Shown here piece after piece: positions 1 to 64,000 of a stretch of 64,000 nt of DNA. Source of the DNA: Olivibacter domesticus (lineage in GTDB: Bacteria; Bacteroidota; Bacteroidia; Sphingobacteriales; Sphingobacteriaceae). Within the stretch, counting starts at the first letter, position 1. Each line of letters opens with the position of its first letter. The translations under genes and the position numbers were made by a program. The stretch lies in NCBI RefSeq assembly GCF_900109575.1, contig NZ_FOAF01000005.1, forward strand, positions 1 through 64,000, read 5' to 3'. Below the pieces are notes generated by a model. That model saw only the letters and a list, made by a program, of their open reading frames with translations. It had not been told where the DNA came from and did no database searches.

Positions 1-127
1 CCTTTAGATCGTTTGTAAAGGTTTTTGGCCTGCTAAAAACAGTGATCTCTTGCTGACTACTTCCCAAGCAGCAAACTATCGAATCCTTCGATACATCTAC
101 GCCAACACAATGTTTAGTTGTTTTCAT
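1..127 (-). CDS. IS110-family transposase, N-terminal fragment (runs off the window)
   Basis: Reading the minus strand from an ATG at 127 gives MKTTKHCVGVDVSKDSIVCC and continues open to the window edge (about 42 codons). VGVDVSK near the N-terminus is the hallmark of the RuvC-like DEDD domain of IS110/IS1111 transposases; the Asp is the first catalytic carboxylate. The family catalyses excision and insertion through a circular intermediate, guided by an RNA made from its own non-coding end. The remaining roughly 280 residues, including the C-terminal catalytic serine domain, lie outside the window, so I cannot tell whether the gene is intact. Confidence 0.85.
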   Translation of the reverse strand, partial: MKTTKHCVGVDVSKDSIVCCLGSSQQEITVFSRPKTFTNDLK

Positions 128-308
128 GATAAAATGGGTTAATGAGACAGCAAAAGCTTCCATCATCTTTTCTCGCATTTATACGGGATGCCAAAGCTCC
201 CTAAGTACTGTTCAGACTCGGAGAAGCATTAGGAGATGGTGAATGATTCTTTTTTCGGGATATTACCTTCAACTCCCTGAAACAAAATATTTCTTCCCTT
301 CTCCTCTT

Positions 309-451
309 GCTATTTCTCCAGAAACTTAATGATTTCCAAACATACGAGAAACAAAAAGCTCGTCGCTTCAAAATTTACAGGAACGGTAGTGCTTCCCAGT
401 GCTAGCTATAAATTTTGGATGCGACATTCTCGAAAACCAACGGTTCGTGTC
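309..451 (-). ncRNA. Candidate IS110 bridge RNA (5' hairpin, two looped stem-loops)
   Basis: In transposase sense the leader folds as follows. A 5' hairpin CGAACC-GTT-GGTTTTCG lies at 447-431. Next comes a stem GTCGC/GCGAC (421-425 with 362-366) continued by CAAAATTTA/TAAATTTTG (409-417 with 369-377), enclosing a 31-nt loop (378-408). A third stem GCT/AGC plus TTTCTC/GAGAAA (346-351 with 313-318) encloses a 27-nt loop (319-345). A 5' hairpin followed by two stems with large internal loops is the known layout of IS110 bridge RNAs (target-binding, then donor-binding loop). The position upstream of the transposase fits the IS110 rather than the IS1111 subgroup. The exact ends and the guide segments are not determined. 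Confidence 0.6.
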
Positions 452-508
452 TCTAACTTAACGAAGCCATAATATCTATATTTATCGACTTATAGCCTAA
501 AGTGGCCT

Positions 509-2704
509 TTATTGTGTGTGATAACTAATCGTATAATCGGTATTACTTAGAATTTCAATTTCATACAGCCCTTTACTTTTCTCAACTGCGTTCACACCTT
601 TGCCTTTTGGTACCTTAGCACTTCTTATTCTAAGGGTGCCTTTTCCTGTGCCGGCCTTTACTTTTATTTCTTTTTTACTACAATAAAGGGCGATATCACC
701 GTGAGGAGTTGGAACTTTCCCTTCCATCCACTCCAATCCGCCTAAGTTTGGTTCAATAAGGTAGGTTTGGTACCCAGGGGAAGTGGGCTTAACCCCGAGG
801 TAGTATTTTCCTAAAAGATAAATAGGACTGGCTCCCCAGGCATGGCAAAGGCTTTTGCCAAAGGGTCTACCGTACATGGCATAATGGGCTGCTCCTGTTT
901 TATCAGGATTATATTCTTCCCAAAAAGAAGTAGCTCCTAAACGCAACATACCTCCCCAATAATCTTTCATTTCCTTTAACACATATGCTTGCTCTCCCAT
1001 AGCGCACAGCGCTTCCAGCTCATAAAAACGCATATAAGGTGTCGTTATTTTCGGAACCTGCTTGTTTAAAAGCACCTGATTTTTAACGCCTTCTTTTTTC
1101 TTCGCATCTAAGTAATCAAAAAAGATTGCAAACATGTTGGTATAACGTGTCACATGATCTGTTGGTTTACCATCTATTCTACTGTGAACGAAAGCTTGCT
1201 TTTGTTCATTCCAATAAATTTCTGTTATTTTTTGCTTCAGTTGTGCAGCCTCTTGCTTATAGAGCTCGGTCGCTTTCGTATCTCCTGCAATGTCCGCACA
1301 TAAGGCCATTGTTTCTAAACTCCGACAAAATAAAAGTTGCTCAAAACTTACTTCTCCCTTTTTGCTTAAACCGTCTGCCCAATCAATAAATACCCAATCG
1401 CCGGCCATACCTTGTAAAAGACCATCTTTATTTCGTCTTCCCAAGCAGTAATCCATCAGGCTTTGCATACGTGGATAAAATTGCTGAATAAACTGCTTGT
1501 CGCCCGTATACAAATAGTAATCATAGATTCCCAAAAACCAATAGAAGGTGTAATCCATAATGGTATTGATATGACTACTAACAGGTTCTTTTCCTCTAAG
1601 CGCTAAGGTGGTTCGTTTAACAGACGGACTATCAAAAAACAGATAGTAGTTCATCAGATAGCTCTGATAAGCATCGCCCGACCATATCCAACGGTCGCGT
1701 TTGATTCCATCTATAAAAAACTCTCTGGTCGTTAATTCCATGGTATATTTACCCACCTCCCATATGCGATTGAGTTCTTCATCGGACGAGCGGAAACTGC
1801 CCTTTACCTCCAACGGCAAATATTCATATAGCATTGAAATGGAATCAACTTGCGCCCCTTCGGCCGGTTCTACATATACATATCGAAATGCTTTTGATAA
1901 ATTAATCGTCGAATCCCGATTACTATTGTTTATTCTTATCCGATCGAGGGTTTCACAAGTTTTTGTCGCTAAAGCCTCTTCTTCCGATTCCCCATAATAT
2001 AAAGATATCGTCCCATCTCCTTTAAGACCGTGCAGTTTTACAAAACCAAATGTCTCTTTGCCGAAATCCACCAGAAAGCCTTTATCTTTTTTAGCACGCG
2101 AAACCGCATATTGGGGCGTGGTTGCTAAATGGAACTGAGATGGTTTCGTATCCGGTGCATTAAAATTCCACGAACCTGCATGTAGCCAGGTAGTGCCCGA
2201 TTGATCAGAAGCCTTACCGGTTTCATCGATCCACTCTTTATCTTCATTCGTAACCAACCAAGTACTATCTGAAATGATTGTTTTTCCCTGCACATAGATC
2301 GCTGGCACCTTGCCCTGGGCGTGTACTTTAAGATTTAACTTATGCTCACCTGCGGGTATATGTATAGTCTTGGGATAGCCTTCTATCATCTTACCATCTA
2401 GCTTTACATTATATTGTCCTTCTGCTAAGATCATTACCTCTTCGGCTTCTTCCAGGTTAAAAACTTTATGAAAATCAATCAAGACATAAGGATTATCCAT
2501 CCGCCAAAAGGGCGGAAAGAAAGTAGCTCGTTCCGTACGCCTATTTTGCATTTGATTACTGAGCCATATTTCAAAATCTCCCGGATACCAGATCCAAGTA
2601 GCTTTTTTTTGAGCAAACGTAAATGTGGTTGAATGAATCAATAATAGCATTGGAATAACCCGACGAAGCAATCGGATATAGTTTTTGAGGCGATATATAG
2701 ACAT
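509..2704 (-). CDS. Exported GH78-type alpha-L-rhamnosidase, divergent
   Basis: This predicted periplasmic enzyme should remove terminal alpha-L-rhamnose from pectic side chains. A signal peptide covers about residues 1-31 (…TFTFAQ). A beta-sandwich region (about 35-300) precedes an (alpha/alpha)6 barrel (about 305-640) and a small C-terminal beta domain. The family signature appears as DGIKRDRWIWSGD at 332-344 instead of the usual DCPQRxE...GD. The Cys-Pro pair is lost and the Glu position holds Asp or Arg, so activity or specificity may be altered. At 731 residues it is shorter than the two other GH78 proteins here (about 925). It has its own promoter with the shared activator motif just upstream, and an IS110 element follows its stop codon. 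Confidence 0.8.
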   Translation of the reverse strand: MSIYRLKNYIRLLRRVIPMLLLIHSTTFTFAQKKATWIWYPGDFEIWLSNQMQNRRTERATFFPPFWRMDNPYVLIDFHKVFNLEEAEEVMILAEGQYNVKLDGKMIEGYPKTIHIPAGEHKLNLKVHAQGKVPAIYVQGKTIISDSTWLVTNEDKEWIDETGKASDQSGTTWLHAGSWNFNAPDTKPSQFHLATTPQYAVSRAKKDKGFLVDFGKETFGFVKLHGLKGDGTISLYYGESEEEALATKTCETLDRIRINNSNRDSTINLSKAFRYVYVEPAEGAQVDSISMLYEYLPLEVKGSFRSSDEELNRIWEVGKYTMELTTREFFIDGIKRDRWIWSGDAYQSYLMNYYLFFDSPSVKRTTLALRGKEPVSSHINTIMDYTFYWFLGIYDYYLYTGDKQFIQQFYPRMQSLMDYCLGRRNKDGLLQGMAGDWVFIDWADGLSKKGEVSFEQLLFCRSLETMALCADIAGDTKATELYKQEAAQLKQKITEIYWNEQKQAFVHSRIDGKPTDHVTRYTNMFAIFFDYLDAKKKEGVKNQVLLNKQVPKITTPYMRFYELEALCAMGEQAYVLKEMKDYWGGMLRLGATSFWEEYNPDKTGAAHYAMYGRPFGKSLCHAWGASPIYLLGKYYLGVKPTSPGYQTYLIEPNLGGLEWMEGKVPTPHGDIALYCSKKEIKVKAGTGKGTLRIRSAKVPKGKGVNAVEKSKGLYEIEILSNTDYTISYHTQ

Positions 2705-2726
2705 AATTTATAACCGTTAGTGGCTT

Positions 2727-2791
2727 CAAAGATAAAATTCTCCAAGCTTCTATGAATGTAAGATGTTAACAAGCTTTTGTAGTATATTAGC
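2727..2791 (-). promoter_or_regulatory. PUL promoter P1: direct repeat plus -7 box, for the GH78 gene
   Basis: On the minus strand a perfect -7 box TATCTTTG (plus-strand 2727-2734) lies 24 nt from the proximal repeat (plus TAAGATGTTAAC, 2759-2770). The distal repeat (plus TAGTATATTAGC, 2780-2791) starts exactly 21 nt further on. The distal copy differs from the consensus TAGGATNTTATC at two places. Spacing is identical to promoters P2-P4 in this window. No -33 TTG box is obvious, as expected for an activator-dependent promoter. Confidence 0.65.
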
Positions 2792-2839
2792 TAGTAAAAT
2801 AGAACGTTTGTTTTATCAAGATATTCTTCCCGCTAACGC

Positions 2840-3264
2840 GGGAGGGTGTTTTTCTTTTTTTTCATCATGCAATTTTTCTTTTATAGGCATTCAAGCTTTC
2901 CCTTTCAGGGAAGGTTTCTTAACAAAAAAAGAAACAAAAAAGTCAAGGCTACACAGACTTCGCTAAAAATGGTTTCCCCAACTTGTTCCATGAAGCCGTT
3001 TCGCTACGCTTCACTTGTCATAGAACTAATCTCGCGCATTGAAACCATTTTCTCACGCTCATGCTGTGAGGCCGTCCAACCCTACGCTCGGGAGCCCCGT
3101 TTGACGGCCGTTGGCATGCTACAACTTCGTTTATTTCTGCTCGCAACTGCTCTCCGTTCTGCCTAAAACCCGCCTTAGTCAGCTGCGACTTGCAGGAAGA
3201 TGCACTGGCTTTGTAGCAGCTGTCTACAGCGGGAGTCTTTGCTACTTTCTTCGGAAGAAAGTAG
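2840..3264. repeat. Dispersed intergenic repeat, family 1, copy A
   Basis: This is a GC-richer non-coding block between the SSS gene and the GH78 gene. It begins with short hairpins (GTTTCTT/AAGAAAC, 2914-2920 with 2929-2935) and ends with a perfect 10-bp hairpin CTACTTTCTT-CGG-AAGAAAGTAG (3242-3264). An internal stem GGCCGTC/GACGGCC pairs 3070-3076 with 3103-3109. The stretch 3143-3240 aligns, at roughly 70 % by eye, with 14803-14905. Open frames through it differ between copies and look spurious. Confidence 0.65.
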
Positions 3265-3278
3265 ATGAAATAACACCA

Positions 3279-4859
3279 CTAATGCCCACTAAAAATAATA
3301 TAAAGCAACAACATAACTACAATTAATAATCCCCATGCCCACCGTACACGCATGGTCGGTTTTACAGCTAGATACGGAATATCGGGCAGGTTCTCTTTAT
3401 TTCTTGTAAACACTGAAACGACCACGGCAAAAATCAATAACAACAAAAAAATGAAAAAAGATAACAACAAGTAATGTGGCCAGATCGGATACTTATCTGG
3501 GGTGAATATCCAAAGATAACAGACCCCTACCCCCAAACTAAAGGCCGATCCTAGGGAAAGAACAAGGTTTACCGCCCGTCTACTGGTTCCTTTCCAAAAG
3601 ACGGTTAAAAGGAATATAACAGATAAGGGGGGCGCAATAAACCCGAGTACCGACTGAAATACATCAAATAAGTTCAAGCCTTTAATCTGATCGATTGCTA
3701 TGGCCGTCATAATGGCAAATAAACAGCCTACAAAAATCGTCAGCCTACCAATATGTAATATCTGCCGGGCATTCGCTTTCGGATTAATCCTTTTAACATA
3801 GATGTCCATGGTAAAAACAGTACTTAAGGAATTTAATGAAGATCCGATGGTACCCACTAAAACAGCAATCAGCACAACGATAACCAATCCGTTCAATCCT
3901 GTCGGAAAAAGATTGGTTACCATTGTCATATATGCTTCAGAGGGGTCTTTAAGATTCGGGTACAGTATAGCGCATAAAACCCCCGTAAGGATAAAGAGCG
4001 GCAAGGACAATATTTTTAACCAAGCGATGAAATTCACGCCTAATTGCCCTTGTTCAAGATTTTTAGCACCCAATACCGATTGTACCATAGCTTGATCGGT
4101 GCAGAAAAAAGCGATGGCCGCCACGGGATATCCTAATAAGATAGCGTACCAAGGATAATCGGGGTCAGATGCCGGGCGTATCAGATTCCAGTAGTCACTT
4201 GGTACCGCATGGTATACGGCTGAAGGTCCGCCCGCCTTTGCCAGACCTAAAATACTAAGAAAGCAGGAAACCGCGATCAGCAATAACATTTGAAAAATAT
4301 TGATCCGTGCGATTGTTTTTAGTCCACCGACATACGTGAAAAAAGCAGCAAAAAACACCAAGACGATGACCGACTGCCACATGGGTATACCTAAAACCTG
4401 ACGAATTAAAAAACCGCCTGCAAAAAGCCCCAAAGAAAGCCAGGATATCAACATTTTAATCAACGAATACCAAGCCAATATAGTGCGGGTGGTATCGCCA
4501 TACCGTTTCCCCATAAACTCTGGAAGTGTCATCACCTGAGCAGATAAGTACCGAGGAGCAAACACAATGGCCAGCAATAATAGAAAAACAAAAGCATACC
4601 AATCGAAATTGACGGCCACAATACCCGTTGTATAGCCGATGCTGGCAAATGCCAGCAACATAGAGGGGCCCACATTCGTGGCCCACATGTTAAACCCTAT
4701 GCTCGCCCAGCCGAGTGATTTGTTAGCAAGAAATAAGGGTTCATCCTGTTGTTTTTTACTAAAAATGCTCGAGCGAAGTCCTATGAAGATTAATAATAGT
4801 AGATAACCTACTATAATACCATAATCGAGCAGGGTTAATTTTGATGCAATATTTTCCAT
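3279..4859 (-). CDS. Sodium/solute symporter (SSS family)
   Basis: This is an inner-membrane transporter of the SSS/SGLT family, 526 residues, close to the usual size. The sequence is almost wholly hydrophobic, with about 13-14 predicted transmembrane segments. Family features seen are the first helix LDYGIIVGYLLLLIFIG, the P..LANKSLGW segment after it, and the GGLKTIARINIFQ region characteristic of SSS transporters. It probably moves a monosaccharide or uronic acid released by the locus into the cytoplasm with Na+; the substrate cannot be read from the sequence. It follows the Gfo/Idh/MocA gene by 16 nt and is the last gene of the SusC-led operon. Confidence 0.88.
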   Translation of the reverse strand: MENIASKLTLLDYGIIVGYLLLLIFIGLRSSIFSKKQQDEPLFLANKSLGWASIGFNMWATNVGPSMLLAFASIGYTTGIVAVNFDWYAFVFLLLLAIVFAPRYLSAQVMTLPEFMGKRYGDTTRTILAWYSLIKMLISWLSLGLFAGGFLIRQVLGIPMWQSVIVLVFFAAFFTYVGGLKTIARINIFQMLLLIAVSCFLSILGLAKAGGPSAVYHAVPSDYWNLIRPASDPDYPWYAILLGYPVAAIAFFCTDQAMVQSVLGAKNLEQGQLGVNFIAWLKILSLPLFILTGVLCAILYPNLKDPSEAYMTMVTNLFPTGLNGLVIVVLIAVLVGTIGSSLNSLSTVFTMDIYVKRINPKANARQILHIGRLTIFVGCLFAIMTAIAIDQIKGLNLFDVFQSVLGFIAPPLSVIFLLTVFWKGTSRRAVNLVLSLGSAFSLGVGVCYLWIFTPDKYPIWPHYLLLSFFIFLLLLIFAVVVSVFTRNKENLPDIPYLAVKPTMRVRWAWGLLIVVMLLLYIIFSGH

Positions 4860-4875
4860 TCTACTTATTTGCGAC

Positions 4876-5949
4876 CTACAAGGAAATACCTAAACTATAT
4901 TCTTCATATAAATCTCTCAATTTAACTGGTTGACCAGTTTTAAGTGATCGATCCATCGCCTGCAACAATACCACGGTCCCAATGCCTTCGGCAATATCGG
5001 GGTAAGCAGTATTTCCTTGCGCAAGGCTATCTGCAAAATATTCTAAGTAGTTTTGGTATTCCCCGGCATGGTGGCTTTTTCCCTCAAAACGAAAATAATG
5101 CTTTAACTTATGCTCCCAGGTAATAATTTGCTCTTCACCAGCGCTGGTAGTGATGGCATAACGCAAATCCATATAATCAGCTTGACTGCATCCTTCTGTA
5201 CCTCTAAGGATGCAACTCATTTCACTATCACGCATTACAGGTTGTACAGGACCTGTATAAGCACCACTAACACGTGCAATACGTCCGTCCTTTGCTTTGA
5301 AAATAAAGTGCATGGTATCTTCATGTTTCAAGCCGCCTTGTTTCCCATTGCTACTTAACATACCATAGCCCATTACCTCTTCAATATTAGGCAAGTACCA
5401 CCGGATAAAATCTACCGGGTGACTTAACCCACCATATAACCATTTGAAGTTATTCTCGAGCGACCAGGGCTTATCTAAAAACCAGCGATGATCTGCATGG
5501 TAATAGCCTTCAATAGTAATTAATTCACCGATAAGCCCTTTCTCAAAATCAGCTCTTTGTCTTTTCATGGGCTCGAAAAAACGAGAACTCTGCCCTACCA
5601 AAACTTTCTTTCCGCTTCTCTTAGCTAATGACAGTAAGGTGTTCGCATCTTTTAAATCATCAATAAATGGTTTAGTACAAACCACATGTTTACCATGCTC
5701 CAAGGCGAGTTTTACATGCGTTGCGTGCAGCTTATCGGGCGTATAGATAGCAATGGCATCAATGTCTTGATCGTCTAATAATTCTTGGTACTTCGTTGTA
5801 TAAGCATGGAAATTAAATTCCTCCGCTCTTTTCTTGCACACCTCTTCATTGAGATCACATATTTTCTTTAGTTCAATCTTCGAACTGTTCAGCGCGGCAG
5901 ACATTGTACTCCTGCCCTCGCCTAATCCTAAAATTCCTAGTTTTAACAT
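4876..5949 (-). CDS. Gfo/Idh/MocA-family oxidoreductase
   Basis: This is an NAD(P)-dependent sugar dehydrogenase-type protein, 357 residues. The N-terminal Rossmann fold (about 1-120) has the dinucleotide-binding GILGLGEGRS and the conserved CTKPF segment (KP of the EKP motif). A C-terminal alpha/beta domain follows, with WLYGGLSHPVD carrying the conserved His region. No signal peptide is seen, so it should be cytoplasmic. In sugar catabolic loci such proteins oxidise or epimerise sugars or sugar acids. Its position between a mutarotase-like lipoprotein and an SSS symporter suggests it acts on a monosaccharide from the pectin. The substrate is unknown. Confidence 0.87.
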   Translation of the reverse strand: MLKLGILGLGEGRSTMSAALNSSKIELKKICDLNEEVCKKRAEEFNFHAYTTKYQELLDDQDIDAIAIYTPDKLHATHVKLALEHGKHVVCTKPFIDDLKDANTLLSLAKRSGKKVLVGQSSRFFEPMKRQRADFEKGLIGELITIEGYYHADHRWFLDKPWSLENNFKWLYGGLSHPVDFIRWYLPNIEEVMGYGMLSSNGKQGGLKHEDTMHFIFKAKDGRIARVSGAYTGPVQPVMRDSEMSCILRGTEGCSQADYMDLRYAITTSAGEEQIITWEHKLKHYFRFEGKSHHAGEYQNYLEYFADSLAQGNTAYPDIAEGIGTVVLLQAMDRSLKTGQPVKLRDLYEEYSLGISL

Positions 5950-6224
5950 TTTTGTTATTGGTTATTTGTTGTTTGTTATTCGTTATTTGTTGCTAGTTGC
6001 CAGTGTCAAGACGTAAGTATCAAGTAATAAGACATAAGTATAAAGATATATTCGACAACTTAAATACCTAGCTAATAATCAACTATTTAACCTTTTAACA
6101 ATTCATATAATTGACAACTCAACATTGCCCAATTGGCTAATTCACTAATTGGCTAATGTAACTACTCTTCTACTCCACTATTTCTCTACTTAACTACTTA
6201 ACCACTTATCTATTCATTCATCAT
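5950..6224. repeat. Low-complexity intergenic tract (GTTATT- and TCATTCA-type repeats)
   Basis: The gap is filled with degenerate short-unit repeats: GTTATTNGTTATTTGTT near 5955-5995, AAGTATCAAG/AAGACATAAGTAT near 6005-6050, CTAATTNACTAATTGGCTAA near 6130-6160, and TTCATTCATCATT at 6210-6250. The last tract runs into the 3' end of the next coding region. I see no coding frame or RNA gene. Confidence 0.55.
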
Positions 6225-6926
6225 TTATAATTCATCATTCATCATTTCAAAAAACACCCAAGTTTCGCCTTCATCCGTTCCGGGAAGACCCTCTTGATAG
6301 GTGGCCATCAACTTATTCCATACTACAACTTTTGGATTATTTTCTATTGTTTTTGCGTCTAGTTCCTTAAAGTTGGCGCCTTTGGGGATATTGATAACCA
6401 ATAATAGTTGTCTTCCATTTTTGTATACCAGCACTTGCTGAAATTGTGCTTTGCAGAAACCTTGAGATACCTCAGGCCATTGCTCAAATTGATCTTTGTG
6501 ATAGATGAGGTATTCCTGCTGTAGTTCCTCATTCTTCACCAAATTGGCCGATAAAAGGATATGGTCAGTCTCTTCTGAAGATACATCATCACGTGTACAA
6601 TGACTTCGGTCAAAAGCATAAAAGGGATGGTCTAGCTTTTGCACTTCATACTGTGGGTATTTTTGCAAACAAGCTTGATAAATGCGTTCCGTGCCTTCCT
6701 TTGTTCCGTAAAAGACGTAATAGTTCTTCCACCTATAAACAGGAGCTGTCTCAGCATCGGCAATACCGGCCAGTTGATAGATAAGCGCTTCATCTAATAA
6801 GGAAGAATCTTTTGCTATAACCTGGACTAAACATTGGCTGTTTGCTATTTGTACTCCTCCGCTCTGACAAGCACTCAAAGCAAGTAATAACAGTAAATAG
6901 CTCGAACCTATAAATCGTATCATCAT
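6225..6926 (-). CDS. Lipoprotein with C-terminal L-rhamnose-mutarotase-like domain
   Basis: I start it at the ATG at 6926 (alternative 6923), seven bases after the upstream gene stops. This gives the lipoprotein signal MMIRFIGSSYLLLLLALSAC. The C-terminal half resembles the RhaM/YiiL mutarotase family: EYLIYHKDQFEQWPEV matches the EYxxxHxxxWPE core, and VVWNKLM plus ETWVFFEMM match the later Trp-containing part. The N-terminal half (QCLVQVIAK… to about residue 110) looks like a second small alpha/beta domain of similar size. RhaM interconverts L-rhamnose anomers in the cytoplasm; a periplasmic lipid-anchored version is unusual. Activity is not proven. The last codons are encoded by a degenerate ATGATGAAT-type tract. 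Confidence 0.7.
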   Translation of the reverse strand: MMIRFIGSSYLLLLLALSACQSGGVQIANSQCLVQVIAKDSSLLDEALIYQLAGIADAETAPVYRWKNYYVFYGTKEGTERIYQACLQKYPQYEVQKLDHPFYAFDRSHCTRDDVSSEETDHILLSANLVKNEELQQEYLIYHKDQFEQWPEVSQGFCKAQFQQVLVYKNGRQLLLVINIPKGANFKELDAKTIENNPKVVVWNKLMATYQEGLPGTDEGETWVFFEMMNDEL

Positions 6927-6933
6927 GCTGTAC

Positions 6934-9711
6934 CTATTCAAATAACCAATCAATATTTTTCTCTTCAGGAGGAACTCCAATACCCGCATCGTAATTTTTA
7001 AATGACTGTTTCCCGTCTATAAACCCAAGTAATAAACACTTTCCTTTGGGAATGGTTAATCGATGTTCCCCCTTTTCAAATGCATATGCGTGAATATGAA
7101 CATTCGGATGATTCTCTAATTGCAAGGCATTCGCAATAAAAACATCCGATTGACCAAAATCATTGGCGCTCGCATCATGCTCTAGATCTGGCTCTGGTGC
7201 GTAAAGTTTGTCTTTTTTCTCCGCACCAAAAGCAGCTTCTTTTTCTTTGAAAAACCCGACTAACAATCTTACAGGTCGATCTGTAGTAAAATGTAGGAGG
7301 CTTCCTTCCTTCAATTGTTTTTCTCCATTTACCTTTATTCCCTTTAAGCCTATTAAATCTCCAGCTAAACCATTAATTTTTTCATGTTGATTAATAAAGG
7401 GTTCAGCATCCATCGCTAAGCTATAATAACCATTAGAAGATTCAAGTTTCACGGTCGCTGCTTTCAATGGTATAATTGCTGTATTTGACTTGATCGGACT
7501 GTGTTGCAATGAATCTATTTTCTTTTTAAAATGATCTAGCTCTTGCTCATATAGCGGCAATAACTCATTCCATTTTTTATAGTTGCCATCTATTCCTCTT
7601 ATTGGGATTTTCCGCTGCTTTGTCTGCATGCTATTCGCATATAGATAGGTGCTTTCAGTTAGTTCCGTCAGTCTGCGAAAATGATTGACGCTACTTTCCA
7701 AATAAGGTAGAGCCTTTAACAAGTCGGCCATATCGTTTGAGTACTTATACTTTAGCACACAAACTGCTGCATGTGCCTTTTGCGCATAGAATTTCGCTAA
7801 TGCATCATAACAATAAACATCATTTTTTATCCGATTAAACTCATCTTCATCCTTTTTAACTTTTATTTCCTGAATAGCCTTAACCGCTTTCTCTCCATGT
7901 TCAACTACCTCTTTGGCAACCTGAATGGGGGTTTCGCCTATGTGTGCTTCATTTTCCCACTCCTTTTTGGCATATTCAATGATCATCTCTCCTTCGGGCG
8001 CTTCAGATTCGTAGAGCATAGTAAACAAACTATACCGATAAGGGTTGATAAGTTGTGTCATAAACATCCCTAAACTCAAGGTTTGCCGATTACCATCTGT
8101 AATGCCATAACGGCGTAAAAGTTTGGGTGCTATCTCCCCCATCTCTTCATAAGCGTTTAGCATCTTTTCCCCGCTCTCGGTACTTGTTCCAAACTTATCA
8201 GCGAGTAAGGCAGACCAATAATTTTCCTCATCGGTCTTCTTGCGATCAGCCTTCCAAGCATACCGAGCCCAGGCTTTGTACCACATCCAATCGCGGTCGA
8301 CTTGCAGCAAACGTTGACTCCCTCCTTTATCGAGTTGATCTGCTGTATAAGGCCAATCCCAGTAAGAGGCCTGCGGATATAAATGAAGACCGTTCGAATG
8401 ATAAACGTCATGCATAGCGCGTACGCTCTTTTGAATAAAGTCGGGTGAGCTGTATCGAAAGGGTTCTAGGTTGGCCAAAATATGCACATTTTGTATATGA
8501 ACAGGAGCTGCATCACTCAACGTACGATGGAGTGCTGCCCATTTCCCTCTCGGTGTATAGGTTGTTAAAGCCTCCCCATTGTATTTCGCCATGGTATATA
8601 AATTTTTATATAAAGGCAAGGCCGCTTTCATCACCGCCGGTGCATCGGTATCATGCGCTCTTAACACAATAGGAGGTTCGCTTGTCACACTGGTCTTTTT
8701 CAAACCCTCTTGCACCCCTGGAATAATGGTTTTTGTAAACCAATCAATATCATCTTGACCTACCCCCTCCATCGCCTCTCCAAGGGTTATAAGCAATCCT
8801 ACATTAGGATATTTCTCTACAAATGCCGCAATAGACTTACGGGTGTAATCTGCAATTATTGGTAATATAGGTCGATTACGATCTTGTGTTGCTAAGCCAT
8901 GTTTTTCAGCAAAAGGTTTAGATATAATGATATTATAAAACATCTGAATAATCCAGATACCGCGTTTATCTGCTTCTTCAGTAACAAATCGAAACATTTC
9001 CTCGTTCTTTTTAAATGTTTCCTCATCAACCTCTACCGCATATGGATAGTCTTTCAAACGTACCAGTGAAGCAAATGGGTGGCCATTCCACAAATAAAGC
9101 GAGTTGTAACGATTCTCAAGCAGCATATCTAAATAGGTTATCCACTGCTTCTTGTCATAAAGCCAAGGAAATTCTTCAGGTGTATAAGGGTACTCGTAAA
9201 CCGTCCTACCAGGCAAATAATGCGTTTTCTGGATTCCTATGGCTGTACCTCGCAATACCATTTCGGGATGATCACTGTATTGGAGTGTATTGGGAATTTC
9301 TTTTTCTTGTCGACACTTTTCCACTAAAGCCAGGCAACCATAAAGCAATCCGGTATCATCCGATGCTACCAAGAAATTCTTCGCCTGTGCACCCAGTTGA
9401 ATAATATAGCCTTCCTTTGGTATAATAGGGAGTCTACTTCTAGCCGAATTGAGTAGTGAATCCCCAATTTTCCCTATTACTAATTGATAAGAGGATGTAT
9501 CGATAAGTTTATTCGCCCTTCCAATTTTCACCTGATAACCGAGTGATCTAAATGTGTTTGCCAAGCTATCTACGCCGAACGCTACACGGGGCCGCACGTC
9601 GTTCGGTATAACGATATTTACTGTTTTTAAATTCGCATAAACAAAAGATGCTGGTCCGAAAACAAAGAACCAGCTACCAATTATTAAAAGTGTAATACGT
9701 TTACATCTCAT
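6934..9711 (-). CDS. Exported alpha-glucuronidase/GH67-GH20-like hydrolase, family uncertain
   Basis: A 925-residue secreted protein with signal peptide about 1-26 (ending VYA). Residues about 30-150 form an alpha/beta domain of the GH67N/GH20b type (VNIVIPND… to GCLALVEKC). A TIM-barrel-like region follows (about 155-520), with RGTAIGIQKTHYLPG, NSLYLWNGHPF, LLITLGEAMEG and YWDWPY as recognisable strand ends. A helical C-terminal part and a final beta-rich domain complete it. Acidic residues in LGEAMEG and RAHDTDAP are catalytic candidates. It resembles proteins annotated as alpha-glucuronidase-like, but I cannot place it in a characterised family. A role on uronic-acid side chains is inference. 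It follows SusD by 31 nt. Confidence 0.6.
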   Translation of the reverse strand: MRCKRITLLIIGSWFFVFGPASFVYANLKTVNIVIPNDVRPRVAFGVDSLANTFRSLGYQVKIGRANKLIDTSSYQLVIGKIGDSLLNSARSRLPIIPKEGYIIQLGAQAKNFLVASDDTGLLYGCLALVEKCRQEKEIPNTLQYSDHPEMVLRGTAIGIQKTHYLPGRTVYEYPYTPEEFPWLYDKKQWITYLDMLLENRYNSLYLWNGHPFASLVRLKDYPYAVEVDEETFKKNEEMFRFVTEEADKRGIWIIQMFYNIIISKPFAEKHGLATQDRNRPILPIIADYTRKSIAAFVEKYPNVGLLITLGEAMEGVGQDDIDWFTKTIIPGVQEGLKKTSVTSEPPIVLRAHDTDAPAVMKAALPLYKNLYTMAKYNGEALTTYTPRGKWAALHRTLSDAAPVHIQNVHILANLEPFRYSSPDFIQKSVRAMHDVYHSNGLHLYPQASYWDWPYTADQLDKGGSQRLLQVDRDWMWYKAWARYAWKADRKKTDEENYWSALLADKFGTSTESGEKMLNAYEEMGEIAPKLLRRYGITDGNRQTLSLGMFMTQLINPYRYSLFTMLYESEAPEGEMIIEYAKKEWENEAHIGETPIQVAKEVVEHGEKAVKAIQEIKVKKDEDEFNRIKNDVYCYDALAKFYAQKAHAAVCVLKYKYSNDMADLLKALPYLESSVNHFRRLTELTESTYLYANSMQTKQRKIPIRGIDGNYKKWNELLPLYEQELDHFKKKIDSLQHSPIKSNTAIIPLKAATVKLESSNGYYSLAMDAEPFINQHEKINGLAGDLIGLKGIKVNGEKQLKEGSLLHFTTDRPVRLLVGFFKEKEAAFGAEKKDKLYAPEPDLEHDASANDFGQSDVFIANALQLENHPNVHIHAYAFEKGEHRLTIPKGKCLLLGFIDGKQSFKNYDAGIGVPPEEKNIDWLFE

Positions 9712-9742
9712 CGAACAATTCTTTTATTAACATATTTTTAAT

Positions 9743-11173
9743 CTATAAGCCTTGATAAGCCGTATTTTGAGTGATCGCGGGATTTTGTTGAATGACGATC
9801 TGTGGAATAGGTAATACCGTCTGATTTTCATTCTTTATTGGCTTTGTTTTCCCTACTACTTCCATAGCCCTTTTCGTTCTTTTAAGATCAAAAAAGCGGT
9901 GAAACTCTAGTGCCAGCTCTACCCTTCTTTCGTGTTCAATCGCCAAAGCCAAAGTTCCATATTGGTTGCTCGGATATTCATTACTTCCATATAAGGGTAA
10001 ATTTACCCGTGTTCTTACTTCATTGAGATAACGTGGGTCGTCTGTTGCTTCCGCTAACATTAATAACACATCTGCATATCGCAATACCATAAAATTATTG
10101 TTACTTAATTCTTCTCCGCTAGGTGCTGGAGCTTCTTTATCCACCCATTTATTCTGAAATTTAATAGGGATGAATGTACCTTCTTTGTTCGTATAACCCA
10201 AAGAAACTGTCTGCTCTCTTCTCACATCTCCTACTTCGAACTCCTCATATAGATTATCGGTTACCTGGTTCATTCCACCCCCATAAAGAGTGAGTACAAA
10301 GTTTTCTGTTGGTGCATATTCGCGCCAATATTTACTGAAAGGTAATGTCGGACTACCTCCTTGGTACTGGATTTCAAATATGGATTCTGCTGTATTTTTC
10401 ACATTAGCACCCCACAGAGCGGTGTATGGTGCCACTAAATTATACTTTCCATAAACTTGAAGTAAGGCTTCCGCTGCTTCTGCTTTTTTATTAGTTGTCA
10501 AATAAACCTTACCTAAAAGGCTCAATGCAGCATATTTGGATGCTTTCCCTGGTACGGAGAGATCCGTTGGAAGAGGCAAATTGGTGGCGGCATATTGCAA
10601 ATCTTCTTCAATCAGTTGATATATTGCTGCTTCCGGAGAACGAAGCACGCTATAACTTTCTTCTGCGGTAAGCGGCTTGGTAACCAGCGGTAAGTCGCCC
10701 CACATCTGTACCATATTAAAATAATAGAGCGCCCTCAAAAAACGCATTTGCGCGATCACACTCGTTTTAAATTCTTCATTTAATTCCGCTCCTGTTATAC
10801 GATCGAGCACAATATTTACATTAAAAATAGCTTTATAACATTCCTGCCAAAAACGATAGACCTCTGTGTTGGAAGGTTTGAGATTGTAGTCTTTAAAGGC
10901 CCAGCGATCAGACTGGATACCGGCCACATTGTAAAGCGTTGCGTTATCCGACATCTGTTCTGAAAAATAGGAAACACCACTAGCAGGACCATAAAAGATA
11001 TAGAGCGAGGCGTAGGCAGCGTTTACTGCTAAATCAAAATCTTCAACCGTTTTATAAAAGTTAGATTCGTTGGAATTTGATATGGGCGCCAAATCCAAAA
11101 AAGATTTACCACAACCGTTAACAAGCACTAATAGTGGTAATAAGATTATGTATTGAAAGCTGATTCTTTTCAT
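9743..11173 (-). CDS. susD: SusD/RagB-family glycan-binding lipoprotein
   Basis: This is the outer-membrane, surface-exposed partner of the SusC protein encoded 11 nt upstream, and captures oligosaccharides for import. A lipoprotein signal peptide ends at LVNGCGKSF (acylated Cys). The N-terminal FLDLAPISNSNESNFYKT segment is typical of SusD-like proteins, followed by TPR-like helices (ALYYFNMVQMWGDLPLV) and the C-terminal region with VELALEFHRFFDLKR. The length of 476 residues is normal. The pair defines the import system of the left-hand operon. The ligand is unknown but presumably a pectic oligosaccharide. Confidence 0.93.
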   Translation of the reverse strand: MKRISFQYIILLPLLVLVNGCGKSFLDLAPISNSNESNFYKTVEDFDLAVNAAYASLYIFYGPASGVSYFSEQMSDNATLYNVAGIQSDRWAFKDYNLKPSNTEVYRFWQECYKAIFNVNIVLDRITGAELNEEFKTSVIAQMRFLRALYYFNMVQMWGDLPLVTKPLTAEESYSVLRSPEAAIYQLIEEDLQYAATNLPLPTDLSVPGKASKYAALSLLGKVYLTTNKKAEAAEALLQVYGKYNLVAPYTALWGANVKNTAESIFEIQYQGGSPTLPFSKYWREYAPTENFVLTLYGGGMNQVTDNLYEEFEVGDVRREQTVSLGYTNKEGTFIPIKFQNKWVDKEAPAPSGEELSNNNFMVLRYADVLLMLAEATDDPRYLNEVRTRVNLPLYGSNEYPSNQYGTLALAIEHERRVELALEFHRFFDLKRTKRAMEVVGKTKPIKNENQTVLPIPQIVIQQNPAITQNTAYQGL

Positions 11174-11184
11174 TTCTCAAGTTT

Positions 11185-14100
11185 TTAAAAATCGATTTTT
11201 GCTCCAAAAGTGATGACTCTAGGTAAGGGGTATGAACCGTAGTCTACCCCAATAAAGGCGCCCGTTGGCACGCTAACAGAAGCAGTTGCGGTAGGCGTAG
11301 CATTGGAAAATATATTGCTGTAAGAGGTCGACTGATAAGTAGTATTTTCTGGATCGTAATTTTTATATTTACTCCATAGGTAAACATTTTCTGCATTGGC
11401 AAATATTCGAATACCTTTAGCCGGTGTGCGCTTCACCCATTTTTGCGGTAAACTATAAGAAACGCGTATATTCTTTAACCGCACGAATGTAGCATCCTCT
11501 ACCCAATAGCTGGAGAATCGCTCCTGATAGCCCTTAGGATCTACCGTGGGTTTGAAGTGCCAGCCATCGCCAGGGTCATTTTCTGACTTCCAATAGTTGG
11601 CAACATCCGCATAAGCATTGCGCCCGGCATTCCATATACCGTTAAAACGAGTCAGTTGATTCGTTATCTCTCCGCCGAACGATCCTTGAAACAAAAAGGA
11701 CAGTTCTACCCCCTTAAATTGAAAAGTGTTATTTAACCCGATAATGAAATTGGGTTGATTATTTCCGATAATAGTGCGGTCCGCTTCGGTTATTTTGCCG
11801 TCGCCATCTACATCTTTAATTTTAGGATCTCCAGGCTTAGTAAAGCCGTCGCCGTTTGCAGGACTTGCATCGATTTCAGCTTGATTTCTGTATGCACCCT
11901 CATAAACATACCCGAAAAAGTTAGAGATCGGCTGTCCTACTTCTGTCTTTACCTGCACGACATAATCGGTATAAACTAACGGCGCATTGCCTGGCCCTAA
12001 CTGTAGTACCTTATTACGGTTGAGTGAAAAATTAAAATCTGTTGACCATTTCAGTGATCCATTGGTATTCCGACTGTTTAAGTTAAACTCAAAACCTTGG
12101 TTTCTCAATTTTCCAACATTGCTGAGCTGCGTAGCAAAACCGGTTATATCCGGCACAGGAACATTCAATAAAAGATCATTGGTAACGGAGTGATAATATT
12201 CAGCACTCATCCGAATACGATCACTGAACAAGCCCATATCAATTCCTACATTGAGCATATTGGTACGTTCCCATCTCAGATCAGCATTGGCAATATTGGT
12301 GATAATTAAACCGGTAGCTAAATCACTACCGTAAACATAATTGGAAGCACCTAGCAGCCCAATCGGCCCGTAATTCGGTATTTGATTGTTACCAGTTGCA
12401 CCGTAACTCACACGTAATTTCAAATTATTAATTGCTTTAGGATGAAAGAAGTCTTCATCAGAAATCACCCAACCACCTGAAACAGACGGGAAATAACCAT
12501 ATCGATTATTGGCACCAAACCGAGAGCTTCCATCCCTGCGCAATACAGCCGACAAAAAGTATTTGTTTTTATAATTATAGTTAACGCGACCAAGGTAAGA
12601 AATCATCGCCCATTCATAGGCTAACGAAGTACCTCCATTCACTGTTCCGGCATTTAAGGTTGGAACTAAATTATTTGGAAAATTACCAGCAGAAAGTGCC
12701 TGATATTCATCTCTTTGCTTTTGCACCGTGTACCCGAGCAAAGCATCTAGGTTATGGTCTCCAAATTGCCGGGAGAAATTCAGGGTGTTCTCGGACAACC
12801 AATTTAACATAAACCTAGAATTAGCATTACCCTGTGCCGGTAATGCAGAAGAGTATCCATATTTCTGGTCTTTATTCCAGAACATCTCAAAACGTGTGTT
12901 AAGAAGATTTGCGTTAATACTCGTCTTAAACTTCAACCCCTCTAAGAATTCATATTCAGCGAAAGCCGTACCTAAGGTGTTGAAAGATTTATTCTGTTTA
13001 TGCAATTCCCTCGTCAGCGAATAAGGATGCCACAGTTGTAAATCAGAATACCGTGCAAAACGATACCATTCTGAATTGGGGTCTTTGAATCCTAAGTTGC
13101 CATTTTCATTGTAAATAGGAAAAATAGGTGCACTCTGTAAACCCAAACTGATGACGTCACTTTTACCTTCCGTTCCTTCTGTACGGTCGTACACCCCCGT
13201 AACACCTAAATTAAGTCCTACTGCAAATTTTTCAGAGACTTGCTGTCTAATATTAGATCGTAAGGTAAGCCGCTTAAGATAATTTTGATCGAGTACTGCT
13301 TCCTGATCCAGGTAGTTACCCGAAAATAGAAATTGGGTCTTTTCTGTTCCACCAGATACCGACAGCTGCGCATTATGTGAAGGGGCTGTTCTAAACATCA
13401 CCTCTTGCCAATCTGTACCATTTCCTAAGGCAGCACGTCTAGCGGGATCGGTAAAATCTTCTGGAATTCGGAAAGGGCCCGTCCGAACACTATTTGGATC
13501 GCTCGCGCTGCGGCCTTCTCCAGAGTTTATCCAACCATTATTATGTGCATCTACATAATACTGTATATATTGCTGCGCATCCATTAATTCAATCGGGCGG
13601 GTTACTTTTTGTATCCCATACTCATAATTGAATCCCACATTTGTCGCCCCGGGTTTTCCTAATTTAGTGGTAACCAATACAACCCCATTTGCCCCACGTG
13701 AGCCATAAATAGCGGCAGAAGAGGCATCTTTAAGCACTTCAACCGATTCAATATCCTGTGGGTTGATGTTATTGAGGTTAAAATTTTCAATGGGCATACC
13801 ATCTACTACATACAGGGGGTTCGTACCCGCTGTAATCGAACTGGTACCCCTTATTCTAACATTAGGTGATTGGCCTGGCGCCCCTTGCGACTGCGTTATG
13901 TTAACGCCGGCAAGCTGGCCAGCTAGTGATTGCGCTACATTGCTAAAGGAGCGATCTTGAAATTTTTCATGGTTGATGGAGGCTACTGCGCCTGTAATGG
14001 CTCGTTTACTTTGTGTACCGTAACCTACTACCACCACTTCATCCAGATGTTGTTCACTTGCAACAAGGGCAATATTAATAGAAGAGGTAGTTTGACTTAA

Positions 14101-14349
14101 CGGTAACTCCCGACTTTCGTAGCCGATGGACGAAAAAGTAAGAGCGTTGGTGTTTACAGGTATCTCTATAAGAAAATGGCCCTCACCATCTGTCACTGTA
14201 CTCTTGGTTCCATCTTTTGTTTTGATTCCTACGCCAGGAAGGGGTACCTTACTTTGGGAGTCAACAACGATTCCTTTTATGGAACGACTTTGACAATAAG
14301 CAATTTCAACGCAAAGCCAAAGGCTCAGAAATAATACAGTTAACTTCAT
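11185..14349 (-). CDS. susC: SusC/RagA-family TonB-dependent transporter
   Basis: This is an outer-membrane barrel that imports oligosaccharides with its SusD partner. I prefer the ATG at 14349, giving signal peptide MKLTVLFLSLWLCVEIAYC, over the in-frame ATG at 14391. Next come a carboxypeptidase-regulatory-like domain (IKGIVVDSQSKVPLPGV…), the TonB box region DEVVVVGYGTQ, a plug domain (VESVEVLKDASSAAIYGSRG) and a C-terminal beta-barrel of about 800 residues. There is no N-terminal STN extension, so control by an ECF sigma/anti-sigma pair through this protein is unlikely. It is the first gene after promoter P2. Confidence 0.95.
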   Translation of the reverse strand: MKLTVLFLSLWLCVEIAYCQSRSIKGIVVDSQSKVPLPGVGIKTKDGTKSTVTDGEGHFLIEIPVNTNALTFSSIGYESRELPLSQTTSSINIALVASEQHLDEVVVVGYGTQSKRAITGAVASINHEKFQDRSFSNVAQSLAGQLAGVNITQSQGAPGQSPNVRIRGTSSITAGTNPLYVVDGMPIENFNLNNINPQDIESVEVLKDASSAAIYGSRGANGVVLVTTKLGKPGATNVGFNYEYGIQKVTRPIELMDAQQYIQYYVDAHNNGWINSGEGRSASDPNSVRTGPFRIPEDFTDPARRAALGNGTDWQEVMFRTAPSHNAQLSVSGGTEKTQFLFSGNYLDQEAVLDQNYLKRLTLRSNIRQQVSEKFAVGLNLGVTGVYDRTEGTEGKSDVISLGLQSAPIFPIYNENGNLGFKDPNSEWYRFARYSDLQLWHPYSLTRELHKQNKSFNTLGTAFAEYEFLEGLKFKTSINANLLNTRFEMFWNKDQKYGYSSALPAQGNANSRFMLNWLSENTLNFSRQFGDHNLDALLGYTVQKQRDEYQALSAGNFPNNLVPTLNAGTVNGGTSLAYEWAMISYLGRVNYNYKNKYFLSAVLRRDGSSRFGANNRYGYFPSVSGGWVISDEDFFHPKAINNLKLRVSYGATGNNQIPNYGPIGLLGASNYVYGSDLATGLIITNIANADLRWERTNMLNVGIDMGLFSDRIRMSAEYYHSVTNDLLLNVPVPDITGFATQLSNVGKLRNQGFEFNLNSRNTNGSLKWSTDFNFSLNRNKVLQLGPGNAPLVYTDYVVQVKTEVGQPISNFFGYVYEGAYRNQAEIDASPANGDGFTKPGDPKIKDVDGDGKITEADRTIIGNNQPNFIIGLNNTFQFKGVELSFLFQGSFGGEITNQLTRFNGIWNAGRNAYADVANYWKSENDPGDGWHFKPTVDPKGYQERFSSYWVEDATFVRLKNIRVSYSLPQKWVKRTPAKGIRIFANAENVYLWSKYKNYDPENTTYQSTSYSNIFSNATPTATASVSVPTGAFIGVDYGSYPLPRVITFGAKIDF

Positions 14350-14407
14350 TGAATCAGGTTTATAAATTAATAAAGGGAATTCAAAGCCCAAATATTGGTT
14401 TAATTGT

Positions 14408-14472
14408 CAAATCTACATTTTAGATACAATGAAGTTTTATAGCATATTTCCCTGCTTTTGTAGGATTTTATC
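14408..14472 (-). promoter_or_regulatory. PUL promoter P2: direct repeat plus -7 box, for the SusC-led operon
   Basis: On the minus strand the -7 box TAGATTTG (plus 14408-14415) is 24 nt from the proximal repeat (plus TAGCATATTTCC, 14440-14451). The distal repeat (plus TAGGATTTTATC, 14461-14472) starts 21 nt further. The 17-mer TTTTGTAGGATTTTATC and the whole stretch to -7 closely match promoter P3, including a shared TTATAGCA and TTTCCCT. The likely transcription start is about 50 nt upstream of the susC start. Confidence 0.75.
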
Positions 14473-14573
14473 CTTAATTAATGTTCGATACTTTACCGTA
14501 CCCGCGTTTGGCATGCGATAAGTTGGTTCTATTAAAAGAAAGTTTTATTTATACGCTGATCGCGCATATTCTT

Positions 14574-14993
14574 CTACTTTGTCCGCAACAAAGTAGAGCA
14601 AAGTGCCTGGCTGTCTTGCTCCGTTGCAATCCGTGGCTGTCATGCCGGACGCAAAAGAAGCACTCTCCCCGCATGGCCAAGCTTCGTTCGTCTTTTACTC
14701 TTATTTCGTAAGCTTCGCTCAAAAAAATGTAGGTAGGCATATCAGCTGCCGATTGCTGCCTATACAAGCCCATGCCATTTTCGTTCTTCGGGACGTCTGT
14801 GTTTACTTGCAACAGCTCTCCGTTTCGCTTAAAAACCGCCTTGGCTGATTGCGGTTTGCAGGTGGAGGCACTACCCATTGTAGCAAACAGGCACAGCGGG
14901 AGCTTTATTCACCAGTGTCTATTTTTTTCAATGGCGTTCATGAGAACGCTTCGCTTAGTTTTTTGTTACTTTTTTTCGCGGTAAAAAAAGTAA
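14574..14993. repeat. Dispersed intergenic repeat, family 1, copy B
   Basis: This non-coding block lies between promoter P2 and the GH141-like gene. It is bounded by two perfect hairpins: CTACTTTGT-CCGCA-ACAAAGTAG (14574-14596) and TTACTTTTTTT-CGCGGT-AAAAAAAGTAA (14966-14993). The inner part 14803-14905 resembles copy A (3143-3240). A 109-codon frame on the minus strand crosses it but looks spurious. The remainder up to 15069 shows nothing further. Confidence 0.65.
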
Positions 14994-15069
14994 AGCCATG
15001 TCGCGGCAGGCGACGGAAGGCCATTGTGCCTTAGGCGGCAAAAAATCCATCCAATAGCCCCTTTATCTT

Positions 15070-16953
15070 TTACAACATCTCTAAGAGATGGATATACTTT
15101 TCTTCCAACCCTGCTTTTTCTTTAATCTCTTCAGACACCATTGGTCCATTATTCTCCCATAAGTTATTAGGCCCATTGGCGTTCTGCAAAAATTTCTCTT
15201 TCGGACACCAATTATTTTTAACAGTAAAATAAGCAGAGCCTTCATCCGTATAGAGGTAGAACCAGTGTTCGGGCAGATGTGCATAGGGTGCAGTGTAAAT
15301 ACTGTCTATATAATTCCCCTCTATTAAAGAACCTGGTTGTGCCGACAAGGTATAAACCCCAGCTACATCATTCATATGTTTAGCGTAATGATGAATTTTG
15401 TTAGCTATCACCTTATTGTTCGCCATTACATTTACAGTAGGTGTCCAGCCCCAACCCAAGCTAATACCAGTATAAGAAATTTCACTTATTTCATTATTTC
15501 TGATAGTCGTATTAGCTACGTACCCAACCCCAATCCCCACGCAACCCCAATCGTCATTCGTAACATTGTTAATTAGATTATTTTCAATAATATTATCTGT
15601 CGCTAAGTCACGCTTATCACTAAGATGATACGGTAAATGCGTTTCGAATGGTTCGTCAGAAAAGACACCCAACAGCACACCAGATCCACCTATATCCTTA
15701 AATAAATTCCCCTTTATCTCATTATATTGAACCCCTCGGTGATAATCTAGGCCTGTAGAAGCCAAATGTTCAAAGCGGCAATTCTGGAATGAGGTATATT
15801 GCGCATAAGAAACGGTAATCGCGGCCGGAGGTCTCCCAATCCAGGCCTGATTTTCTAATCCTTTTTTGTCGGCTGTACCCGGAACTTTTAATTTATAAGC
15901 ATCCAGCAAATACATACCTGCTTGCAAAGCTATATGCCCCTTTTTACTCGGACGAAGCCAAGTACTATGGCTCCATGATATCCCTTTAATATGCACGTGC
16001 TGCACAGGACGATCAATCGTTCCTTCTATACGAAGTAATGTTTCTAGTTGGGGTATCACCACAGACACTTTATTCAGGTCTTCTCCAGCCTTCGGCCAGT
16101 AATAAATTTTTCTTTGTAGCTTGTCTAAATACCATTCACCGGGTTCATCTAAAAATTGAAGTGCGTTGGTGAGGTAAAATGCTGAATTACCTGTTTCCTT
16201 TGACTGCCACGGAGCGGGCCAGGGATGTTCCGATTGTAGCTTACTCTCCGGTTGCAAAAAAGAAAGTTGTACACTATCGCCTGCCACCTCCGCATTCTTT
16301 ACTCTTAGTGTTGCAACAGCCCACCATTGATGAATATAAAACTCCATACCAGGTCGCCATTTAAATTGTTTCATTTTGGGCTTGGGAATCCAGCACGTTT
16401 GCTTTTGATGATTCCAAGATAAAATACGCTCCATCATGCTACCTGTTGTACTTTTAGCGCGGACGGCTTTTTTGTCATTCACCCACAGTTGCCTAAAATC
16501 CAAAACCTCATCACCAATAAGTGGGGCATCAATCATCCAAACCTTTCCCTTAGCAGCAGCCGACAAATCGGCCGTTTGAGCATCTGCTTTCTGCCAATTA
16601 TTTTTAAGTTGTATTCCTCCACTTACCACTGGGTTTGCTTTTGGTGCTGCGCTAATGATGGTGGGGCTTTCAGGGGTACCCGAATCTTCCGGTCGGATAA
16701 ACACAGGTTGTTCCAACAAATAGGTACCATCCTCCACCAATATTTTAATTCCGTCGCTTATATCTTTTTCTTTTAATCTTCTTAATTCTCTTGCTTTTCT
16801 AATGGCACCTTCCAATGTCGCAAAAGGAGCCTCTTTAGTTCCCTTATTTGCATCATTTCCATGGGGAGAAACCCATAGCTCAATTGCTTTTACGGTAGAG
16901 GTAAGACTTATTATAAATAAAAGAGCTAGCATAAATTGCTTACATATCTTCAT
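15070..16953 (-). CDS. Exported right-handed beta-helix protein, GH141-like (possible alpha-L-fucosidase)
   Basis: A 627-residue secreted protein with signal peptide about 1-23 (ending VKA). It opens with ELWVSPHGNDANKGTKEAPF, the usual start of GH141-type parallel beta-helix proteins, and contains RQLWVNDKKAVRAKS. Helix rungs with Asn/Asp-rich repeats run from about 310 to 560 (NIIENNLINNVTNDDWG, TTIRNNEISEISYTGISLGW, NKVIANKIHH). The known RG-II member of GH141 is an alpha-L-fucosidase; another member acts on xylan. The RG-II-like context favours fucosidase, but this is inference. It lies 21 nt downstream of the regulator gene and is the last gene of its unit. Confidence 0.68.
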   Translation of the reverse strand: MKICKQFMLALLFIISLTSTVKAIELWVSPHGNDANKGTKEAPFATLEGAIRKARELRRLKEKDISDGIKILVEDGTYLLEQPVFIRPEDSGTPESPTIISAAPKANPVVSGGIQLKNNWQKADAQTADLSAAAKGKVWMIDAPLIGDEVLDFRQLWVNDKKAVRAKSTTGSMMERILSWNHQKQTCWIPKPKMKQFKWRPGMEFYIHQWWAVATLRVKNAEVAGDSVQLSFLQPESKLQSEHPWPAPWQSKETGNSAFYLTNALQFLDEPGEWYLDKLQRKIYYWPKAGEDLNKVSVVIPQLETLLRIEGTIDRPVQHVHIKGISWSHSTWLRPSKKGHIALQAGMYLLDAYKLKVPGTADKKGLENQAWIGRPPAAITVSYAQYTSFQNCRFEHLASTGLDYHRGVQYNEIKGNLFKDIGGSGVLLGVFSDEPFETHLPYHLSDKRDLATDNIIENNLINNVTNDDWGCVGIGVGYVANTTIRNNEISEISYTGISLGWGWTPTVNVMANNKVIANKIHHYAKHMNDVAGVYTLSAQPGSLIEGNYIDSIYTAPYAHLPEHWFYLYTDEGSAYFTVKNNWCPKEKFLQNANGPNNLWENNGPMVSEEIKEKAGLEEKYIHLLEML

Positions 16954-16974
16954 ACATACAAGTATTTAAATTAT

Positions 16975-18003
16975 TTATAAAGAACTGCGTAACTGTAAAC
17001 AAAAGTCTAATGCAATATCTTGTGCCATGTTATCTTTGATAGTCTTAGCTGTTAGTTCACCCATTTGTCTATAATTGGTGCTGATGGTAGTAATTCCTCC
17101 CACCATATATTTCTTCAGTGGTGTATCGTTATAAGAAATAATACCAATATCTCTACCAATAATAAAAGATGTATCCTTTATTTTATCTAGTAAACTTACT
17201 AGATCATCATCATTAACACAGATGTATACTTCTCCTTTTTTTAGTTCAATTTTCTCAATGCTGTCTAAAACACCTCTTTCGAAAGCGTACTGTTGGCAGA
17301 AACTGTTGAAACCTCTCTTTATATCAACAGGTAAATAACTTTTTTTATGGAAAATTAGTTGTAAGGTATCATACTTACTTAAAGCTGACAATGCCTGTTC
17401 TAAAGCTTTATAAATATCTCCTTCAAAATCTTCATATATAGTTGTATGATTACCTTTAACTCGTTTTAGACGTTTATCTAATATAACTAGTTTTTCTTTT
17501 GGCAATGTATCAATCAAGGCTTCTGCTTCTTCTTCATTATCGATAAAATGCGGTAATATTACATAGTGCGTATAATCTTGCCTTTTATTCAGTAAACGCT
17601 TAAATAAATAAAAATCATTGTTGTAAACATAAAAATCAATTGGAATATCAGTACCAAGATCTTCTATAAAACGTTGATAAAATAGATTTTTTCCATCACT
17701 AATTTTATTTACAAGCAGACAAATACGTAGCGGATTATTTATTTCGGTAGTGGATATAAAATGACCCTTTCCGGGTACCGCTTTTAGGATTCCTAAGTAT
17801 CGCAAATATTTATATCCCCTGTCGGCCGTTTCTCTCGAAATCTCTAGGTGATTAGTCAACTCATTCAAAGAAGGTAATAGATTGTTTTGTTGAAACTTCC
17901 CCTGTTTGATGGCACTTAAAATGGCATATGCTAATTGCAGGTATTTCGGCGTTGACGAATAGCTATCAACGTGTACGTGGTCGAAAAAAAAGCTGTTATT
18001 CAT
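16975..18003 (-). CDS. GntR-type transcriptional regulator with LacI-like sensor domain
   Basis: This is a cytoplasmic DNA-binding regulator, the only transcription factor I find in the window. Residues about 18-88 form a GntR winged helix-turn-helix (LAYAILSAIKQGKFQQNNLLPS, then SRETADRGYKYLRYLGILKAVPGKGHFIS). Residues about 92-330 look like a periplasmic-binding-protein/LacI-type ligand domain (RICLLVNKISDG, IGIISYNDTPLKKYMVGGITTIS). Such proteins in Bacteroidota usually sense a sugar and repress or activate nearby sugar genes. It sits between the GH2 and GH141-like genes on the same strand. Its operator and ligand are unknown; the direct-repeat motif described here looks more like an AraC-type target. 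Confidence 0.85.
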   Translation of the reverse strand: MNNSFFFDHVHVDSYSSTPKYLQLAYAILSAIKQGKFQQNNLLPSLNELTNHLEISRETADRGYKYLRYLGILKAVPGKGHFISTTEINNPLRICLLVNKISDGKNLFYQRFIEDLGTDIPIDFYVYNNDFYLFKRLLNKRQDYTHYVILPHFIDNEEEAEALIDTLPKEKLVILDKRLKRVKGNHTTIYEDFEGDIYKALEQALSALSKYDTLQLIFHKKSYLPVDIKRGFNSFCQQYAFERGVLDSIEKIELKKGEVYICVNDDDLVSLLDKIKDTSFIIGRDIGIISYNDTPLKKYMVGGITTISTNYRQMGELTAKTIKDNMAQDIALDFCLQLRSSL

Positions 18004-18110
18004 ATTATATCAGTTGTTAATTGTTAGTTGTTAGTTCTGAGTCCCACAACGCTTAGCTCACAACCCGCAATTCAAAATTCACTCATAACTTATCGTTCAT
18101 CACTCATCAT
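18004..18110. repeat. Low-complexity TCATCACTCAT tract at a gene end
   Basis: The gap holds TTGTTAATTGTTAGTTGTTAG-like units (about 18010-18035) and an array of degenerate 6-8-nt TTCATCAC/TCATCATTCA units (18080-18113). The array continues into the GH2 gene and encodes its C-terminal NDE. The same unit type occurs near 6210-6250, 31081-31125 and on both sides of the S23 gene at 40 kb. Confidence 0.5.
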
Positions 18111-20526
18111 TCACTACCGCCAGCTTCAACGCTGCTCCTTCCAAACCTTTGGCACTTACTTTTAAGACAATTTCTCCTGCTATATCTTTCGCTTGTATAA
18201 TAGCAAGGCATTTACCATTATAAGCCTGTTTACTGCTCCCTTTAAGAGACGACAAATCCGCCTGAAAGCCATTATCAACGCCAGCCAAAAAGCCGGCCCC
18301 ATCGACATCGAACTTTAATTCGTTCATTGCAGTTGGCACTAGATTTCCTTGCTCATCCACAATATCAACAGTCACAAAAGCCAAGTCATCCACCCCACTC
18401 CGCATGATGCTTTTATCAACCTTTAGTTGAATCTTTTCCGGTTTCCCAGCAGTTTGAATTTCCTTTACCAACACTGTTTGCCCATTTTTTTTAGAAACGG
18501 CGTTTAATACTCCCGCTTGAAAAGGCACCTTCCAAGAAACATGCATCTCGCCATTTTTTTTCTGTTTTATCCCTAATGATTTACCATTTAAAAAGAGTTC
18601 TACTTCATCCGCTTGACTGTAATAGGCCCAGACATCCACTACTTGGCCGTCTTTCCAATTCCAATGCGGCAATAAGTGTAATACAGGTTTAGCTGTCCAT
18701 TCACTTTGGTACATATAATAAACATCTTTGGGGAAACCTGCTAAATCAATAATGCCATAATAAGAACTCCTTGCCGGGTAATCATAAGGCACCGGTTCGC
18801 CCAAATAGTCAAAGCCTGTCCAAACAAATAAACCTGCTAAAAAATCACGTTCTTTAACAGCTTTCCATGCTTGTTCATGACTCGTACCCCAATAAGCCGC
18901 TACCTGATCATATGCAGAAACGGTATAATCCGAGTTTCCATTTTTGACGAATTTTTCTTTCGCGCTAGGCGGCCAAAAACGTAAGGTGTCATATCCAAGA
19001 TCATAGTGCCCACGCGTTGCTAATGCAGAGGTGGTTTCTGATGCAAGTAAATTTTGATGAGGAAAATTTATCGGCAGGCTATCGTACTGTTCATATTTAT
19101 AATTAAAGCCTAGCACATCTAAGGTGTTTGCCTGGGCAATAAAATTTTTTTCAAAGTGCGTCTCTGTAAGGGCAGCGGTAACCGGACGCGTGCTATCTAC
19201 TTCTTTAACAATTGCCGTAAGCTCTCTTGTCAATCGGGTTCCCGTACTATCAAATTGCTCGCGTATTTCATTGCCTATACTCCACATAAATACAGAAGGG
19301 TGATTTCTATCGCGCTTCACCAGATCTTCTAAATCTTTTTTATGCCATTTTTCAAAATCCAAGGAATAATCAAACTTATTCTTTTTTTTCTGCCACATAT
19401 CGAAGGCTTCATCCATCACTAAGAAACCCATACTATCACATAGATCTAAAAATTCGGGTGCTGGAGGATTGTGAGAAACACGTATAGCGTTTGCGCCCAT
19501 TTCCTTCAATAGTTGCAATTGCCTTTCCATAGCCCTTTTATTAACGGCTGCGCCGAGTGCTCCTAAATCGTGATGCATACAAACGCCTAGTATTTTTTTC
19601 GGTTCTCCATTAAAAGAAAAGCCTTTTCTTGCATTGAAAGAAAAATAACGAATACCTACCGGAATGCGCTGCTCGTCCAATAATTGGTTGTTTACGAAAA
19701 TCTGTGTTTTTACTTGATAGCGATAAGGATTTTCAACGCTCCATAAAATCGGTTTGGCAAGCTTTATTTGAAATGTTGCCTCTGTTAATGTATCTTGTAA
19801 AGACTGTCGATATTGCTCCTTTGCTACCAATCGGTTTTCTTGATCGTAAATAGTTATCCGAACATCCGTCGCAACTGGATGGCCGGTTAGGTTCTTAAGC
19901 GATGTAATCTGTTGCACAATCGCCTCTTCATTCGCTATTTTGGGGGTAGTCACAAAAGCACCCCAATGATCAATTGCTACCTTATTTTTAAAAACCAACC
20001 ACACGTTTCGGTAAATTCCCGAGCCTGAATACCAACGGGAATTGGGTTGTTGGCTATTATCTACCCGAACAGCAATTGTATTGGCTTGTCCTTCTCTTTT
20101 TAGATAGGGTGTAAGATCATACCTGAAGGACGTATAGCCACTAGGTCGCTTTCCTAGGTAATGTCCATTTATCCAAACCTCACTATTCCTATACACGCCA
20201 TCAAAATCAATGTATACTTGTTTCTCTTCATCTTTCTCCGGGAGAGAAAATGTCTTTCGATACCAGCCAACACCTCCTGGCAGCGCTCCTCCCTGGTTGG
20301 TAGCAGGATGTTCTTTCGAAAAAGCCCCTTCGATACTCCAATCATGCGGTAACGTTAGTTTTCGCCATTCTGAATCGTCAAAATCTGCCGATTTGGCATC
20401 TTGATTATCTCCTAAGCAAAACTTCCATTGATCATTAAAAAGCGTCCTACCTAGAGATTGTTCTTGTCCGTAGAGTGTAACACCAAATAGGCAGAAGAGA
20501 ATACAAAATATGAGGGCTTTAAACAT
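18100..20526 (-). CDS. Exported GH2 glycosidase (beta-galactosidase-like)
   Basis: This is a predicted periplasmic exo-glycosidase removing a beta-linked sugar from pectic side chains. Signal peptide about 1-20 (TLYG/QEQ). Domains in order are the sugar-binding jelly roll (about 25-185, with GVGWYRKTF and GVYRNSEVWINGHYLG), an Ig-like domain (185-300), the TIM barrel (300-590), and a DUF4982-like plus a further Ig-like domain to the end. The proton donor is Glu420 in WSIGNE and the nucleophile is probably Glu497 in LASETTS. GH2 includes beta-galactosidases, beta-glucuronidases and alpha-L-arabinopyranosidases, so specificity is open. The C-terminal NDE is encoded by an ATGATGA-type tract. It starts 21 nt after the upstream gene's stop. 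Confidence 0.9.
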   Translation of the reverse strand: MFKALIFCILFCLFGVTLYGQEQSLGRTLFNDQWKFCLGDNQDAKSADFDDSEWRKLTLPHDWSIEGAFSKEHPATNQGGALPGGVGWYRKTFSLPEKDEEKQVYIDFDGVYRNSEVWINGHYLGKRPSGYTSFRYDLTPYLKREGQANTIAVRVDNSQQPNSRWYSGSGIYRNVWLVFKNKVAIDHWGAFVTTPKIANEEAIVQQITSLKNLTGHPVATDVRITIYDQENRLVAKEQYRQSLQDTLTEATFQIKLAKPILWSVENPYRYQVKTQIFVNNQLLDEQRIPVGIRYFSFNARKGFSFNGEPKKILGVCMHHDLGALGAAVNKRAMERQLQLLKEMGANAIRVSHNPPAPEFLDLCDSMGFLVMDEAFDMWQKKKNKFDYSLDFEKWHKKDLEDLVKRDRNHPSVFMWSIGNEIREQFDSTGTRLTRELTAIVKEVDSTRPVTAALTETHFEKNFIAQANTLDVLGFNYKYEQYDSLPINFPHQNLLASETTSALATRGHYDLGYDTLRFWPPSAKEKFVKNGNSDYTVSAYDQVAAYWGTSHEQAWKAVKERDFLAGLFVWTGFDYLGEPVPYDYPARSSYYGIIDLAGFPKDVYYMYQSEWTAKPVLHLLPHWNWKDGQVVDVWAYYSQADEVELFLNGKSLGIKQKKNGEMHVSWKVPFQAGVLNAVSKKNGQTVLVKEIQTAGKPEKIQLKVDKSIMRSGVDDLAFVTVDIVDEQGNLVPTAMNELKFDVDGAGFLAGVDNGFQADLSSLKGSSKQAYNGKCLAIIQAKDIAGEIVLKVSAKGLEGAALKLAVVNDE

Positions 20527-20547
20527 TTCTTGTTATTTATACGTATA

Positions 20548-21672
20548 CTATTTTTTCTGATCGATGGGCGGAGCAACAAATTGCAATTGGCTTTTTCCAA
20601 GATCTTTTGATGTAGCCACGGCAATACCCCGCTGTTCCTCCTTATTTACCGCACAATAAAAATGATAAACAACTCCCTCATGCTTTAGAACAAAGGATTT
20701 ATGCGCATATAATTGGTCATAAGGTTCAGATGGCTCGATTAGATTTTCACCTTCCCAATCCGTCCAACGCACTAAATCTTTCGAAGCAGCAAAGCGGTTA
20801 AATGCCCCTTTACGATTCTGCCAAAAAGCACCAAAATAAAACATGATATAAGTATCTCCCATTTGTTGTATCACGGCATCACCAGTTAATCCTACCGGAT
20901 GATGCATCACGGGGGCCGCCAAATAACGTTTCCAATGAATCATATCATCCGAAACGGCCATTCCTATCCGCTCGAACCAGCGCGTTTTTAGATTATTTTC
21001 AAGAGAATCTCCATTGGCATTATAGTACATAACAAAGGGGTGGCCCGTCAAACGTCTTTTATCTTGTATAACGGTGCTTTTGAAAAGCTTCCGATTTTCC
21101 CACCATCTCACATCTTTATCTTTGGCTGTAAATAGAGGAGCCTCAAGGCGCTCCCATTCATGAGCGATCCATGGCTCTTGTGTAGTATATGCCATTCCGA
21201 TAGACAGATTACCTGCTTCATATCCTTTTGCATCGCCGCCAAAGTATGACATCCAATACCTTCCATTAAACTTGTTAAGTTTATAACTCCCGCCCCATGT
21301 GATGTCCTGTAGTGCATTATATCCAGCTTTTTGGTCGGCATCCCAAGAAGCCTTTTCGGAAAAAGACATCAGCTTTCCTAGGTTTTTCCAGTGTAATAGG
21401 TTTTCGCTAGATGCCAACCAGGTTTCATATCCTCGTCCATCAAAAATCAAATAGGTCATATACCATAAATTGTCTTTCCGAAAAACGGTCGGACAGTCCA
21501 TCTTCTTATCGTTGCTGGGTGGCACCATAACAAGTCCATATTTATACGGGGTTTTAACCTCCTGATAGATACTATCCATTTCTTCGCGTGTAACGCTTGT
21601 TTGCTGCGCATAAACGAATGTTTCTTCGCTAAAAAAAATGAAAAGCAGTATTAAATAAAATGGTTTTTTCAT
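20548..21672 (-). CDS. Exported five-bladed beta-propeller glycosidase (GH43/GH32-like)
   Basis: I use the ATG at 21672, which gives signal peptide MKKPFYLILLFIFFSEETFVYA; the frame is open to 21720 but that part falls in a repeat hairpin. The body shows the repeated blade pattern of clan GH-F/GH-J enzymes: DCPTVFRKDNLWYMTYL, WLASSENLLHWKNLG, GMAVSDDMIHWKRY, LTGDAVIQQMGDTYIMFYF, RFAASKDLVRWTDW. The Asp of DCPTVF and the Asp of LTGDAV are candidate catalytic or positioning acids. It may be an arabinofuranosidase or another exo-acting enzyme, but I cannot name the family with confidence. It lies between a GH78 and a GH2 gene. Confidence 0.65.
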   Translation of the reverse strand: MKKPFYLILLFIFFSEETFVYAQQTSVTREEMDSIYQEVKTPYKYGLVMVPPSNDKKMDCPTVFRKDNLWYMTYLIFDGRGYETWLASSENLLHWKNLGKLMSFSEKASWDADQKAGYNALQDITWGGSYKLNKFNGRYWMSYFGGDAKGYEAGNLSIGMAYTTQEPWIAHEWERLEAPLFTAKDKDVRWWENRKLFKSTVIQDKRRLTGHPFVMYYNANGDSLENNLKTRWFERIGMAVSDDMIHWKRYLAAPVMHHPVGLTGDAVIQQMGDTYIMFYFGAFWQNRKGAFNRFAASKDLVRWTDWEGENLIEPSEPYDQLYAHKSFVLKHEGVVYHFYCAVNKEEQRGIAVATSKDLGKSQLQFVAPPIDQKK

Positions 21673-21686
21673 GCCTATATTTTTAT

Positions 21687-21845
21687 TTACTTTTCTTTTC
21701 CCATAAAAGAAAAGTAACAAAAGAAAACTCGCAGCTGAAAACTTTTCGTGAAACGCTATTGCCGTTACTTAGCTATTGCTAACCGAAAAATTTTGAGGCT
21801 GCATCTCCGTGTATGAATGTTCCGCCTACGACTTAGTATAATTAT
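21687..21845. repeat. Dispersed intergenic repeat, family 2, copy A
   Basis: It starts with a perfect 13-bp hairpin TTACTTTTCTTTT-CCCAT-AAAAGAAAAGTAA (21687-21717), only 15 nt from the downstream gene's ATG. Next comes a diverged block (CTCGCAGCTGAAAACTTTTCGTGAAA, TTACTTAGC, GCTAACCGAA, TTTTGAGGC) shared with the copies at 36.7 and 38.8 kb. No coding frame is evident. Confidence 0.7.
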
Positions 21846-21908
21846 TAATACACCTACTACCACAATTGCCTATGCTACTCATGGCTTTTCGCTTTTCACT
21901 CAAATTCA

Positions 21909-24683
21909 TCACTTATTAGTATCTACAACAAAATGGTAGTTCCCGGATCCGATTGCTAGTACAAGTTTATTTCCCTCTCTTCCTAATACTTTTATATCCG
22001 CTTCCGCTAATGTTTTATTGCTTTCATAAGTAGTGTCATTTTCCTTACAGGGTACATAGACTTTAGCCGCAGTATTGGTAGGAATGCTTACCACCAGCTC
22101 GAAGCGACTATTCATTTTTTTCCATGAAGAACGGATTTGGCCATAAGGGGAATGATAGGATGCTTCAGTATAATCTACATCTCCTACTACTTCTGGATTA
22201 ATTTCTATTTTATTAAAGGCCACTCCATTCTCTTGCTGTTTAATCCCGGCCAGGCCGCTATATAGCCATTCCATTAGATGTCCCAACATAAAATGATTAT
22301 TAGAAACGCGTTCCAGCGCTTGCCAAGATTCAGTTAGCGCCGTTGCTCCCTTCGCTAATTGATAACCATAGCCCGGCACATCGGTTCTACTGTTCATATC
22401 ATAAATAACATCCGAATGCCCTTCCTCTTCCAGCACTTTTAACACATAACGATAGCCGATATCACCTGCCGTTAAGGCATTTCCTCGTTTACGAATATCC
22501 GCTAGGAGGTTTTTAACTACCGCATCTTTATCGGTAGAATCAACTAACTGCATATAAACGGCCATCGCATTTGCCGTTTGACTGCCCGTAGCATATTGCT
22601 TTGTAGAAGAATTAAAAAATGTTGTATTAAAGGCAGTCCTTACCTTTTGTGCGAGTACCGTATATTCTTCTTTTTCCGCTTCATATCCCAACATTTCGGC
22701 AATTCCTGCTAATAGCCGTAGATCATAATAATACATAGCTGTCCCTGTTACACCCATCGGTGTTAACTGCGAAACACCTGGTGGTTTTGGGCCAAGGTCA
22801 TACCAATCGCCTAAACCTTGCCTTAAAATATGATCCTCTGCTTTTGAACTCAAATACCTGATGTATTTCTTCATCATCGGATATGCGGCATATAATACCT
22901 CTCTATTACCATACCATTTGTATAAATACCAGGGAAGGATGATACTGGCACTCCCCCATTCCGGTGAATCACGAAACATCTCTCCTCCCCAGTTAAATTC
23001 TACGAATTCGGGAGCAATCTCCGGTACCAAACCACTGGTTAATTGGGAATTAATCATATCGTTCACAACCTTTCTTAGCAGTGTTGCAATATCATAATTA
23101 TAGCGAACGGAGGCACCCATCAGATGTGTTTCTTCAAGCCATCCCAATTTTTCACGATGTGGACAATCCGTAAATACACTCACCATATTGCTTTTTATCG
23201 CCCAGTCGATTAAGGCATGCGTTCGGTTAAACACGCTATTTGACGTTTGAAAAGTACCTGACTCTTTTGCAGCATTGCGCGTATGTAAACCTACTAATGA
23301 AAGTATTTGCGGTAACTTGTTTGACAAGGCCTTCTGTTTAGGCACACCCCCTCGTAGCTCAAGGTAACGAAACCCATAATAACTAAAACGGGGTTCCCAT
23401 ATTTCTTCACCATCTCCTTTTAACACATATTCGAAGTAATAAGGACCGCCGCTTGCTTTTTGAGTAACGCAACCATTTTTGAGTAATTCACCTGGATATA
23501 CACGAATGGTATCTCCTCTATTTCCTTTCACGTGTAATCGAATAATACCGGAGGCATTCTGACCAAGATCATACACCCAATTTCCACTAGATGCTTGTTC
23601 AATTCGTTTCGGTTCAAAATGCTCAAAAACCTTCAAGGGTTCTGCCATTTGTGGATTTAACTGCGGGGGACCGTCTACCACAATAGCTTGCTTCCAGCTT
23701 TTATCATTGAAATTTTCGTTATCCCATCCCGTTTGTTCTAAACGAGCATCATAATCTTCTCCTCCATAAATGCTAGAAAAGGTGATCGGACCTTTCGCTG
23801 TTTTCCATTGATTATCACTGACGATGTCTTGCGTACTTCCATCTTGATATCGAATATTTAGGCGGGCAATCATTTTTGGATAACCAAAAGCGACCTTTTG
23901 TTTCCTGTAACGGCCCTTTACAGGCGGAATATAGTAAAAGCCATTTCCTAACAATACGCCTAATACATTTTCTCCATTTCTTAATTGCTCGCTTACATCG
24001 AACGTTTCATATAACGCCTCTTTATCATATTTGGTCCAACCTGCATCTAGAAAATGGTCGCCAATTTTTTGCCCATTTATATGCAGTTCAAAATGCCCAA
24101 GACCGCTAATAAACAAGGTAGCCCGTGCAATTTTCTTTTGAACCTGAAACGGCTTGCGAAAGATTGGTAATATATTATTATCCTGATAAGTGTCTTTTTT
24201 ATCACTTTTGGGCAGAGGGTCAACTCGTTCCTGTGCTAACTCCTCATAGGCAATCCATTTGGCATTTTTCCAGTCCTTCGCATTAAACAACCCCATCTGC
24301 CATTGCGAGGGGGCAGACCATTCCGACTGATTTCCATGATTATCCCATACTTTAACGCGCCAGTAGTATACTTTTGTGGCTTGCAATTCCTTCCCTGAAT
24401 AAGATACTTGAATAGATTCTTTCGATGCTATTTTGCCAGAATCCCAAATATTGCCCTTACCTTTTAACAACTCATTAAGATTGTCTGACACTAAGATGTA
24501 ATAGAATCCCTGGCAGGTATTTCTTAGTGTACTCACTAGCTCCCAGCTAAAGGAGGGATGGACTGTTATAAGCCCTTTGGGATTTTCTTTATATTCTGTA
24601 CGCAAATTGGCTACCGATAATTCGTTAGCATAAGCGTTAGCGCAACAACATACAATGATAAAGAATATAATTATCCGATTCAT
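21909..24683 (-). CDS. Exported GH78 alpha-L-rhamnosidase
   Basis: This full-size (924 residues) periplasmic alpha-L-rhamnosidase has signal peptide about 1-19 (ANAYA/NEL). The domain order is typical: fibronectin-like N-terminal domain (about 22-135, LRTEYKENPKGL), jelly-roll sugar-binding domain (about 140-340, LFISGLGHFELHINGQKIG), a second beta-sandwich (345-470, YDLGQNASGIIRL), the (alpha/alpha)6 catalytic barrel (about 475-815), and a C-terminal beta domain. The catalytic motif DCPHREKLGWLEETH is at 506-520, with Asp506, Glu511 and Glu518 as candidate catalytic acids. It is the first gene after promoter P3, so it heads its own transcription unit. Confidence 0.93.
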   Translation of the reverse strand: MNRIIIFFIIVCCCANAYANELSVANLRTEYKENPKGLITVHPSFSWELVSTLRNTCQGFYYILVSDNLNELLKGKGNIWDSGKIASKESIQVSYSGKELQATKVYYWRVKVWDNHGNQSEWSAPSQWQMGLFNAKDWKNAKWIAYEELAQERVDPLPKSDKKDTYQDNNILPIFRKPFQVQKKIARATLFISGLGHFELHINGQKIGDHFLDAGWTKYDKEALYETFDVSEQLRNGENVLGVLLGNGFYYIPPVKGRYRKQKVAFGYPKMIARLNIRYQDGSTQDIVSDNQWKTAKGPITFSSIYGGEDYDARLEQTGWDNENFNDKSWKQAIVVDGPPQLNPQMAEPLKVFEHFEPKRIEQASSGNWVYDLGQNASGIIRLHVKGNRGDTIRVYPGELLKNGCVTQKASGGPYYFEYVLKGDGEEIWEPRFSYYGFRYLELRGGVPKQKALSNKLPQILSLVGLHTRNAAKESGTFQTSNSVFNRTHALIDWAIKSNMVSVFTDCPHREKLGWLEETHLMGASVRYNYDIATLLRKVVNDMINSQLTSGLVPEIAPEFVEFNWGGEMFRDSPEWGSASIILPWYLYKWYGNREVLYAAYPMMKKYIRYLSSKAEDHILRQGLGDWYDLGPKPPGVSQLTPMGVTGTAMYYYDLRLLAGIAEMLGYEAEKEEYTVLAQKVRTAFNTTFFNSSTKQYATGSQTANAMAVYMQLVDSTDKDAVVKNLLADIRKRGNALTAGDIGYRYVLKVLEEEGHSDVIYDMNSRTDVPGYGYQLAKGATALTESWQALERVSNNHFMLGHLMEWLYSGLAGIKQQENGVAFNKIEINPEVVGDVDYTEASYHSPYGQIRSSWKKMNSRFELVVSIPTNTAAKVYVPCKENDTTYESNKTLAEADIKVLGREGNKLVLAIGSGNYHFVVDTNK

Positions 24684-24747
24684 CCATTAAGCTTATTTAA
24701 GCGTATCAACTAAATAATATCGCCTGGTTTAAGGTTAGCCTTAATTA

Positions 24748-24812
24748 CAAAGATAGGTGGGATTTCTCTTCTGTGCTTATAGCAATTTTCCCTTATTTTG
24801 TAGGATCTTATC
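24748..24812 (-). promoter_or_regulatory. PUL promoter P3: direct repeat plus -7 box, for the GH78-led operon
   Basis: On the minus strand a perfect -7 box TATCTTTG (plus 24748-24755) lies 24 nt from the proximal repeat (plus TAGCAATTTTCC, 24780-24791). The distal repeat (plus TAGGATCTTATC, 24801-24812) starts 21 nt further. With P2 it shares TTATAGCAWWTTTCCCT and TTTTGTAGGATNTTATC at identical spacing. The rest of the gap (24813-24974) shows no gene; it must include the 3' end of the upstream unit, but I see no clear terminator. Confidence 0.75.
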
Positions 24813-24974
24813 TTTAAATGTTAAAGATACATTTTATAAAACTATTCAATCTGACCCGTCCATTTATTTAGCCTCTGCTTCTCTTTTATTTACCCGAGCG
24901 ACAAATAACTAATACAAAAATACTAAGAATCAAGCATCAAGAAAGAAATGCAAGGATGCTAAACAACGAAGGTA

Positions 24975-26528
24975 TCAATAACTGATATTCTTTAGGGAAA
25001 TGGCATGCTCATCTTCCACATCGGGCATATCAAATAAAATTTTTTTAGTTGGTATGTCAAATTGCACACCCTCGAAGCCAATGTTTTTTATATTTAGTCC
25101 ATGCAAGGTATCGTCTTTACTCTTCAATAGGGCATTTGTTAGCTGAATATTTCTAGCGTCTGTCGCCTCAAAGAGCTTTTCTGAATTAGATTGCACATTG
25201 CGAATCATTACATTTTCTAATGGAGACTCCGGGATACCATCTATGCGAACAAACTGTGATGCATTTTCAATGATAAGATCTTTGATCTGAATATCTTTGA
25301 AATGCGGCGTCAACTTATTAACAGCAATTTTTGTTGATCTATCCGCCGCGGCACCCACATGAACTGCGCTTCCCAACATATCCCATCTTAGGGCTGTTTC
25401 GCCTACATTCATTCTGATACGCTCATAATATAACTTTTCTCCTCCTCCGCCCCTCGGTCTTCTTGTTTTGAAACGTATTCCGTTACCTTCATTGTTGAAT
25501 ACACAATCATGTACATATAAATTGCGAATAACACCTGCCGTCTCACTACCTATAGTGATGCCTCCATGCCCTTTCTCCGCCAGACAATAACGTACTACTA
25601 CATTTTCAGTAGGTTTATTAACACGTAATCCATCCCAACCCCGCCCTGCTTTCATTGCAAGACAATCGTCCCCTGTCCGCAACGTGCAATATTCAACCAA
25701 TACATTTTTGGAGGATTCGATATCGATACCATCTCCTCGCGGTATACCTATCGAATTAATTGTTACTCCACGAATTATTACCCGATCACAATATTGAGGC
25801 ACTATATTCCAAAATGCTGTTCTCTCCAAGCTTATTCCCTCAATTAAAACATTTGTACAATTAATGGGAGCAATGAACATAGGAGGAAAAATAAAGCCCT
25901 CGTTATTACCATCGTATACCCGTTCTTTTACCGGCTTATCAAGTGCCACTACATTTTCAATCACATCATGCGTCATAATTCGCTCTCTAACAGAACCTTC
26001 GGCCGGCCCTACCAGCTTTCCCTTCCCTGTTACCGCTATATTTTCTTGCCCATTGGCGTAAATACATGCTCCTAATGACATTAATTCTATGCCTTCGTTC
26101 CGGGTAAAGACAACAGGTAGATAATCTTTAATCTCCCCACTAAAATAAAGTTTAGCACCTTCAGACAGGTACAGGTTCACATTACTTTTTAGACTTATTC
26201 TCCCCGTGTTCCATTTACCGCTAGGTATGATCACCTTACCTCCGCCGCTTGCAGATAATTCATCGATCGCTTGCTGGATAAGACCTGTTGCCAGCTGTCC
26301 TTTTTTGAGCCCCCGATCTTCAATAGATATAGACCGTGCAGGAAATGTTGGTTTCCGTAAATTTATCGTTGGAAATGGTGCTGATATGGCCGCGATTGTA
26401 TCCGGCATTCTTGCAGCGCCTACGGCATCGCTTGTCGGGATATGTGACAAACTATTCAGATCAACGCTGGCCTTAGGCTGACAAGCATTCAATAAGCATA
26501 TAACAAAGATCCAATGGAACAAGCGCAT
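24975..26528 (-). CDS. GH28 polygalacturonase-family lipoprotein
   Basis: This is a parallel beta-helix hydrolase acting on galacturonic-acid linkages. A lipoprotein signal MRLFHWIFVICLLNAC (Cys16) anchors it in a membrane. Catalytic region: IPRGDGIDIES (263-273), RTGDDC (284-289), EKGHGG (318-323) and GIRFKT (350-355). These match the GH28 motifs NTD, DD, GHG and RIK, except that Asn-Thr of NTD is replaced by Arg-Gly while the Asp is kept. This points to an exo-acting or rhamnogalacturonan-type member rather than a classical endopolygalacturonase. It is the last gene of the long unit that starts with the PL1 lyase and lies 10 nt after the isomerase-like gene. Confidence 0.9.
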   Translation of the reverse strand: MRLFHWIFVICLLNACQPKASVDLNSLSHIPTSDAVGAARMPDTIAAISAPFPTINLRKPTFPARSISIEDRGLKKGQLATGLIQQAIDELSASGGGKVIIPSGKWNTGRISLKSNVNLYLSEGAKLYFSGEIKDYLPVVFTRNEGIELMSLGACIYANGQENIAVTGKGKLVGPAEGSVRERIMTHDVIENVVALDKPVKERVYDGNNEGFIFPPMFIAPINCTNVLIEGISLERTAFWNIVPQYCDRVIIRGVTINSIGIPRGDGIDIESSKNVLVEYCTLRTGDDCLAMKAGRGWDGLRVNKPTENVVVRYCLAEKGHGGITIGSETAGVIRNLYVHDCVFNNEGNGIRFKTRRPRGGGGEKLYYERIRMNVGETALRWDMLGSAVHVGAAADRSTKIAVNKLTPHFKDIQIKDLIIENASQFVRIDGIPESPLENVMIRNVQSNSEKLFEATDARNIQLTNALLKSKDDTLHGLNIKNIGFEGVQFDIPTKKILFDMPDVEDEHAISLKNISY

Positions 26529-26538
26529 ATCATTTTGA

Positions 26539-27441
26539 TTAAGTTTGAAAAATCAGTTTCATATAACGTGTATTAGCGCCAAAATTAGCTTTCACATTAC
26601 GAGGGTCGTTTGCATCTCTTGACCGCTCGATAACCAGCCAACCTCTCCAGCCCATATCGTCTAAGGTCTGTTTCACCTGGCGCATATTTAAACGTTTATT
26701 ATTTTCGAGCCATACTCCATCTTCGTCTGTACAATGTATTTGACAAATATATTCTTTGCCCAAAATCTGTAGTTCCTGATGTAGATCGCGTCCATTCTTT
26801 AGTGCATTCGAAAAGTTGAAATAACTTCTGATATGGGTTGAACCGATGTCATCCAAAAATTTCTTTTCTCCTTTGGCATCTAGCGCCGTTTCTATACCAA
26901 TGGTTACCTTTTCACGCGCCGCCATTTTTCCTATGACTTGCAAACGCTCCACTAATATCGGCCGTAGCTCGGGATATTGATTTAAGTCGCATTGTATACC
27001 CAAGGGAAGAAAAGCTATCTTAACGCCCATCGCTTTCATAGTGTCGATACAGTCTTGTACCATTTGCTGATAAGTTGGTCTTTTGGCTAGCGACTGCGCA
27101 TAAAAACCTGTCATCGCCAAAGAACATATTTCAATGTTCAATGCTTTAAGCTTATCCAAATAAGCCTTTCGGATTACCGGGTCTCCTAATTTACTGTCAA
27201 ACGTATCTCGGTTGCCTAAACCTCCCATATCCACTTCTACACCGTCCGCACCGAGCTCATGAGTCAGATCGAGTGCACTGATTTTTTGCCTTTTCAGCAT
27301 CATCAAGTCTATGACGCCTATTTTATAAGGATTTTTAGGTGCTGCATAGATAGTATTAGGTAATAAAGCTGCTCCCAAGGTCATGGTAGCGGCTTGATGT
27401 AAAAATTTTCTTCGGTCTATTGTTTGTACAATTAACTTCAT
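26539..27441 (-). CDS. Tat-exported sugar isomerase/epimerase-like TIM barrel
   Basis: I start at the ATG at 27441, which gives a twin-arginine signal (MKLIVQTIDRRKFLHQAATM, cleavage near IYA). The frame is open upstream to 27519 but runs through a repeat hairpin. The mature part matches the xylose-isomerase-like TIM barrel superfamily: GADGVEVDMGG, EICSLAMTGFYA, MGVKIAFLPLG, VTIGIETALDAKG, QIHCTDEDGVW, GWRGWLVIERS. The Glu and His residues in these strand ends are the usual metal ligands. Tat export implies folding with cofactor in the cytoplasm and action in the periplasm. The substrate is not identifiable. Confidence 0.8.
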   Translation of the reverse strand: MKLIVQTIDRRKFLHQAATMTLGAALLPNTIYAAPKNPYKIGVIDLMMLKRQKISALDLTHELGADGVEVDMGGLGNRDTFDSKLGDPVIRKAYLDKLKALNIEICSLAMTGFYAQSLAKRPTYQQMVQDCIDTMKAMGVKIAFLPLGIQCDLNQYPELRPILVERLQVIGKMAAREKVTIGIETALDAKGEKKFLDDIGSTHIRSYFNFSNALKNGRDLHQELQILGKEYICQIHCTDEDGVWLENNKRLNMRQVKQTLDDMGWRGWLVIERSRDANDPRNVKANFGANTRYMKLIFQT

Positions 27442-27483
27442 GAGTAGGAATTGAACGTTTTTTAATTGTTTTTTATTAATCGT

Positions 27484-27833
27484 GTTACTTTCTTCCGCAG
27501 AAAGTAACCAAAGACTCATCGCTTGGAACTTTGCTACAATGCTAGTGCATCAACCTACAAACCGCAAATTTCCTAGGCGATCTTTATGTCGAATGTAGGT
27601 TTTCTGCAAACAGTTATTTAGGATTTGAGCGTGGAAAAAACGACCTTGTAGGATACGGCGGCAACGAGCAGCAAAGCATCTGTAGAGCCGAGTATGTTGC
27701 TTTACCCAAGCGGATTGACAAAGCGAAGCGGCTCCAATACACGCCATAAATGCTTTGCAATCAGGTGCAACGTAGCATACAAAGTCTTGATTTTGCTCAA
27801 CTTTTATCAAGAAAAGTTGATTAAGAAAAAATT
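27484..27833. repeat. Dispersed intergenic repeat, family 1, copy C (inverted relative to A and B)
   Basis: It is bounded by a perfect hairpin GTTACTTTCT-TCCGC-AGAAAGTAAC (27484-27508), 42 nt before the isomerase-like ATG, and by a second hairpin TCAACTTTT/AAAAGTTGA near 27798-27821, next to the esterase stop codon. An inner segment CTACAAACCGCAAATTTCCTAGGCG resembles the reverse complement of copy B. A 95-codon frame inside on the minus strand has no recognisable features. Confidence 0.6.
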
Positions 27834-29225
27834 TCATGGAAACAACCTCTCTAAATTTTCGTAACCTTTTAAGGCGTTTGCCGGAAGTTTTTCTCCCTTC
27901 TCACCGAATACATATAAGGCCTTTTCGTCTTCAATGGTACATTTACTTTCATCATAGTTTCCTTGTTTATCCTTCACTGCCTCTTCATTTAAACCAAAAT
28001 ACTTAATCAGAAAATCGTACACTGGTTTACGTTTTGAAAAACCAAAATCATGACCATCTTGAGGCAGATGTACATTCTCCATCACCTGTGATTTTCCATA
28101 ATAGCTGTACATATTTTGCAAATAGGGAAAATCATGCTCAGGCATATGTGCTGTCCAATCTCCTCCGTCAGAAATGACTAGTTGTGGATTAGGTGCTGCC
28201 ATGGCCGCCAATTCAACGTTATTGGTTCCGCCACTGCAAAGATGAATCGGCATTCCGCTCTCGCAGGGACAACCACCGTAGAAATAAGAAGAAAGAGATA
28301 CTACAGGAATACTTAGCTTGATACGTGGATCTAATGCGGCCATCAATACCGTTTGACTGCCTCCGCCCGAGCCTCCACAAATAGCCACGCGTGCTGTATC
28401 GGCATCTGGCAATGTCAATAAATAGTCCAAAGCGCGAACGGCCCCGAGTGTTTGTATCGTCTGCGATAGGCTTCTCCGATGGTCCTCATATTTAAATTGT
28501 AAACCGGATTCTCCCCAGCCAAATAAATCATAGCTAAAAGCCATCGCACCCATTCTAGCTGTCATCGCAAAACGGATCTGTGCATCTTTACGGAATCGAT
28601 GTCCTTGCCAATGTCCATCTGGACTTAAAACGACGGGAATCTTCCCCTTTACCTTTGCCGGCTTATATAGCGAGCCATTTACATAGACGCCGGGCAGAAT
28701 TTCCAGTGCGATGTTTTGTACGGTATAGCCGTCCATTTTCCTGACCGTTGTTACAATAGGCTTGGATATCGGTTTAGCTGGTAGTGGACTTAACTTTAAA
28801 GCCTTCCATAATGCTGTTCTCAGACTATCTTTTCTTAATTCCCAACTTGCTTTATCATGGTACCTAGAAGCCAACGTGTCAAGCTTCGTCCAACCCTCTT
28901 TTACCGGCCAGCGGTAGTATTCATACTCCTTTAATTTATAGACGCCTTCTTTTTCTTTGTTCACTTTTAAATCCAGCGGACTTAGCACTTGTGCCAGCGT
29001 TTCGTCAACTGTTGGTCTAAAACGCCAGAGCGCATAGGGTAAAAGACGATCTTTCACCTGATTCTCATCATACTTAATTTTAACACCAAACTGCTCTTCT
29101 ATTTTTTGCAATACGTCTTTTAGGGGCATACGATATTGATCGTCTGTGTTTTGTGCCTTTACTGAAAAAGAACCTAGCATGATGACAGCAAAGAATGCGC
29201 AAATTACCTTAAGCTTTATATTCAT
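27834..29225 (-). CDS. Exported alpha/beta-hydrolase esterase with N-terminal STN-like domain
   Basis: Signal peptide about 1-24 (SVKA/QNT). Residues about 30-100 (YRMPLKDVLQKIEEQFGVKI … VDETLAQVLSPLDLKV … GVYKLKEY) have the pattern of an STN (secretin/TonB short N-terminal) domain. Residues about 150-440 form an alpha/beta hydrolase with nucleophile Ser286 in CGGSGG, an Asp at 353 or 356 in ISDGGDW, and His392 in DGHDF. Several Cys (GGCPCESG) lie near the active site. Family members of this kind deacetylate or demethylate polysaccharides; removal of acetyl or methyl esters from pectin is the likely job. The STN fusion is unusual. It follows the sialidase-fold gene by 11 nt. Confidence 0.75.
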   Translation of the reverse strand: MNIKLKVICAFFAVIMLGSFSVKAQNTDDQYRMPLKDVLQKIEEQFGVKIKYDENQVKDRLLPYALWRFRPTVDETLAQVLSPLDLKVNKEKEGVYKLKEYEYYRWPVKEGWTKLDTLASRYHDKASWELRKDSLRTALWKALKLSPLPAKPISKPIVTTVRKMDGYTVQNIALEILPGVYVNGSLYKPAKVKGKIPVVLSPDGHWQGHRFRKDAQIRFAMTARMGAMAFSYDLFGWGESGLQFKYEDHRRSLSQTIQTLGAVRALDYLLTLPDADTARVAICGGSGGGSQTVLMAALDPRIKLSIPVVSLSSYFYGGCPCESGMPIHLCSGGTNNVELAAMAAPNPQLVISDGGDWTAHMPEHDFPYLQNMYSYYGKSQVMENVHLPQDGHDFGFSKRKPVYDFLIKYFGLNEEAVKDKQGNYDESKCTIEDEKALYVFGEKGEKLPANALKGYENLERLFP

Positions 29226-29236
29226 AATGAATTCGA

Positions 29237-30382
29237 TTAATCCTCTTCTTTTTTGTATTCATCGAGTTGAGGAGCGCTATACCCTTTTACTTTTGGCCAC
29301 TTGCCATTTTTTATGGCTCTCAGCTTAAGCTCATTCGGATCAACCACCACATGTTTTATTTTCTCTCGTCGCCAAGTATAAATAAAATGCAATAATCCAT
29401 CCTTCGTTTGTATCACCGCGGGGTATGAATACTGACTAATGGGCGAATCTTCTAATATCAATGCGGCCGACCAATTTTTTCCGTCTTTTGAAACCGATAC
29501 ATTCAAGGGTGTTCTAGGGCCTTTCGCCAGATTCCCAGGAGGAAGGACATGATTATAGACTAGCACATGGCGACCATCACCCATCGTAACTGCATCTGTA
29601 CCTGAATTATTATTCGGCAGGCTGGTCTTCTCCAGTGGCGACCAAGTCTCACCGTTATCGGTCGACCATGACTGCACCAAGGATCTGTTACGGCTACGGG
29701 CTAAAAGTTGCAACCTATGATTACCATGTACCAGGATGCTCGGTTGAATCGCATCTATGCTATCCTTTGCGGCTAACGGACCAATTTTACGCCATGTTTT
29801 TCCAGCATCACCTGTTACTTCAAAATGGATCTTCCAGCCGTTACCTTCGGTGCTACTAGGACAAAAAAGTTGACCATTATCTAACAAAATTGGCTTATTC
29901 TTGACAGGACCAATGTTATCGTTGGGTAATTTTTCGGCAGCCGACCAAGTTTTTCCACCATCTTTAGACCGTTTCAACATCCCCCACCATTCAGAAGGCT
30001 TGGGTCCTACTTTGTAAAATAACAGTAAATCACCCTCGGGCACCTGATATAGAACCGGATTCCACGTAGGTAAACGCTTACCATCGGGCTGCACCCCATC
30101 TGCCGCGGATACCGGTGCCGTCCACGTGTCGTCTTCTTGTCGGCATACGTAAATCTCTACATCCGGGTGACGTTCCTTTGTCCCACCAAAAAATGCAGCT
30201 ACTAAGCCCGTTGGTGTTTCGGCAATCGTTGCCGAGTGGCAGGACGGAAATGGGGCCTTCTCATATAAAAATTCCTCTTTTATAATCCCGTCTTTCCAAA
30301 TTTGTTTCTTTTGGGCATGTAGGTTTATACCAAAACCGAGCAATAGCGCGGTCAATAACTTGATTTTTATAATAATCTTCAT
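29237..30382 (-). CDS. Exported sialidase-fold (BNR/Asp-box) hydrolase
   Basis: A 381-residue secreted beta-propeller with signal peptide about 1-23 (NLHA/QKK). Asp-box motifs recur: SKDGGKTW, TGDAGKTW, STDNGETW and a degenerate SKDGKNW. It resembles the 'sialidase family' proteins common in Bacteroidota polysaccharide loci rather than a true neuraminidase. No sialic acid genes accompany it, so the substrate is probably a pectic sugar, perhaps a 2-keto-3-deoxy sugar or uronate; this is inference. The ATG overlaps the stop of the upstream DUF3826 gene (ATGA-type, 4 nt), which indicates translational coupling. Confidence 0.75.
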   Translation of the reverse strand: MKIIIKIKLLTALLLGFGINLHAQKKQIWKDGIIKEEFLYEKAPFPSCHSATIAETPTGLVAAFFGGTKERHPDVEIYVCRQEDDTWTAPVSAADGVQPDGKRLPTWNPVLYQVPEGDLLLFYKVGPKPSEWWGMLKRSKDGGKTWSAAEKLPNDNIGPVKNKPILLDNGQLFCPSSTEGNGWKIHFEVTGDAGKTWRKIGPLAAKDSIDAIQPSILVHGNHRLQLLARSRNRSLVQSWSTDNGETWSPLEKTSLPNNNSGTDAVTMGDGRHVLVYNHVLPPGNLAKGPRTPLNVSVSKDGKNWSAALILEDSPISQYSYPAVIQTKDGLLHFIYTWRREKIKHVVVDPNELKLRAIKNGKWPKVKGYSAPQLDEYKKEED

Positions 30383-31062
30383 GACTTTTTATCTTTTGCT
30401 TTCTTGGCTTTTACACCATCTACATAGGTTTTAAATAGTTGGTGCCAATTTCGACCATTGGCATTGAAATATTGTTCAATCTTCGTTTTATATATCTCGA
30501 AGATAGCCGAAATCTGTTTCATACTCTTATAATCCACTGCCTGCTCACGCGCTTGCTCCAGATTTTGTTTGATGATTTCCCGCTCTTTGGCCGTTAAATC
30601 TGCGACAATAGCCTCGTAACCTTTCGTAGTAAACGCCACCTTTCCTACTGTGTATTTATCGAGTATCATGGAAACCTGAGGCTCCGTCAGATCTTTTCGT
30701 AGCCCCACCATCAGCTGTTGATGGACCTCAGCAGGCATAGCGCTATCAGCAATCATTTGACGGTCTAACTCACTCAACTTATTTCCTGTAGCCGGATTGA
30801 TACCCGCCGGCACCTCTGTAAACGGGTGGCTATTGTGCCAATTACGCACTGCTTTAAGATGCCTACTGATCACCATCTGTAGCCGATCTTCCTTCGCTTT
30901 ATCCGACAACTGTAGGCCATCAATCCATTCTGTTGCCTTTTTTTCCTGCTCAGCATCCGACTTCGCTAAACGGTCTGCGGTATCGTCTTGGGCATGGCTT
31001 ATTAAGGCAAATAGCGATAATGTTAAGAAGCTTAAAATTCTGATGCATTTTAATGGTTTCAT
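30379..31062 (-). CDS. Exported DUF3826-family protein (copy 1)
   Basis: A 227-residue, mostly helical secreted protein with signal peptide about 1-24 (ISHA/QDD). The pattern KATEWIDGLQLSDKAKEDRLQMVISRHLKAVRNWHN … VGKVAFTTKGYEAIVADLTAKERE … GRNWHQLFKTYVDGVKAKKAK matches DUF3826, a family found almost only in pectin-type PULs of Bacteroidota. The biochemical role is unknown. It shares a 4-nt overlap with the sialidase-fold gene. A diverged paralogue stands directly before the right-hand susC (52877-53554), so the locus keeps two copies. Confidence 0.85.
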   Translation of the reverse strand: MKPLKCIRILSFLTLSLFALISHAQDDTADRLAKSDAEQEKKATEWIDGLQLSDKAKEDRLQMVISRHLKAVRNWHNSHPFTEVPAGINPATGNKLSELDRQMIADSAMPAEVHQQLMVGLRKDLTEPQVSMILDKYTVGKVAFTTKGYEAIVADLTAKEREIIKQNLEQAREQAVDYKSMKQISAIFEIYKTKIEQYFNANGRNWHQLFKTYVDGVKAKKAKDKKS

Positions 31063-31125
31063 TTACTTTATATTATTAAAAAGATTTACGCTCATTCATC
31101 ATTCATAGTTCATCACTCATAGTTA
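31063..31125. repeat. Low-complexity TCATTCATCAT tract
   Basis: A degenerate array of TCATTCATCATTCATAGTTCATCACTCATAG units (31081-31122) spans the stop codon of the GH78 gene, so that this enzyme ends in ...TMSDEL. The same kind of ending (NDE or NDEL) is produced by sister tracts at 6.2 and 18.1 kb. Confidence 0.5.
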
Positions 31126-33880
31126 AATTAACGCTAAATCGATAAGTCCCGCTCCCCGCTTCAAACACACTACTGCCATTGTCATCTTTCACATACCGCA
31201 AACCTTGCACATCTTCGATTTTACGTTCATTTTCATAAATCCCTCCCTTATCAGCAGTTGGAAAATAAACCAAGGCTGTTGTGTTACCGGGTATCTGAAT
31301 ATCCCATTGTAATACATCCTTTTCCTTTTTCCAACTGCTTTTAATCAATCCATAATTTGAACGGAAGCTCCCCGTCGCTTGATTGAGCGGATTGTCAAAA
31401 TCAGGTTTCATCCGTATTTGTTTAAATCCCGGTTTAGCGGCCTTAATTCCAAGTACATTTTCGTAATACCAGATCAATAAATCCCCTAGCAGCATCACAT
31501 GGTTCTGCGAATTCATAGCGGGGTTCGCTGTGTCACCATTCCAAAGTTCCCATATCGTTGTTGCCCCATTTTCCGCCATATATCCCCAGCTTGGATAACT
31601 TGTGTTGGTTGCCAATTGAAAAGCCAAGTCGGGCCGGCCATTATTGCTTAAGCCCCTCATGAGATATTGTGTGCCGATTACGCCTGTACTGATATGCCCC
31701 TTATTTTCATGCGTGATTTTCTCCACAATGTTTTCAAAAACCAACTTTCGATGTTCTTCGGGAACCATTTCAAAGTAAAGCGGCAATAGATTCGCGGTAA
31801 CCGTTCCATTACTATATTGGCCTGTCGATTTATTTAAGAATCGCTGATTAAAAGCTTCTTTTAAACGTGCTGCCTTTTCCTCAAAAAGCTGTTTATCTGA
31901 TTCATTTCCCACCAGATCCGCAAAGCCCCGCATGAGTTGTATGAGGTGATAATAGGTCGCAGAAGCCAGTAATACGCCATCTGTTTGGCGGTTCGGATCT
32001 TTTGAATGTATCAATTCTTTGGACTCCGGTGGTACGCACCAATCACCATACTTATCTTTCGTAACTAAGCCATCTTCTTCATAGTTATCCCACATATAAT
32101 CCATCCATTTCTTCATGGAAGCATAATGCTTTTTGATAGCATGCTCATCACCATACTGTTGATACAACATATCAGCCACCGATAAATAAGTCCCTGGCCA
32201 TGTGACATTATCACTGTAATAGCGCCAAAAAGCAGGAGCCACATCAGGAATACTCCCATCGGCCATTTGAGCAGCCTGAATATCGTCTAACCACTTAGCA
32301 TACAGTTTGGCATTGTCAAACAAAAAGCTCTCACCATAGGCGCCAGTCGTTCGATCCCCCAACCAAGGCTGCCGTTCATTCCGTTGCGGACAATCGATCG
32401 GCATCCCCTTGTAGTTCCCCGCTATACCCCACCATGCATTTTTGAAAATTGCATTCAGCATAGGTTGATCGCTTGAAAACGTTCCGGTAGTCGCCAGCGC
32501 ATCATACACAACCATGCCTTCAAAATCATTTAAACTAGGTTTACCAGGATATCCAGTAACCTCTACATAGCGAAATCCATGATATATAAAACGCGGTTCC
32601 CAGCTTTCCTGATCGCCCCCCTTTAGTGTATAGCTATCTGTTACCCTTGCATCTCTTAAATTTGCAACAAATAAGCTTCCATCTTGCTGTAGTGACTCCG
32701 CAAAGCGCAACTTGACCCTTGTTCCAGCAGCTCCTTTTACGTGAAGCTTAACCCACCCCGTCATATTCTGTCCCATATCTATAATATAGATTTCAGCAGT
32801 CTGTCGATGAATAGCTTTTGGTTTCAACGTGTCCATCACCTGCATAAACTCATTCATTTGTGCACGAGGCATACCTCCAGGTTCTTGGACAAAGCTTGCT
32901 TTTAACCAGGCATTATCTAGATAACCTACGGTGTTCCATCCTGTTAATTCCTTCGTCGCATCATATTCTTCGCCATCATATTCGTTGTTTGTGCGAATAG
33001 GCCCATCGGCAGTCACCTTCCAAGAATCATCTGTGCTTATATAATCTTTTGAACCATCGGCATATTCCAACTCCAGATTAAGTCGCATTTTCGGATAACC
33101 AAATGTTTTTATTTTATAGGGTTTATATGCTTGACGCATCGTATAATAACGGCCATTTCCTAAAATGACTCCCATCGCATTCTTTCCAGTAAGCAACTTA
33201 TCTGTCACATCAAAGCTATTATACTTGACGTCTTTTGTATAATCTGTTGGTGCTGGTGCCAACACCTGTTTACCAATTTTCTCCCCATTTATGTAGAGCT
33301 CATAGAGCCCTAAACCAATGATGTAAACTTTTGCGCGTTTAATCTTCTTTTTTGCATCAAACTCTTTGCGGAAATATCTTGCGGATAATCGGGAAAACTG
33401 ATCTTCACGGTCCCAAGGAAACGAACGATCCAATCCGATCCAACGACCCTTCCAATCATTGTAATTTAGTAAACCGACACTCCAGGAAGCCACGTCGCTC
33501 CATGCTGACTCTCCCATATTGCTCCAGATCTTGACACGCCAATAGCAGTGATCACGACTTTGAAGCTGTTTCCCTTTATAAGGGATATATACACTGCTGT
33601 CTGTCTCTACTTTTTTAGAATCCCATAAATCAGCATTTCCTTTTGTTAGCAAATCAGGAGATGACCCCACTTGAATTTGATAAGCTACTTGTTTAAGTCC
33701 TCTTTTATCACCTGCTATTTCCCAACTGAGCCTTGGTTGTCTATTGTTTACGCTTTCGGGATTCGTTAAAAGCTCGCAACGTAACTTTTTTACCTGCACA
33801 AGATCGCCCGCCATCGCCAACAGAGATGGACTAATGGTAAGCAGTATCGCTACGTATGTGATGATCTTCTGTTTAAACAT
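31103..33880 (-). CDS. Exported GH78 alpha-L-rhamnosidase
   Basis: This is the second full-length GH78 enzyme (925 residues) with signal peptide about 1-24 (LLAMAG). It has the usual order: fibronectin-like domain (about 28-140), jelly-roll domain with YIIGLGLYELYINGEKIG (185-203), beta-sandwich with IDMGQNMTGWVKLH (367-380), (alpha/alpha)6 barrel, and C-terminal beta domain. The catalytic motif DCPQRNERQPWLGD covers 496-509, with Asp496, Glu502 and Asp509 as the conserved acids. It should release alpha-L-rhamnose in the periplasm. It begins 6 nt after the GH2 gene ends. The last residues (MSDEL) are encoded by a degenerate ATGAGTGATGA tract. Confidence 0.94.
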   Translation of the reverse strand: MFKQKIITYVAILLTISPSLLAMAGDLVQVKKLRCELLTNPESVNNRQPRLSWEIAGDKRGLKQVAYQIQVGSSPDLLTKGNADLWDSKKVETDSSVYIPYKGKQLQSRDHCYWRVKIWSNMGESAWSDVASWSVGLLNYNDWKGRWIGLDRSFPWDREDQFSRLSARYFRKEFDAKKKIKRAKVYIIGLGLYELYINGEKIGKQVLAPAPTDYTKDVKYNSFDVTDKLLTGKNAMGVILGNGRYYTMRQAYKPYKIKTFGYPKMRLNLELEYADGSKDYISTDDSWKVTADGPIRTNNEYDGEEYDATKELTGWNTVGYLDNAWLKASFVQEPGGMPRAQMNEFMQVMDTLKPKAIHRQTAEIYIIDMGQNMTGWVKLHVKGAAGTRVKLRFAESLQQDGSLFVANLRDARVTDSYTLKGGDQESWEPRFIYHGFRYVEVTGYPGKPSLNDFEGMVVYDALATTGTFSSDQPMLNAIFKNAWWGIAGNYKGMPIDCPQRNERQPWLGDRTTGAYGESFLFDNAKLYAKWLDDIQAAQMADGSIPDVAPAFWRYYSDNVTWPGTYLSVADMLYQQYGDEHAIKKHYASMKKWMDYMWDNYEEDGLVTKDKYGDWCVPPESKELIHSKDPNRQTDGVLLASATYYHLIQLMRGFADLVGNESDKQLFEEKAARLKEAFNQRFLNKSTGQYSNGTVTANLLPLYFEMVPEEHRKLVFENIVEKITHENKGHISTGVIGTQYLMRGLSNNGRPDLAFQLATNTSYPSWGYMAENGATTIWELWNGDTANPAMNSQNHVMLLGDLLIWYYENVLGIKAAKPGFKQIRMKPDFDNPLNQATGSFRSNYGLIKSSWKKEKDVLQWDIQIPGNTTALVYFPTADKGGIYENERKIEDVQGLRYVKDDNGSSVFEAGSGTYRFSVNLTMSDEL

Positions 33881-33886
33881 CTGTCA

Positions 33887-36664
33887 TTACTTCTCGGTAA
33901 AGTCGAAATACAAGGTTAGCTCTTTTGCACGAGTAGGGTCCTTTTCATAATCATAGAATATATTCTTCATACCCATCGGACCAGTATTTTCCCTTTTTTG
34001 CGTCTTTGTTCCTATACCACTAATTCCCTGCATAAAAGAGATGTCGCCCGTAGGAAATACCAGATCATAGTTTTTCCAGGGATCTTCTTTATGTGCGGGT
34101 GTGTATAATCTTAAAAACACATCTTCATCAGGTGTCACAACCTTAAAGGAATGTCCTTTCGTTTGAAACAAACTCCAATACATATTCGCATGATATCCTT
34201 TAAACTCAGGGTACAACCAAGGTGCCTCTCCTGTTTCGCTATCATTATAGGCTTTTGTCCAAACACCGAATGTCTGTCCTTTTATCCTATTTTTCCATAC
34301 CCTGTAGGGGCCCATTCCCATATACTGAACACTCAGCATTTGCTCTTTTGGAGAAGAAAAGTTAAGTCCGACAAAATCTGTAAAATAGTCTCCTGGAAAA
34401 TAGCGAACAAATAATTTAATCCAACCAGAAGGATAGATAGTCCACTCCAACGTATTGTAACTCGATTTTTTATCAAAAGAGGAATTAATAATCAAATGAC
34501 CGTTTTCTTTGCGATAGGTGAATTTACCGAAATTGTTTTCTCCCTGCTGAAGTATGGGGCCATTGTTAAATGGAATATCTCCTTTTCCATTGGAAACCTT
34601 CTGTAAAATACCCGTTCTATTATTAATATGGATAGTCAAGTCATTTGTTTGGATAATATATAGAGAATCCGTTTCCTCCATTTGTATAGCTTGGTTGCCA
34701 TCCGTTTGTATGAAATTTTCGGCAATTTCTTTTGGCCGGGTAGTAGGAAAAGACCACGTAAACAACTCTTTCCTATAGGGATCATAAGCCGTCACATATA
34801 ACACGTTAAAAATATTCCAATTACTTGGTAGGTCGAGCTGAATATTGCCTTTTTCAAAAGGCTTAATATCTGGCGCTTTAACTAAACCTCCAAGCGAATC
34901 TATAGCTTCTCCATGTATATCCCATTTCTTTAATTTCCATGTAAAAGAACATTGGTTGAGGTTGGTAAAAGCATATCGATTTTCGAGACGCAAAAGGCCA
35001 TTGAAAGTGGATGTTATTTCTTTTCTTTCTAGGAAGATTGGGCTCCATATTTCTTTAATCGCATAAAAACTGCCCTCTTTTTCGCGATGCGGCCCTACAA
35101 TCCCGTCTGCGGCATGATTGCCGTCAGTATCTATTGAATCTTTTTTATCTTTTCGTACAACACCCTGGTCGGCAAAGTCCCATAAAAAGCCGCCGGCCGA
35201 CAAAGGATCGGCCCACATGTGTTCCCAATAATCTTCTAGTCCAGCTCCATGACCACCATCATACATGCCATGCAAAAATTCGGTGGGCATCACAATTTCT
35301 CTCCCGTTATTATAATTGCCAATGCCATAGTTGTACTCCCGATAGTGCTGTGTTTCAATACCTCCAAATAACTGCCATGGATGTATAACGGGACGCTTTT
35401 GCATATCTTCTTGTAGAAAAATGCTATCTAAATCAAAGTTGTGCCCTCCCTCATTGCCATTTGCCCATATTACAATAGATGGATGATTCTCGTCATGCAT
35501 CATCATTTCTTTTAATAATTTAGTACCTATTGGCGTATCATAGTGGCCGTGCCAACCAGCTAATTCATCCATTACAAAGAGTCCTAAGGAATCACAAACA
35601 TCCAAAAAATGATCATCCGGTGGGTAATGCGACATGCGTACTGCATTCATATTCATGGCTTTCATCAACTCAACATCTTGAATGCTTATTTGCTTGCTGG
35701 TAGTTCTACCAGTTGTTGGCCAAAAGGAATGCCTATTCACTCCTTTAAATTTCATCTTCACCCCGTTAACATATATACCGTCCCGCGCACGCACTTCAAC
35801 TGTTCTAAAACCAAATCGCTTTTTTATTCTGTGCACCACTTTATTTTTAGCATATACTTCAAAAACAGCTTCATACAGCGTAGGAAACTCGGACGACCAT
35901 AGGGAGGGGGCAGCAATAGTCGTTTGAAGATTCACCTCCTTTTGTTCGGGAGAAATATCTTGAGAGAAGCTTTGTCCAATAGCCTTCCCATCCGATGAAT
36001 AGATTTGGCAAACAATTTTATTTCCCTTACCGTGGAATAATAGTTTTGCTTTGAAATCACCACTTGCCTGTGCGTCGATAGAAACGCGTTCTATATGCAC
36101 TGTGGGTAATATTTCCAACCAAACCGGACGAAAAATGCCACCGAACAACCAAAAGTCCCCCTGTCTTTCTGCAGCATTTACAGAACTATCAGCAGAATGT
36201 TTGGCAACCTTTACCTCTAACAGATTTTCTTTGTCGTAGCGTAACAGTTTCGATATATCATATTTAAATGCATAATAGGCTCCCTGATGAATTGGCCCAG
36301 CCAATTTTCCGTTTATTTTAACCTCTGCATCCGTCATCACTCCTTCAAAGACCAAATTAATCTGTTTATTCTTCCAACTGGGTGATACCCGAAAGGTATG
36401 CTTATATAAGCCCTGCTCCTTGCTTATTTTTTTTGCCTTGTCAAAGCCATAGTTATATCGGCCAAACCCTTCTAGTTCCCAATTGGAGGGAACCGGTATT
36501 TTGGTCCATTTACGCGCGTTATTTCCTTCTGTGCAATAGAACTCCCATTCTACCTGTTTATCATTTCCGGTACCCGACAAATAAACACGTTGAGATTCTT
36601 GAGCTAAAGAAAGATTAACAAAAAACAAAGCAGCTAAAAAAAATGATTTTTTTTTTCGTATCAT
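33887..36664 (-). CDS. Exported GH2 glycosidase (beta-galactosidase-like), divergent
   Basis: A 925-residue secreted GH2 enzyme with signal peptide about 1-21 (LSLAQ). A jelly-roll domain (about 30-190), an Ig-like domain (190-290) and the TIM barrel (about 290-560) are clear: GVNRHSFWPTTGR, MNAVRMSHYPPDDHFLDVCDSLG. The proton donor is Glu405 in WANGNEGG and the probable nucleophile is Glu462 in MPTEFLHG. A long C-terminal half (570-925) looks like a beta-sandwich of the LacZ small-chain type. GNEGGH and PTEF deviate from the usual LacZ motifs, so another beta-linked sugar may be the substrate. A family-2 repeat separates it from the propeller gene upstream. Confidence 0.88.
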   Translation of the reverse strand: MIRKKKSFFLAALFFVNLSLAQESQRVYLSGTGNDKQVEWEFYCTEGNNARKWTKIPVPSNWELEGFGRYNYGFDKAKKISKEQGLYKHTFRVSPSWKNKQINLVFEGVMTDAEVKINGKLAGPIHQGAYYAFKYDISKLLRYDKENLLEVKVAKHSADSSVNAAERQGDFWLFGGIFRPVWLEILPTVHIERVSIDAQASGDFKAKLLFHGKGNKIVCQIYSSDGKAIGQSFSQDISPEQKEVNLQTTIAAPSLWSSEFPTLYEAVFEVYAKNKVVHRIKKRFGFRTVEVRARDGIYVNGVKMKFKGVNRHSFWPTTGRTTSKQISIQDVELMKAMNMNAVRMSHYPPDDHFLDVCDSLGLFVMDELAGWHGHYDTPIGTKLLKEMMMHDENHPSIVIWANGNEGGHNFDLDSIFLQEDMQKRPVIHPWQLFGGIETQHYREYNYGIGNYNNGREIVMPTEFLHGMYDGGHGAGLEDYWEHMWADPLSAGGFLWDFADQGVVRKDKKDSIDTDGNHAADGIVGPHREKEGSFYAIKEIWSPIFLERKEITSTFNGLLRLENRYAFTNLNQCSFTWKLKKWDIHGEAIDSLGGLVKAPDIKPFEKGNIQLDLPSNWNIFNVLYVTAYDPYRKELFTWSFPTTRPKEIAENFIQTDGNQAIQMEETDSLYIIQTNDLTIHINNRTGILQKVSNGKGDIPFNNGPILQQGENNFGKFTYRKENGHLIINSSFDKKSSYNTLEWTIYPSGWIKLFVRYFPGDYFTDFVGLNFSSPKEQMLSVQYMGMGPYRVWKNRIKGQTFGVWTKAYNDSETGEAPWLYPEFKGYHANMYWSLFQTKGHSFKVVTPDEDVFLRLYTPAHKEDPWKNYDLVFPTGDISFMQGISGIGTKTQKRENTGPMGMKNIFYDYEKDPTRAKELTLYFDFTEK

Positions 36665-36702
36665 TAAGCTTATAACTTCTATTTTAACATATCTTAATTC
36701 GT

Positions 36703-36895
36703 GTTACTTTTTTCCGCAAAAAGTAACCAAAACTTAGCGTAGCGATCTAATGAATTCCTTTGAAAGCTAACACTTATTCATAAACTTCTGGCTGAAAAGC
36801 TTCTTTCAAAGAATGTTCGACTACTTAGCCTCAGCTAACCGAAGCTTTTGAGGCCAGATCTTCGGTATTGAGCGGCCATAAGCTCGAACTTTCAC
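36703..36895. repeat. Dispersed intergenic repeat, family 2, copy B
   Basis: It begins with a perfect 10-bp hairpin GTTACTTTTT-TCCGC-AAAAAGTAAC (36703-36727), 38 nt from the GH2 ATG. The block 36780-36880 (GGCTGAAAAGCTTC, ACTTAGCC, GCTAACCGAAGCTTTTGAGGCC) aligns with copies at 21.7 and 38.8 kb. No coding frame is seen. Confidence 0.7.
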
Positions 36896-36906
36896 ATGCA
36901 TTTCCA

Positions 36907-38757
36907 TTACCCAGGTTCGGCACTGAATTCGGTGATATAATAAATTGCTTCTTTCTCCTGCTCTCCTGCATTCTTTAAGTCAAAATCCTGATCCGTTGGT
37001 GTATCTGCATCCGGAAACCGTCGTACTTGACCTGTTCTGAAAGCAACACGGTTAATACTCGCCACTGGTGCAAAAAATATTTTAGTCCCCGTCTGCTTGC
37101 CATTCAGAGTCACTGTATACGAACGGGTGCTTACATCTAAATTTAATTCAATCTTTATCGGCTTACCCGATTCATAGCTATCCAGTTTTGAATCGCGGTA
37201 CCCGGCTTTCGTCTTGAGCAAACTATCTTTATCCAAAATTAAACGGACAGCAGCTTGTCCTTTAGGGTCCAAAAACTCCACATGTAATACCCCATGATCT
37301 GTTTGTTGAGGAAGCACTGTAAATTTGACTGCCAGTTTTTTGCTGGTAGGTACAACACGTTCTGCTTTCGCATAATCAAAGGGATCTTTATCATGCAGGG
37401 TTAAAGCTTTATGGCCATTAGGCGCTTTTTCTATTTTTACAGAAGCCCAAAGCGGACTGTAAAGATTCCAGTAGGTTAATTCCTCACCATTCGGAAGCTG
37501 AGAAAAAACTTCATGAACAGGTTGATCAACATGATCTTTAACCGGTATTGGGATACGTGCTACCCACATATCTTCCTTATTCATGCTATAGGATACCCAC
37601 ATCGACTCACCGGGGGGAGTACCGTTTCCTTCGACAATACCTCTTACGTATTGCGGACCATACGATTTATAATTACCGCCATAACGCATGGAAGAAATTT
37701 CACCGTTCACCAATAACAAATTTTTATAATGAATACCGTCATCGCTGGTCGATATCGCCAAAGGCCATCTAAACTCTGAAGGGTTATATACCGTGGCGTA
37801 ACGTCCATCTTTTGTCCGTTGCCCCCATATTTTTGCATTGCTATTCACAAAGCCAGGAGCTCGTAAAGGATCGTATGCCCATGTTTTTCCGTCATCGGTA
37901 CTGATGGATGTAAGCGCATGCTTCCATAACCCCACGACGTTGCCATTCGGTAGATGATAAAAATTAAAGGCTTTTATCGCCCGCTTCAAGGGGATTAATG
38001 GATCATCACGATCGGCCTCCTCTACCCATTGCTGCACCATTAAGGGCTGTGCTAATAACTCATTACAAGCTTCTACAAAACCTTTATCCTTGTTCGATGT
38101 ATAGAAAGGGAAAGCGGATAGTTTTTTATCCCAAGAGGCATTGTTCCGAATAAAATGAATCGGTCCGAAATTACCATCTTTATATACCTCTCTTATTACT
38201 CTACCAATACCGTTGCCATCATTCGGATCATCTTTTGCGTCCATCGCCACACCGTAATAGCCTAACACGAATAAGCGATTGCTTTTCGATACATAAAAAC
38301 CCATGCGCTGATGCATGATGGCGTAGAGATCTTTGGCGACCTTATCATTTCCTTTTTTCTTCCAACCATCGGGTATTTTATAAGGTGGGAAAACCACCAC
38401 GGGATCAGACCATTGATAACCATCCTTCGACGTCTGTAATAAACTTTCGCTTGGTGGAATATGCTCGCCAACGGGATCGCTCAAAAACTCCAAGAAGAAT
38501 TGATTATTCCAATAAGCCAACATCGGCTGATGGTTGTAGGTCCAGTTATGCCCTCCTGCCAATTCTGGATGCTCTCTATTGGTGCGAAATACCTGTATGT
38601 TATGTACGCCAACGGCTGGACTTAACTGGCCGTGGTGATAATCGACATTAGATAAAGTGTTACCTGTATACTTTACGGTATCTTGTGCGGCGGCAGTTAT
38701 CCAACATATGAAGGATATACTGGAAAACACTATTGTTGTTTTTAGTTTGAATGACAT
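36907..38757 (-). CDS. Exported beta-propeller protein with C-terminal lectin-like domain, function unknown
   Basis: A 616-residue secreted protein with signal peptide about 1-24 (ITAAA/QDT). Residues about 60-410 have propeller-type repeats with Asp-box-like segments (LLQTSKDGYQWSD, SISTDDGKTWAYD, AISTSDDGIHYKN). Residues about 430-610 look like a concanavalin-type beta-sandwich (KLAVKFTVLPQQTDHGVLHVEFLD, RSYTVTLNGKQ, YYITEFSAEPG). This build resembles uncharacterised sialidase-fold proteins of pectin and gum loci, which might be hydrolases or lyases. No catalytic residues can be named from sequence alone. Family-2 repeats flank the gene on both sides. Confidence 0.6.
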   Translation of the reverse strand: MSFKLKTTIVFSSISFICWITAAAQDTVKYTGNTLSNVDYHHGQLSPAVGVHNIQVFRTNREHPELAGGHNWTYNHQPMLAYWNNQFFLEFLSDPVGEHIPPSESLLQTSKDGYQWSDPVVVFPPYKIPDGWKKKGNDKVAKDLYAIMHQRMGFYVSKSNRLFVLGYYGVAMDAKDDPNDGNGIGRVIREVYKDGNFGPIHFIRNNASWDKKLSAFPFYTSNKDKGFVEACNELLAQPLMVQQWVEEADRDDPLIPLKRAIKAFNFYHLPNGNVVGLWKHALTSISTDDGKTWAYDPLRAPGFVNSNAKIWGQRTKDGRYATVYNPSEFRWPLAISTSDDGIHYKNLLLVNGEISSMRYGGNYKSYGPQYVRGIVEGNGTPPGESMWVSYSMNKEDMWVARIPIPVKDHVDQPVHEVFSQLPNGEELTYWNLYSPLWASVKIEKAPNGHKALTLHDKDPFDYAKAERVVPTSKKLAVKFTVLPQQTDHGVLHVEFLDPKGQAAVRLILDKDSLLKTKAGYRDSKLDSYESGKPIKIELNLDVSTRSYTVTLNGKQTGTKIFFAPVASINRVAFRTGQVRRFPDADTPTDQDFDLKNAGEQEKEAIYYITEFSAEPG

Positions 38758-38780
38758 TAGTCTTTTATTTTTTATTTAGT

Positions 38781-38935
38781 TTACTTTCTTTTTCCGCAAA
38801 AGAAAGTAACAAAGAAAACTCTCGGCTTAAAATCTTCTGTGAAAGTTTCTACCATTACTTAGACCATGCTACCCGAAGCTTTTGAGGCCGATTGTTAGCT
38901 TATGAAAGTTATTCCTTCGAGCTTTTCTAAATTCG
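38781..38935. repeat. Dispersed intergenic repeat, family 2, copy C
   Basis: It begins with a perfect 12-bp hairpin TTACTTTCTTTT-TCCGC-AAAAGAAAGTAA (38781-38809), 23 nt from the ATG of the propeller gene. The shared block follows (CTCTCGGCTTAAAATCTTCTGTGAAAG, TTACTTAGAC, CCGAAGCTTTTGAGGCC). Confidence 0.7.
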
Positions 38936-38968
38936 TTTTTACTCATTCAAAAATCTTCTTAAGGATTA

Positions 38969-39871
38969 TTAATCATGATTAACAAGGTCTTTCAATCCCT
39001 TCAAAACGTCTCTACTTGCTTTGAAAATGGTACCATGTTTATGTCCTTCCGGAATACTAACCTTCTCATCGATCGCTTTAAATTCTTTAAAATCTTTAGT
39101 AGCAATCGCTTTATATTTTTTGTCACCATACGAATCAAAGTAAATGAGGTAATCTGTTGCAGCTTTCACAACTGTTGGCCCCTCTGTTTTCATACCGGAA
39201 AATGATTCAGAAACATCATGGTATGGGCCTATAGCTTGCTCGGCAAAAGCTACTTTCAAGTTACGATTTGGACGCGTATTATCTTTCAGCACCAGCACAT
39301 AGTCTTTTGGCTCTCTCTTCACAATTACTGCATCGATTACGCTGAAGCCTGGATCAAGAAATAGCTGTGCCTTGCTGAACGACTTAAAGTCGGTAGTAGT
39401 TGTGTAATATATACGGTGATTATTCTTTTCTTCCTCCTCGCCCTTCTCAAATCGATAGGGAATAGTTGTTGCCCATATAATAACATATTGCTTTGTTTCA
39501 TCGTCATAAAAAAGTTCCGGTGCCCACACATTAACAGCAGTTGGCTCATGTTCCATCACCGGAATAAAACGTTGTTCAGACCAGTTTATTAAATCTTTTG
39601 ATTCGGCGTAACCAAAACCTTTATCACCTTTCCAGCTACAGGTCCATACCAAATGAAATAAGCCATCCGGACCGCGAACAATTGATGGGTCTCGCATCAC
39701 CTTTTCAGTACCGACCGTCGGCTTTAGAAATACCTGCTTTAAGTCGTTCCAATGATAAGCGTCATCACTGTAAAGTAGGCGTAAGCCTTCATCAGCTGGT
39801 TCATGAAAAGAAGTAAACATGTATATATCTTTAGAGCATGACGATAAAAATCCTGCTAGCACGATTAACAT
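38969..39871 (-). CDS. GH43-family lipoprotein (arabinofuranosidase/xylosidase-like)
   Basis: This is a predicted exo-acting five-bladed propeller enzyme. I prefer the ATG at 39871, which gives lipoprotein signal MLIVLAGFLSSC. The frame is open to an ATG at 39937 that overlaps the upstream stop (ATGA), but the extra 22 residues come from a repeat tract. Family features are MRDPSIVRGPDGLFHLVWT (pKa-modulating Asp), VNVWAPELFYD (WAPE motif) and TEGPTV (the acid Glu). GH43 enzymes with this pattern remove L-arabinofuranose or D-xylose from side chains. It stands next to a GH140 apiosidase gene but is separated from it by the S23 cassette. Confidence 0.85.
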   Translation of the reverse strand: MLIVLAGFLSSCSKDIYMFTSFHEPADEGLRLLYSDDAYHWNDLKQVFLKPTVGTEKVMRDPSIVRGPDGLFHLVWTCSWKGDKGFGYAESKDLINWSEQRFIPVMEHEPTAVNVWAPELFYDDETKQYVIIWATTIPYRFEKGEEEEKNNHRIYYTTTTDFKSFSKAQLFLDPGFSVIDAVIVKREPKDYVLVLKDNTRPNRNLKVAFAEQAIGPYHDVSESFSGMKTEGPTVVKAATDYLIYFDSYGDKKYKAIATKDFKEFKAIDEKVSIPEGHKHGTIFKASRDVLKGLKDLVNHD

Positions 39872-39874
39872 GAA

Positions 39875-40320
39875 ATATTTTAATGAACGATGAACGTTCT
39901 TGAATGATGAATAATGAGTGATGAGTGATGAATTCATAATTTACCAAGTTTTTTCTTAACCGTTAGTATGGAGCTTTTTAGGATTAGTAAAATCTCACTT
40001 CCGTATTTAGTAAGTAGTTCGAATGTATCTTTTTCCAGATAATCTGACTGAAACAATAATTCAAGCCAATACAGTGTTTCATCACATTCTTTTTGTGCGA
40101 TAGCAAGCTTATGAATAAAGTCCATTTTACTTTCAGCGTTATTTGCTTCCCTTACCAACGCGCCAATTGCGGTGCCGCTTCTCAATAACTGTTTACTTAG
40201 CACAAATTCCTTTTTGTCGCCGGAAAGTTGTTTATAGACGTTGATGATCTCTAGTGCAAATTGAAAACTCTTCTCCTTTAAAATACTCATAACTCATCGT
40301 TCATAACTTATCACTAAATT
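39875..40320. mobile_element. Candidate S23/IVP gene cassette bounded by inverted ATGA-rich tracts
   Basis: The 118-codon gene is flanked on the left (39883-39937) by plus-strand GAACGATGAACG and TGATGAATAATGAGTGATGAG, and on the right (40286-40313) by CTCATAACTCATCGTTCATA. The two tracts are in opposite orientation and share the inverted core GAACGATGA / TCATCGTTC. The unit separates two glycosidase genes of one operon. This is consistent with insertion of a small mobile or formerly mobile cassette. No transposase is present. Confidence 0.4.
39934..40290 (-). CDS. Four-helix-bundle protein (23S rRNA intervening-sequence/S23 family)
   Basis: A 118-residue cytoplasmic protein without signal peptide, unlike its neighbours. 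The pattern SFQFALEIINVYKQL, LRSGTAIGALVREANNAESKMDFIHKLAIAQKECDETLYWLELL is the signature of the S23/IVP four-helix-bundle family. That family also includes the accessory (Avd) proteins of diversity-generating retroelements. No reverse transcriptase, template repeat or 23S rRNA is nearby, so it is a solitary copy. It has no evident role in pectin degradation. Both its start and its stop lie inside ATGA-rich degenerate repeats, and its stop overlaps an ATG of the GH43 frame. Confidence 0.88.
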   Translation of the reverse strand: MSILKEKSFQFALEIINVYKQLSGDKKEFVLSKQLLRSGTAIGALVREANNAESKMDFIHKLAIAQKECDETLYWLELLFQSDYLEKDTFELLTKYGSEILLILKSSILTVKKKLGKL

Positions 40321-41725
40321 AAATCGCCTCCAAAACCAACACCCAATCATTCCCGTCCTGCTTGCCACCGGGGGTCTCAAACGTTTGAACACCTTCATTC
40401 GCTATCTCATTGATAGGCGTATATTCACCTTTACGGGGATCAAACCAAGAAGCCTTCAATTTGGCAGCTGACAATTTCGCTGCATTAACTTTAATTGTGC
40501 CACCATTATAGGTATAGATTAATGCATAATCCTTACCTCGTGTGGCCACTTTGTAATCATATTTTTCACCATTCTCGGCTAGTAACGATTGGTCAGGCAC
40601 GCGATCCAAAAACGACTTGGACAACATCAGTTCTTTCAGATACTGCATTTGTCCTGCTCCCGGATTCTTGATAGCGTCTTGCCATAATTCGGTTGCTCCA
40701 TAAGCTGCAGTTGAATCGCTATCGCTTTCGTTCAGAAACTGCATGACAGAATTATTACCATAAGTAAAGCCAAAGGCACCAGAAAATACCGACCAATAAG
40801 CGTATCGGCGGATATCTTTATCCGTCCACCTTGGTTCCTTTGGATCATGCAACCCTTGCGGAATTCCTTCATAAGACGGTTCCCCATCAATGGTTGGCTT
40901 TGTTGGCTTCAGTTGATAGTCACCTTGTACGAAGCGCCAATTATCTTCACCGTAATGATTCGTTTCATCAGCCGAAGTATCTTGATCATAGCGCCTATGT
41001 CCCGATTGGAACATATTAAAATCTAACCAAGGTTCTTCATGAAACCATTCAGAAGAGGTCGTACGCCCTCTAGGGTGGAAGGTAATAAGGTGGTTGGAAT
41101 CGAGTTCGTTTAATGTATTTCCTATAGTCTTCCAAACTTGAATCGAGTCGCTTCCTTTAAGATCACCTCCATTTAACCAAATAATATTTGGAGCAGACGT
41201 GTAACGGTTAGCAAGAAAACTGGCGTAAGCTTTCGCCTGCTCCGTTGTAACGCCCCCCTCTTTTACATTGGTACCCCAAACGGGCACTAAGGCCATATAG
41301 ATATTTTTTTCAGCGGCTTTTTTAACAGCGTAGTCTACCAGTTGCCAATAATTAAGCTTTGTCGAATCCTGCTGCGCAGCCGCATCTCCACTATTGGGTT
41401 TCGAAACATCGTGCGCTATAAGAGCGGAGTCCCCGTATACGTTCTTGCTTGATAAACTATGCAATAACATCACCTGGATCACATTAAATCCTTTTTGTTT
41501 ACGATCTTCAAGGTACTGATCTATTTCTTCCTTTGTGAGTTTACTAAATAATAACCAGCCGGTATCACCTAACCAAAAAAAAGGTTTACCATCTTCGGTC
41601 ACAACAAAACGCTGATTATCGGAAACTTTTAAACGTTGCAGTGATGCCTCTTGTTGCTGCTTATTGGTACAGGCAACGATCGCTATCAAAGCAAATAAAA
41701 TCACATAGGTGCTAGATTTCATCAT
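40319..41725 (-). CDS. GH140 apiosidase-like lipoprotein
   Basis: The start at 41725 (or 41722) gives lipoprotein signal MMKSSTYVILFALIAIVAC. The body is the DUF4038-type TIM barrel (FFWLGDTGWLLFSKLTKEEIDQYLEDRK, then GFNVIQVMLLH). Candidate catalytic residues are the Asp in IIWLNGGDL (about 188 from this start) and the Glu in TIDGEPSYEG (about 282), as known for GH140. The C-terminal domain ends DWVLVLEAI, typical of the putative collagen-binding domain. GH140 removes D-apiose linked to galacturonan in RG-II, so this gene is a strong pointer to RG-II as substrate. It lies 14 nt downstream of the beta-helix/DUF6298 gene. Confidence 0.88.
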   Translation of the reverse strand: MMKSSTYVILFALIAIVACTNKQQQEASLQRLKVSDNQRFVVTEDGKPFFWLGDTGWLLFSKLTKEEIDQYLEDRKQKGFNVIQVMLLHSLSSKNVYGDSALIAHDVSKPNSGDAAAQQDSTKLNYWQLVDYAVKKAAEKNIYMALVPVWGTNVKEGGVTTEQAKAYASFLANRYTSAPNIIWLNGGDLKGSDSIQVWKTIGNTLNELDSNHLITFHPRGRTTSSEWFHEEPWLDFNMFQSGHRRYDQDTSADETNHYGEDNWRFVQGDYQLKPTKPTIDGEPSYEGIPQGLHDPKEPRWTDKDIRRYAYWSVFSGAFGFTYGNNSVMQFLNESDSDSTAAYGATELWQDAIKNPGAGQMQYLKELMLSKSFLDRVPDQSLLAENGEKYDYKVATRGKDYALIYTYNGGTIKVNAAKLSAAKLKASWFDPRKGEYTPINEIANEGVQTFETPGGKQDGNDWVLVLEAI

Positions 41726-41739
41726 AATTATATTGGTTA

Positions 41740-44700
41740 TTAAGCATGGTGCAACCACACAATGCTTGGATTAGTATCTTGTAATTGAATTGTTTGTTTT
41801 TTACCGCCGTCGACTTTCCGTTCTCCTGTAATTTCTCCTGTTGTGGCATTGATATAGCTTATAACGTACTTTCCTTGCTTGCGAGCTAAGTCGAGCTCAA
41901 TTTCCTGCTGTCCATCTATATAAATAATTTGCTCATTATCTCCCTGAAGGATATAGACTCCATTTTCTTCACTTGGTCGTGGCTTCATATGTTGGGCTGC
42001 CGATAAAAAATCAACAGGCAGTGTGGCTGGGATAGCTGCTAATGATCCACCGCCCATGAATACTGCCCAGCCGTTACTTTCAGCGCTATTAGCGGAATAG
42101 ATTACTGCTTTATCTGGGTAACGTTCGCGATAGGTTGAAACCGCCTGAAAAACTTTTTCGAATGAAGTCTTCTTTGGTTTAAACAAACGCGCCTGTTGAC
42201 GTGGTGCCAGATGTTGTCCCCCTTTTGGTTCGTAGGTATTTCCGTCTGCTTGTTCATACCAGTATCGAATATCAATCACATTGATTATCTTACTTCGTTT
42301 AGCGTCACTTAATATAGCGTCTTGCACATCTTTTGTGGTACTCAATCCAATAAGTGCTTTTTGTTTATTTTCTATTTCCCATTCCCTGATGATATCCAGC
42401 CAAAACTGGACAAAATGGAGCGGTCCGGTATATTCAGCACCTGTTAATTGAAGCACTCCTTTATTCTCCTTGAAATTATCCAGGCATTGTCTAATATAAG
42501 CACGATGAATGGATGCGCGGTCATTACTGGGAACATCATAGAACTGAGCATCCATGAAAATACGCTTATCGCCCGCATAAGGAGGGGGTTCGGGAAAACC
42601 GGTTTGATTTATATTGTTCGCACTCCGCCACGGGAAATCAGCATAATGCGCACCTGCTTCGATGATATTATGCTGAAAATAATTTTGATGTACCAATAAA
42701 ATATCCTGTTGCGCTGCTAAATTGGCAAATGTTTTTAATCTAGACCAGTACCATTTGTTGTACTTGGTTAAATCATACTTACTTAACCCATCCCAAGCCT
42801 TTTCTTTTCCACTGCGTGCGAAAGGCAATTCATAGAAGGGAGGCCATACCTCACCATCCGTTCTGCGGATACGTTCATGGTCATCTCTTCTTCTATCATA
42901 CCATAAACCGTAGTTATGTTCAAAGGCAACTACCTGATGCGCCCGCAATGTATCGATTACCGAAGCGAGTTCATCCGTGAGGCCATTACCTATCTGTCCA
43001 GGAACGAAGCGTGTGATATGCGGACGGGCTTTCGCCAACCAATATCGACGGGAACTTCCGTTCCACCATTGTACATCTTGTCTTTTTCCTATTAATACTC
43101 CCTTATGTCCAACCAACCAGCCATTCTCTACATGGATCGCCGATGTAATAGACGCTTTAGCCTTCTCAGACACCCTTGCCATCACCTTTGCACCATTCGC
43201 CTGTAGTGAAATAGGTGTTCGATCCTTTGCTTGGTCAATAAATTCACTGAGTGTTAATAAGGGATTATTCGCTAACTGTGTCAATTCTTCCGCAACGTCC
43301 ACAGATGGACTGCTGGAAGCTTCCGTTTCAGCTGGCATTAAAATCATTCTTTTATCAGCAACCACTTCGCCCAAGCGCTGTTTCAATTGCGCATAATATA
43401 AGCTTTGTGGTTTAATGTGTTCGTTAGACTGCTCCCAATAGCCATCACCCGCAAATTGTGCCCATGTACCAAAAGCCCAATTTTGTGCGGTTGGAGGTTG
43501 GTAACACTCCACGCGTGCAGCTGAACATTGCCAAAACACACTATTTGCCGCGGCCCAACCTGCACCATTTCCATCTTGCTCCAAGTTGGCAAAACGTAAG
43601 GCCTGTCCATCAATATTCATGCAATCAAAGAGATTGCCTGAAGACCAACTATCAACTGCACCGCTAAAGCTGAATGGTTGTACCGATTGGCATTGCACAA
43701 AGGCATTCGGTCCCGCAGCCATGAAACCAACGGCGTAATCATGATAGCCCTGTTCAGCATATAACCGTTGAAAAAGTGTCTGCTGCCCACTTGTGAAAAA
43801 CGTATACCTTCTTTGCCCTCCTATTTCCGAAATCGGTTCTAACGATTTACAGTCTTCAACAGTAATACGTTTTCCCGTTTCAGCGATGAATACTACCGAA
43901 CCTGCAAAATGTTTAAAATTCACCTGCCTTACCCATGCGTCTTCCACATTTTCCATCGTAATAGCCATCCACCGATGATCTTCATCTTTGGGGTTTGAAG
44001 TATCATAAGTCGATTCTAGGCTTAAATTTTCGATACCGATGTTGCGAACACGCCCTTTCCACTCATATGTGCTGATCATTGCCGCTTCATCATCCTGATC
44101 CAACGCCGTTGTAATGGGCGCATCTATGTAAATCTTATGCCCTTCGATTTTAGTGATCTTTCTATCCCAAAAAATATCGCGTTGCCCCGGCTTCCAACCT
44201 AATGCGGTAATACCCCCACCAAAATGATCGGTTTTCAACGTCCGAATCCATTTATCCGAAGACGGCCTATGGATGGTGATTTCATCGCCTTTCTTAAATA
44301 CCGAACCGTTCTTTACCTCAAAAGCCATCGCATTGACCGGAACATATGATGTACTAATATCTTCCTTATAGTGATGGACACTATCCATTATGCCTGCAAC
44401 TCGAATTAATGTCTCCCTGTTTTTCCCTGATCCTATCAATTGCGTACCATCCGTACCAGCACCACTTCCACGCAATACGATACCTGAAACAGGAATCATT
44501 AAATTCCCGACAATTTGATAAGTACCCTTTTCAAGAAGTATGGCACCACGAAATCCATTTTTATTGAGCGGAAGTTTGGCAACATAGTCGATGGCAGATT
44601 GGATGGTGGCAGTTGCATCTTCCACTTGATGCTTAATAACTGCTTTCACTTCGACAAAAGGAATTTCCTCATTCCCAGCTTTATAGCCACTATAGGAAAA

Positions 44701-44868
44701 ATCCGGAATCCTATTTCCTAGGCTATCTGGTATGTATGTTAGTTTATTTTGCTCCCACTTCAAGGGAGTTTCGGCTACCTCTTGCCCATAAATAATGTTA
44801 CCCTTACCTAAGCTGAGCGCAAAGGTAAGGGAGAACATCAACCAACTACTAAAACTACAATAAACCAT
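41740..44868 (-). CDS. Beta-helix (pectate-lyase fold) and DUF6298 fusion protein
   Basis: I favour the ATG at 44868, giving a signal peptide (MVYCSFSSWLMFSLTFALSL); the frame is open to 44901. Residues about 60-520 form a pectate-lyase-type parallel beta-helix (TATIQSAIDYVAKLPLNKN, GAILLEKGTYQI, GIVLRGSG, IGIENLSLES, VEDAWVRQVNFKHFAGS). Residues about 580-960 are a TIM-barrel-like DUF6298 region (VAFEHNYGLWYDRRRDDHERIR, LLVHQNYFQHNI, ALIGLSTTKDVQDAI). A small C-terminal beta domain (GVYILQGDNEQ…SIVWLHH) resembles that of GH140 proteins. The protein probably combines two activities or a binding and a cleaving part; neither substrate is known. It abuts the PL1 gene. Confidence 0.72.
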   Translation of the reverse strand: MVYCSFSSWLMFSLTFALSLGKGNIIYGQEVAETPLKWEQNKLTYIPDSLGNRIPDFSYSGYKAGNEEIPFVEVKAVIKHQVEDATATIQSAIDYVAKLPLNKNGFRGAILLEKGTYQIVGNLMIPVSGIVLRGSGAGTDGTQLIGSGKNRETLIRVAGIMDSVHHYKEDISTSYVPVNAMAFEVKNGSVFKKGDEITIHRPSSDKWIRTLKTDHFGGGITALGWKPGQRDIFWDRKITKIEGHKIYIDAPITTALDQDDEAAMISTYEWKGRVRNIGIENLSLESTYDTSNPKDEDHRWMAITMENVEDAWVRQVNFKHFAGSVVFIAETGKRITVEDCKSLEPISEIGGQRRYTFFTSGQQTLFQRLYAEQGYHDYAVGFMAAGPNAFVQCQSVQPFSFSGAVDSWSSGNLFDCMNIDGQALRFANLEQDGNGAGWAAANSVFWQCSAARVECYQPPTAQNWAFGTWAQFAGDGYWEQSNEHIKPQSLYYAQLKQRLGEVVADKRMILMPAETEASSSPSVDVAEELTQLANNPLLTLSEFIDQAKDRTPISLQANGAKVMARVSEKAKASITSAIHVENGWLVGHKGVLIGKRQDVQWWNGSSRRYWLAKARPHITRFVPGQIGNGLTDELASVIDTLRAHQVVAFEHNYGLWYDRRRDDHERIRRTDGEVWPPFYELPFARSGKEKAWDGLSKYDLTKYNKWYWSRLKTFANLAAQQDILLVHQNYFQHNIIEAGAHYADFPWRSANNINQTGFPEPPPYAGDKRIFMDAQFYDVPSNDRASIHRAYIRQCLDNFKENKGVLQLTGAEYTGPLHFVQFWLDIIREWEIENKQKALIGLSTTKDVQDAILSDAKRSKIINVIDIRYWYEQADGNTYEPKGGQHLAPRQQARLFKPKKTSFEKVFQAVSTYRERYPDKAVIYSANSAESNGWAVFMGGGSLAAIPATLPVDFLSAAQHMKPRPSEENGVYILQGDNEQIIYIDGQQEIELDLARKQGKYVISYINATTGEITGERKVDGGKKQTIQLQDTNPSIVWLHHA

Positions 44869-44901
44869 ATTAAACCAATCGCAACCAGCGATAATCTTCA
44901 A

Positions 44902-46563
44902 TTAATTTTTAGCAATAACCGGGGCCACCGTTTTTATATCAACCAAGCTATTCAAATAATTCTCAATATTGGTATAACCATTCGCAGCATATTTGGAAGC
45001 ATCGCTTGGATCATTCGGATTCAAGCCATTCTTTTTCTCCCATTCGTCTGGTAGACCATCTTTATCGGCATCCTTGTAAGGAGTTCCTTTGTATTCAGGA
45101 TAACCACCTACCTGACTAATGTCTGTTATAATTCCTTGTTTATACGAATCAATTGGCAGACGACGATGTTCAAACTGCGTCGTTGGCAATTTTACATCTT
45201 TTATATAATTTATCTTTCCTGTTCTTACCTGCTCGATCACACGCGTGTCTACTGGATCTCTTTTTGGAAGCGTTGCGCCTACATTTTCCAAAACGTAACT
45301 ATAAGCTTTTTTTGTTGGCATAATACTAATATCAGCCATAGGAAGTGGTTTATCATAGCGCATTTTAGCAAAGTAGGTTTTGGCCGTTTCAAAGTCCATT
45401 TCATTTCCATCTTTCCCTTCAATCTGAACACCACCATCCCAATTATCTTTTGTTACGCGCTCATTCCCCTCCACAATATTACCTTCCATGTGCACGCGCC
45501 CAAAAACAACATAAGGCAATTTGCTTCTACCAGATTCAGGTTTCAAAATACGGTATCCCACAGGTGAATCCTTCGGTGTTAAAGGGCCCGGTTTGTAATA
45601 GTTATTTATAATATTGTACAATGCTTTATAATCACCACCATCCGTTGAGCGGTGTACCCAGTTAAAGACTACATTATTCGCAAAGTTGAACACACCATTC
45701 CAGCCGATTGATGGATTTCTTCCAGCGTTATCCGCCCACAGGTTACGCATAAAAGTACAGTTTTCTCCACCCAATGTGCTACCAAATGCATGATTCCAAG
45801 TATCTAGTGCTTCAGAAAATATGGAGTTCTGAATGGTAATATTTACGGTTCCAAGTTTTTCTTCTGCTGCTTTACCCGTACTATCATTATACATATGACG
45901 ATACATGGACATATTCTCATCTAGTCCCCAACTTGCGGATACATGGTCAATCATGATATTGCCAACGGGGTTTCCGCCAATTGCATCATCTCTTCTGCCA
46001 ACCCAAGTTTCTCCCCTTCTAAAACGCATAAACCTAATGATCACGTCGTGCGTATTGATCCACACCGATTCGCCCGCCACGCATACTCCATCACCTGGAG
46101 CAGATTGACCAGCAATTGTTATATAAGGTGCTCTAATGATCAAAGGGGTTTTCAGTTTTATAATTCCTGCTACATTGAATACAATCGTTCTAGCGCCCCC
46201 TTGCTCACACGCTTCCCTCAGCGTTCCAGGGCCATTATCGGCTAAGCTGGTCACTACAATAACTTTACCCCCGCGTCCGCCAAAAGAATAGGCTCCTCCA
46301 CCTTCTGCGCCGGGAAATGCAGGCACTTCGGCTTGCCGTAAATCAATTGCTTTTGCTGCCCAGGGTATGTAAGGTTTCCCATTTTTAGCCTCCTCTTCAA
46401 TAATCGGCAAAGCCTTTTGCCAGGCAATTTCTGATTGCCACTCGGCAGCTTTCATCAACGAATCACTCGACCGCTTTACGTCCGCAGGTATTTTTGGATA
46501 TTGAGCATATGTTGTGGTTGCAACCCCAATCAATAGTGGCACTATTAAAAAAAGTTTTCTCAT
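44902..46563 (-). CDS. Exported PL1-family pectate/pectin lyase
   Basis: This secreted parallel beta-helix lyase should cut the galacturonan backbone by beta-elimination. Signal peptide about 1-20 (TTYA/QYP). Family segments are VPAFPGAEGGGAYSFGGRGG, PGTLREACEQGGARTIVFNVAG, VIIRFMRFRRGETW, IMIDHVSASWGLDEN (Ca-binding Asp/Glu region), and NLWADNAGRNPSIG with the candidate catalytic Arg. The C-terminus carries a calcium-binding thrombospondin-3-like segment DADKDGLPDEWEKKNGLNP (about 490-510). It is the first gene after promoter P4. Confidence 0.92.
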   Translation of the reverse strand: MRKLFLIVPLLIGVATTTYAQYPKIPADVKRSSDSLMKAAEWQSEIAWQKALPIIEEEAKNGKPYIPWAAKAIDLRQAEVPAFPGAEGGGAYSFGGRGGKVIVVTSLADNGPGTLREACEQGGARTIVFNVAGIIKLKTPLIIRAPYITIAGQSAPGDGVCVAGESVWINTHDVIIRFMRFRRGETWVGRRDDAIGGNPVGNIMIDHVSASWGLDENMSMYRHMYNDSTGKAAEEKLGTVNITIQNSIFSEALDTWNHAFGSTLGGENCTFMRNLWADNAGRNPSIGWNGVFNFANNVVFNWVHRSTDGGDYKALYNIINNYYKPGPLTPKDSPVGYRILKPESGRSKLPYVVFGRVHMEGNIVEGNERVTKDNWDGGVQIEGKDGNEMDFETAKTYFAKMRYDKPLPMADISIMPTKKAYSYVLENVGATLPKRDPVDTRVIEQVRTGKINYIKDVKLPTTQFEHRRLPIDSYKQGIITDISQVGGYPEYKGTPYKDADKDGLPDEWEKKNGLNPNDPSDASKYAANGYTNIENYLNSLVDIKTVAPVIAKN

Positions 46564-46647
46564 AAGTTTATAGTAATTACTAAATAAGGTTAGTGTTTAT
46601 CATTCCATTTTTATAAGGGAATGAACCTTTGGTTAACTATATATTAT

Positions 46648-46712
46648 CAAATATCGTCAATATGACACTATATATTCTATATAATTTTGACTCGATATTA
46701 TAGGATATTATC
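46648..46712 (-). promoter_or_regulatory. PUL promoter P4: direct repeat plus -7 box, for the PL1-led operon
   Basis: On the minus strand the -7 box is GATATTTG (plus 46648-46655, one mismatch to TAnnTTTG), 24 nt from the proximal repeat (plus TATAATTTTGAC, 46680-46691, the weakest copy). The distal repeat (plus TAGGATATTATC, 46701-46712) starts 21 nt further and is a perfect consensus match. The likely transcription start is about 80 nt before the PL1 ATG. Confidence 0.7.
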
Positions 46713-46862
46713 TATCACTAATTTATTACATTTCTTATAACGAGTTTCCAATTGAGCAATTATCCTTCTATTAAATACCCAAAGAACATTAGATATCCTT
46801 TTTCTAGGTAAAAAATATAGTTAATATCCTATGCTTAATTTAGACATAATTCATTTTTAAAC

Positions 46863-46896
46863 AAAAAAGCGGCATAAACCAATAGGTTTATACCGC
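46863..46896 (-). terminator. Intrinsic terminator after the SusC/SusD/small-protein operon
   Basis: On the minus strand a 12-bp stem (plus GCGGCATAAACC at 46869-46880 with GGTTTATACCGC at 46885-46896, one mismatch, loop AATA) is followed by a run of six T. It lies 44 nt after the stop of the 131-residue protein, between that operon and promoter P4. Confidence 0.85.
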
Positions 46897-46939
46897 CGCA
46901 TTCATCAAAAAACTAAAATTTTTATACTGGTTGAATTAT

Positions 46940-47335
46940 CTAGTATCCTTCGTCTATCTGGATATAGGGGTCGTCGCCAATAACAACACTACGTAATGTA
47001 AGATCCGTGGAAGAGCTTATACCCTGCCGCACTATATTGCCACCATCATAAACGAGAATATCAAAATTTTCATGACTAAAATATGGACTGTCAAAATTAA
47101 CTGTATAAGTTCCCTTTGGAAGCACTCCCAAAACACCCGACTCAAATGTTTCGTCATTTGTTTCAAAAGTGTAGGTATCGCTACCACCTGTAAACGTAAT
47201 AATCCACTCATTAAAATTACCAGAGTAAGGTAAATTAACTCGAACTTCCACATCCTGCGCATAACTACTCTTAAAACTGCCCAGTAAAATAAGCCCAAGA
47301 ATTACCAACCCTTTCATCATCTGTTGTTTTTTCAT
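46940..47335 (-). CDS. Small exported beta-rich protein of unknown function
   Basis: A 131-residue protein with a clear signal peptide (MKKQQMMKGLVILGLILLGS…SYA/QDV), no lipobox and no Cys in the mature part. The mature chain is acidic and aromatic-rich, with alternating pattern (VEVRVNLPYSGNFNEWIITFTGG, TYTFETNDETF, LPKGTYTVNFDSPYF) suggesting a single Ig- or jelly-roll-like beta domain. I do not recognise a family. It is the last gene of the SusC/SusD operon, 43 nt after susD and just before a terminator, the place where SusE/F-type surface glycan-binding proteins usually stand. A binding role is inference. Confidence 0.7.
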   Translation of the reverse strand: MKKQQMMKGLVILGLILLGSFKSSYAQDVEVRVNLPYSGNFNEWIITFTGGSDTYTFETNDETFESGVLGVLPKGTYTVNFDSPYFSHENFDILVYDGGNIVRQGISSSTDLTLRSVVIGDDPYIQIDEGY

Positions 47336-47377
47336 AATTTATTAAATAATAGGTTAAACATTGTACTGAATTACTAT

Positions 47378-49339
47378 TTATTGCTGATAATCGTAAGTAC
47401 CACTAGCACCTGAATAATCCAACCAGCCTTTTGTCTGCTGTAGCCAAGGGTTATTGCTCAGCACCGTCGCTGATAGTCCTGACAAGTAGTAATTAGGACG
47501 GAACAGTATGTTGACCGCCTCATTGTTAACCCGATCCCATTCCTGGTCCAACGGTGTCATAACAAAGTGGTTTTGATAAACCGTTTTTAGCTTGGCTATT
47601 TCTTCATTAAAATTGGCTGCATCAGGATCGATCAGGATATCTCTGTCAGCATTACTTAACGGATCTGCGCCATAGGTTTTTGATTGCCAATAATAGCCCG
47701 TACGTTTAGTACCATTTATCGGAGTTAGGCCCAGTTTCTGTACGGAATTGCCACTTTCCTGAGTATTGTCATATAACATCCAGCGTTGTATGTCCCAATA
47801 GCGTTTTCCTTCATAAGCTAGTTCTACCCTCCGTTCATATAAGCACGCCTCCAAAGCCTCATATCTAGAAGCGGGTACTCCTATTCCATAATTATTCGCT
47901 GAGAGGATGCCAACGCGTTGACGGATTTTACTAAGGTAATTCACTGCATTTCCAATTTCCCCTCGGGCAGCATAACATTCTGCTATATTCAGTAACAGTT
48001 CCGCATATCGATATTCAAAAATATCAGTCCCCGAAAAAGCAAATCCGGTACTGTCTGCAACAGGATTGGACATTTTACTGACTAACACAGGACTATTAGT
48101 TTGGTCATTCGCGTAATACGTCACCTTTGTAGATGTTTCATTATCTTTCCATCTGTAGAACCATGTCGATTTATTTTCATTACCCTTAATTCCCCATTTT
48201 GATCCGGAAAAAGCAAATGTCCGATAGAATCGAGGGTCCCTGTTCACGAAAAAGAAGGTGTCTACATAATTGTCAGCGTTTGGACGGGATCCGTCGGCCA
48301 CTGGAAAAAGATCCAGCATTTCCTTTGGCGCCGAGACGCCCCCACCTCCTTTATAAGACGTAGGGCGCACTTGATTTTCCCAACTATTGTTGTATCCAGA
48401 AGAGCCGGTTGAGGTAGTCGAAAGTAAAAAGACCATCAAAGCTTCCGGATTAAACGAATTATCGTTTCTAAAGGTCATTTCTGCCCAATCCTTTGCATTT
48501 GAACCATATAATCCATAGCCTGCGGCAGTTAATTTTGTTTCCGCGTCCAAGCTGGCATCCAAGGCTTTTTGCCAACGTTCATTAGCTGGATTATCCCAGT
48601 CTTTGTTAAACAAAGGGCTGGCAGCCGTCAATAGCACACGGCTTTTCATAGCCAATGCGCCGGCAGCGGTAAGCCTGCCATAATTGTTGGCTTCGCCGTC
48701 CCATCGCATAGGCAACAAAATTGCCGCAGAATCGAGGTCACTTACGATTTGCTCAAAACATGCTAATGAAGTAGCTCGAGGTTGCCGGATTTCCTCATCG
48801 GTCGCACTGTTTTCCTGCACAGTTGTTACGAGCGGAACACCCCCGTAAACCCTAACCAGGTCAAAATACTGCAGGGCTCGTAGCAAGTACATCTGCCCTT
48901 TAGCTGATTGTTTAAAAGACTCAGAGAGTCCGTCACCTGCTATGTCAATTCTCCCGATCAGAAAATTTGCGAATCGTATGCGGGTATAGGGATTATTCTG
49001 TACACTCGCCGTTACGGAATTACCGTAATAGCCCTCCGCCTGCGAAGCTAATTGTAAGGTCGTAGTTGGATTGATATACTTGCCGACATCTCCCCCTATT
49101 TCTTCTGTCATTTTTGACCTATCGTCGTTATATAATCCAACAACTTGCTGTAAAGGGTTTCTATAATTCACAAAATAATAGTTGTACATCCGGTCGATAT
49201 ACCAACCCGTTTGAAGTTCGTTCTCGAAAATACTGTCATCGTATTTATCGTAACTTTTCATATCTTCCAAAAAATCTTTCTTGCATCCCGCTACTGTTAG
49301 TAAAGCCACAGCTGCAAAAATCAATATCTTCTTATTCAT
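47378..49339 (-). CDS. susD: SusD/RagB-family glycan-binding lipoprotein (second pair)
   Basis: I use the ATG at 49339, giving lipoprotein signal MNKKILIFAAVALLTVAGC followed by KKDFLEDMKSYDKY; the open frame upstream to 49390 overlaps the susC stop. At 653 residues it is longer than the other SusD here (476). SusD features are the TPR-like helices (GQMYLLRALQYFDLVRVYGGVPLVT), YRYAELLLNIAECYAARGE and the C-terminal RRVELAYEGKRYWDIQRWML. It binds oligosaccharides at the cell surface for the adjacent SusC. Its length and divergence from the first SusD suggest that the two pairs take up different fragments. Confidence 0.94.
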   Translation of the reverse strand: MNKKILIFAAVALLTVAGCKKDFLEDMKSYDKYDDSIFENELQTGWYIDRMYNYYFVNYRNPLQQVVGLYNDDRSKMTEEIGGDVGKYINPTTTLQLASQAEGYYGNSVTASVQNNPYTRIRFANFLIGRIDIAGDGLSESFKQSAKGQMYLLRALQYFDLVRVYGGVPLVTTVQENSATDEEIRQPRATSLACFEQIVSDLDSAAILLPMRWDGEANNYGRLTAAGALAMKSRVLLTAASPLFNKDWDNPANERWQKALDASLDAETKLTAAGYGLYGSNAKDWAEMTFRNDNSFNPEALMVFLLSTTSTGSSGYNNSWENQVRPTSYKGGGGVSAPKEMLDLFPVADGSRPNADNYVDTFFFVNRDPRFYRTFAFSGSKWGIKGNENKSTWFYRWKDNETSTKVTYYANDQTNSPVLVSKMSNPVADSTGFAFSGTDIFEYRYAELLLNIAECYAARGEIGNAVNYLSKIRQRVGILSANNYGIGVPASRYEALEACLYERRVELAYEGKRYWDIQRWMLYDNTQESGNSVQKLGLTPINGTKRTGYYWQSKTYGADPLSNADRDILIDPDAANFNEEIAKLKTVYQNHFVMTPLDQEWDRVNNEAVNILFRPNYYLSGLSATVLSNNPWLQQTKGWLDYSGASGTYDYQQ

Positions 49340-49359
49340 GGTGATCAAATAATGGTGTA

Positions 49360-52300
49360 TTATAAGCCTAAATTTATACCCAAAGACCAAGTTCGTAATG
49401 TTGGGTAACCGGTTCCCGGTGAATCATACATATTACGGTATTTGCTGGGATAGGGATTATAGAAATCCCAAAGGTTGTTCCCGGAAAGAAAAATCCTTAC
49501 GTTATCCACCTTTGCCTTTGTTAACCACTTCTTTGGTAACGTATAGCCAATGCTCAGACTGCGAACGAACATTCTAAATGTAGGAAGCAGGAAGAAGTCC
49601 GAGTTTGTGCCACCGAAATCATCGTAGTATGCAATATTGGGATATTTCCCATTGGGATTCGTCTCTGGGTCATACATATCAGTCAGATAAATGGTTTGCG
49701 ACCACAGCGCATGCGTACTACTAGTACCCTGCTTGACATAATCCAAGTAGTTGGCTCCTCCCCATGAGGTTGAAATCTGAGCTTGGAAGGAAACCCCTTT
49801 CCATCCGGCGCTTAAATTGGTGGTAATGCCGTAATTCATGTTTGACTTTTTCAGCACTTCCCAATCTTGTCTGGAATCTTTTTCTATGACACCATTGGGA
49901 CCGCCGTAGCTCTGCGTGCTAGGATCCAATGCACCTCGAACATCCTCGTATACTAGCATTCCTTTTTTCATCTGCGATTTATCGGTGATACCCATAAAAT
50001 TCGGCTCAGCACCTTCAATACCAGAGTTACTTGCGTTTTCCGTTAGATAGTTCCAATAGGCATCAATGTCTGCATCGGTACGTAGCATACCGTCGCCGCC
50101 GGATGTATTTTTCCAGGTTTTATATCCCCAAACAGGATTGCCGTATCCGGTGTTACCCACGGCTCGTCTTGTGGTCATGTCAGCTGGATAATCAAATGGC
50201 TGATCGAAATAACGCGTCGTCTTGTAATTGTTTAGGCCAAAGTTCATGCCTATCGAATAGTTCACCTCATTTACATTGCTCTTCCAGGTGACCGATACTT
50301 CAGTTCCCCAAGCCTTTACACCTGCATAGTTTTGTTCAGCAAAAGCTCCACCTACGGAAATAGGCACGCCTATAGCTCCGGACATATCGGTTAACATATC
50401 AGTGGTGGTATTGTAATAACCATCTAAGGACATGCTAAGCTGCGACTTCAGGAAAGACATATCTAAACCGAGATTGCGCTGCACTGTACGATCCCAACGA
50501 AGATCTCGATTTGGGTCAGCATCAGGCGTAATACCGGTCGTATACATGCCGCCATTGTTTCCAAAAGCCATTCCTTTATCGGTTGCTGCCGTATATAACC
50601 TAGCCCATTTCCATGGGTTTACATTGTTATTTCCAGTGATACCAACAGAAGCACGGACCTTCAAATAGTTCATCCAGGCAACATTTTCTGTAAACCAGTT
50701 CTCATCCGAAACTACCCAGCCGGCTGAAACGCCCGGGAAAAAGCCCCAATAGTTCTCGGGTGCAAATTTGGTCGAAGCATCCGTACGGAATACAAATTGT
50801 AAAAGATATCTGCTCTTGTAACTATAATTGACACGTCCCAAGTAGGAAAGGGTTCCACTTTCCGTACGATACGTGATAGTGTTAGATGTATTCAACGTTC
50901 CTGCAGATATGGAGGTTCCGTTATATACACCTCTTGTTGGATTATCGTAAATCTGATACCGGTCTTCCCATCCAGCAGTTGTCTTTTCAACGCTGAACAT
51001 GGCGCCAATATCGTGATCGCCAAACTTTTGGTTATAGTTGGCAAAGAAATTTAGCTGCTCATTCTTGGACGTTGTATTATCATAGGTAACACGGGAATTA
51101 GCCCGATTAAGAAGCGGATCATCCCATTGGGTAGTATTGGAGTATAAATGGTTATCTGCCGTGTTGATGTTACGAGCCCGTGCCAACAATAAGGGCATCT
51201 GAACCTGCTCGGTATTGCCCGAAGCTTGTGTCAGGCCATAATTGAATTTGAACGACAGTCCCTTTAAGAAAGGCACATCATACTGTAAAGAAAAATTGGC
51301 ATTATAGTTAAAATCTTTGTTAGTGGTTTTTGAACCATTGTTTAACATATCATAATAGTTCCAATTGCTTAGGGAATTATTGCCCGATACATTCCCCAAC
51401 TTATTTGGTCCCAAGGCAGGAGAAACATATTGATCGACTCCGTTTATATTATAAACCCATGGGATGTATTTGGGCATATGCAATAATACACTATAATCAT
51501 TTTGTTCACCACCGGTAGCATACCCATCACTAAAATTGATTTTTGTAAAGGACCGATCTAAATCGGTATTAGCCGCAGCCAGCGTCGCGCTCAATCGCAG
51601 ATCACTTGCCACCTTCACCTCTGTACCAGCCCTGAAAGTCCACCTCTTAAAATCTTGCGATCCGAGATTGGCACCTTGTGTATAGTAAGAAGCGCCGGTA
51701 TAATAGGTAGCTCTTTCAGAACCTCCGCTGACATCCAGTGAATGCTGCATCGTATTGGCAGCCCTCCAATCATTCGTCAACCAATCATAATTCAGTGATT
51801 CCATCTGCGAAAGTTCTGCATCCGAATAGAAGTAATTGTCGTTCCAGCCGAGTGCTCTGCCAAACTTATTGGCAAATTCACCATATTGTCGGGCGTTCAT
51901 CACTTTTTCATGACTTACAGCATCGTTCGTTTGAAATTTACCACTATAGGAAATGCGCGGGGCACCCACCTGACCTCTTTTTGTCTTTACAACAATAGCC
52001 CCTTGGGATGCCCGAGAGCCGTAGATAGCAGCACTGGCATCCTTTAATACCGTAATACTTTCTATTTCGGACACATCCAACATATTAAATCGCTCCATGG
52101 ACGGCTTACCTGTTTGTGCGTCCACTTGGATCACATCATCAATGATCACCAGTGGGTAATCATTTCCTCCATCTTTTCCCCAGTTGAACTGTTGCCGCAC
52201 ACTTAACGTAGCCATGGCCCCGGGACGGGTACTTCCTCCCGAAACGTTCAATCCGGGAATCTGCCCTCTTAGTGACTCTGAAACGGAGGCCACAGGTATA

Positions 52301-52776
52301 TCGGCCAGTTTCTTGACATCTACTGAAACGATTGCGCCTGTTACATCTCTGGCCCGTTGCGTGCCATATCCCACCACAACCACTTCATCTAAAGCGCTAT
52401 TGTCGTCCTGCAGCACAATATTCAAGCTGCGTTGTCCATTCACTGGAACTTCTTGCGTTTTATATCCTACATAACTAAAAATCAAGATTTCATTACCTGT
52501 AGGTAAGTTTAATCTAAAAACCCCGTCAGCATTTGTAGTAGTGGTAGTTTTACTTCCTTTTAGTTTGATACTTACCCCTGGAAGAGGTTCCCCTTTCGCA
52601 GTTTTTACCGTTCCAGTGATATTTACACGGCGTTCCCCCACAACCGTCTTTACACTGGTATTCTCACCTTCGGCATAGGACAAAGACGAAACACCTAATG
52701 ATGAAAATACTAGGAAAAACACCCCAATTTTTAATCGGTTCCTAGCCATAAAATTAATTTTAGATCTTAGATTCAT
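49360..52776 (-). CDS. susC: SusC/RagA-family TonB-dependent transporter (second pair)
   Basis: A 1138-residue outer-membrane importer. The start may be the ATG at 52776 or at 52749; the latter gives MARNRLKIGVFFLVFSSLG as signal peptide. Domains are a carboxypeptidase-regulatory-like domain (VNITGTVKTAKGEPLPGVSI), the TonB-box region DEVVVVGYGTQ, the plug (IESITVLKDASAAIYGSRAS) and the beta-barrel ending YPTLRTWSLGINLGL. No STN extension is present. It follows the DUF3826 gene by about 100 nt and precedes its SusD partner. Confidence 0.95.
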   Translation of the reverse strand: MNLRSKINFMARNRLKIGVFFLVFSSLGVSSLSYAEGENTSVKTVVGERRVNITGTVKTAKGEPLPGVSIKLKGSKTTTTTNADGVFRLNLPTGNEILIFSYVGYKTQEVPVNGQRSLNIVLQDDNSALDEVVVVGYGTQRARDVTGAIVSVDVKKLADIPVASVSESLRGQIPGLNVSGGSTRPGAMATLSVRQQFNWGKDGGNDYPLVIIDDVIQVDAQTGKPSMERFNMLDVSEIESITVLKDASAAIYGSRASQGAIVVKTKRGQVGAPRISYSGKFQTNDAVSHEKVMNARQYGEFANKFGRALGWNDNYFYSDAELSQMESLNYDWLTNDWRAANTMQHSLDVSGGSERATYYTGASYYTQGANLGSQDFKRWTFRAGTEVKVASDLRLSATLAAANTDLDRSFTKINFSDGYATGGEQNDYSVLLHMPKYIPWVYNINGVDQYVSPALGPNKLGNVSGNNSLSNWNYYDMLNNGSKTTNKDFNYNANFSLQYDVPFLKGLSFKFNYGLTQASGNTEQVQMPLLLARARNINTADNHLYSNTTQWDDPLLNRANSRVTYDNTTSKNEQLNFFANYNQKFGDHDIGAMFSVEKTTAGWEDRYQIYDNPTRGVYNGTSISAGTLNTSNTITYRTESGTLSYLGRVNYSYKSRYLLQFVFRTDASTKFAPENYWGFFPGVSAGWVVSDENWFTENVAWMNYLKVRASVGITGNNNVNPWKWARLYTAATDKGMAFGNNGGMYTTGITPDADPNRDLRWDRTVQRNLGLDMSFLKSQLSMSLDGYYNTTTDMLTDMSGAIGVPISVGGAFAEQNYAGVKAWGTEVSVTWKSNVNEVNYSIGMNFGLNNYKTTRYFDQPFDYPADMTTRRAVGNTGYGNPVWGYKTWKNTSGGDGMLRTDADIDAYWNYLTENASNSGIEGAEPNFMGITDKSQMKKGMLVYEDVRGALDPSTQSYGGPNGVIEKDSRQDWEVLKKSNMNYGITTNLSAGWKGVSFQAQISTSWGGANYLDYVKQGTSSTHALWSQTIYLTDMYDPETNPNGKYPNIAYYDDFGGTNSDFFLLPTFRMFVRSLSIGYTLPKKWLTKAKVDNVRIFLSGNNLWDFYNPYPSKYRNMYDSPGTGYPTLRTWSLGINLGL

Positions 52777-52876
52777 AAGGTTTGGTTATATAAATTTTAA
52801 AATGGTTATTTTGAGTTTATTCAAAGGATATAAACAACAAACAATTGTCTTTATACAAAAAGTTAAAGATTCATGT

Positions 52877-53554
52877 TTAGGACTGTGCCTTCTTCGCTCT
52901 TTCTTCTCTTTTAAGCTTCTCCTCCCACACTTTTCTAGCTTCTTTCGTTTCAACGCCCTCTTTCGAAAGGTAGTTATTGATTTTACCCTTGTATTTTCCA
53001 AACCACCAGTGCTTTTCTTTTGATGACCCACCATCCATCGCTTTTTCCCGCGCTTCTGTTAAATAGCTTAAAATTTGTTTTTTCTGAACGTCCGTTAGGG
53101 CGGGCAACATGTCTAGATAGCCCTTGTATGTAATGGGCAGCACATTGTAAGTCATCTCATTTTTGACCGTCTCCACTTGTTCATTGCTTAATTGTTTTTT
53201 CAGGACTTTCAGGTAATCACCATGCAAATGGGTAAGCTTTTCACTCTTTTGCTTTTCTAATTTCCCCAGCTCGTCTGCTGAGGAAGAAGCATTTTCTAGC
53301 GCCTTCTTTTGTCCCTCATGCCAGATTTGCACCTCATTTAGATTGCTGTATTGTTTAACTATAATATCGCGCACAACAGCACCTTGGGCTTTTTCAAGAT
53401 CTAGCTTGTCTACTATTTTCTGAGCTCTTTTAGTGATTACCTGCGTATATTCGTCCTGATTAATACGATACGCATAAGCATGTTGTGCACCAAAGATCAA
53501 CATGCATAGGACAAAGGATAATAATATCGATTTCATTTTTATGGATTTCATCAT
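52877..53554 (-). CDS. Exported DUF3826-family protein (copy 2)
   Basis: A 225-residue, helical and highly charged secreted protein. Several ATGs (53554, 53551, 53536) precede the signal peptide (MKSILLSFVLCMLIFGAQHAYA). DUF3826 features are KIVDKLDLEKAQGAVVRDIIVKQY, LNEVQIWHE, TYNVLPITYKGYLDMLPALTDVQKKQILSYLTEARE and KHWWFGKYKGKINNYLSKEG. The function of the family is unknown. It is the first gene after promoter P5, so it is co-transcribed with the SusC/SusD pair, whereas copy 1 is coupled to a sialidase-fold enzyme. Confidence 0.82.
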   Translation of the reverse strand: MMKSIKMKSILLSFVLCMLIFGAQHAYAYRINQDEYTQVITKRAQKIVDKLDLEKAQGAVVRDIIVKQYSNLNEVQIWHEGQKKALENASSSADELGKLEKQKSEKLTHLHGDYLKVLKKQLSNEQVETVKNEMTYNVLPITYKGYLDMLPALTDVQKKQILSYLTEAREKAMDGGSSKEKHWWFGKYKGKINNYLSKEGVETKEARKVWEEKLKREERAKKAQS

Positions 53555-53700
53555 TATATAGGTGATTAACTATTCTTGTTTAGTGTTAATTTGACGCTTT
53601 TTTAGCTAAACACAAAAAACACAACTGTTCACTGTTAAAACTTAAAAATTGGAAAGGCCTACGATTTTTGTTTTAAACGTTTCCAAATGGTTAGCACATA

Positions 53701-53766
53701 CAAATATGCAAAGCATCGTATATACTTTTTTTACAAATTATTATCTACTTATTGTAGGATATTATC
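53701..53766 (-). promoter_or_regulatory. PUL promoter P5: direct repeat plus -7 box, for the DUF3826-SusCD operon
   Basis: On the minus strand the -7 box is CATATTTG (plus 53701-53708, one mismatch). The proximal repeat (plus CAAATTATTATC, 53734-53745) and the perfect distal repeat (plus TAGGATATTATC, 53755-53766) are 21 nt apart. The spacing to -7 is 25 nt, one more than in P1-P4. The leader to the DUF3826 start is long (about 140 nt) and otherwise shows nothing I recognise. Confidence 0.65.
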
Positions 53767-53780
53767 ATCGCAAGCCCTAC

Positions 53781-56700
53781 TCACTGAATTTCCAAATTAG
53801 ATAGTATAAGTTGCTTGGACCCTTCCATTTTTAAACTGAGAACATACTTCCCGGCATTAATCATGGTACCGGTATTCGTATAAAGATATCCCCATTTATC
53901 TTTTTTTGAGGGAGAAAAAGAAAGCTTTTCCTGGTGCAGTATCTGACCATCTAATGAACGCAATATCAATATTGCATCCTTTTTTTCAGTTGTTTCATTG
54001 GCATATCTAAACATTATGCTGTAAGTATCTGCTACCCCTGTGGCAATAGGCCAATCAATTTGTGACAGATCATTTGATCGCACAATCAATGCTTCTTTTT
54101 CAAGAAAAGTGGTTTGATCAATCTTTCCTTGAATCGCTGTTTGACTAGGTTTATAGGTTGTAACGGGTTTCAAATCATGGGCTGATTGCAACTTTGTAAC
54201 TGGAACAATAATAATTGGATAAAGGGGAAGAAGGTTTCTCTGCATGAAATGGAAAATCGATCCTCCTTTTAATCGCCTCCGAAAAACACGCAAATTCCTC
54301 CCTGAATGCGCTGAAGTTTCAACGATCGTATGTGTATCTTCATAATCCTTTAACCAGTTGTCATTGTCTCCTTTTAAATCGCTCGGAACCAACACAAAAA
54401 TATCGGACTCCTTATGTAGAGAAAATGAAATAGCTGAATTTGACTTTGGCGCTTTTTTAGAGAAATTAAGCCACTCGGCACCGTAAAAATGTGATGGTAA
54501 TTTCGTAAAGTATTCTTTACTGCCTATAAAAAGTTTATCACCTATGTCTAACCAGCTTTCCAAACTAACCTGTAAGTTCGATGAAACCTTCAACTGTTTG
54601 ACCAACAAGGAAGTGTTTTCAATGGTTTTCGCGCTCTTTTTTTTGCTAGCTATGGCAATAGCAGAAATAACCGCTTGGCTGGATGCCACTCGAGGAAAAT
54701 CAAGGGTAATCAAGCCATTTTTTGCTTGTACGGCGTATGTCTTTTTAAGCACCGCATCATGCCCTACTTCCTTCCAGATATCAATATTCCTTTCCACTGT
54801 ACTGTCATTTATTGACACATCAAACAGTCGCCAACCTTCAGCATGCATCCCACCTCCCGTACCAAACCAGGGTTCAACAAAATACAATTCCACCAGATAT
54901 TCACCATCTGGAACGGGAAAATTGAAATTTAACTCCTCTCTTCCATACCTAAACGTTTGCAATAAAGGCCAGTCGACTGTTCCTTTTATCGGATCAAATA
55001 TGCGTCGCTGACTAGCAAAGGTGTTTGGCAAGTCTTGAAAATTGGCCGTCCACGAGGAAGACCCTAAAGCGGTTTCATCGGTACGCTGCCTATCTGCCTG
55101 CCAAAGATTCCCTTCATGGTCCTTATAAGCAGGTCCACCACAATTGATACGATATAAATAATGATAGTTGGAATTGTCAACAACTTTTTCTTCTCCTTTA
55201 TATAATTTGCTAAAATTTGGGGACTGCGGCAGTCCTCGTAAGATGATCACGTCTGTAGCCACTTTTCTCCCGTTTCTATATCCTATGGCATAAAGTACAT
55301 TATAACGAACGTTTACATGATTCCATTTAAATGGTATACCTATTCCCTGGCGTTGGTGTCTTCCCAGAGAAACACCATCTACATCATTAAAGAGCTCTAC
55401 TTCCTCACAGTTAGAATAGACGGTAATTTCATCTTTAATGCCTGCGTGCTGCCATCGATCCGGCCATGTATGAGAAACGATATATACCATTGCTTGCTCC
55501 TTCGCATCCACATAGTTAGAACGGAACATATAAAAAGCGTCAACAGGCTCATCCCAAGGAGTAAAGAGCCCTTTGTAATTAACGGGCCCAATTCGGTCGA
55601 TATCTCGAAGACCTTCGCCACCCTGTATGCGTCCTGGATTATCATGCGAGTTAAATAACCAAAAGAAATGTCCGGCGACACTATCTCTTACCGTCTCCGC
55701 TAGTCTCACTTTGGTTTCCATCAATTGCGTCATACGCTCTTCACTATGAGCGGTTTCTTTGTTAAAAGGTGCTTCTGCGTGAAAATCGATCGTCCGCCAA
55801 GCACCGTACTCGCCTACCAACACTTGCTTTTTTAAATCTTCGGCATAGGTATTTGGATCCCCCCCATACGTACCGGTCCAATTTTGGGGAACATCCCAAT
55901 CGGTACCACTTCCCCCGTTACAAGTGGTTACTTTACGTTGTGTAGATGCTGTAGGATCCAACTGCCGAATAAGATCTGAACATTCTCTTGCAAAATCCTC
56001 CGGAAGCGTGCTTTCATTTTCTAATCCCCACAATACTACGGAAGGACTGTTACGCCGTTCTTTTACCCAATCAGTCAACAGTTTTTTAAAATTGTCCTTA
56101 AAAGATTGGTTATCGAACCATATATGAGCGGCCATCTGTGTCCAGCTTAATATTCCTAATTTATCCCAATATTGCTGATACCGTAAGTTGTGCGGTTGGT
56201 GAGCATCTCTAAAAGCGTTAAATCCGGCCGACTGAATTTGCTGAACTCTTGCCTTAACTTGCTCTTCACTAAAAGCATGGCTCCCTCCTAAAAGATGCTC
56301 ATATTCGGCAATACCGTTAATAAAAAAAGGTTTACCGTTAATAAAAAAGCGATTGTCTTTGTCTTTCCGATCAATTGGCCAGCTAATCCATCGTATGCCA
56401 TAGGGCGTATTTACATGGTCTATTACTTCGCCATCTGCAATCACTTCGGTTACCATCGTATACAAATAGGGACTGCTGGGAGACCAAAGATGTACATCTT
56501 TAAAATCCGGTGTTTTCTGCTTAAAGATAAGTGTACTTCCTGGATCAATGTCTTTACTGCTTTTAACACTGATAACAAGATCCCCATTCCTATCAACAAG
56601 GCGATTAATTAAGGTTATTTTCTTTTTGTAAGCACCATAGTTTTTTATTTCTGTTTCAAGATGAAGCTGGGCATTCTTTTCAGACACTGTTGTGTCATTC

Positions 56701-57314
56701 CAAATATGTACACCGAAAGGTTCTATTCTAGTAGCGTTTGTTACCTGGAGGTGAACTGGCCGAAAAATACCCATTGGCTGAGAGCCTTCAGAAAAACCCC
56801 GCTCCTCTGAACATCCACCACATACCCAAGGCAAATTACGGATAGAGGCAGGATGATCTGCTCTTACCGCTACTATATTATCACCGCCAAGCACAATGGC
56901 CTCTGTGACATCCAAAGTAAAGGTTGTCCTACCCCCGGCATGGTAGCCCACTTTTTTACCATTGAGCCATACAGTCGCATAAGAACCTACACCTTCAAAA
57001 TATAAAAAGTAGTGCTTATCGTCCGGTATCTTAGCAACCTTAAACTTTTTCCTATACCAAGCATAGCCATGACGATTTCCGTGAAGCAGACGACGATAGC
57101 CATGATAGGTATCCCAATTATGAGGCACGTTTACCGGTTTCCATTTTGCTGTGTTATAGCTGGATTTTTCAAAACCCAAATAAGCTGTAGAATCGGTATC
57201 ATGTGCGATTGTGAACCAATTTGAATCTAATAAATAATCTTGACGGATTTGCTGTGCTTGGATCCTATGCGTAATAAATAAGGCTATATATAAAATGATC
57301 AGCTTGATCTTCAT
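53781..57314 (-). CDS. Exported GH2 glycosidase with malectin domain
   Basis: An 1177-residue secreted multi-domain GH2 enzyme with signal peptide about 1-20 (RIQA/QQI). Jelly-roll domain (about 25-195, GYAWYRKKF, GVGSYATVWLNGKKVG), Ig-like domain (195-300), TIM barrel (300-600) with proton donor Glu434 in GLENES and nucleophile Glu502 in VGEYGAW, then an Ig-like domain. A malectin carbohydrate-binding domain lies at about 710-890 (YRINCGGPAYKD, DGEYLVELYFVEPWF, AISAIAIASKK-type end). A further C-terminal region ends with a beta-rich domain. The malectin insertion suggests anchoring on a complex glycan. GLENES differs from the common G(N)NE motif, so specificity is open. Confidence 0.88.
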   Translation of the reverse strand: MKIKLIILYIALFITHRIQAQQIRQDYLLDSNWFTIAHDTDSTAYLGFEKSSYNTAKWKPVNVPHNWDTYHGYRRLLHGNRHGYAWYRKKFKVAKIPDDKHYFLYFEGVGSYATVWLNGKKVGYHAGGRTTFTLDVTEAIVLGGDNIVAVRADHPASIRNLPWVCGGCSEERGFSEGSQPMGIFRPVHLQVTNATRIEPFGVHIWNDTTVSEKNAQLHLETEIKNYGAYKKKITLINRLVDRNGDLVISVKSSKDIDPGSTLIFKQKTPDFKDVHLWSPSSPYLYTMVTEVIADGEVIDHVNTPYGIRWISWPIDRKDKDNRFFINGKPFFINGIAEYEHLLGGSHAFSEEQVKARVQQIQSAGFNAFRDAHQPHNLRYQQYWDKLGILSWTQMAAHIWFDNQSFKDNFKKLLTDWVKERRNSPSVVLWGLENESTLPEDFARECSDLIRQLDPTASTQRKVTTCNGGSGTDWDVPQNWTGTYGGDPNTYAEDLKKQVLVGEYGAWRTIDFHAEAPFNKETAHSEERMTQLMETKVRLAETVRDSVAGHFFWLFNSHDNPGRIQGGEGLRDIDRIGPVNYKGLFTPWDEPVDAFYMFRSNYVDAKEQAMVYIVSHTWPDRWQHAGIKDEITVYSNCEEVELFNDVDGVSLGRHQRQGIGIPFKWNHVNVRYNVLYAIGYRNGRKVATDVIILRGLPQSPNFSKLYKGEEKVVDNSNYHYLYRINCGGPAYKDHEGNLWQADRQRTDETALGSSSWTANFQDLPNTFASQRRIFDPIKGTVDWPLLQTFRYGREELNFNFPVPDGEYLVELYFVEPWFGTGGGMHAEGWRLFDVSINDSTVERNIDIWKEVGHDAVLKKTYAVQAKNGLITLDFPRVASSQAVISAIAIASKKKSAKTIENTSLLVKQLKVSSNLQVSLESWLDIGDKLFIGSKEYFTKLPSHFYGAEWLNFSKKAPKSNSAISFSLHKESDIFVLVPSDLKGDNDNWLKDYEDTHTIVETSAHSGRNLRVFRRRLKGGSIFHFMQRNLLPLYPIIIVPVTKLQSAHDLKPVTTYKPSQTAIQGKIDQTTFLEKEALIVRSNDLSQIDWPIATGVADTYSIMFRYANETTEKKDAILILRSLDGQILHQEKLSFSPSKKDKWGYLYTNTGTMINAGKYVLSLKMEGSKQLILSNLEIQ

Positions 57315-57346
57315 CGTGATGTATTAATCATTAACAAGACGCATCA

Positions 57347-57372
57347 ACAGGCTTAGGTGGCCCTAAACCTGT
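57347..57372 (-). other. Intercistronic hairpin between the GH95 and GH2 genes
   Basis: An 11-bp stem with one mismatch (plus ACAGGCTTAGG at 57347-57357 with CCTAAACCTGT at 57362-57372, loop TGGC) fills the 66-nt gap. No T-run follows on the minus strand, so it is more likely an mRNA-processing or stability element, or a weak attenuator, than a terminator. Confidence 0.4.
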
Positions 57373-57380
57373 GATGGTCT

Positions 57381-60245
57381 TCACCAACTATTGTAACCAA
57401 CAATATTATCTTTACTATCTATTAACTTCAATTGATTGTCTAGCGCATACGTTCTTCCTTTTTCTGTTTCAAATTCACGTGTAGTTCCCCCATATCTAAT
57501 TTTGCATATCCCTCCAGCTTTCGACAGCACTTCTAAACGCATTAGTCTACCCTGCTTCCAAGCGTAACTAAGTTCAAAACCACCCCTGGCACAAATGCCT
57601 GTTACCGCTCCCCCGTTCAGTGCTTTAGGCAATGCTGGTAGTATGTCAATAGTGCCTAAATGACTTTGCAGTAACATCTCCGCCACTCCTGACGTACCCC
57701 CAAAATTACCATCAATCTGAAAAGGTGGATGAGCATCGAAAAGATTTGGATAAACACCGCCACCTTTGGCCATCGGACTGATAAGCATCTTAATCATATT
57801 ATAAGCATGTTCTGCATCCCTGAATCTCGCCCATAAATTAATTTTCCAGGCTAAGCTCCATCCTGTTCCTGCATCTCCACGAAAAACCAAGGATTTTTTT
57901 GCTGCCTTCATTAGTTTTGGATTCTCTTGCCAATTAATTTCACGGCCAGGATAAACAGCCCATAGATGCGACACGTGCCGATGCTTATTTGTTGGATCAT
58001 CCACATCTTCCAACCATTCTTGTAATTGCCCGTGTTTACCAATCTGATTGGGAGCAATTTTCGCACTTTTATAAATTAACCTTTGTTCAAATGCCGAATC
58101 AACATCAAGGCGCCTTGCTGCTGCTGCCACATTTTGGAACAATTGGCGGATAATCTGATGATCCATCGTCGGACCGGCAACCAAACCACCTTGCTCTGGC
58201 GAATTAGAGGGGGTACTGATAAGCCAGCCTGTTTTTGGATCCGCTATTAAAAACTTATCAAAAAATTTGGCAGACGCCTTCATTAACGGATAGGCCTTTT
58301 CTCTTAAAAAAGTTAAGTCTTGCGTGTATAGGTAATGCTCCCATAAGTGCTGGCACAGCCACGCTCCTCCTGTTACCCAGATGCCATGATTTGGATTGTT
58401 AATGGGAGCCGTTCCTCTCCATAAATCGGTATTATGGTGAAGTACCCATCCAGGGGCATTGTAATATTCGCTTGCTGTTCGTTGCCCCGTCACGCTTAAA
58501 TCCTCGATCATGCGAAACAGCGGCTCATTTAAATCAGAAAGATTGGTAGGTTCAGCGGGCCAATAGTTCATCTCCGCATTAATATTGGTGGTATATTTAC
58601 TTCCCCACGGCGGTGTTAATAAATCATTCCATATTCCTTGCAAATTGGGTGGTAAGCTTCCAGGCCGAGAGCTTGAGATAAGCAGATACCTACCATATTG
58701 AACAAATAATGCCAATAAATTGGGATCTTGCGTAGTAGCAAACTGTTCAATACGTTGGTCGGTCGGCAAGAATTCATGATCATCAACTCCAAAATTTAAA
58801 GAAAAGCGATTAAAGTAGCTTTGATAATCGTTGATGTGATCTTGTTTAAGGGCGGCATAAGACCTATCGGCTAAACGTCCTATCCTTTCTTGACAAATAG
58901 TAAATGGGTTAGCGGAAATGTCTTGATAGTTTTTAAAGTTTGTAGCAGCTGTTAATAGTAACACGGCCTCATCTGCCCCGCTAATATCAATACTTCCGTT
59001 TCGAACCGATACATTTCCACCTCGATGACGTACTTGTAAAGTACTAACACCTGCTAGACTCCCGTCCTTCACTTTCAAGGATAGACTAATTGTACTATCG
59101 TTCAGTTTTTTAATATCGTAAACTTTGTGCGGCGTGCTAAAAGAGGCACTGAAGTTTACGCTCGCTTTTTTATCCGCCGCAACCTGTACCGCAATACAAT
59201 TGTCTGGCGTACTGGCAAAATATGTACGTTCATATTTGATATTATTACTGGTATAACTCGTTTTACTGACAGCTTCCGTTAAGTTGAGCTCCCTTTTATA
59301 ATTTGTAACAGTTTGTGAAGAATCAAATGTTAAATGTAAATCGGCGAATGGTTGATAGGCTTCTTGGTATTTACCTACTCTTGGTGCTTCTTCGTTTTGT
59401 ATCCAATATTTCCATGTTTTACTTAGCGAAATTTCTTTACCGTTTTCTTTACCTTTGGGATAGATACGTAATTTTCTTTTGACATCTTTATAACCAACAA
59501 GCCCCCCCTTGTCATCATAATTTAATACCTGTATGGCCAACTGATTTTGCTTCTGCACCAGCTCTTTTGGTATGACATATAATCTTCCTTGATTCATATC
59601 ATTTGTTGTGCCGATCATGCTGCCATTCAAATAGGTAAAATCTTGATCACGGACCTTGCCAATATCCAGTATTAGATCCTGCCCTTTCCAATCGTTCGGA
59701 ATTTCAAAGTTTGTTCTAAACCAAAGGGCACCATCAAGACCTTCTAAACCTGCTTTTTCCCAACCATCATGTACCGGCAAATCTAATCTGGCCCACTGAC
59801 TATCATCAAATGCCCGTTGTGAAGGATTTTCTTTCTTGTTAACAATTTCTCTCACATTATTAAACCAAGATGCCCGTTCATCTGAAACAGATTTGGTTCC
59901 CATGAAATGTAAGCCCGCCAGCTTTTCAGCTTCTGCCTGCTTGCCCTCAAATAGTAGCTTTCTTATTTCGGTCAAATAGTTATGCGCATCTGGCATATTA
60001 TGATCTCTAGGCCCTCCGGTCCATAAAGATTCTTCATTAAATTGAATGCGATCTTCTTCAACTCCGCCAAATACCATGGCACCCAGTTTTCCATTTCCAA
60101 TGGGAAGTGCTTCTGTCCATTCTTTAGCGGGTTGCTGATACCATAGCTTTAGCGACTGACCATGTACGTTTATATTACCAAAAAGCAAAACCAACAGGAG
60201 GTACGATTTATATTTTTTAGTTAATATTTTAAAGATAAACTCCAT
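57381..60245 (-). CDS. Exported GH95 glycosidase with inserted jelly-roll domain
   Basis: A 954-residue secreted GH95 enzyme (alpha-L-fucosidase or alpha-L-galactosidase). Signal peptide about 1-30 (NVHG/QSL). GH95 segments are LKLWYQQPAKEWTEALPIGNG, NEESLWTGGP, INAEMNYWPAEPTNLSD, HVSHLWAVYPG, GTGWSLAWKINLWAR and IDGNFGGTSGVAEMLLQSH. Unlike usual family members (about 750-800 residues), residues about 117-292 are inserted between HFMG and YQPFADLHL. They form a jelly-roll domain of the GH2/sialate-esterase type (WFRTNFEIPNDWKG, VRDQDFTYLNGSMIG, RLYVIPKELVQ). In RG-II systems GH95 acts on side-chain L-galactose or L-fucose, which fits this context. Confidence 0.92.
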   Translation of the reverse strand: MEFIFKILTKKYKSYLLLVLLFGNINVHGQSLKLWYQQPAKEWTEALPIGNGKLGAMVFGGVEEDRIQFNEESLWTGGPRDHNMPDAHNYLTEIRKLLFEGKQAEAEKLAGLHFMGTKSVSDERASWFNNVREIVNKKENPSQRAFDDSQWARLDLPVHDGWEKAGLEGLDGALWFRTNFEIPNDWKGQDLILDIGKVRDQDFTYLNGSMIGTTNDMNQGRLYVIPKELVQKQNQLAIQVLNYDDKGGLVGYKDVKRKLRIYPKGKENGKEISLSKTWKYWIQNEEAPRVGKYQEAYQPFADLHLTFDSSQTVTNYKRELNLTEAVSKTSYTSNNIKYERTYFASTPDNCIAVQVAADKKASVNFSASFSTPHKVYDIKKLNDSTISLSLKVKDGSLAGVSTLQVRHRGGNVSVRNGSIDISGADEAVLLLTAATNFKNYQDISANPFTICQERIGRLADRSYAALKQDHINDYQSYFNRFSLNFGVDDHEFLPTDQRIEQFATTQDPNLLALFVQYGRYLLISSSRPGSLPPNLQGIWNDLLTPPWGSKYTTNINAEMNYWPAEPTNLSDLNEPLFRMIEDLSVTGQRTASEYYNAPGWVLHHNTDLWRGTAPINNPNHGIWVTGGAWLCQHLWEHYLYTQDLTFLREKAYPLMKASAKFFDKFLIADPKTGWLISTPSNSPEQGGLVAGPTMDHQIIRQLFQNVAAAARRLDVDSAFEQRLIYKSAKIAPNQIGKHGQLQEWLEDVDDPTNKHRHVSHLWAVYPGREINWQENPKLMKAAKKSLVFRGDAGTGWSLAWKINLWARFRDAEHAYNMIKMLISPMAKGGGVYPNLFDAHPPFQIDGNFGGTSGVAEMLLQSHLGTIDILPALPKALNGGAVTGICARGGFELSYAWKQGRLMRLEVLSKAGGICKIRYGGTTREFETEKGRTYALDNQLKLIDSKDNIVGYNSW

Positions 60246-60257
60246 TATTTACGATGA

Positions 60258-61808
60258 TCAATCATTAACGACTGCATTTTCCTTGACTTCATTACTCATC
60301 GACACAGGCACCTTCACTTTTGCTAAATTATTTGCACGCAACATGACAGCTTCTGTATCTGCTCCTTGCAATTTTAGAAATATGCTGCCTGTTGCCATAG
60401 GAAAAGTATTCGTTATAAAAACATTTTGTACATTATCCAAGGTTAGTATAGGTGCTGTAAAAACCTCCGATGTACGAAGTCCTCTAACCTGTAAATCTTT
60501 CACTTGTTGAGCCTTAATTGCAGAGCCTTTCGCCGCATTTATTAAAACATTATTAAAACTAATATTTTTTGCCTCTTTGATATCAAATCCCAGTTCGGTA
60601 TCCATCACTAAATCATTAAAAGAAATTTCTTCAATGGGCATTTCTTCTAAGCCATTTAAATAACCGGCCTGTTTACCTTGCGCAGTAATATTACTTAAAT
60701 GGATATTTCTAAATCGGGGTGTACGATCAGAAACAGGTTCTTTGACTGTTTTTGCATATTGCATATCTAACACAATAGCCTGCTCTTTGATATTCCTCAT
60801 AACCACATTACTTACCCTAATATCCTCCACAACACCACCCCTTCCCCTCGCTGTTTTTATTCGGATACCCCTATCTGTGCCATCAAACACACAGTTGCTG
60901 ATCGTGATTTTTTTTACATCTCCAGACATCTCGCTCCCAATCACCACACCACCATGACCTGCTAACATAGTACAATTAGTGATGGTATAGTTTTCAGCCG
61001 GACGGGCTTCTTTTCTCCCCGAACGATCTTTACCCGATTTAATAGTAATACAATCGTCACCTACGCTTATATGGCAATTGGCAATATGCACATTACTACA
61101 CGACTCAGGATTAATACCATCTGTATTTGGGGAAGGTGGATTGTTAATGGTTACACCATCTACGGTAACGTTGTCACAAAACTCTGGATTAATCGTCCAG
61201 AAGGGTGAATTCTTTATGGTCACTCCTTCTATTCTTACATTTTTACAATACATTGGCTGGATAAAGGGAGGACGCAGAAAGCCACGTTCTACCCAACCCG
61301 GTAAATCGGGATGTAACACCTCCTTGTTGTGTTTGTGAAATTCCTTTTGCCATCTTGATTCTGGAGAATTTTTAACATGGACTTCCGAATAAGCCCACCA
61401 TTTTTTGCCATTGCCATTAAGCGTACCGCGACCAATGATGGCAATATTTTCTGCTTCATAAGCATAAATAAAAGGTGAAAAATTCGTCACCATCGTCCCC
61501 TCCCAGCGACTTGGAACCATGGGAAGATAATGATCAAAGTTATCGCTAAAATACAACTCAGCTCCAGCATCTATAAATAAGGTTATATTGCTTTTTAAAT
61601 GAATAGGCCCCGTTAAATATTTTCCAGCAGGAAAATAAACTGTTCCACCACCGGCTTCAAAAGCTTTCTCAATCGCATTTTTTATTGCTTCCGTAGCGAC
61701 TATAGAACTGTCCCTTTTTGCTCCATAATCTATTACATTGTAATAGGTTTGGCCAAAGCCTACTACGTAAAAGAAGGAACAGATGGTGAAGAGAACCGAA
61801 AATTTCAT
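60258..61808 (-). CDS. Exported GH28 polygalacturonase-family hydrolase
   Basis: A 516-residue secreted beta-helix hydrolase with signal peptide about 1-19 (VVGFG/QTY). All four GH28 motifs are intact: NTDGINPES (228-236), VGDDC (249-253), AGHGG (283-287) and RGIRIKT (313-319). It should hydrolyse alpha-linked galacturonic acid, probably from the non-reducing end, as many PUL members do. It differs from the other GH28 here, which lacks the Asn of NTD, so the two enzymes are likely to have different substrates. It is 12 nt upstream of the GH95 gene and 14 nt downstream of the alpha/alpha-barrel gene. Confidence 0.93.
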   Translation of the reverse strand: MKFSVLFTICSFFYVVGFGQTYYNVIDYGAKRDSSIVATEAIKNAIEKAFEAGGGTVYFPAGKYLTGPIHLKSNITLFIDAGAELYFSDNFDHYLPMVPSRWEGTMVTNFSPFIYAYEAENIAIIGRGTLNGNGKKWWAYSEVHVKNSPESRWQKEFHKHNKEVLHPDLPGWVERGFLRPPFIQPMYCKNVRIEGVTIKNSPFWTINPEFCDNVTVDGVTINNPPSPNTDGINPESCSNVHIANCHISVGDDCITIKSGKDRSGRKEARPAENYTITNCTMLAGHGGVVIGSEMSGDVKKITISNCVFDGTDRGIRIKTARGRGGVVEDIRVSNVVMRNIKEQAIVLDMQYAKTVKEPVSDRTPRFRNIHLSNITAQGKQAGYLNGLEEMPIEEISFNDLVMDTELGFDIKEAKNISFNNVLINAAKGSAIKAQQVKDLQVRGLRTSEVFTAPILTLDNVQNVFITNTFPMATGSIFLKLQGADTEAVMLRANNLAKVKVPVSMSNEVKENAVVND

Positions 61809-61822
61809 ATTAATTTCAAGAT

Positions 61823-63388
61823 TTATAATTTTGCTTTTAATGAATCTAGCTTTTTGGAGGAAGCTATTTTTCTTCCATCAGCAAATAGCTGCAATCCTTT
61901 ACCCTTTCCGTACTTGTTTCCGGTTTTATCCCATACTATGGTTAAAATATGTCCATGATAAGGAATATTATCCAAACAAAACCAATCCCATAAATTTTGC
62001 GGGATAAGCGGCTTTATCAGGATACCATCTCCAGCCATAGGTTTTAAGCCAACAAGATCATTTATTATTAAATCGCAAAACCCTGAATGATTATAAAAGC
62101 TACTCCTTGGATTATCTCCCTTTAACCAATAACCTGTTTTTTCATCCTGATATTCTCCTATATAGGGTTGTCCATTCTTTTGGTGTGATAATGCATACTG
62201 ATGTAGCTTCTCATAAAAGATAGATTGGTCAATTTGCTTATTCTGCTTATATTCAGTTAAAAAATTTGCGAGTGCTTTTAATGTTTGGGTTGTGGCAAAA
62301 GGCCAAACGGCACCATCCCACTCACAGCTTTGACCTGATCCGCGTGTGCGAAAAGTAGGTTCTCTACGTTCGGCAGTAGTAATCCCCCAGGGAGCATTGA
62401 AACCGGCTGTGTCCTCCAATTGTAACCAAGCCTTTCCATATGTTGCTTCATCATTTGGTAAGTCGAAATACCAAGGAATAAATCCGATGGCTTCTCGGGC
62501 AGCTAAGGTTCCATCAGGATGTCTCGTCCTGAAAAATTTACCGGTATCATCCCAAAGACTATCTAACACCAATCGCTTTAACTTCTCTTTCTTAAGATCG
62601 TATTTAACTGTTAAACTATCATTATGAAATAAAGAAGCCATCTTAGCTAATGCTTTTGCATTTCCATACATATAGCTATTAATGGACGGGCGCCTATTTT
62701 GTATTCTTCTTCCGCCACTTACAGATTCTTCCATCCCGTCTTTCACGTCATACTGCCAAAACATTCCGGTTGATAATTGACGTTCACCTTCCCAACGCTC
62801 ATAATCTTTATCCAACAGCGGGAACCATTTAGCTAATTGCCCGTCATTGTGATTAACCAGGTAAAGACCATAAACGGCATCACTTAGCCAGCTACTGAAT
62901 GAATGGAATTTAGAGGGTTTATACGTAGGCTCCTTCGTCAACCAGAAATCTATATATTGATTGATATATTGCTGATCTTTTAGCCAGCGTGCTTCATAGA
63001 TATGATGCCCTAAAGCACAGCTGATAGCATTATATTTACCTGCATGACTTACAGGCTCAATGAATTCTGTAAAAATGAATCCATCAGGTGTTTGCTTAAG
63101 ATGCTTTCTAAAACTCCACCAACGATAATAATAAGTACGTTGTAAAACAGAATCTGGACATTCAAACAGCGGTATATTTTTTAACAGCCAATCGTAAGAA
63201 TCTTTATTTGATACGTAATTTACAACAGCCTCGCCATCTATTGAATTGTAATATTGTACCTCTTCTTTTAAAAGGGTATTATTCAATATAAGGTTTTTTT
63301 CTTGAGCAAAGCTGATTGAAAACATTGTCAGGCAGACTAATGTCATTAATAACATGCGCGGTTGATCCTTCATTCCTCTGTTTGTCAT
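61823..63388 (-). CDS. Exported (alpha/alpha)6-barrel glycoside hydrolase (MGH1/GH63-like), substrate unknown
   Basis: A 521-residue secreted protein; the signal peptide ends near FSISFA/QEK. A helical barrel is indicated by TYYYRWWSFRKHL, FHSFSSWLSDAVYGLYLV, SINSYMYGNAKALAKMA, SCEWDGAVWPFATTQTLKALANFL and NHSGFCDLIINDLVGL. EWDGAVWPF resembles the conserved core of MGH1-like/GH63-type clan enzymes. Asp in EWDG and Glu/Asp in GMEESVSGG are catalytic candidates. I cannot assign a CAZy family; a role on a pectic side chain is inferred from its neighbours, a DHDPS-type aldolase gene 10 nt upstream and a GH28 gene downstream. Confidence 0.65.
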   Translation of the reverse strand: MTNRGMKDQPRMLLMTLVCLTMFSISFAQEKNLILNNTLLKEEVQYYNSIDGEAVVNYVSNKDSYDWLLKNIPLFECPDSVLQRTYYYRWWSFRKHLKQTPDGFIFTEFIEPVSHAGKYNAISCALGHHIYEARWLKDQQYINQYIDFWLTKEPTYKPSKFHSFSSWLSDAVYGLYLVNHNDGQLAKWFPLLDKDYERWEGERQLSTGMFWQYDVKDGMEESVSGGRRIQNRRPSINSYMYGNAKALAKMASLFHNDSLTVKYDLKKEKLKRLVLDSLWDDTGKFFRTRHPDGTLAAREAIGFIPWYFDLPNDEATYGKAWLQLEDTAGFNAPWGITTAERREPTFRTRGSGQSCEWDGAVWPFATTQTLKALANFLTEYKQNKQIDQSIFYEKLHQYALSHQKNGQPYIGEYQDEKTGYWLKGDNPRSSFYNHSGFCDLIINDLVGLKPMAGDGILIKPLIPQNLWDWFCLDNIPYHGHILTIVWDKTGNKYGKGKGLQLFADGRKIASSKKLDSLKAKL

Positions 63389-63398
63389 AATCTTATAG

Positions 63399-64000
63399 CT
63401 ATCTCAAATGTGCACTTAGATACGATATACCTAAACGGCCTGCTAATATGGTATAATCGGCGTAAAGTTTGTCGATAGCGGTTTTGATAGCGCTATCAAA
63501 AGCTCCTACTTTTCTTCTAGTGTAAAGGGATATATCAAGCCCTCTTTTCTGCAAAAAGTATTTAGAAACGATGGGATATACCGTATGCATAATATCCATA
63601 TGCTGTACTAAAAATTCCTGTACTATCTCCACTTCGTCTCGACGGTTTTCATTATCATAATTTTCACAGAGCCAGACAATCATTTCAGGAAAATAATTTC
63701 CTTGTATACATGACAAACCAGCAGCCCCTGCTTTTAACGATGCTACCGCATGTGCCATATACGCATCGTATAAACCGAAATTTGCGCCACTCGTTCCCGC
63801 TATTTTAGCGCGGACTTGCTGAATGTCCAAACAGGTGTCTTTATGATATATAACTCTTCCCGTTTTTACATAGTCTTGTAATTGTTGAGCGCTAAGCACC
63901 CTTTTATAAGGTTCGGGGCATTCGTAAAAGCCTAGTGGAATTTGATCAGTTAAAGCAAAAAGATCCGACACTTTTTTGTCGAACATTTCATTCGATTCAT
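63399..64000 (-). CDS. DHDPS/N-acetylneuraminate-lyase family aldolase, C-terminal part (runs off the window)
   Basis: The C-terminal two thirds of a class I aldolase of the DapA/NanA superfamily; the frame stays open to the window edge, so the Met at 63986 is internal. IPLGFYECPEPYKR is the family's P-x-G-x-Y-x-(C/N)-P strand, with the catalytic Tyr. VIYHKDTCLD carries the Schiff-base Lys. LKAGAAGLSCIQGNYFPE matches the later glycine-rich strand. No signal peptide can be judged. Members cleave 2-keto-3-deoxy sugar acids, which would suit catabolism of uronates or of Kdo/Dha-type sugars from pectin; which one is unknown. It heads the visible part of an operon with GH genes. Confidence 0.82.
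   Translation of the reverse strand, partial: ESNEMFDKKVSDLFALTDQIPLGFYECPEPYKRVLSAQQLQDYVKTGRVIYHKDTCLDIQQVRAKIAGTSGANFGLYDAYMAHAVASLKAGAAGLSCIQGNYFPEMIVWLCENYDNENRRDEVEIVQEFLVQHMDIMHTVYPIVSKYFLQKRGLDISLYTRRKVGAFDSAIKTAIDKLYADYTILAGRLGISYLSAHLR

Follow-up and report, generated by a model that had tools for sequence, protein, structure and literature searches.

Rhamnogalacturonan II (RG-II), a pectin, is regarded as the most complex plant polysaccharide, and its side chains are the substrates of BT_1020-like enzymes, apiosidases and members of GH78, GH95 and GH141. In the window analyzed here (the first 64,000 nucleotides of contig NZ_FOAF01000005.1, or C7, of Olivibacter domesticus), five promoters of a carbohydrate-degradation locus carry the same direct repeat at a nearly constant distance from the −7 box. 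Which regulator acts on these five sites, and how far does its regulon extend? We propose that they are operators of a single one-component AraC-family activator whose gene is unlinked to the locus.

A putative RG-II locus with five similar promoters

The Pfam matches in the window that fit RG-II degradation comprise a BT_1020-like protein, an apiosidase (GH140), GH141, GH95, GH28 and three rhamnosidase-type proteins. Judged by its side-chain enzymes (BT_1020-like, apiosidase, GH78, GH95 and GH141), the window reads as an RG-II utilization locus. The BT_1020-like enzyme, which we take to be the hydrolase releasing Dha (3-deoxy-D-lyxo-heptulosaric acid), was used as the marker of RG-II degradation. 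Two of these enzymes are as follows.

36907-38757, minus strand: BT_1020-like enzyme, taken as the RG-II degradation marker
40319-41758, minus strand: GH140-type apiosidase-like enzyme (Pfam Apiosidase), in the S4 unit

The first-pass annotation had described two boxes 21 nt apart at five places, and all five were found, on the minus strand and as two 12-bp boxes.

2756-2791, minus strand: site S1, direct repeat of 12 + 9 + 12 (+3) bp, upstream of the α-rhamnosidase-like unit 509-2704; 3 mismatches to the composite pattern
2727-2734, minus strand: S1 −7 box TATCTTTG, 24 nt past the proximal 12-mer
14437-14472, minus strand: site S2, upstream of a SusC/SusD operon (SusC 11185-14391)
14408-14415, minus strand: S2 −7 box TAGATTTG, 24 nt past the proximal 12-mer
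24777-24812, minus strand: site S3, upstream of GH78 21909-24683
24748-24755, minus strand: S3 −7 box TATCTTTG, 24 nt past the proximal 12-mer
46677-46712, minus strand: site S4, upstream of the unit of 44902-46563, DUF6298 and GH140 apiosidase
46648-46655, minus strand: S4 −7 box GATATTTG (5/6 letters), 24 nt past the proximal 12-mer
53731-53766, minus strand: site S5, upstream of DUF3826 52877-53554 and a second SusC/SusD pair
53701-53708, minus strand: S5 −7 box CATATTTG (5/6 letters), 25 nt past the proximal 12-mer

The protein encoded at 44902-46563 has a weak match to PelZ-type pectate lyase. For the SusC gene at 11185-14391, translation more likely begins at the in-frame ATG at 14349 than at the listed TTG.

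When aligned, S1 to S5 read G[AC]TAANATNCTA, a 9-nt gap, a degenerate second copy and then the −7 box. In eight Olivibacter sites (the five in the window and three further ones), the distal 12-mer and the 12-mer 21 nt downstream are identical at a mean of 7.4 of 12 positions, and other spacings from 13 to 31 give an agreement of 1.5–5.0 of 12. The proximal copy had been called the more degenerate one; at S1 the distal copy is GCTAATATACTA, which departs from the earlier consensus, so this copy is degenerate as well. The measured distances to the −7 box (24, 24, 24, 24 and 25 nt) agree with the earlier description of a TAnnTTTG-like box at 24 nt, or 25 nt in the last promoter. TAnnTTTG is given as the sigma-A −7 box consensus of Flavobacterium psychrophilum (PMC9723704).

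Distribution of the site in the genome and in the family

The half-site alone is weakly enriched in the AT-rich DNA of the window, with 27 matches at up to 3 mismatches against 17.7 expected, a count equalled by 1 of 100 shuffles. Genome-wide, there are five exact matches (four of them in the window), and at up to 2 mismatches the half-site gives fewer matches than its reversed pattern (76 vs. 100); a half-site-only search was therefore rejected and the two-box site alone was used. The 36-bp composite pattern, derived from the sites themselves, gives at up to 3 mismatches 10 matches in 6.78 Mb, whereas its reversed pattern gives none. Seven of the 10 lie either within the initial 65 kb of C7 or at the C18 end. 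Site C7:66297 was missed by this search. The genome has 11 sites in total: five in the window, two to its right, one on C18 and three on C10. Those outside the window include the following.

C7:64478 and C7:66297: just right of the window, before a DHDPS gene and an SSF transporter gene
C18:120607: near the contig end, before an operon of GH2, SBP and CoA-transferase
C10:456130: before a RuBisCO-like protein gene and a kinase gene (apionate-type operon)

At least 5 of the 6 −7 box letters are present at 24 or 25 nt in 10 of the 11 sites, the exception being C7:66297 with 4/6. The notion that the sites define a regulon is supported, though its extent exceeds the five units first proposed.

In a panel of 200 genomes including this one (121 from the same family and 79 from outside), the composite pattern at up to 2 mismatches occurs in 37, all of them among the 121 family members (0/79 outside). 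The panel yields 100 matches in total, compared with one for the reversed pattern.

A candidate AraC-family regulator

The window proteins scanned include a single DNA-binding regulator.

16975-18003, minus strand: GntR-type regulator with a LacI-like sensor, present in 3 of the 9 relative clusters read

Regulators of the GntR/LacI type are expected to bind palindromes, whereas the site is a direct repeat, and the 3/9 occurrence comes from clusters that were all chosen for the motif. Despite its position, we consider it extremely improbable that this protein drives the five promoters, and in linkage across the nine clusters it came behind an AraC-family protein (3/9 vs. 7/9). The first-pass annotation had proposed testing the HTCS/AraC protein whose gene lies closest to the locus. 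The genome contains 114 AraC HTH matches; the window and C18 have none, C7 has a single one, at position 233845, and assignment to the nearest AraC protein is not supported. Our candidate lies on another contig.

C10:327087-327968: one-component AraC protein of 293 aa, with its own divergent site adjoining

Its Pfam matches are AraC HTH domains only (PF12833, 63.2 bits, residues 208–285; PF00165, 39.3 bits, residues 256–283), forming a C-terminal double HTH of the AraC type, and solved structures align with it over the HTH region only. In 7 of the 9 relative clusters, which were chosen for carrying the motif, the gene for an AraC protein of roughly 290 aa, 60–68% identical to the candidate, lies amid the sites or no more than about 26 kb away. 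For the panel, orthologs were called at 57% identity, a cut-off chosen after the list was viewed, with at most the 12 best candidates scored per genome. Of the 37 motif genomes, 36 have an ortholog, as against 8 of the remaining 84 genomes of the family (Fisher p 8e-22, uncorrected for phylogeny). At the genus level, 13 genera have both AraC protein and motif, one has the motif only, none has the AraC protein only and 11 have neither (p 3e-6). G097, the sole motif genome without an ortholog, has a single match that lacks a −7 box. Among the eight genomes with the AraC protein but no motif match, all six loci examined have a site of at least 12 bits with a −7 box beside the gene. The AraC gene lies within 10 kb of the nearest site in 25 of 36 genomes and within 50 kb in 30.

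The ortholog is also accompanied by a site of its own. The eight Olivibacter sites were used to train a matrix (threshold 18 bits), which we applied to ortholog loci, namely the best 80 of 434 relatives, centered on the AraC-protein orthologs. With the threshold at 12 bits, 72 of 80 loci have a divergent site no more than 800 bp from the AraC gene, in 70 cases together with a −7 box, and the reversed matrix gives 3. Eight of the 80 loci have no divergent site at this score and distance; two of these, both from Olivibacter, give one with a wider matrix. In four of the five genomes of the genus (G000, which is the present genome, G001, G003 and G004), the AraC gene is outside the main cluster and adjoins an operon of Fe-ADH, DHDPS, PdxA, kinase and SSF genes, with the site and its −7 box between them. 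In the fifth (G002), which has no BT_1020-like gene, the AraC gene (60% identity) is 5 kb from the only site.

The first-pass annotation had named hybrid two-component systems (HTCS) among the possible activators. HTCS motifs in Bacteroides are described as direct repeats averaging 21 bp, and the one for rhamnogalacturonan (HTCS_Rgu-1) as two sites of 12 bp separated by 9 bp (PMC3878776), a geometry that the present sites share. This genome has 11 matches to the Y_Y_Y domain of HTCS sensors, and, among the matches listed, the domain is present in all 22 motif genomes searched. However, none of the 11 is on C7 or C18. The nine relative clusters contain an HTCS with an AraC HTH in 3 cases, one of these stretches having been fetched on account of its Y_Y_Y match, and the AraC ortholog in 7; on this linkage, the HTCS was set behind the AraC protein. 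The conserved divergent site belongs to the AraC ortholog, and the HTCS domain set (periplasmic sensor, kinase, receiver and AraC domain in one chain) is absent from the 293-aa candidate. A hybrid kinase near the G050 cluster has no AraC HTH. An HTCS appears a very improbable activator of these sites, and that part of the earlier reading is not borne out.

Another possibility is that several paralogous AraC regulators recognize a common motif and each governs part of the set. A paralog at C10:138257 (51% identical to the candidate) adjoins an SSF/DHDPS pair whose SSF is 70% identical to that of the regulon, and is also next to a half-site that has a −7 box; paralog and candidate could have common targets. 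A few genomes also have two AraC copies of at least 57% identity. On the other hand, the 20 paralog loci examined at 38–46% identity contain no site of at least 18 bits, one of them giving a 14.6-bit match with a −7 box. We regard such a division of the set among paralogs as unlikely, though clearly less so than control by an HTCS. The earlier claim of one shared AraC-type activator agrees with the co-occurrence in 36 of 37 motif genomes and with the retained geometry and −7 spacing; binding by this protein is what we infer. The activator is thus predicted to be of the AraC type, and probably neither an HTCS nor encoded near the locus.

Conservation of the site and of its target genes

Sites of at least 18 bits number 137 in 71 of the 80 ortholog loci, compared with 3 in 3/80 for the reversed matrix. 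The fetched stretches and the 80 loci together give 203 matches, or 192 distinct sites, which include the eight training sites and come mostly from relatives. A −7 box with at least 5/6 letters is located exactly 21 nt past the 36-mer in 183 of 192 sites, and other offsets have a mean of about 2 and a maximum of 13. Since the matrix was trained on Olivibacter sites, the conservation of the boxes is partly selected; that of the −7 box, which was left out of the matrix search, is not.

Most of the sites (147 of 192) stand before a gene with a homolog in a site-bearing unit of this genome, most commonly the SSF transporter (52), DUF3826 (24) and a 553-aa protein (18), as expected from the proposal that the site is kept upstream of homologous operons. 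The SusC matches among the targets are often about 28–38% identical, which shows family membership and not orthology. A further 35 sites precede an L-fucose isomerase-like gene, a label that comes from Flavobacterium; this gene was not seen in the stretches read of the present genome. Six of the remaining sites have no label and four have no ORF. Pedobacter, Flavobacterium, Hymenobacter and further Bacteroidota also have the predicted protein–site pair; we assign these genera by name to Sphingobacteriales, Cytophagales and Flavobacteriales. What these genomes show directly is the geometry of the site, its distance to the −7 box, its conservation, and its co-occurrence and linkage with the AraC gene.

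Of the 121 family genomes, 31 have a BT_1020-like gene, and each of these 31 also has the AraC ortholog; outside the family, the gene occurs in 2 of the 79 genomes. The protein–site pair seems to mark genes for RG-II use. Thirteen family genomes have the AraC ortholog without a BT_1020-like gene, indicating that the regulator is not tied to RG-II as a whole, and its core may be broader.

Unlinked targets

The best matches of the RuBisCO-like protein and the kinase at C10:456130 are OiaX (512.7 bits) and OiaK (448.9), both below the curated cut-off of 700. OiaX and OiaK are enzymes of 3-oxo-isoapionate breakdown. Among the 36 motif genomes with an AraC ortholog that were searched, 16 have OiaX, and all 16 have a BT_1020-like gene. 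In the 1.5 kb upstream of OiaX, 2 of 16 (this genome and G001, O. jilunii) have a site in the right orientation and another 2 have one on the opposite strand (G003, without a −7 box, and G028); the other 12 have no site there, though several are near a motif cluster. The apionate link looks weak outside the genus.

In the operon adjoining the AraC gene, the kinase has D-threonate kinase as its best match (119.8, far below the cut-off of 450). The PdxA of this operon is encoded by 20 of the 121 family genomes; 19 of them also have a BT_1020-like gene, located within 40 kb of PdxA in 12 of the 19. In five others (G000, G001, G003, G004 and G110), PdxA is 3.3–3.5 kb from the AraC gene, and in G043 and G088 it is near neither the AraC gene nor the BT_1020-like gene. 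Twelve family genomes have a BT_1020-like gene without this PdxA.

Aldolase cleavage of Dha is expected to give a C4 product of the D-threo form. The gene content of the operon would fit a route in which a DHDPS-type aldolase splits Dha into pyruvate and a C4 aldehyde acid, Fe-ADH reduces the latter to D-threonate, and a DUF1537-type kinase and a PdxA-like dehydrogenase lead on to DHAP. Whether the site defines a complete RG-II regulon reaching into sugar-specific pathways that are not known to be part of it, including this Dha route, is in our judgment evenly balanced. Among the open-licence papers listed by a literature search, none evidently dealt with an RG-II AraC regulon or with Dha catabolism.

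Proposed regulatory pathway

We consider it very probable that the five sites are operators of the one-component AraC activator at C10:327087-327968 and that its regulon serves the use of RG-II, a pectin. Two AraC subunits would occupy the two 12-bp half-sites, two turns apart on one DNA face. The proximal half-site would abut or overlap the −33 region, so that the bound protein could bring in RNA polymerase at a promoter whose one good element is the −7 box, in the manner of E. coli AraC at araI. Binding, activation and response to an inducer are predictions here. In the window, the regulon would cover two SusCD operons and the rhamnosidase, pectate lyase-like/GH140 and DUF3826 units; beyond it, the SSF and DHDPS genes and the C18 operon; and on C10, the apionate-type operon and the Fe-ADH/DHDPS/PdxA/kinase/SSF operon divergent from the regulator gene.

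Comparison with known systems

The half-sites araI1 and araI2 of E. coli AraC are likewise 21 bp apart, with the inner one beside the −35 region, whereas the sequence, the sigma factor and the sugar all differ from those considered here. The B. theta locus BT0977-1030 is presumably an RG-II locus. For BT0981, the HTCS of BT0977-1030, the 2013 reconstruction reports that no motif could be predicted (PMC3878776). HTCS_Rgu-1 and other Bacteroides HTCS regulons described there resemble the present one in having a direct repeat of about 21 bp before rhamnogalacturonan PUL operons, and the HTCS_Rgu-1 regulon includes one distant operon, as the present regulon would have distant targets; the regulator is a membrane hybrid sensor there and a one-component protein here (PMC3878776). 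The AraC-family L-rhamnose regulators described for Bacteroides, Bacillales and Enterococcus are one-component proteins with 21-bp-periodic direct repeats, as here, but govern L-rhamnose catabolism (PMC3870299). CgrA of the Zobellia carrageenan regulon is an AraC-family protein needed for normal growth on the polysaccharide, with distal genes in the induced network; its substrate differs, and the main text of that report nowhere uses the phrase 'binding motif' (PMC5698469).

Since 21-bp direct repeats are already published for HTCS (PMC3878776) and for one-component AraC proteins (PMC3870299), the kind of site is known. What is new is the predicted regulator, its unlinked putative targets (the apionate-type operon and one fitting Dha catabolism) and the spread of the pair over the phylum. 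The comparison allows joint prediction of a soluble regulator and its site across genera of three Bacteroidota orders, and because the site tags unlinked genes, it suggests testable roles in the metabolism of rare sugars of RG-II, such as apiose and Dha, for transporters, aldolases and kinases.

Proteins and sites within and beyond the core locus

The 553-aa protein encoded at window 44902-46563, downstream of site S4, has no match in Pfam and shows 65-81% identity across the seven relative clusters in which it was found; its gene often comes first downstream of a site. The pectate lyase PelZ is a weak match to this protein (133 bits vs a cut-off of 840).

On contig C10 of the same genome, an AraC paralog (51% identity) lies next to SSF and DHDPS genes at G000:C10:138236-142000 (L241). 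The SSF and DHDPS proteins are 70% and 54% identical to their regulon counterparts, respectively. The distal half-site and the -7 box are present here, and the proximal half is poor. This AraC paralog/SSF/DHDPS set is perhaps a duplicated regulatory module.

Two Olivibacter genomes also carry a conserved site, accompanied by a -7-like box, upstream of a SusC/SusD pair that lies outside the locus.

Sites upstream of the distant SusC/SusD pair
G000:C10:2272772 (L090), site, -7-like box present
G004:C97:152781 (L244), site, -7-like box present

The C18 contig and its operon

The start and end pieces of what we take to be one minus-strand IS110-type transposase gene apparently lie at the window's left edge (1-127) and at the contig end of C18 (G000:C18:120759-121013), respectively. 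The short transposase-like piece at window 1-127 has no match in Pfam. Contigs C7 and C18 may be joined at these transposase-like ends, in which case the C18 site would adjoin the locus. In the C18 operon (L033:1457-7239), two solute-binding proteins flank two class III CoA-transferases, and no ABC permease was present among the six proteins scanned. Flavobacterium daejeonense (L200) has a similar CoA-transferase/solute-binding protein arrangement close to the AraC gene.
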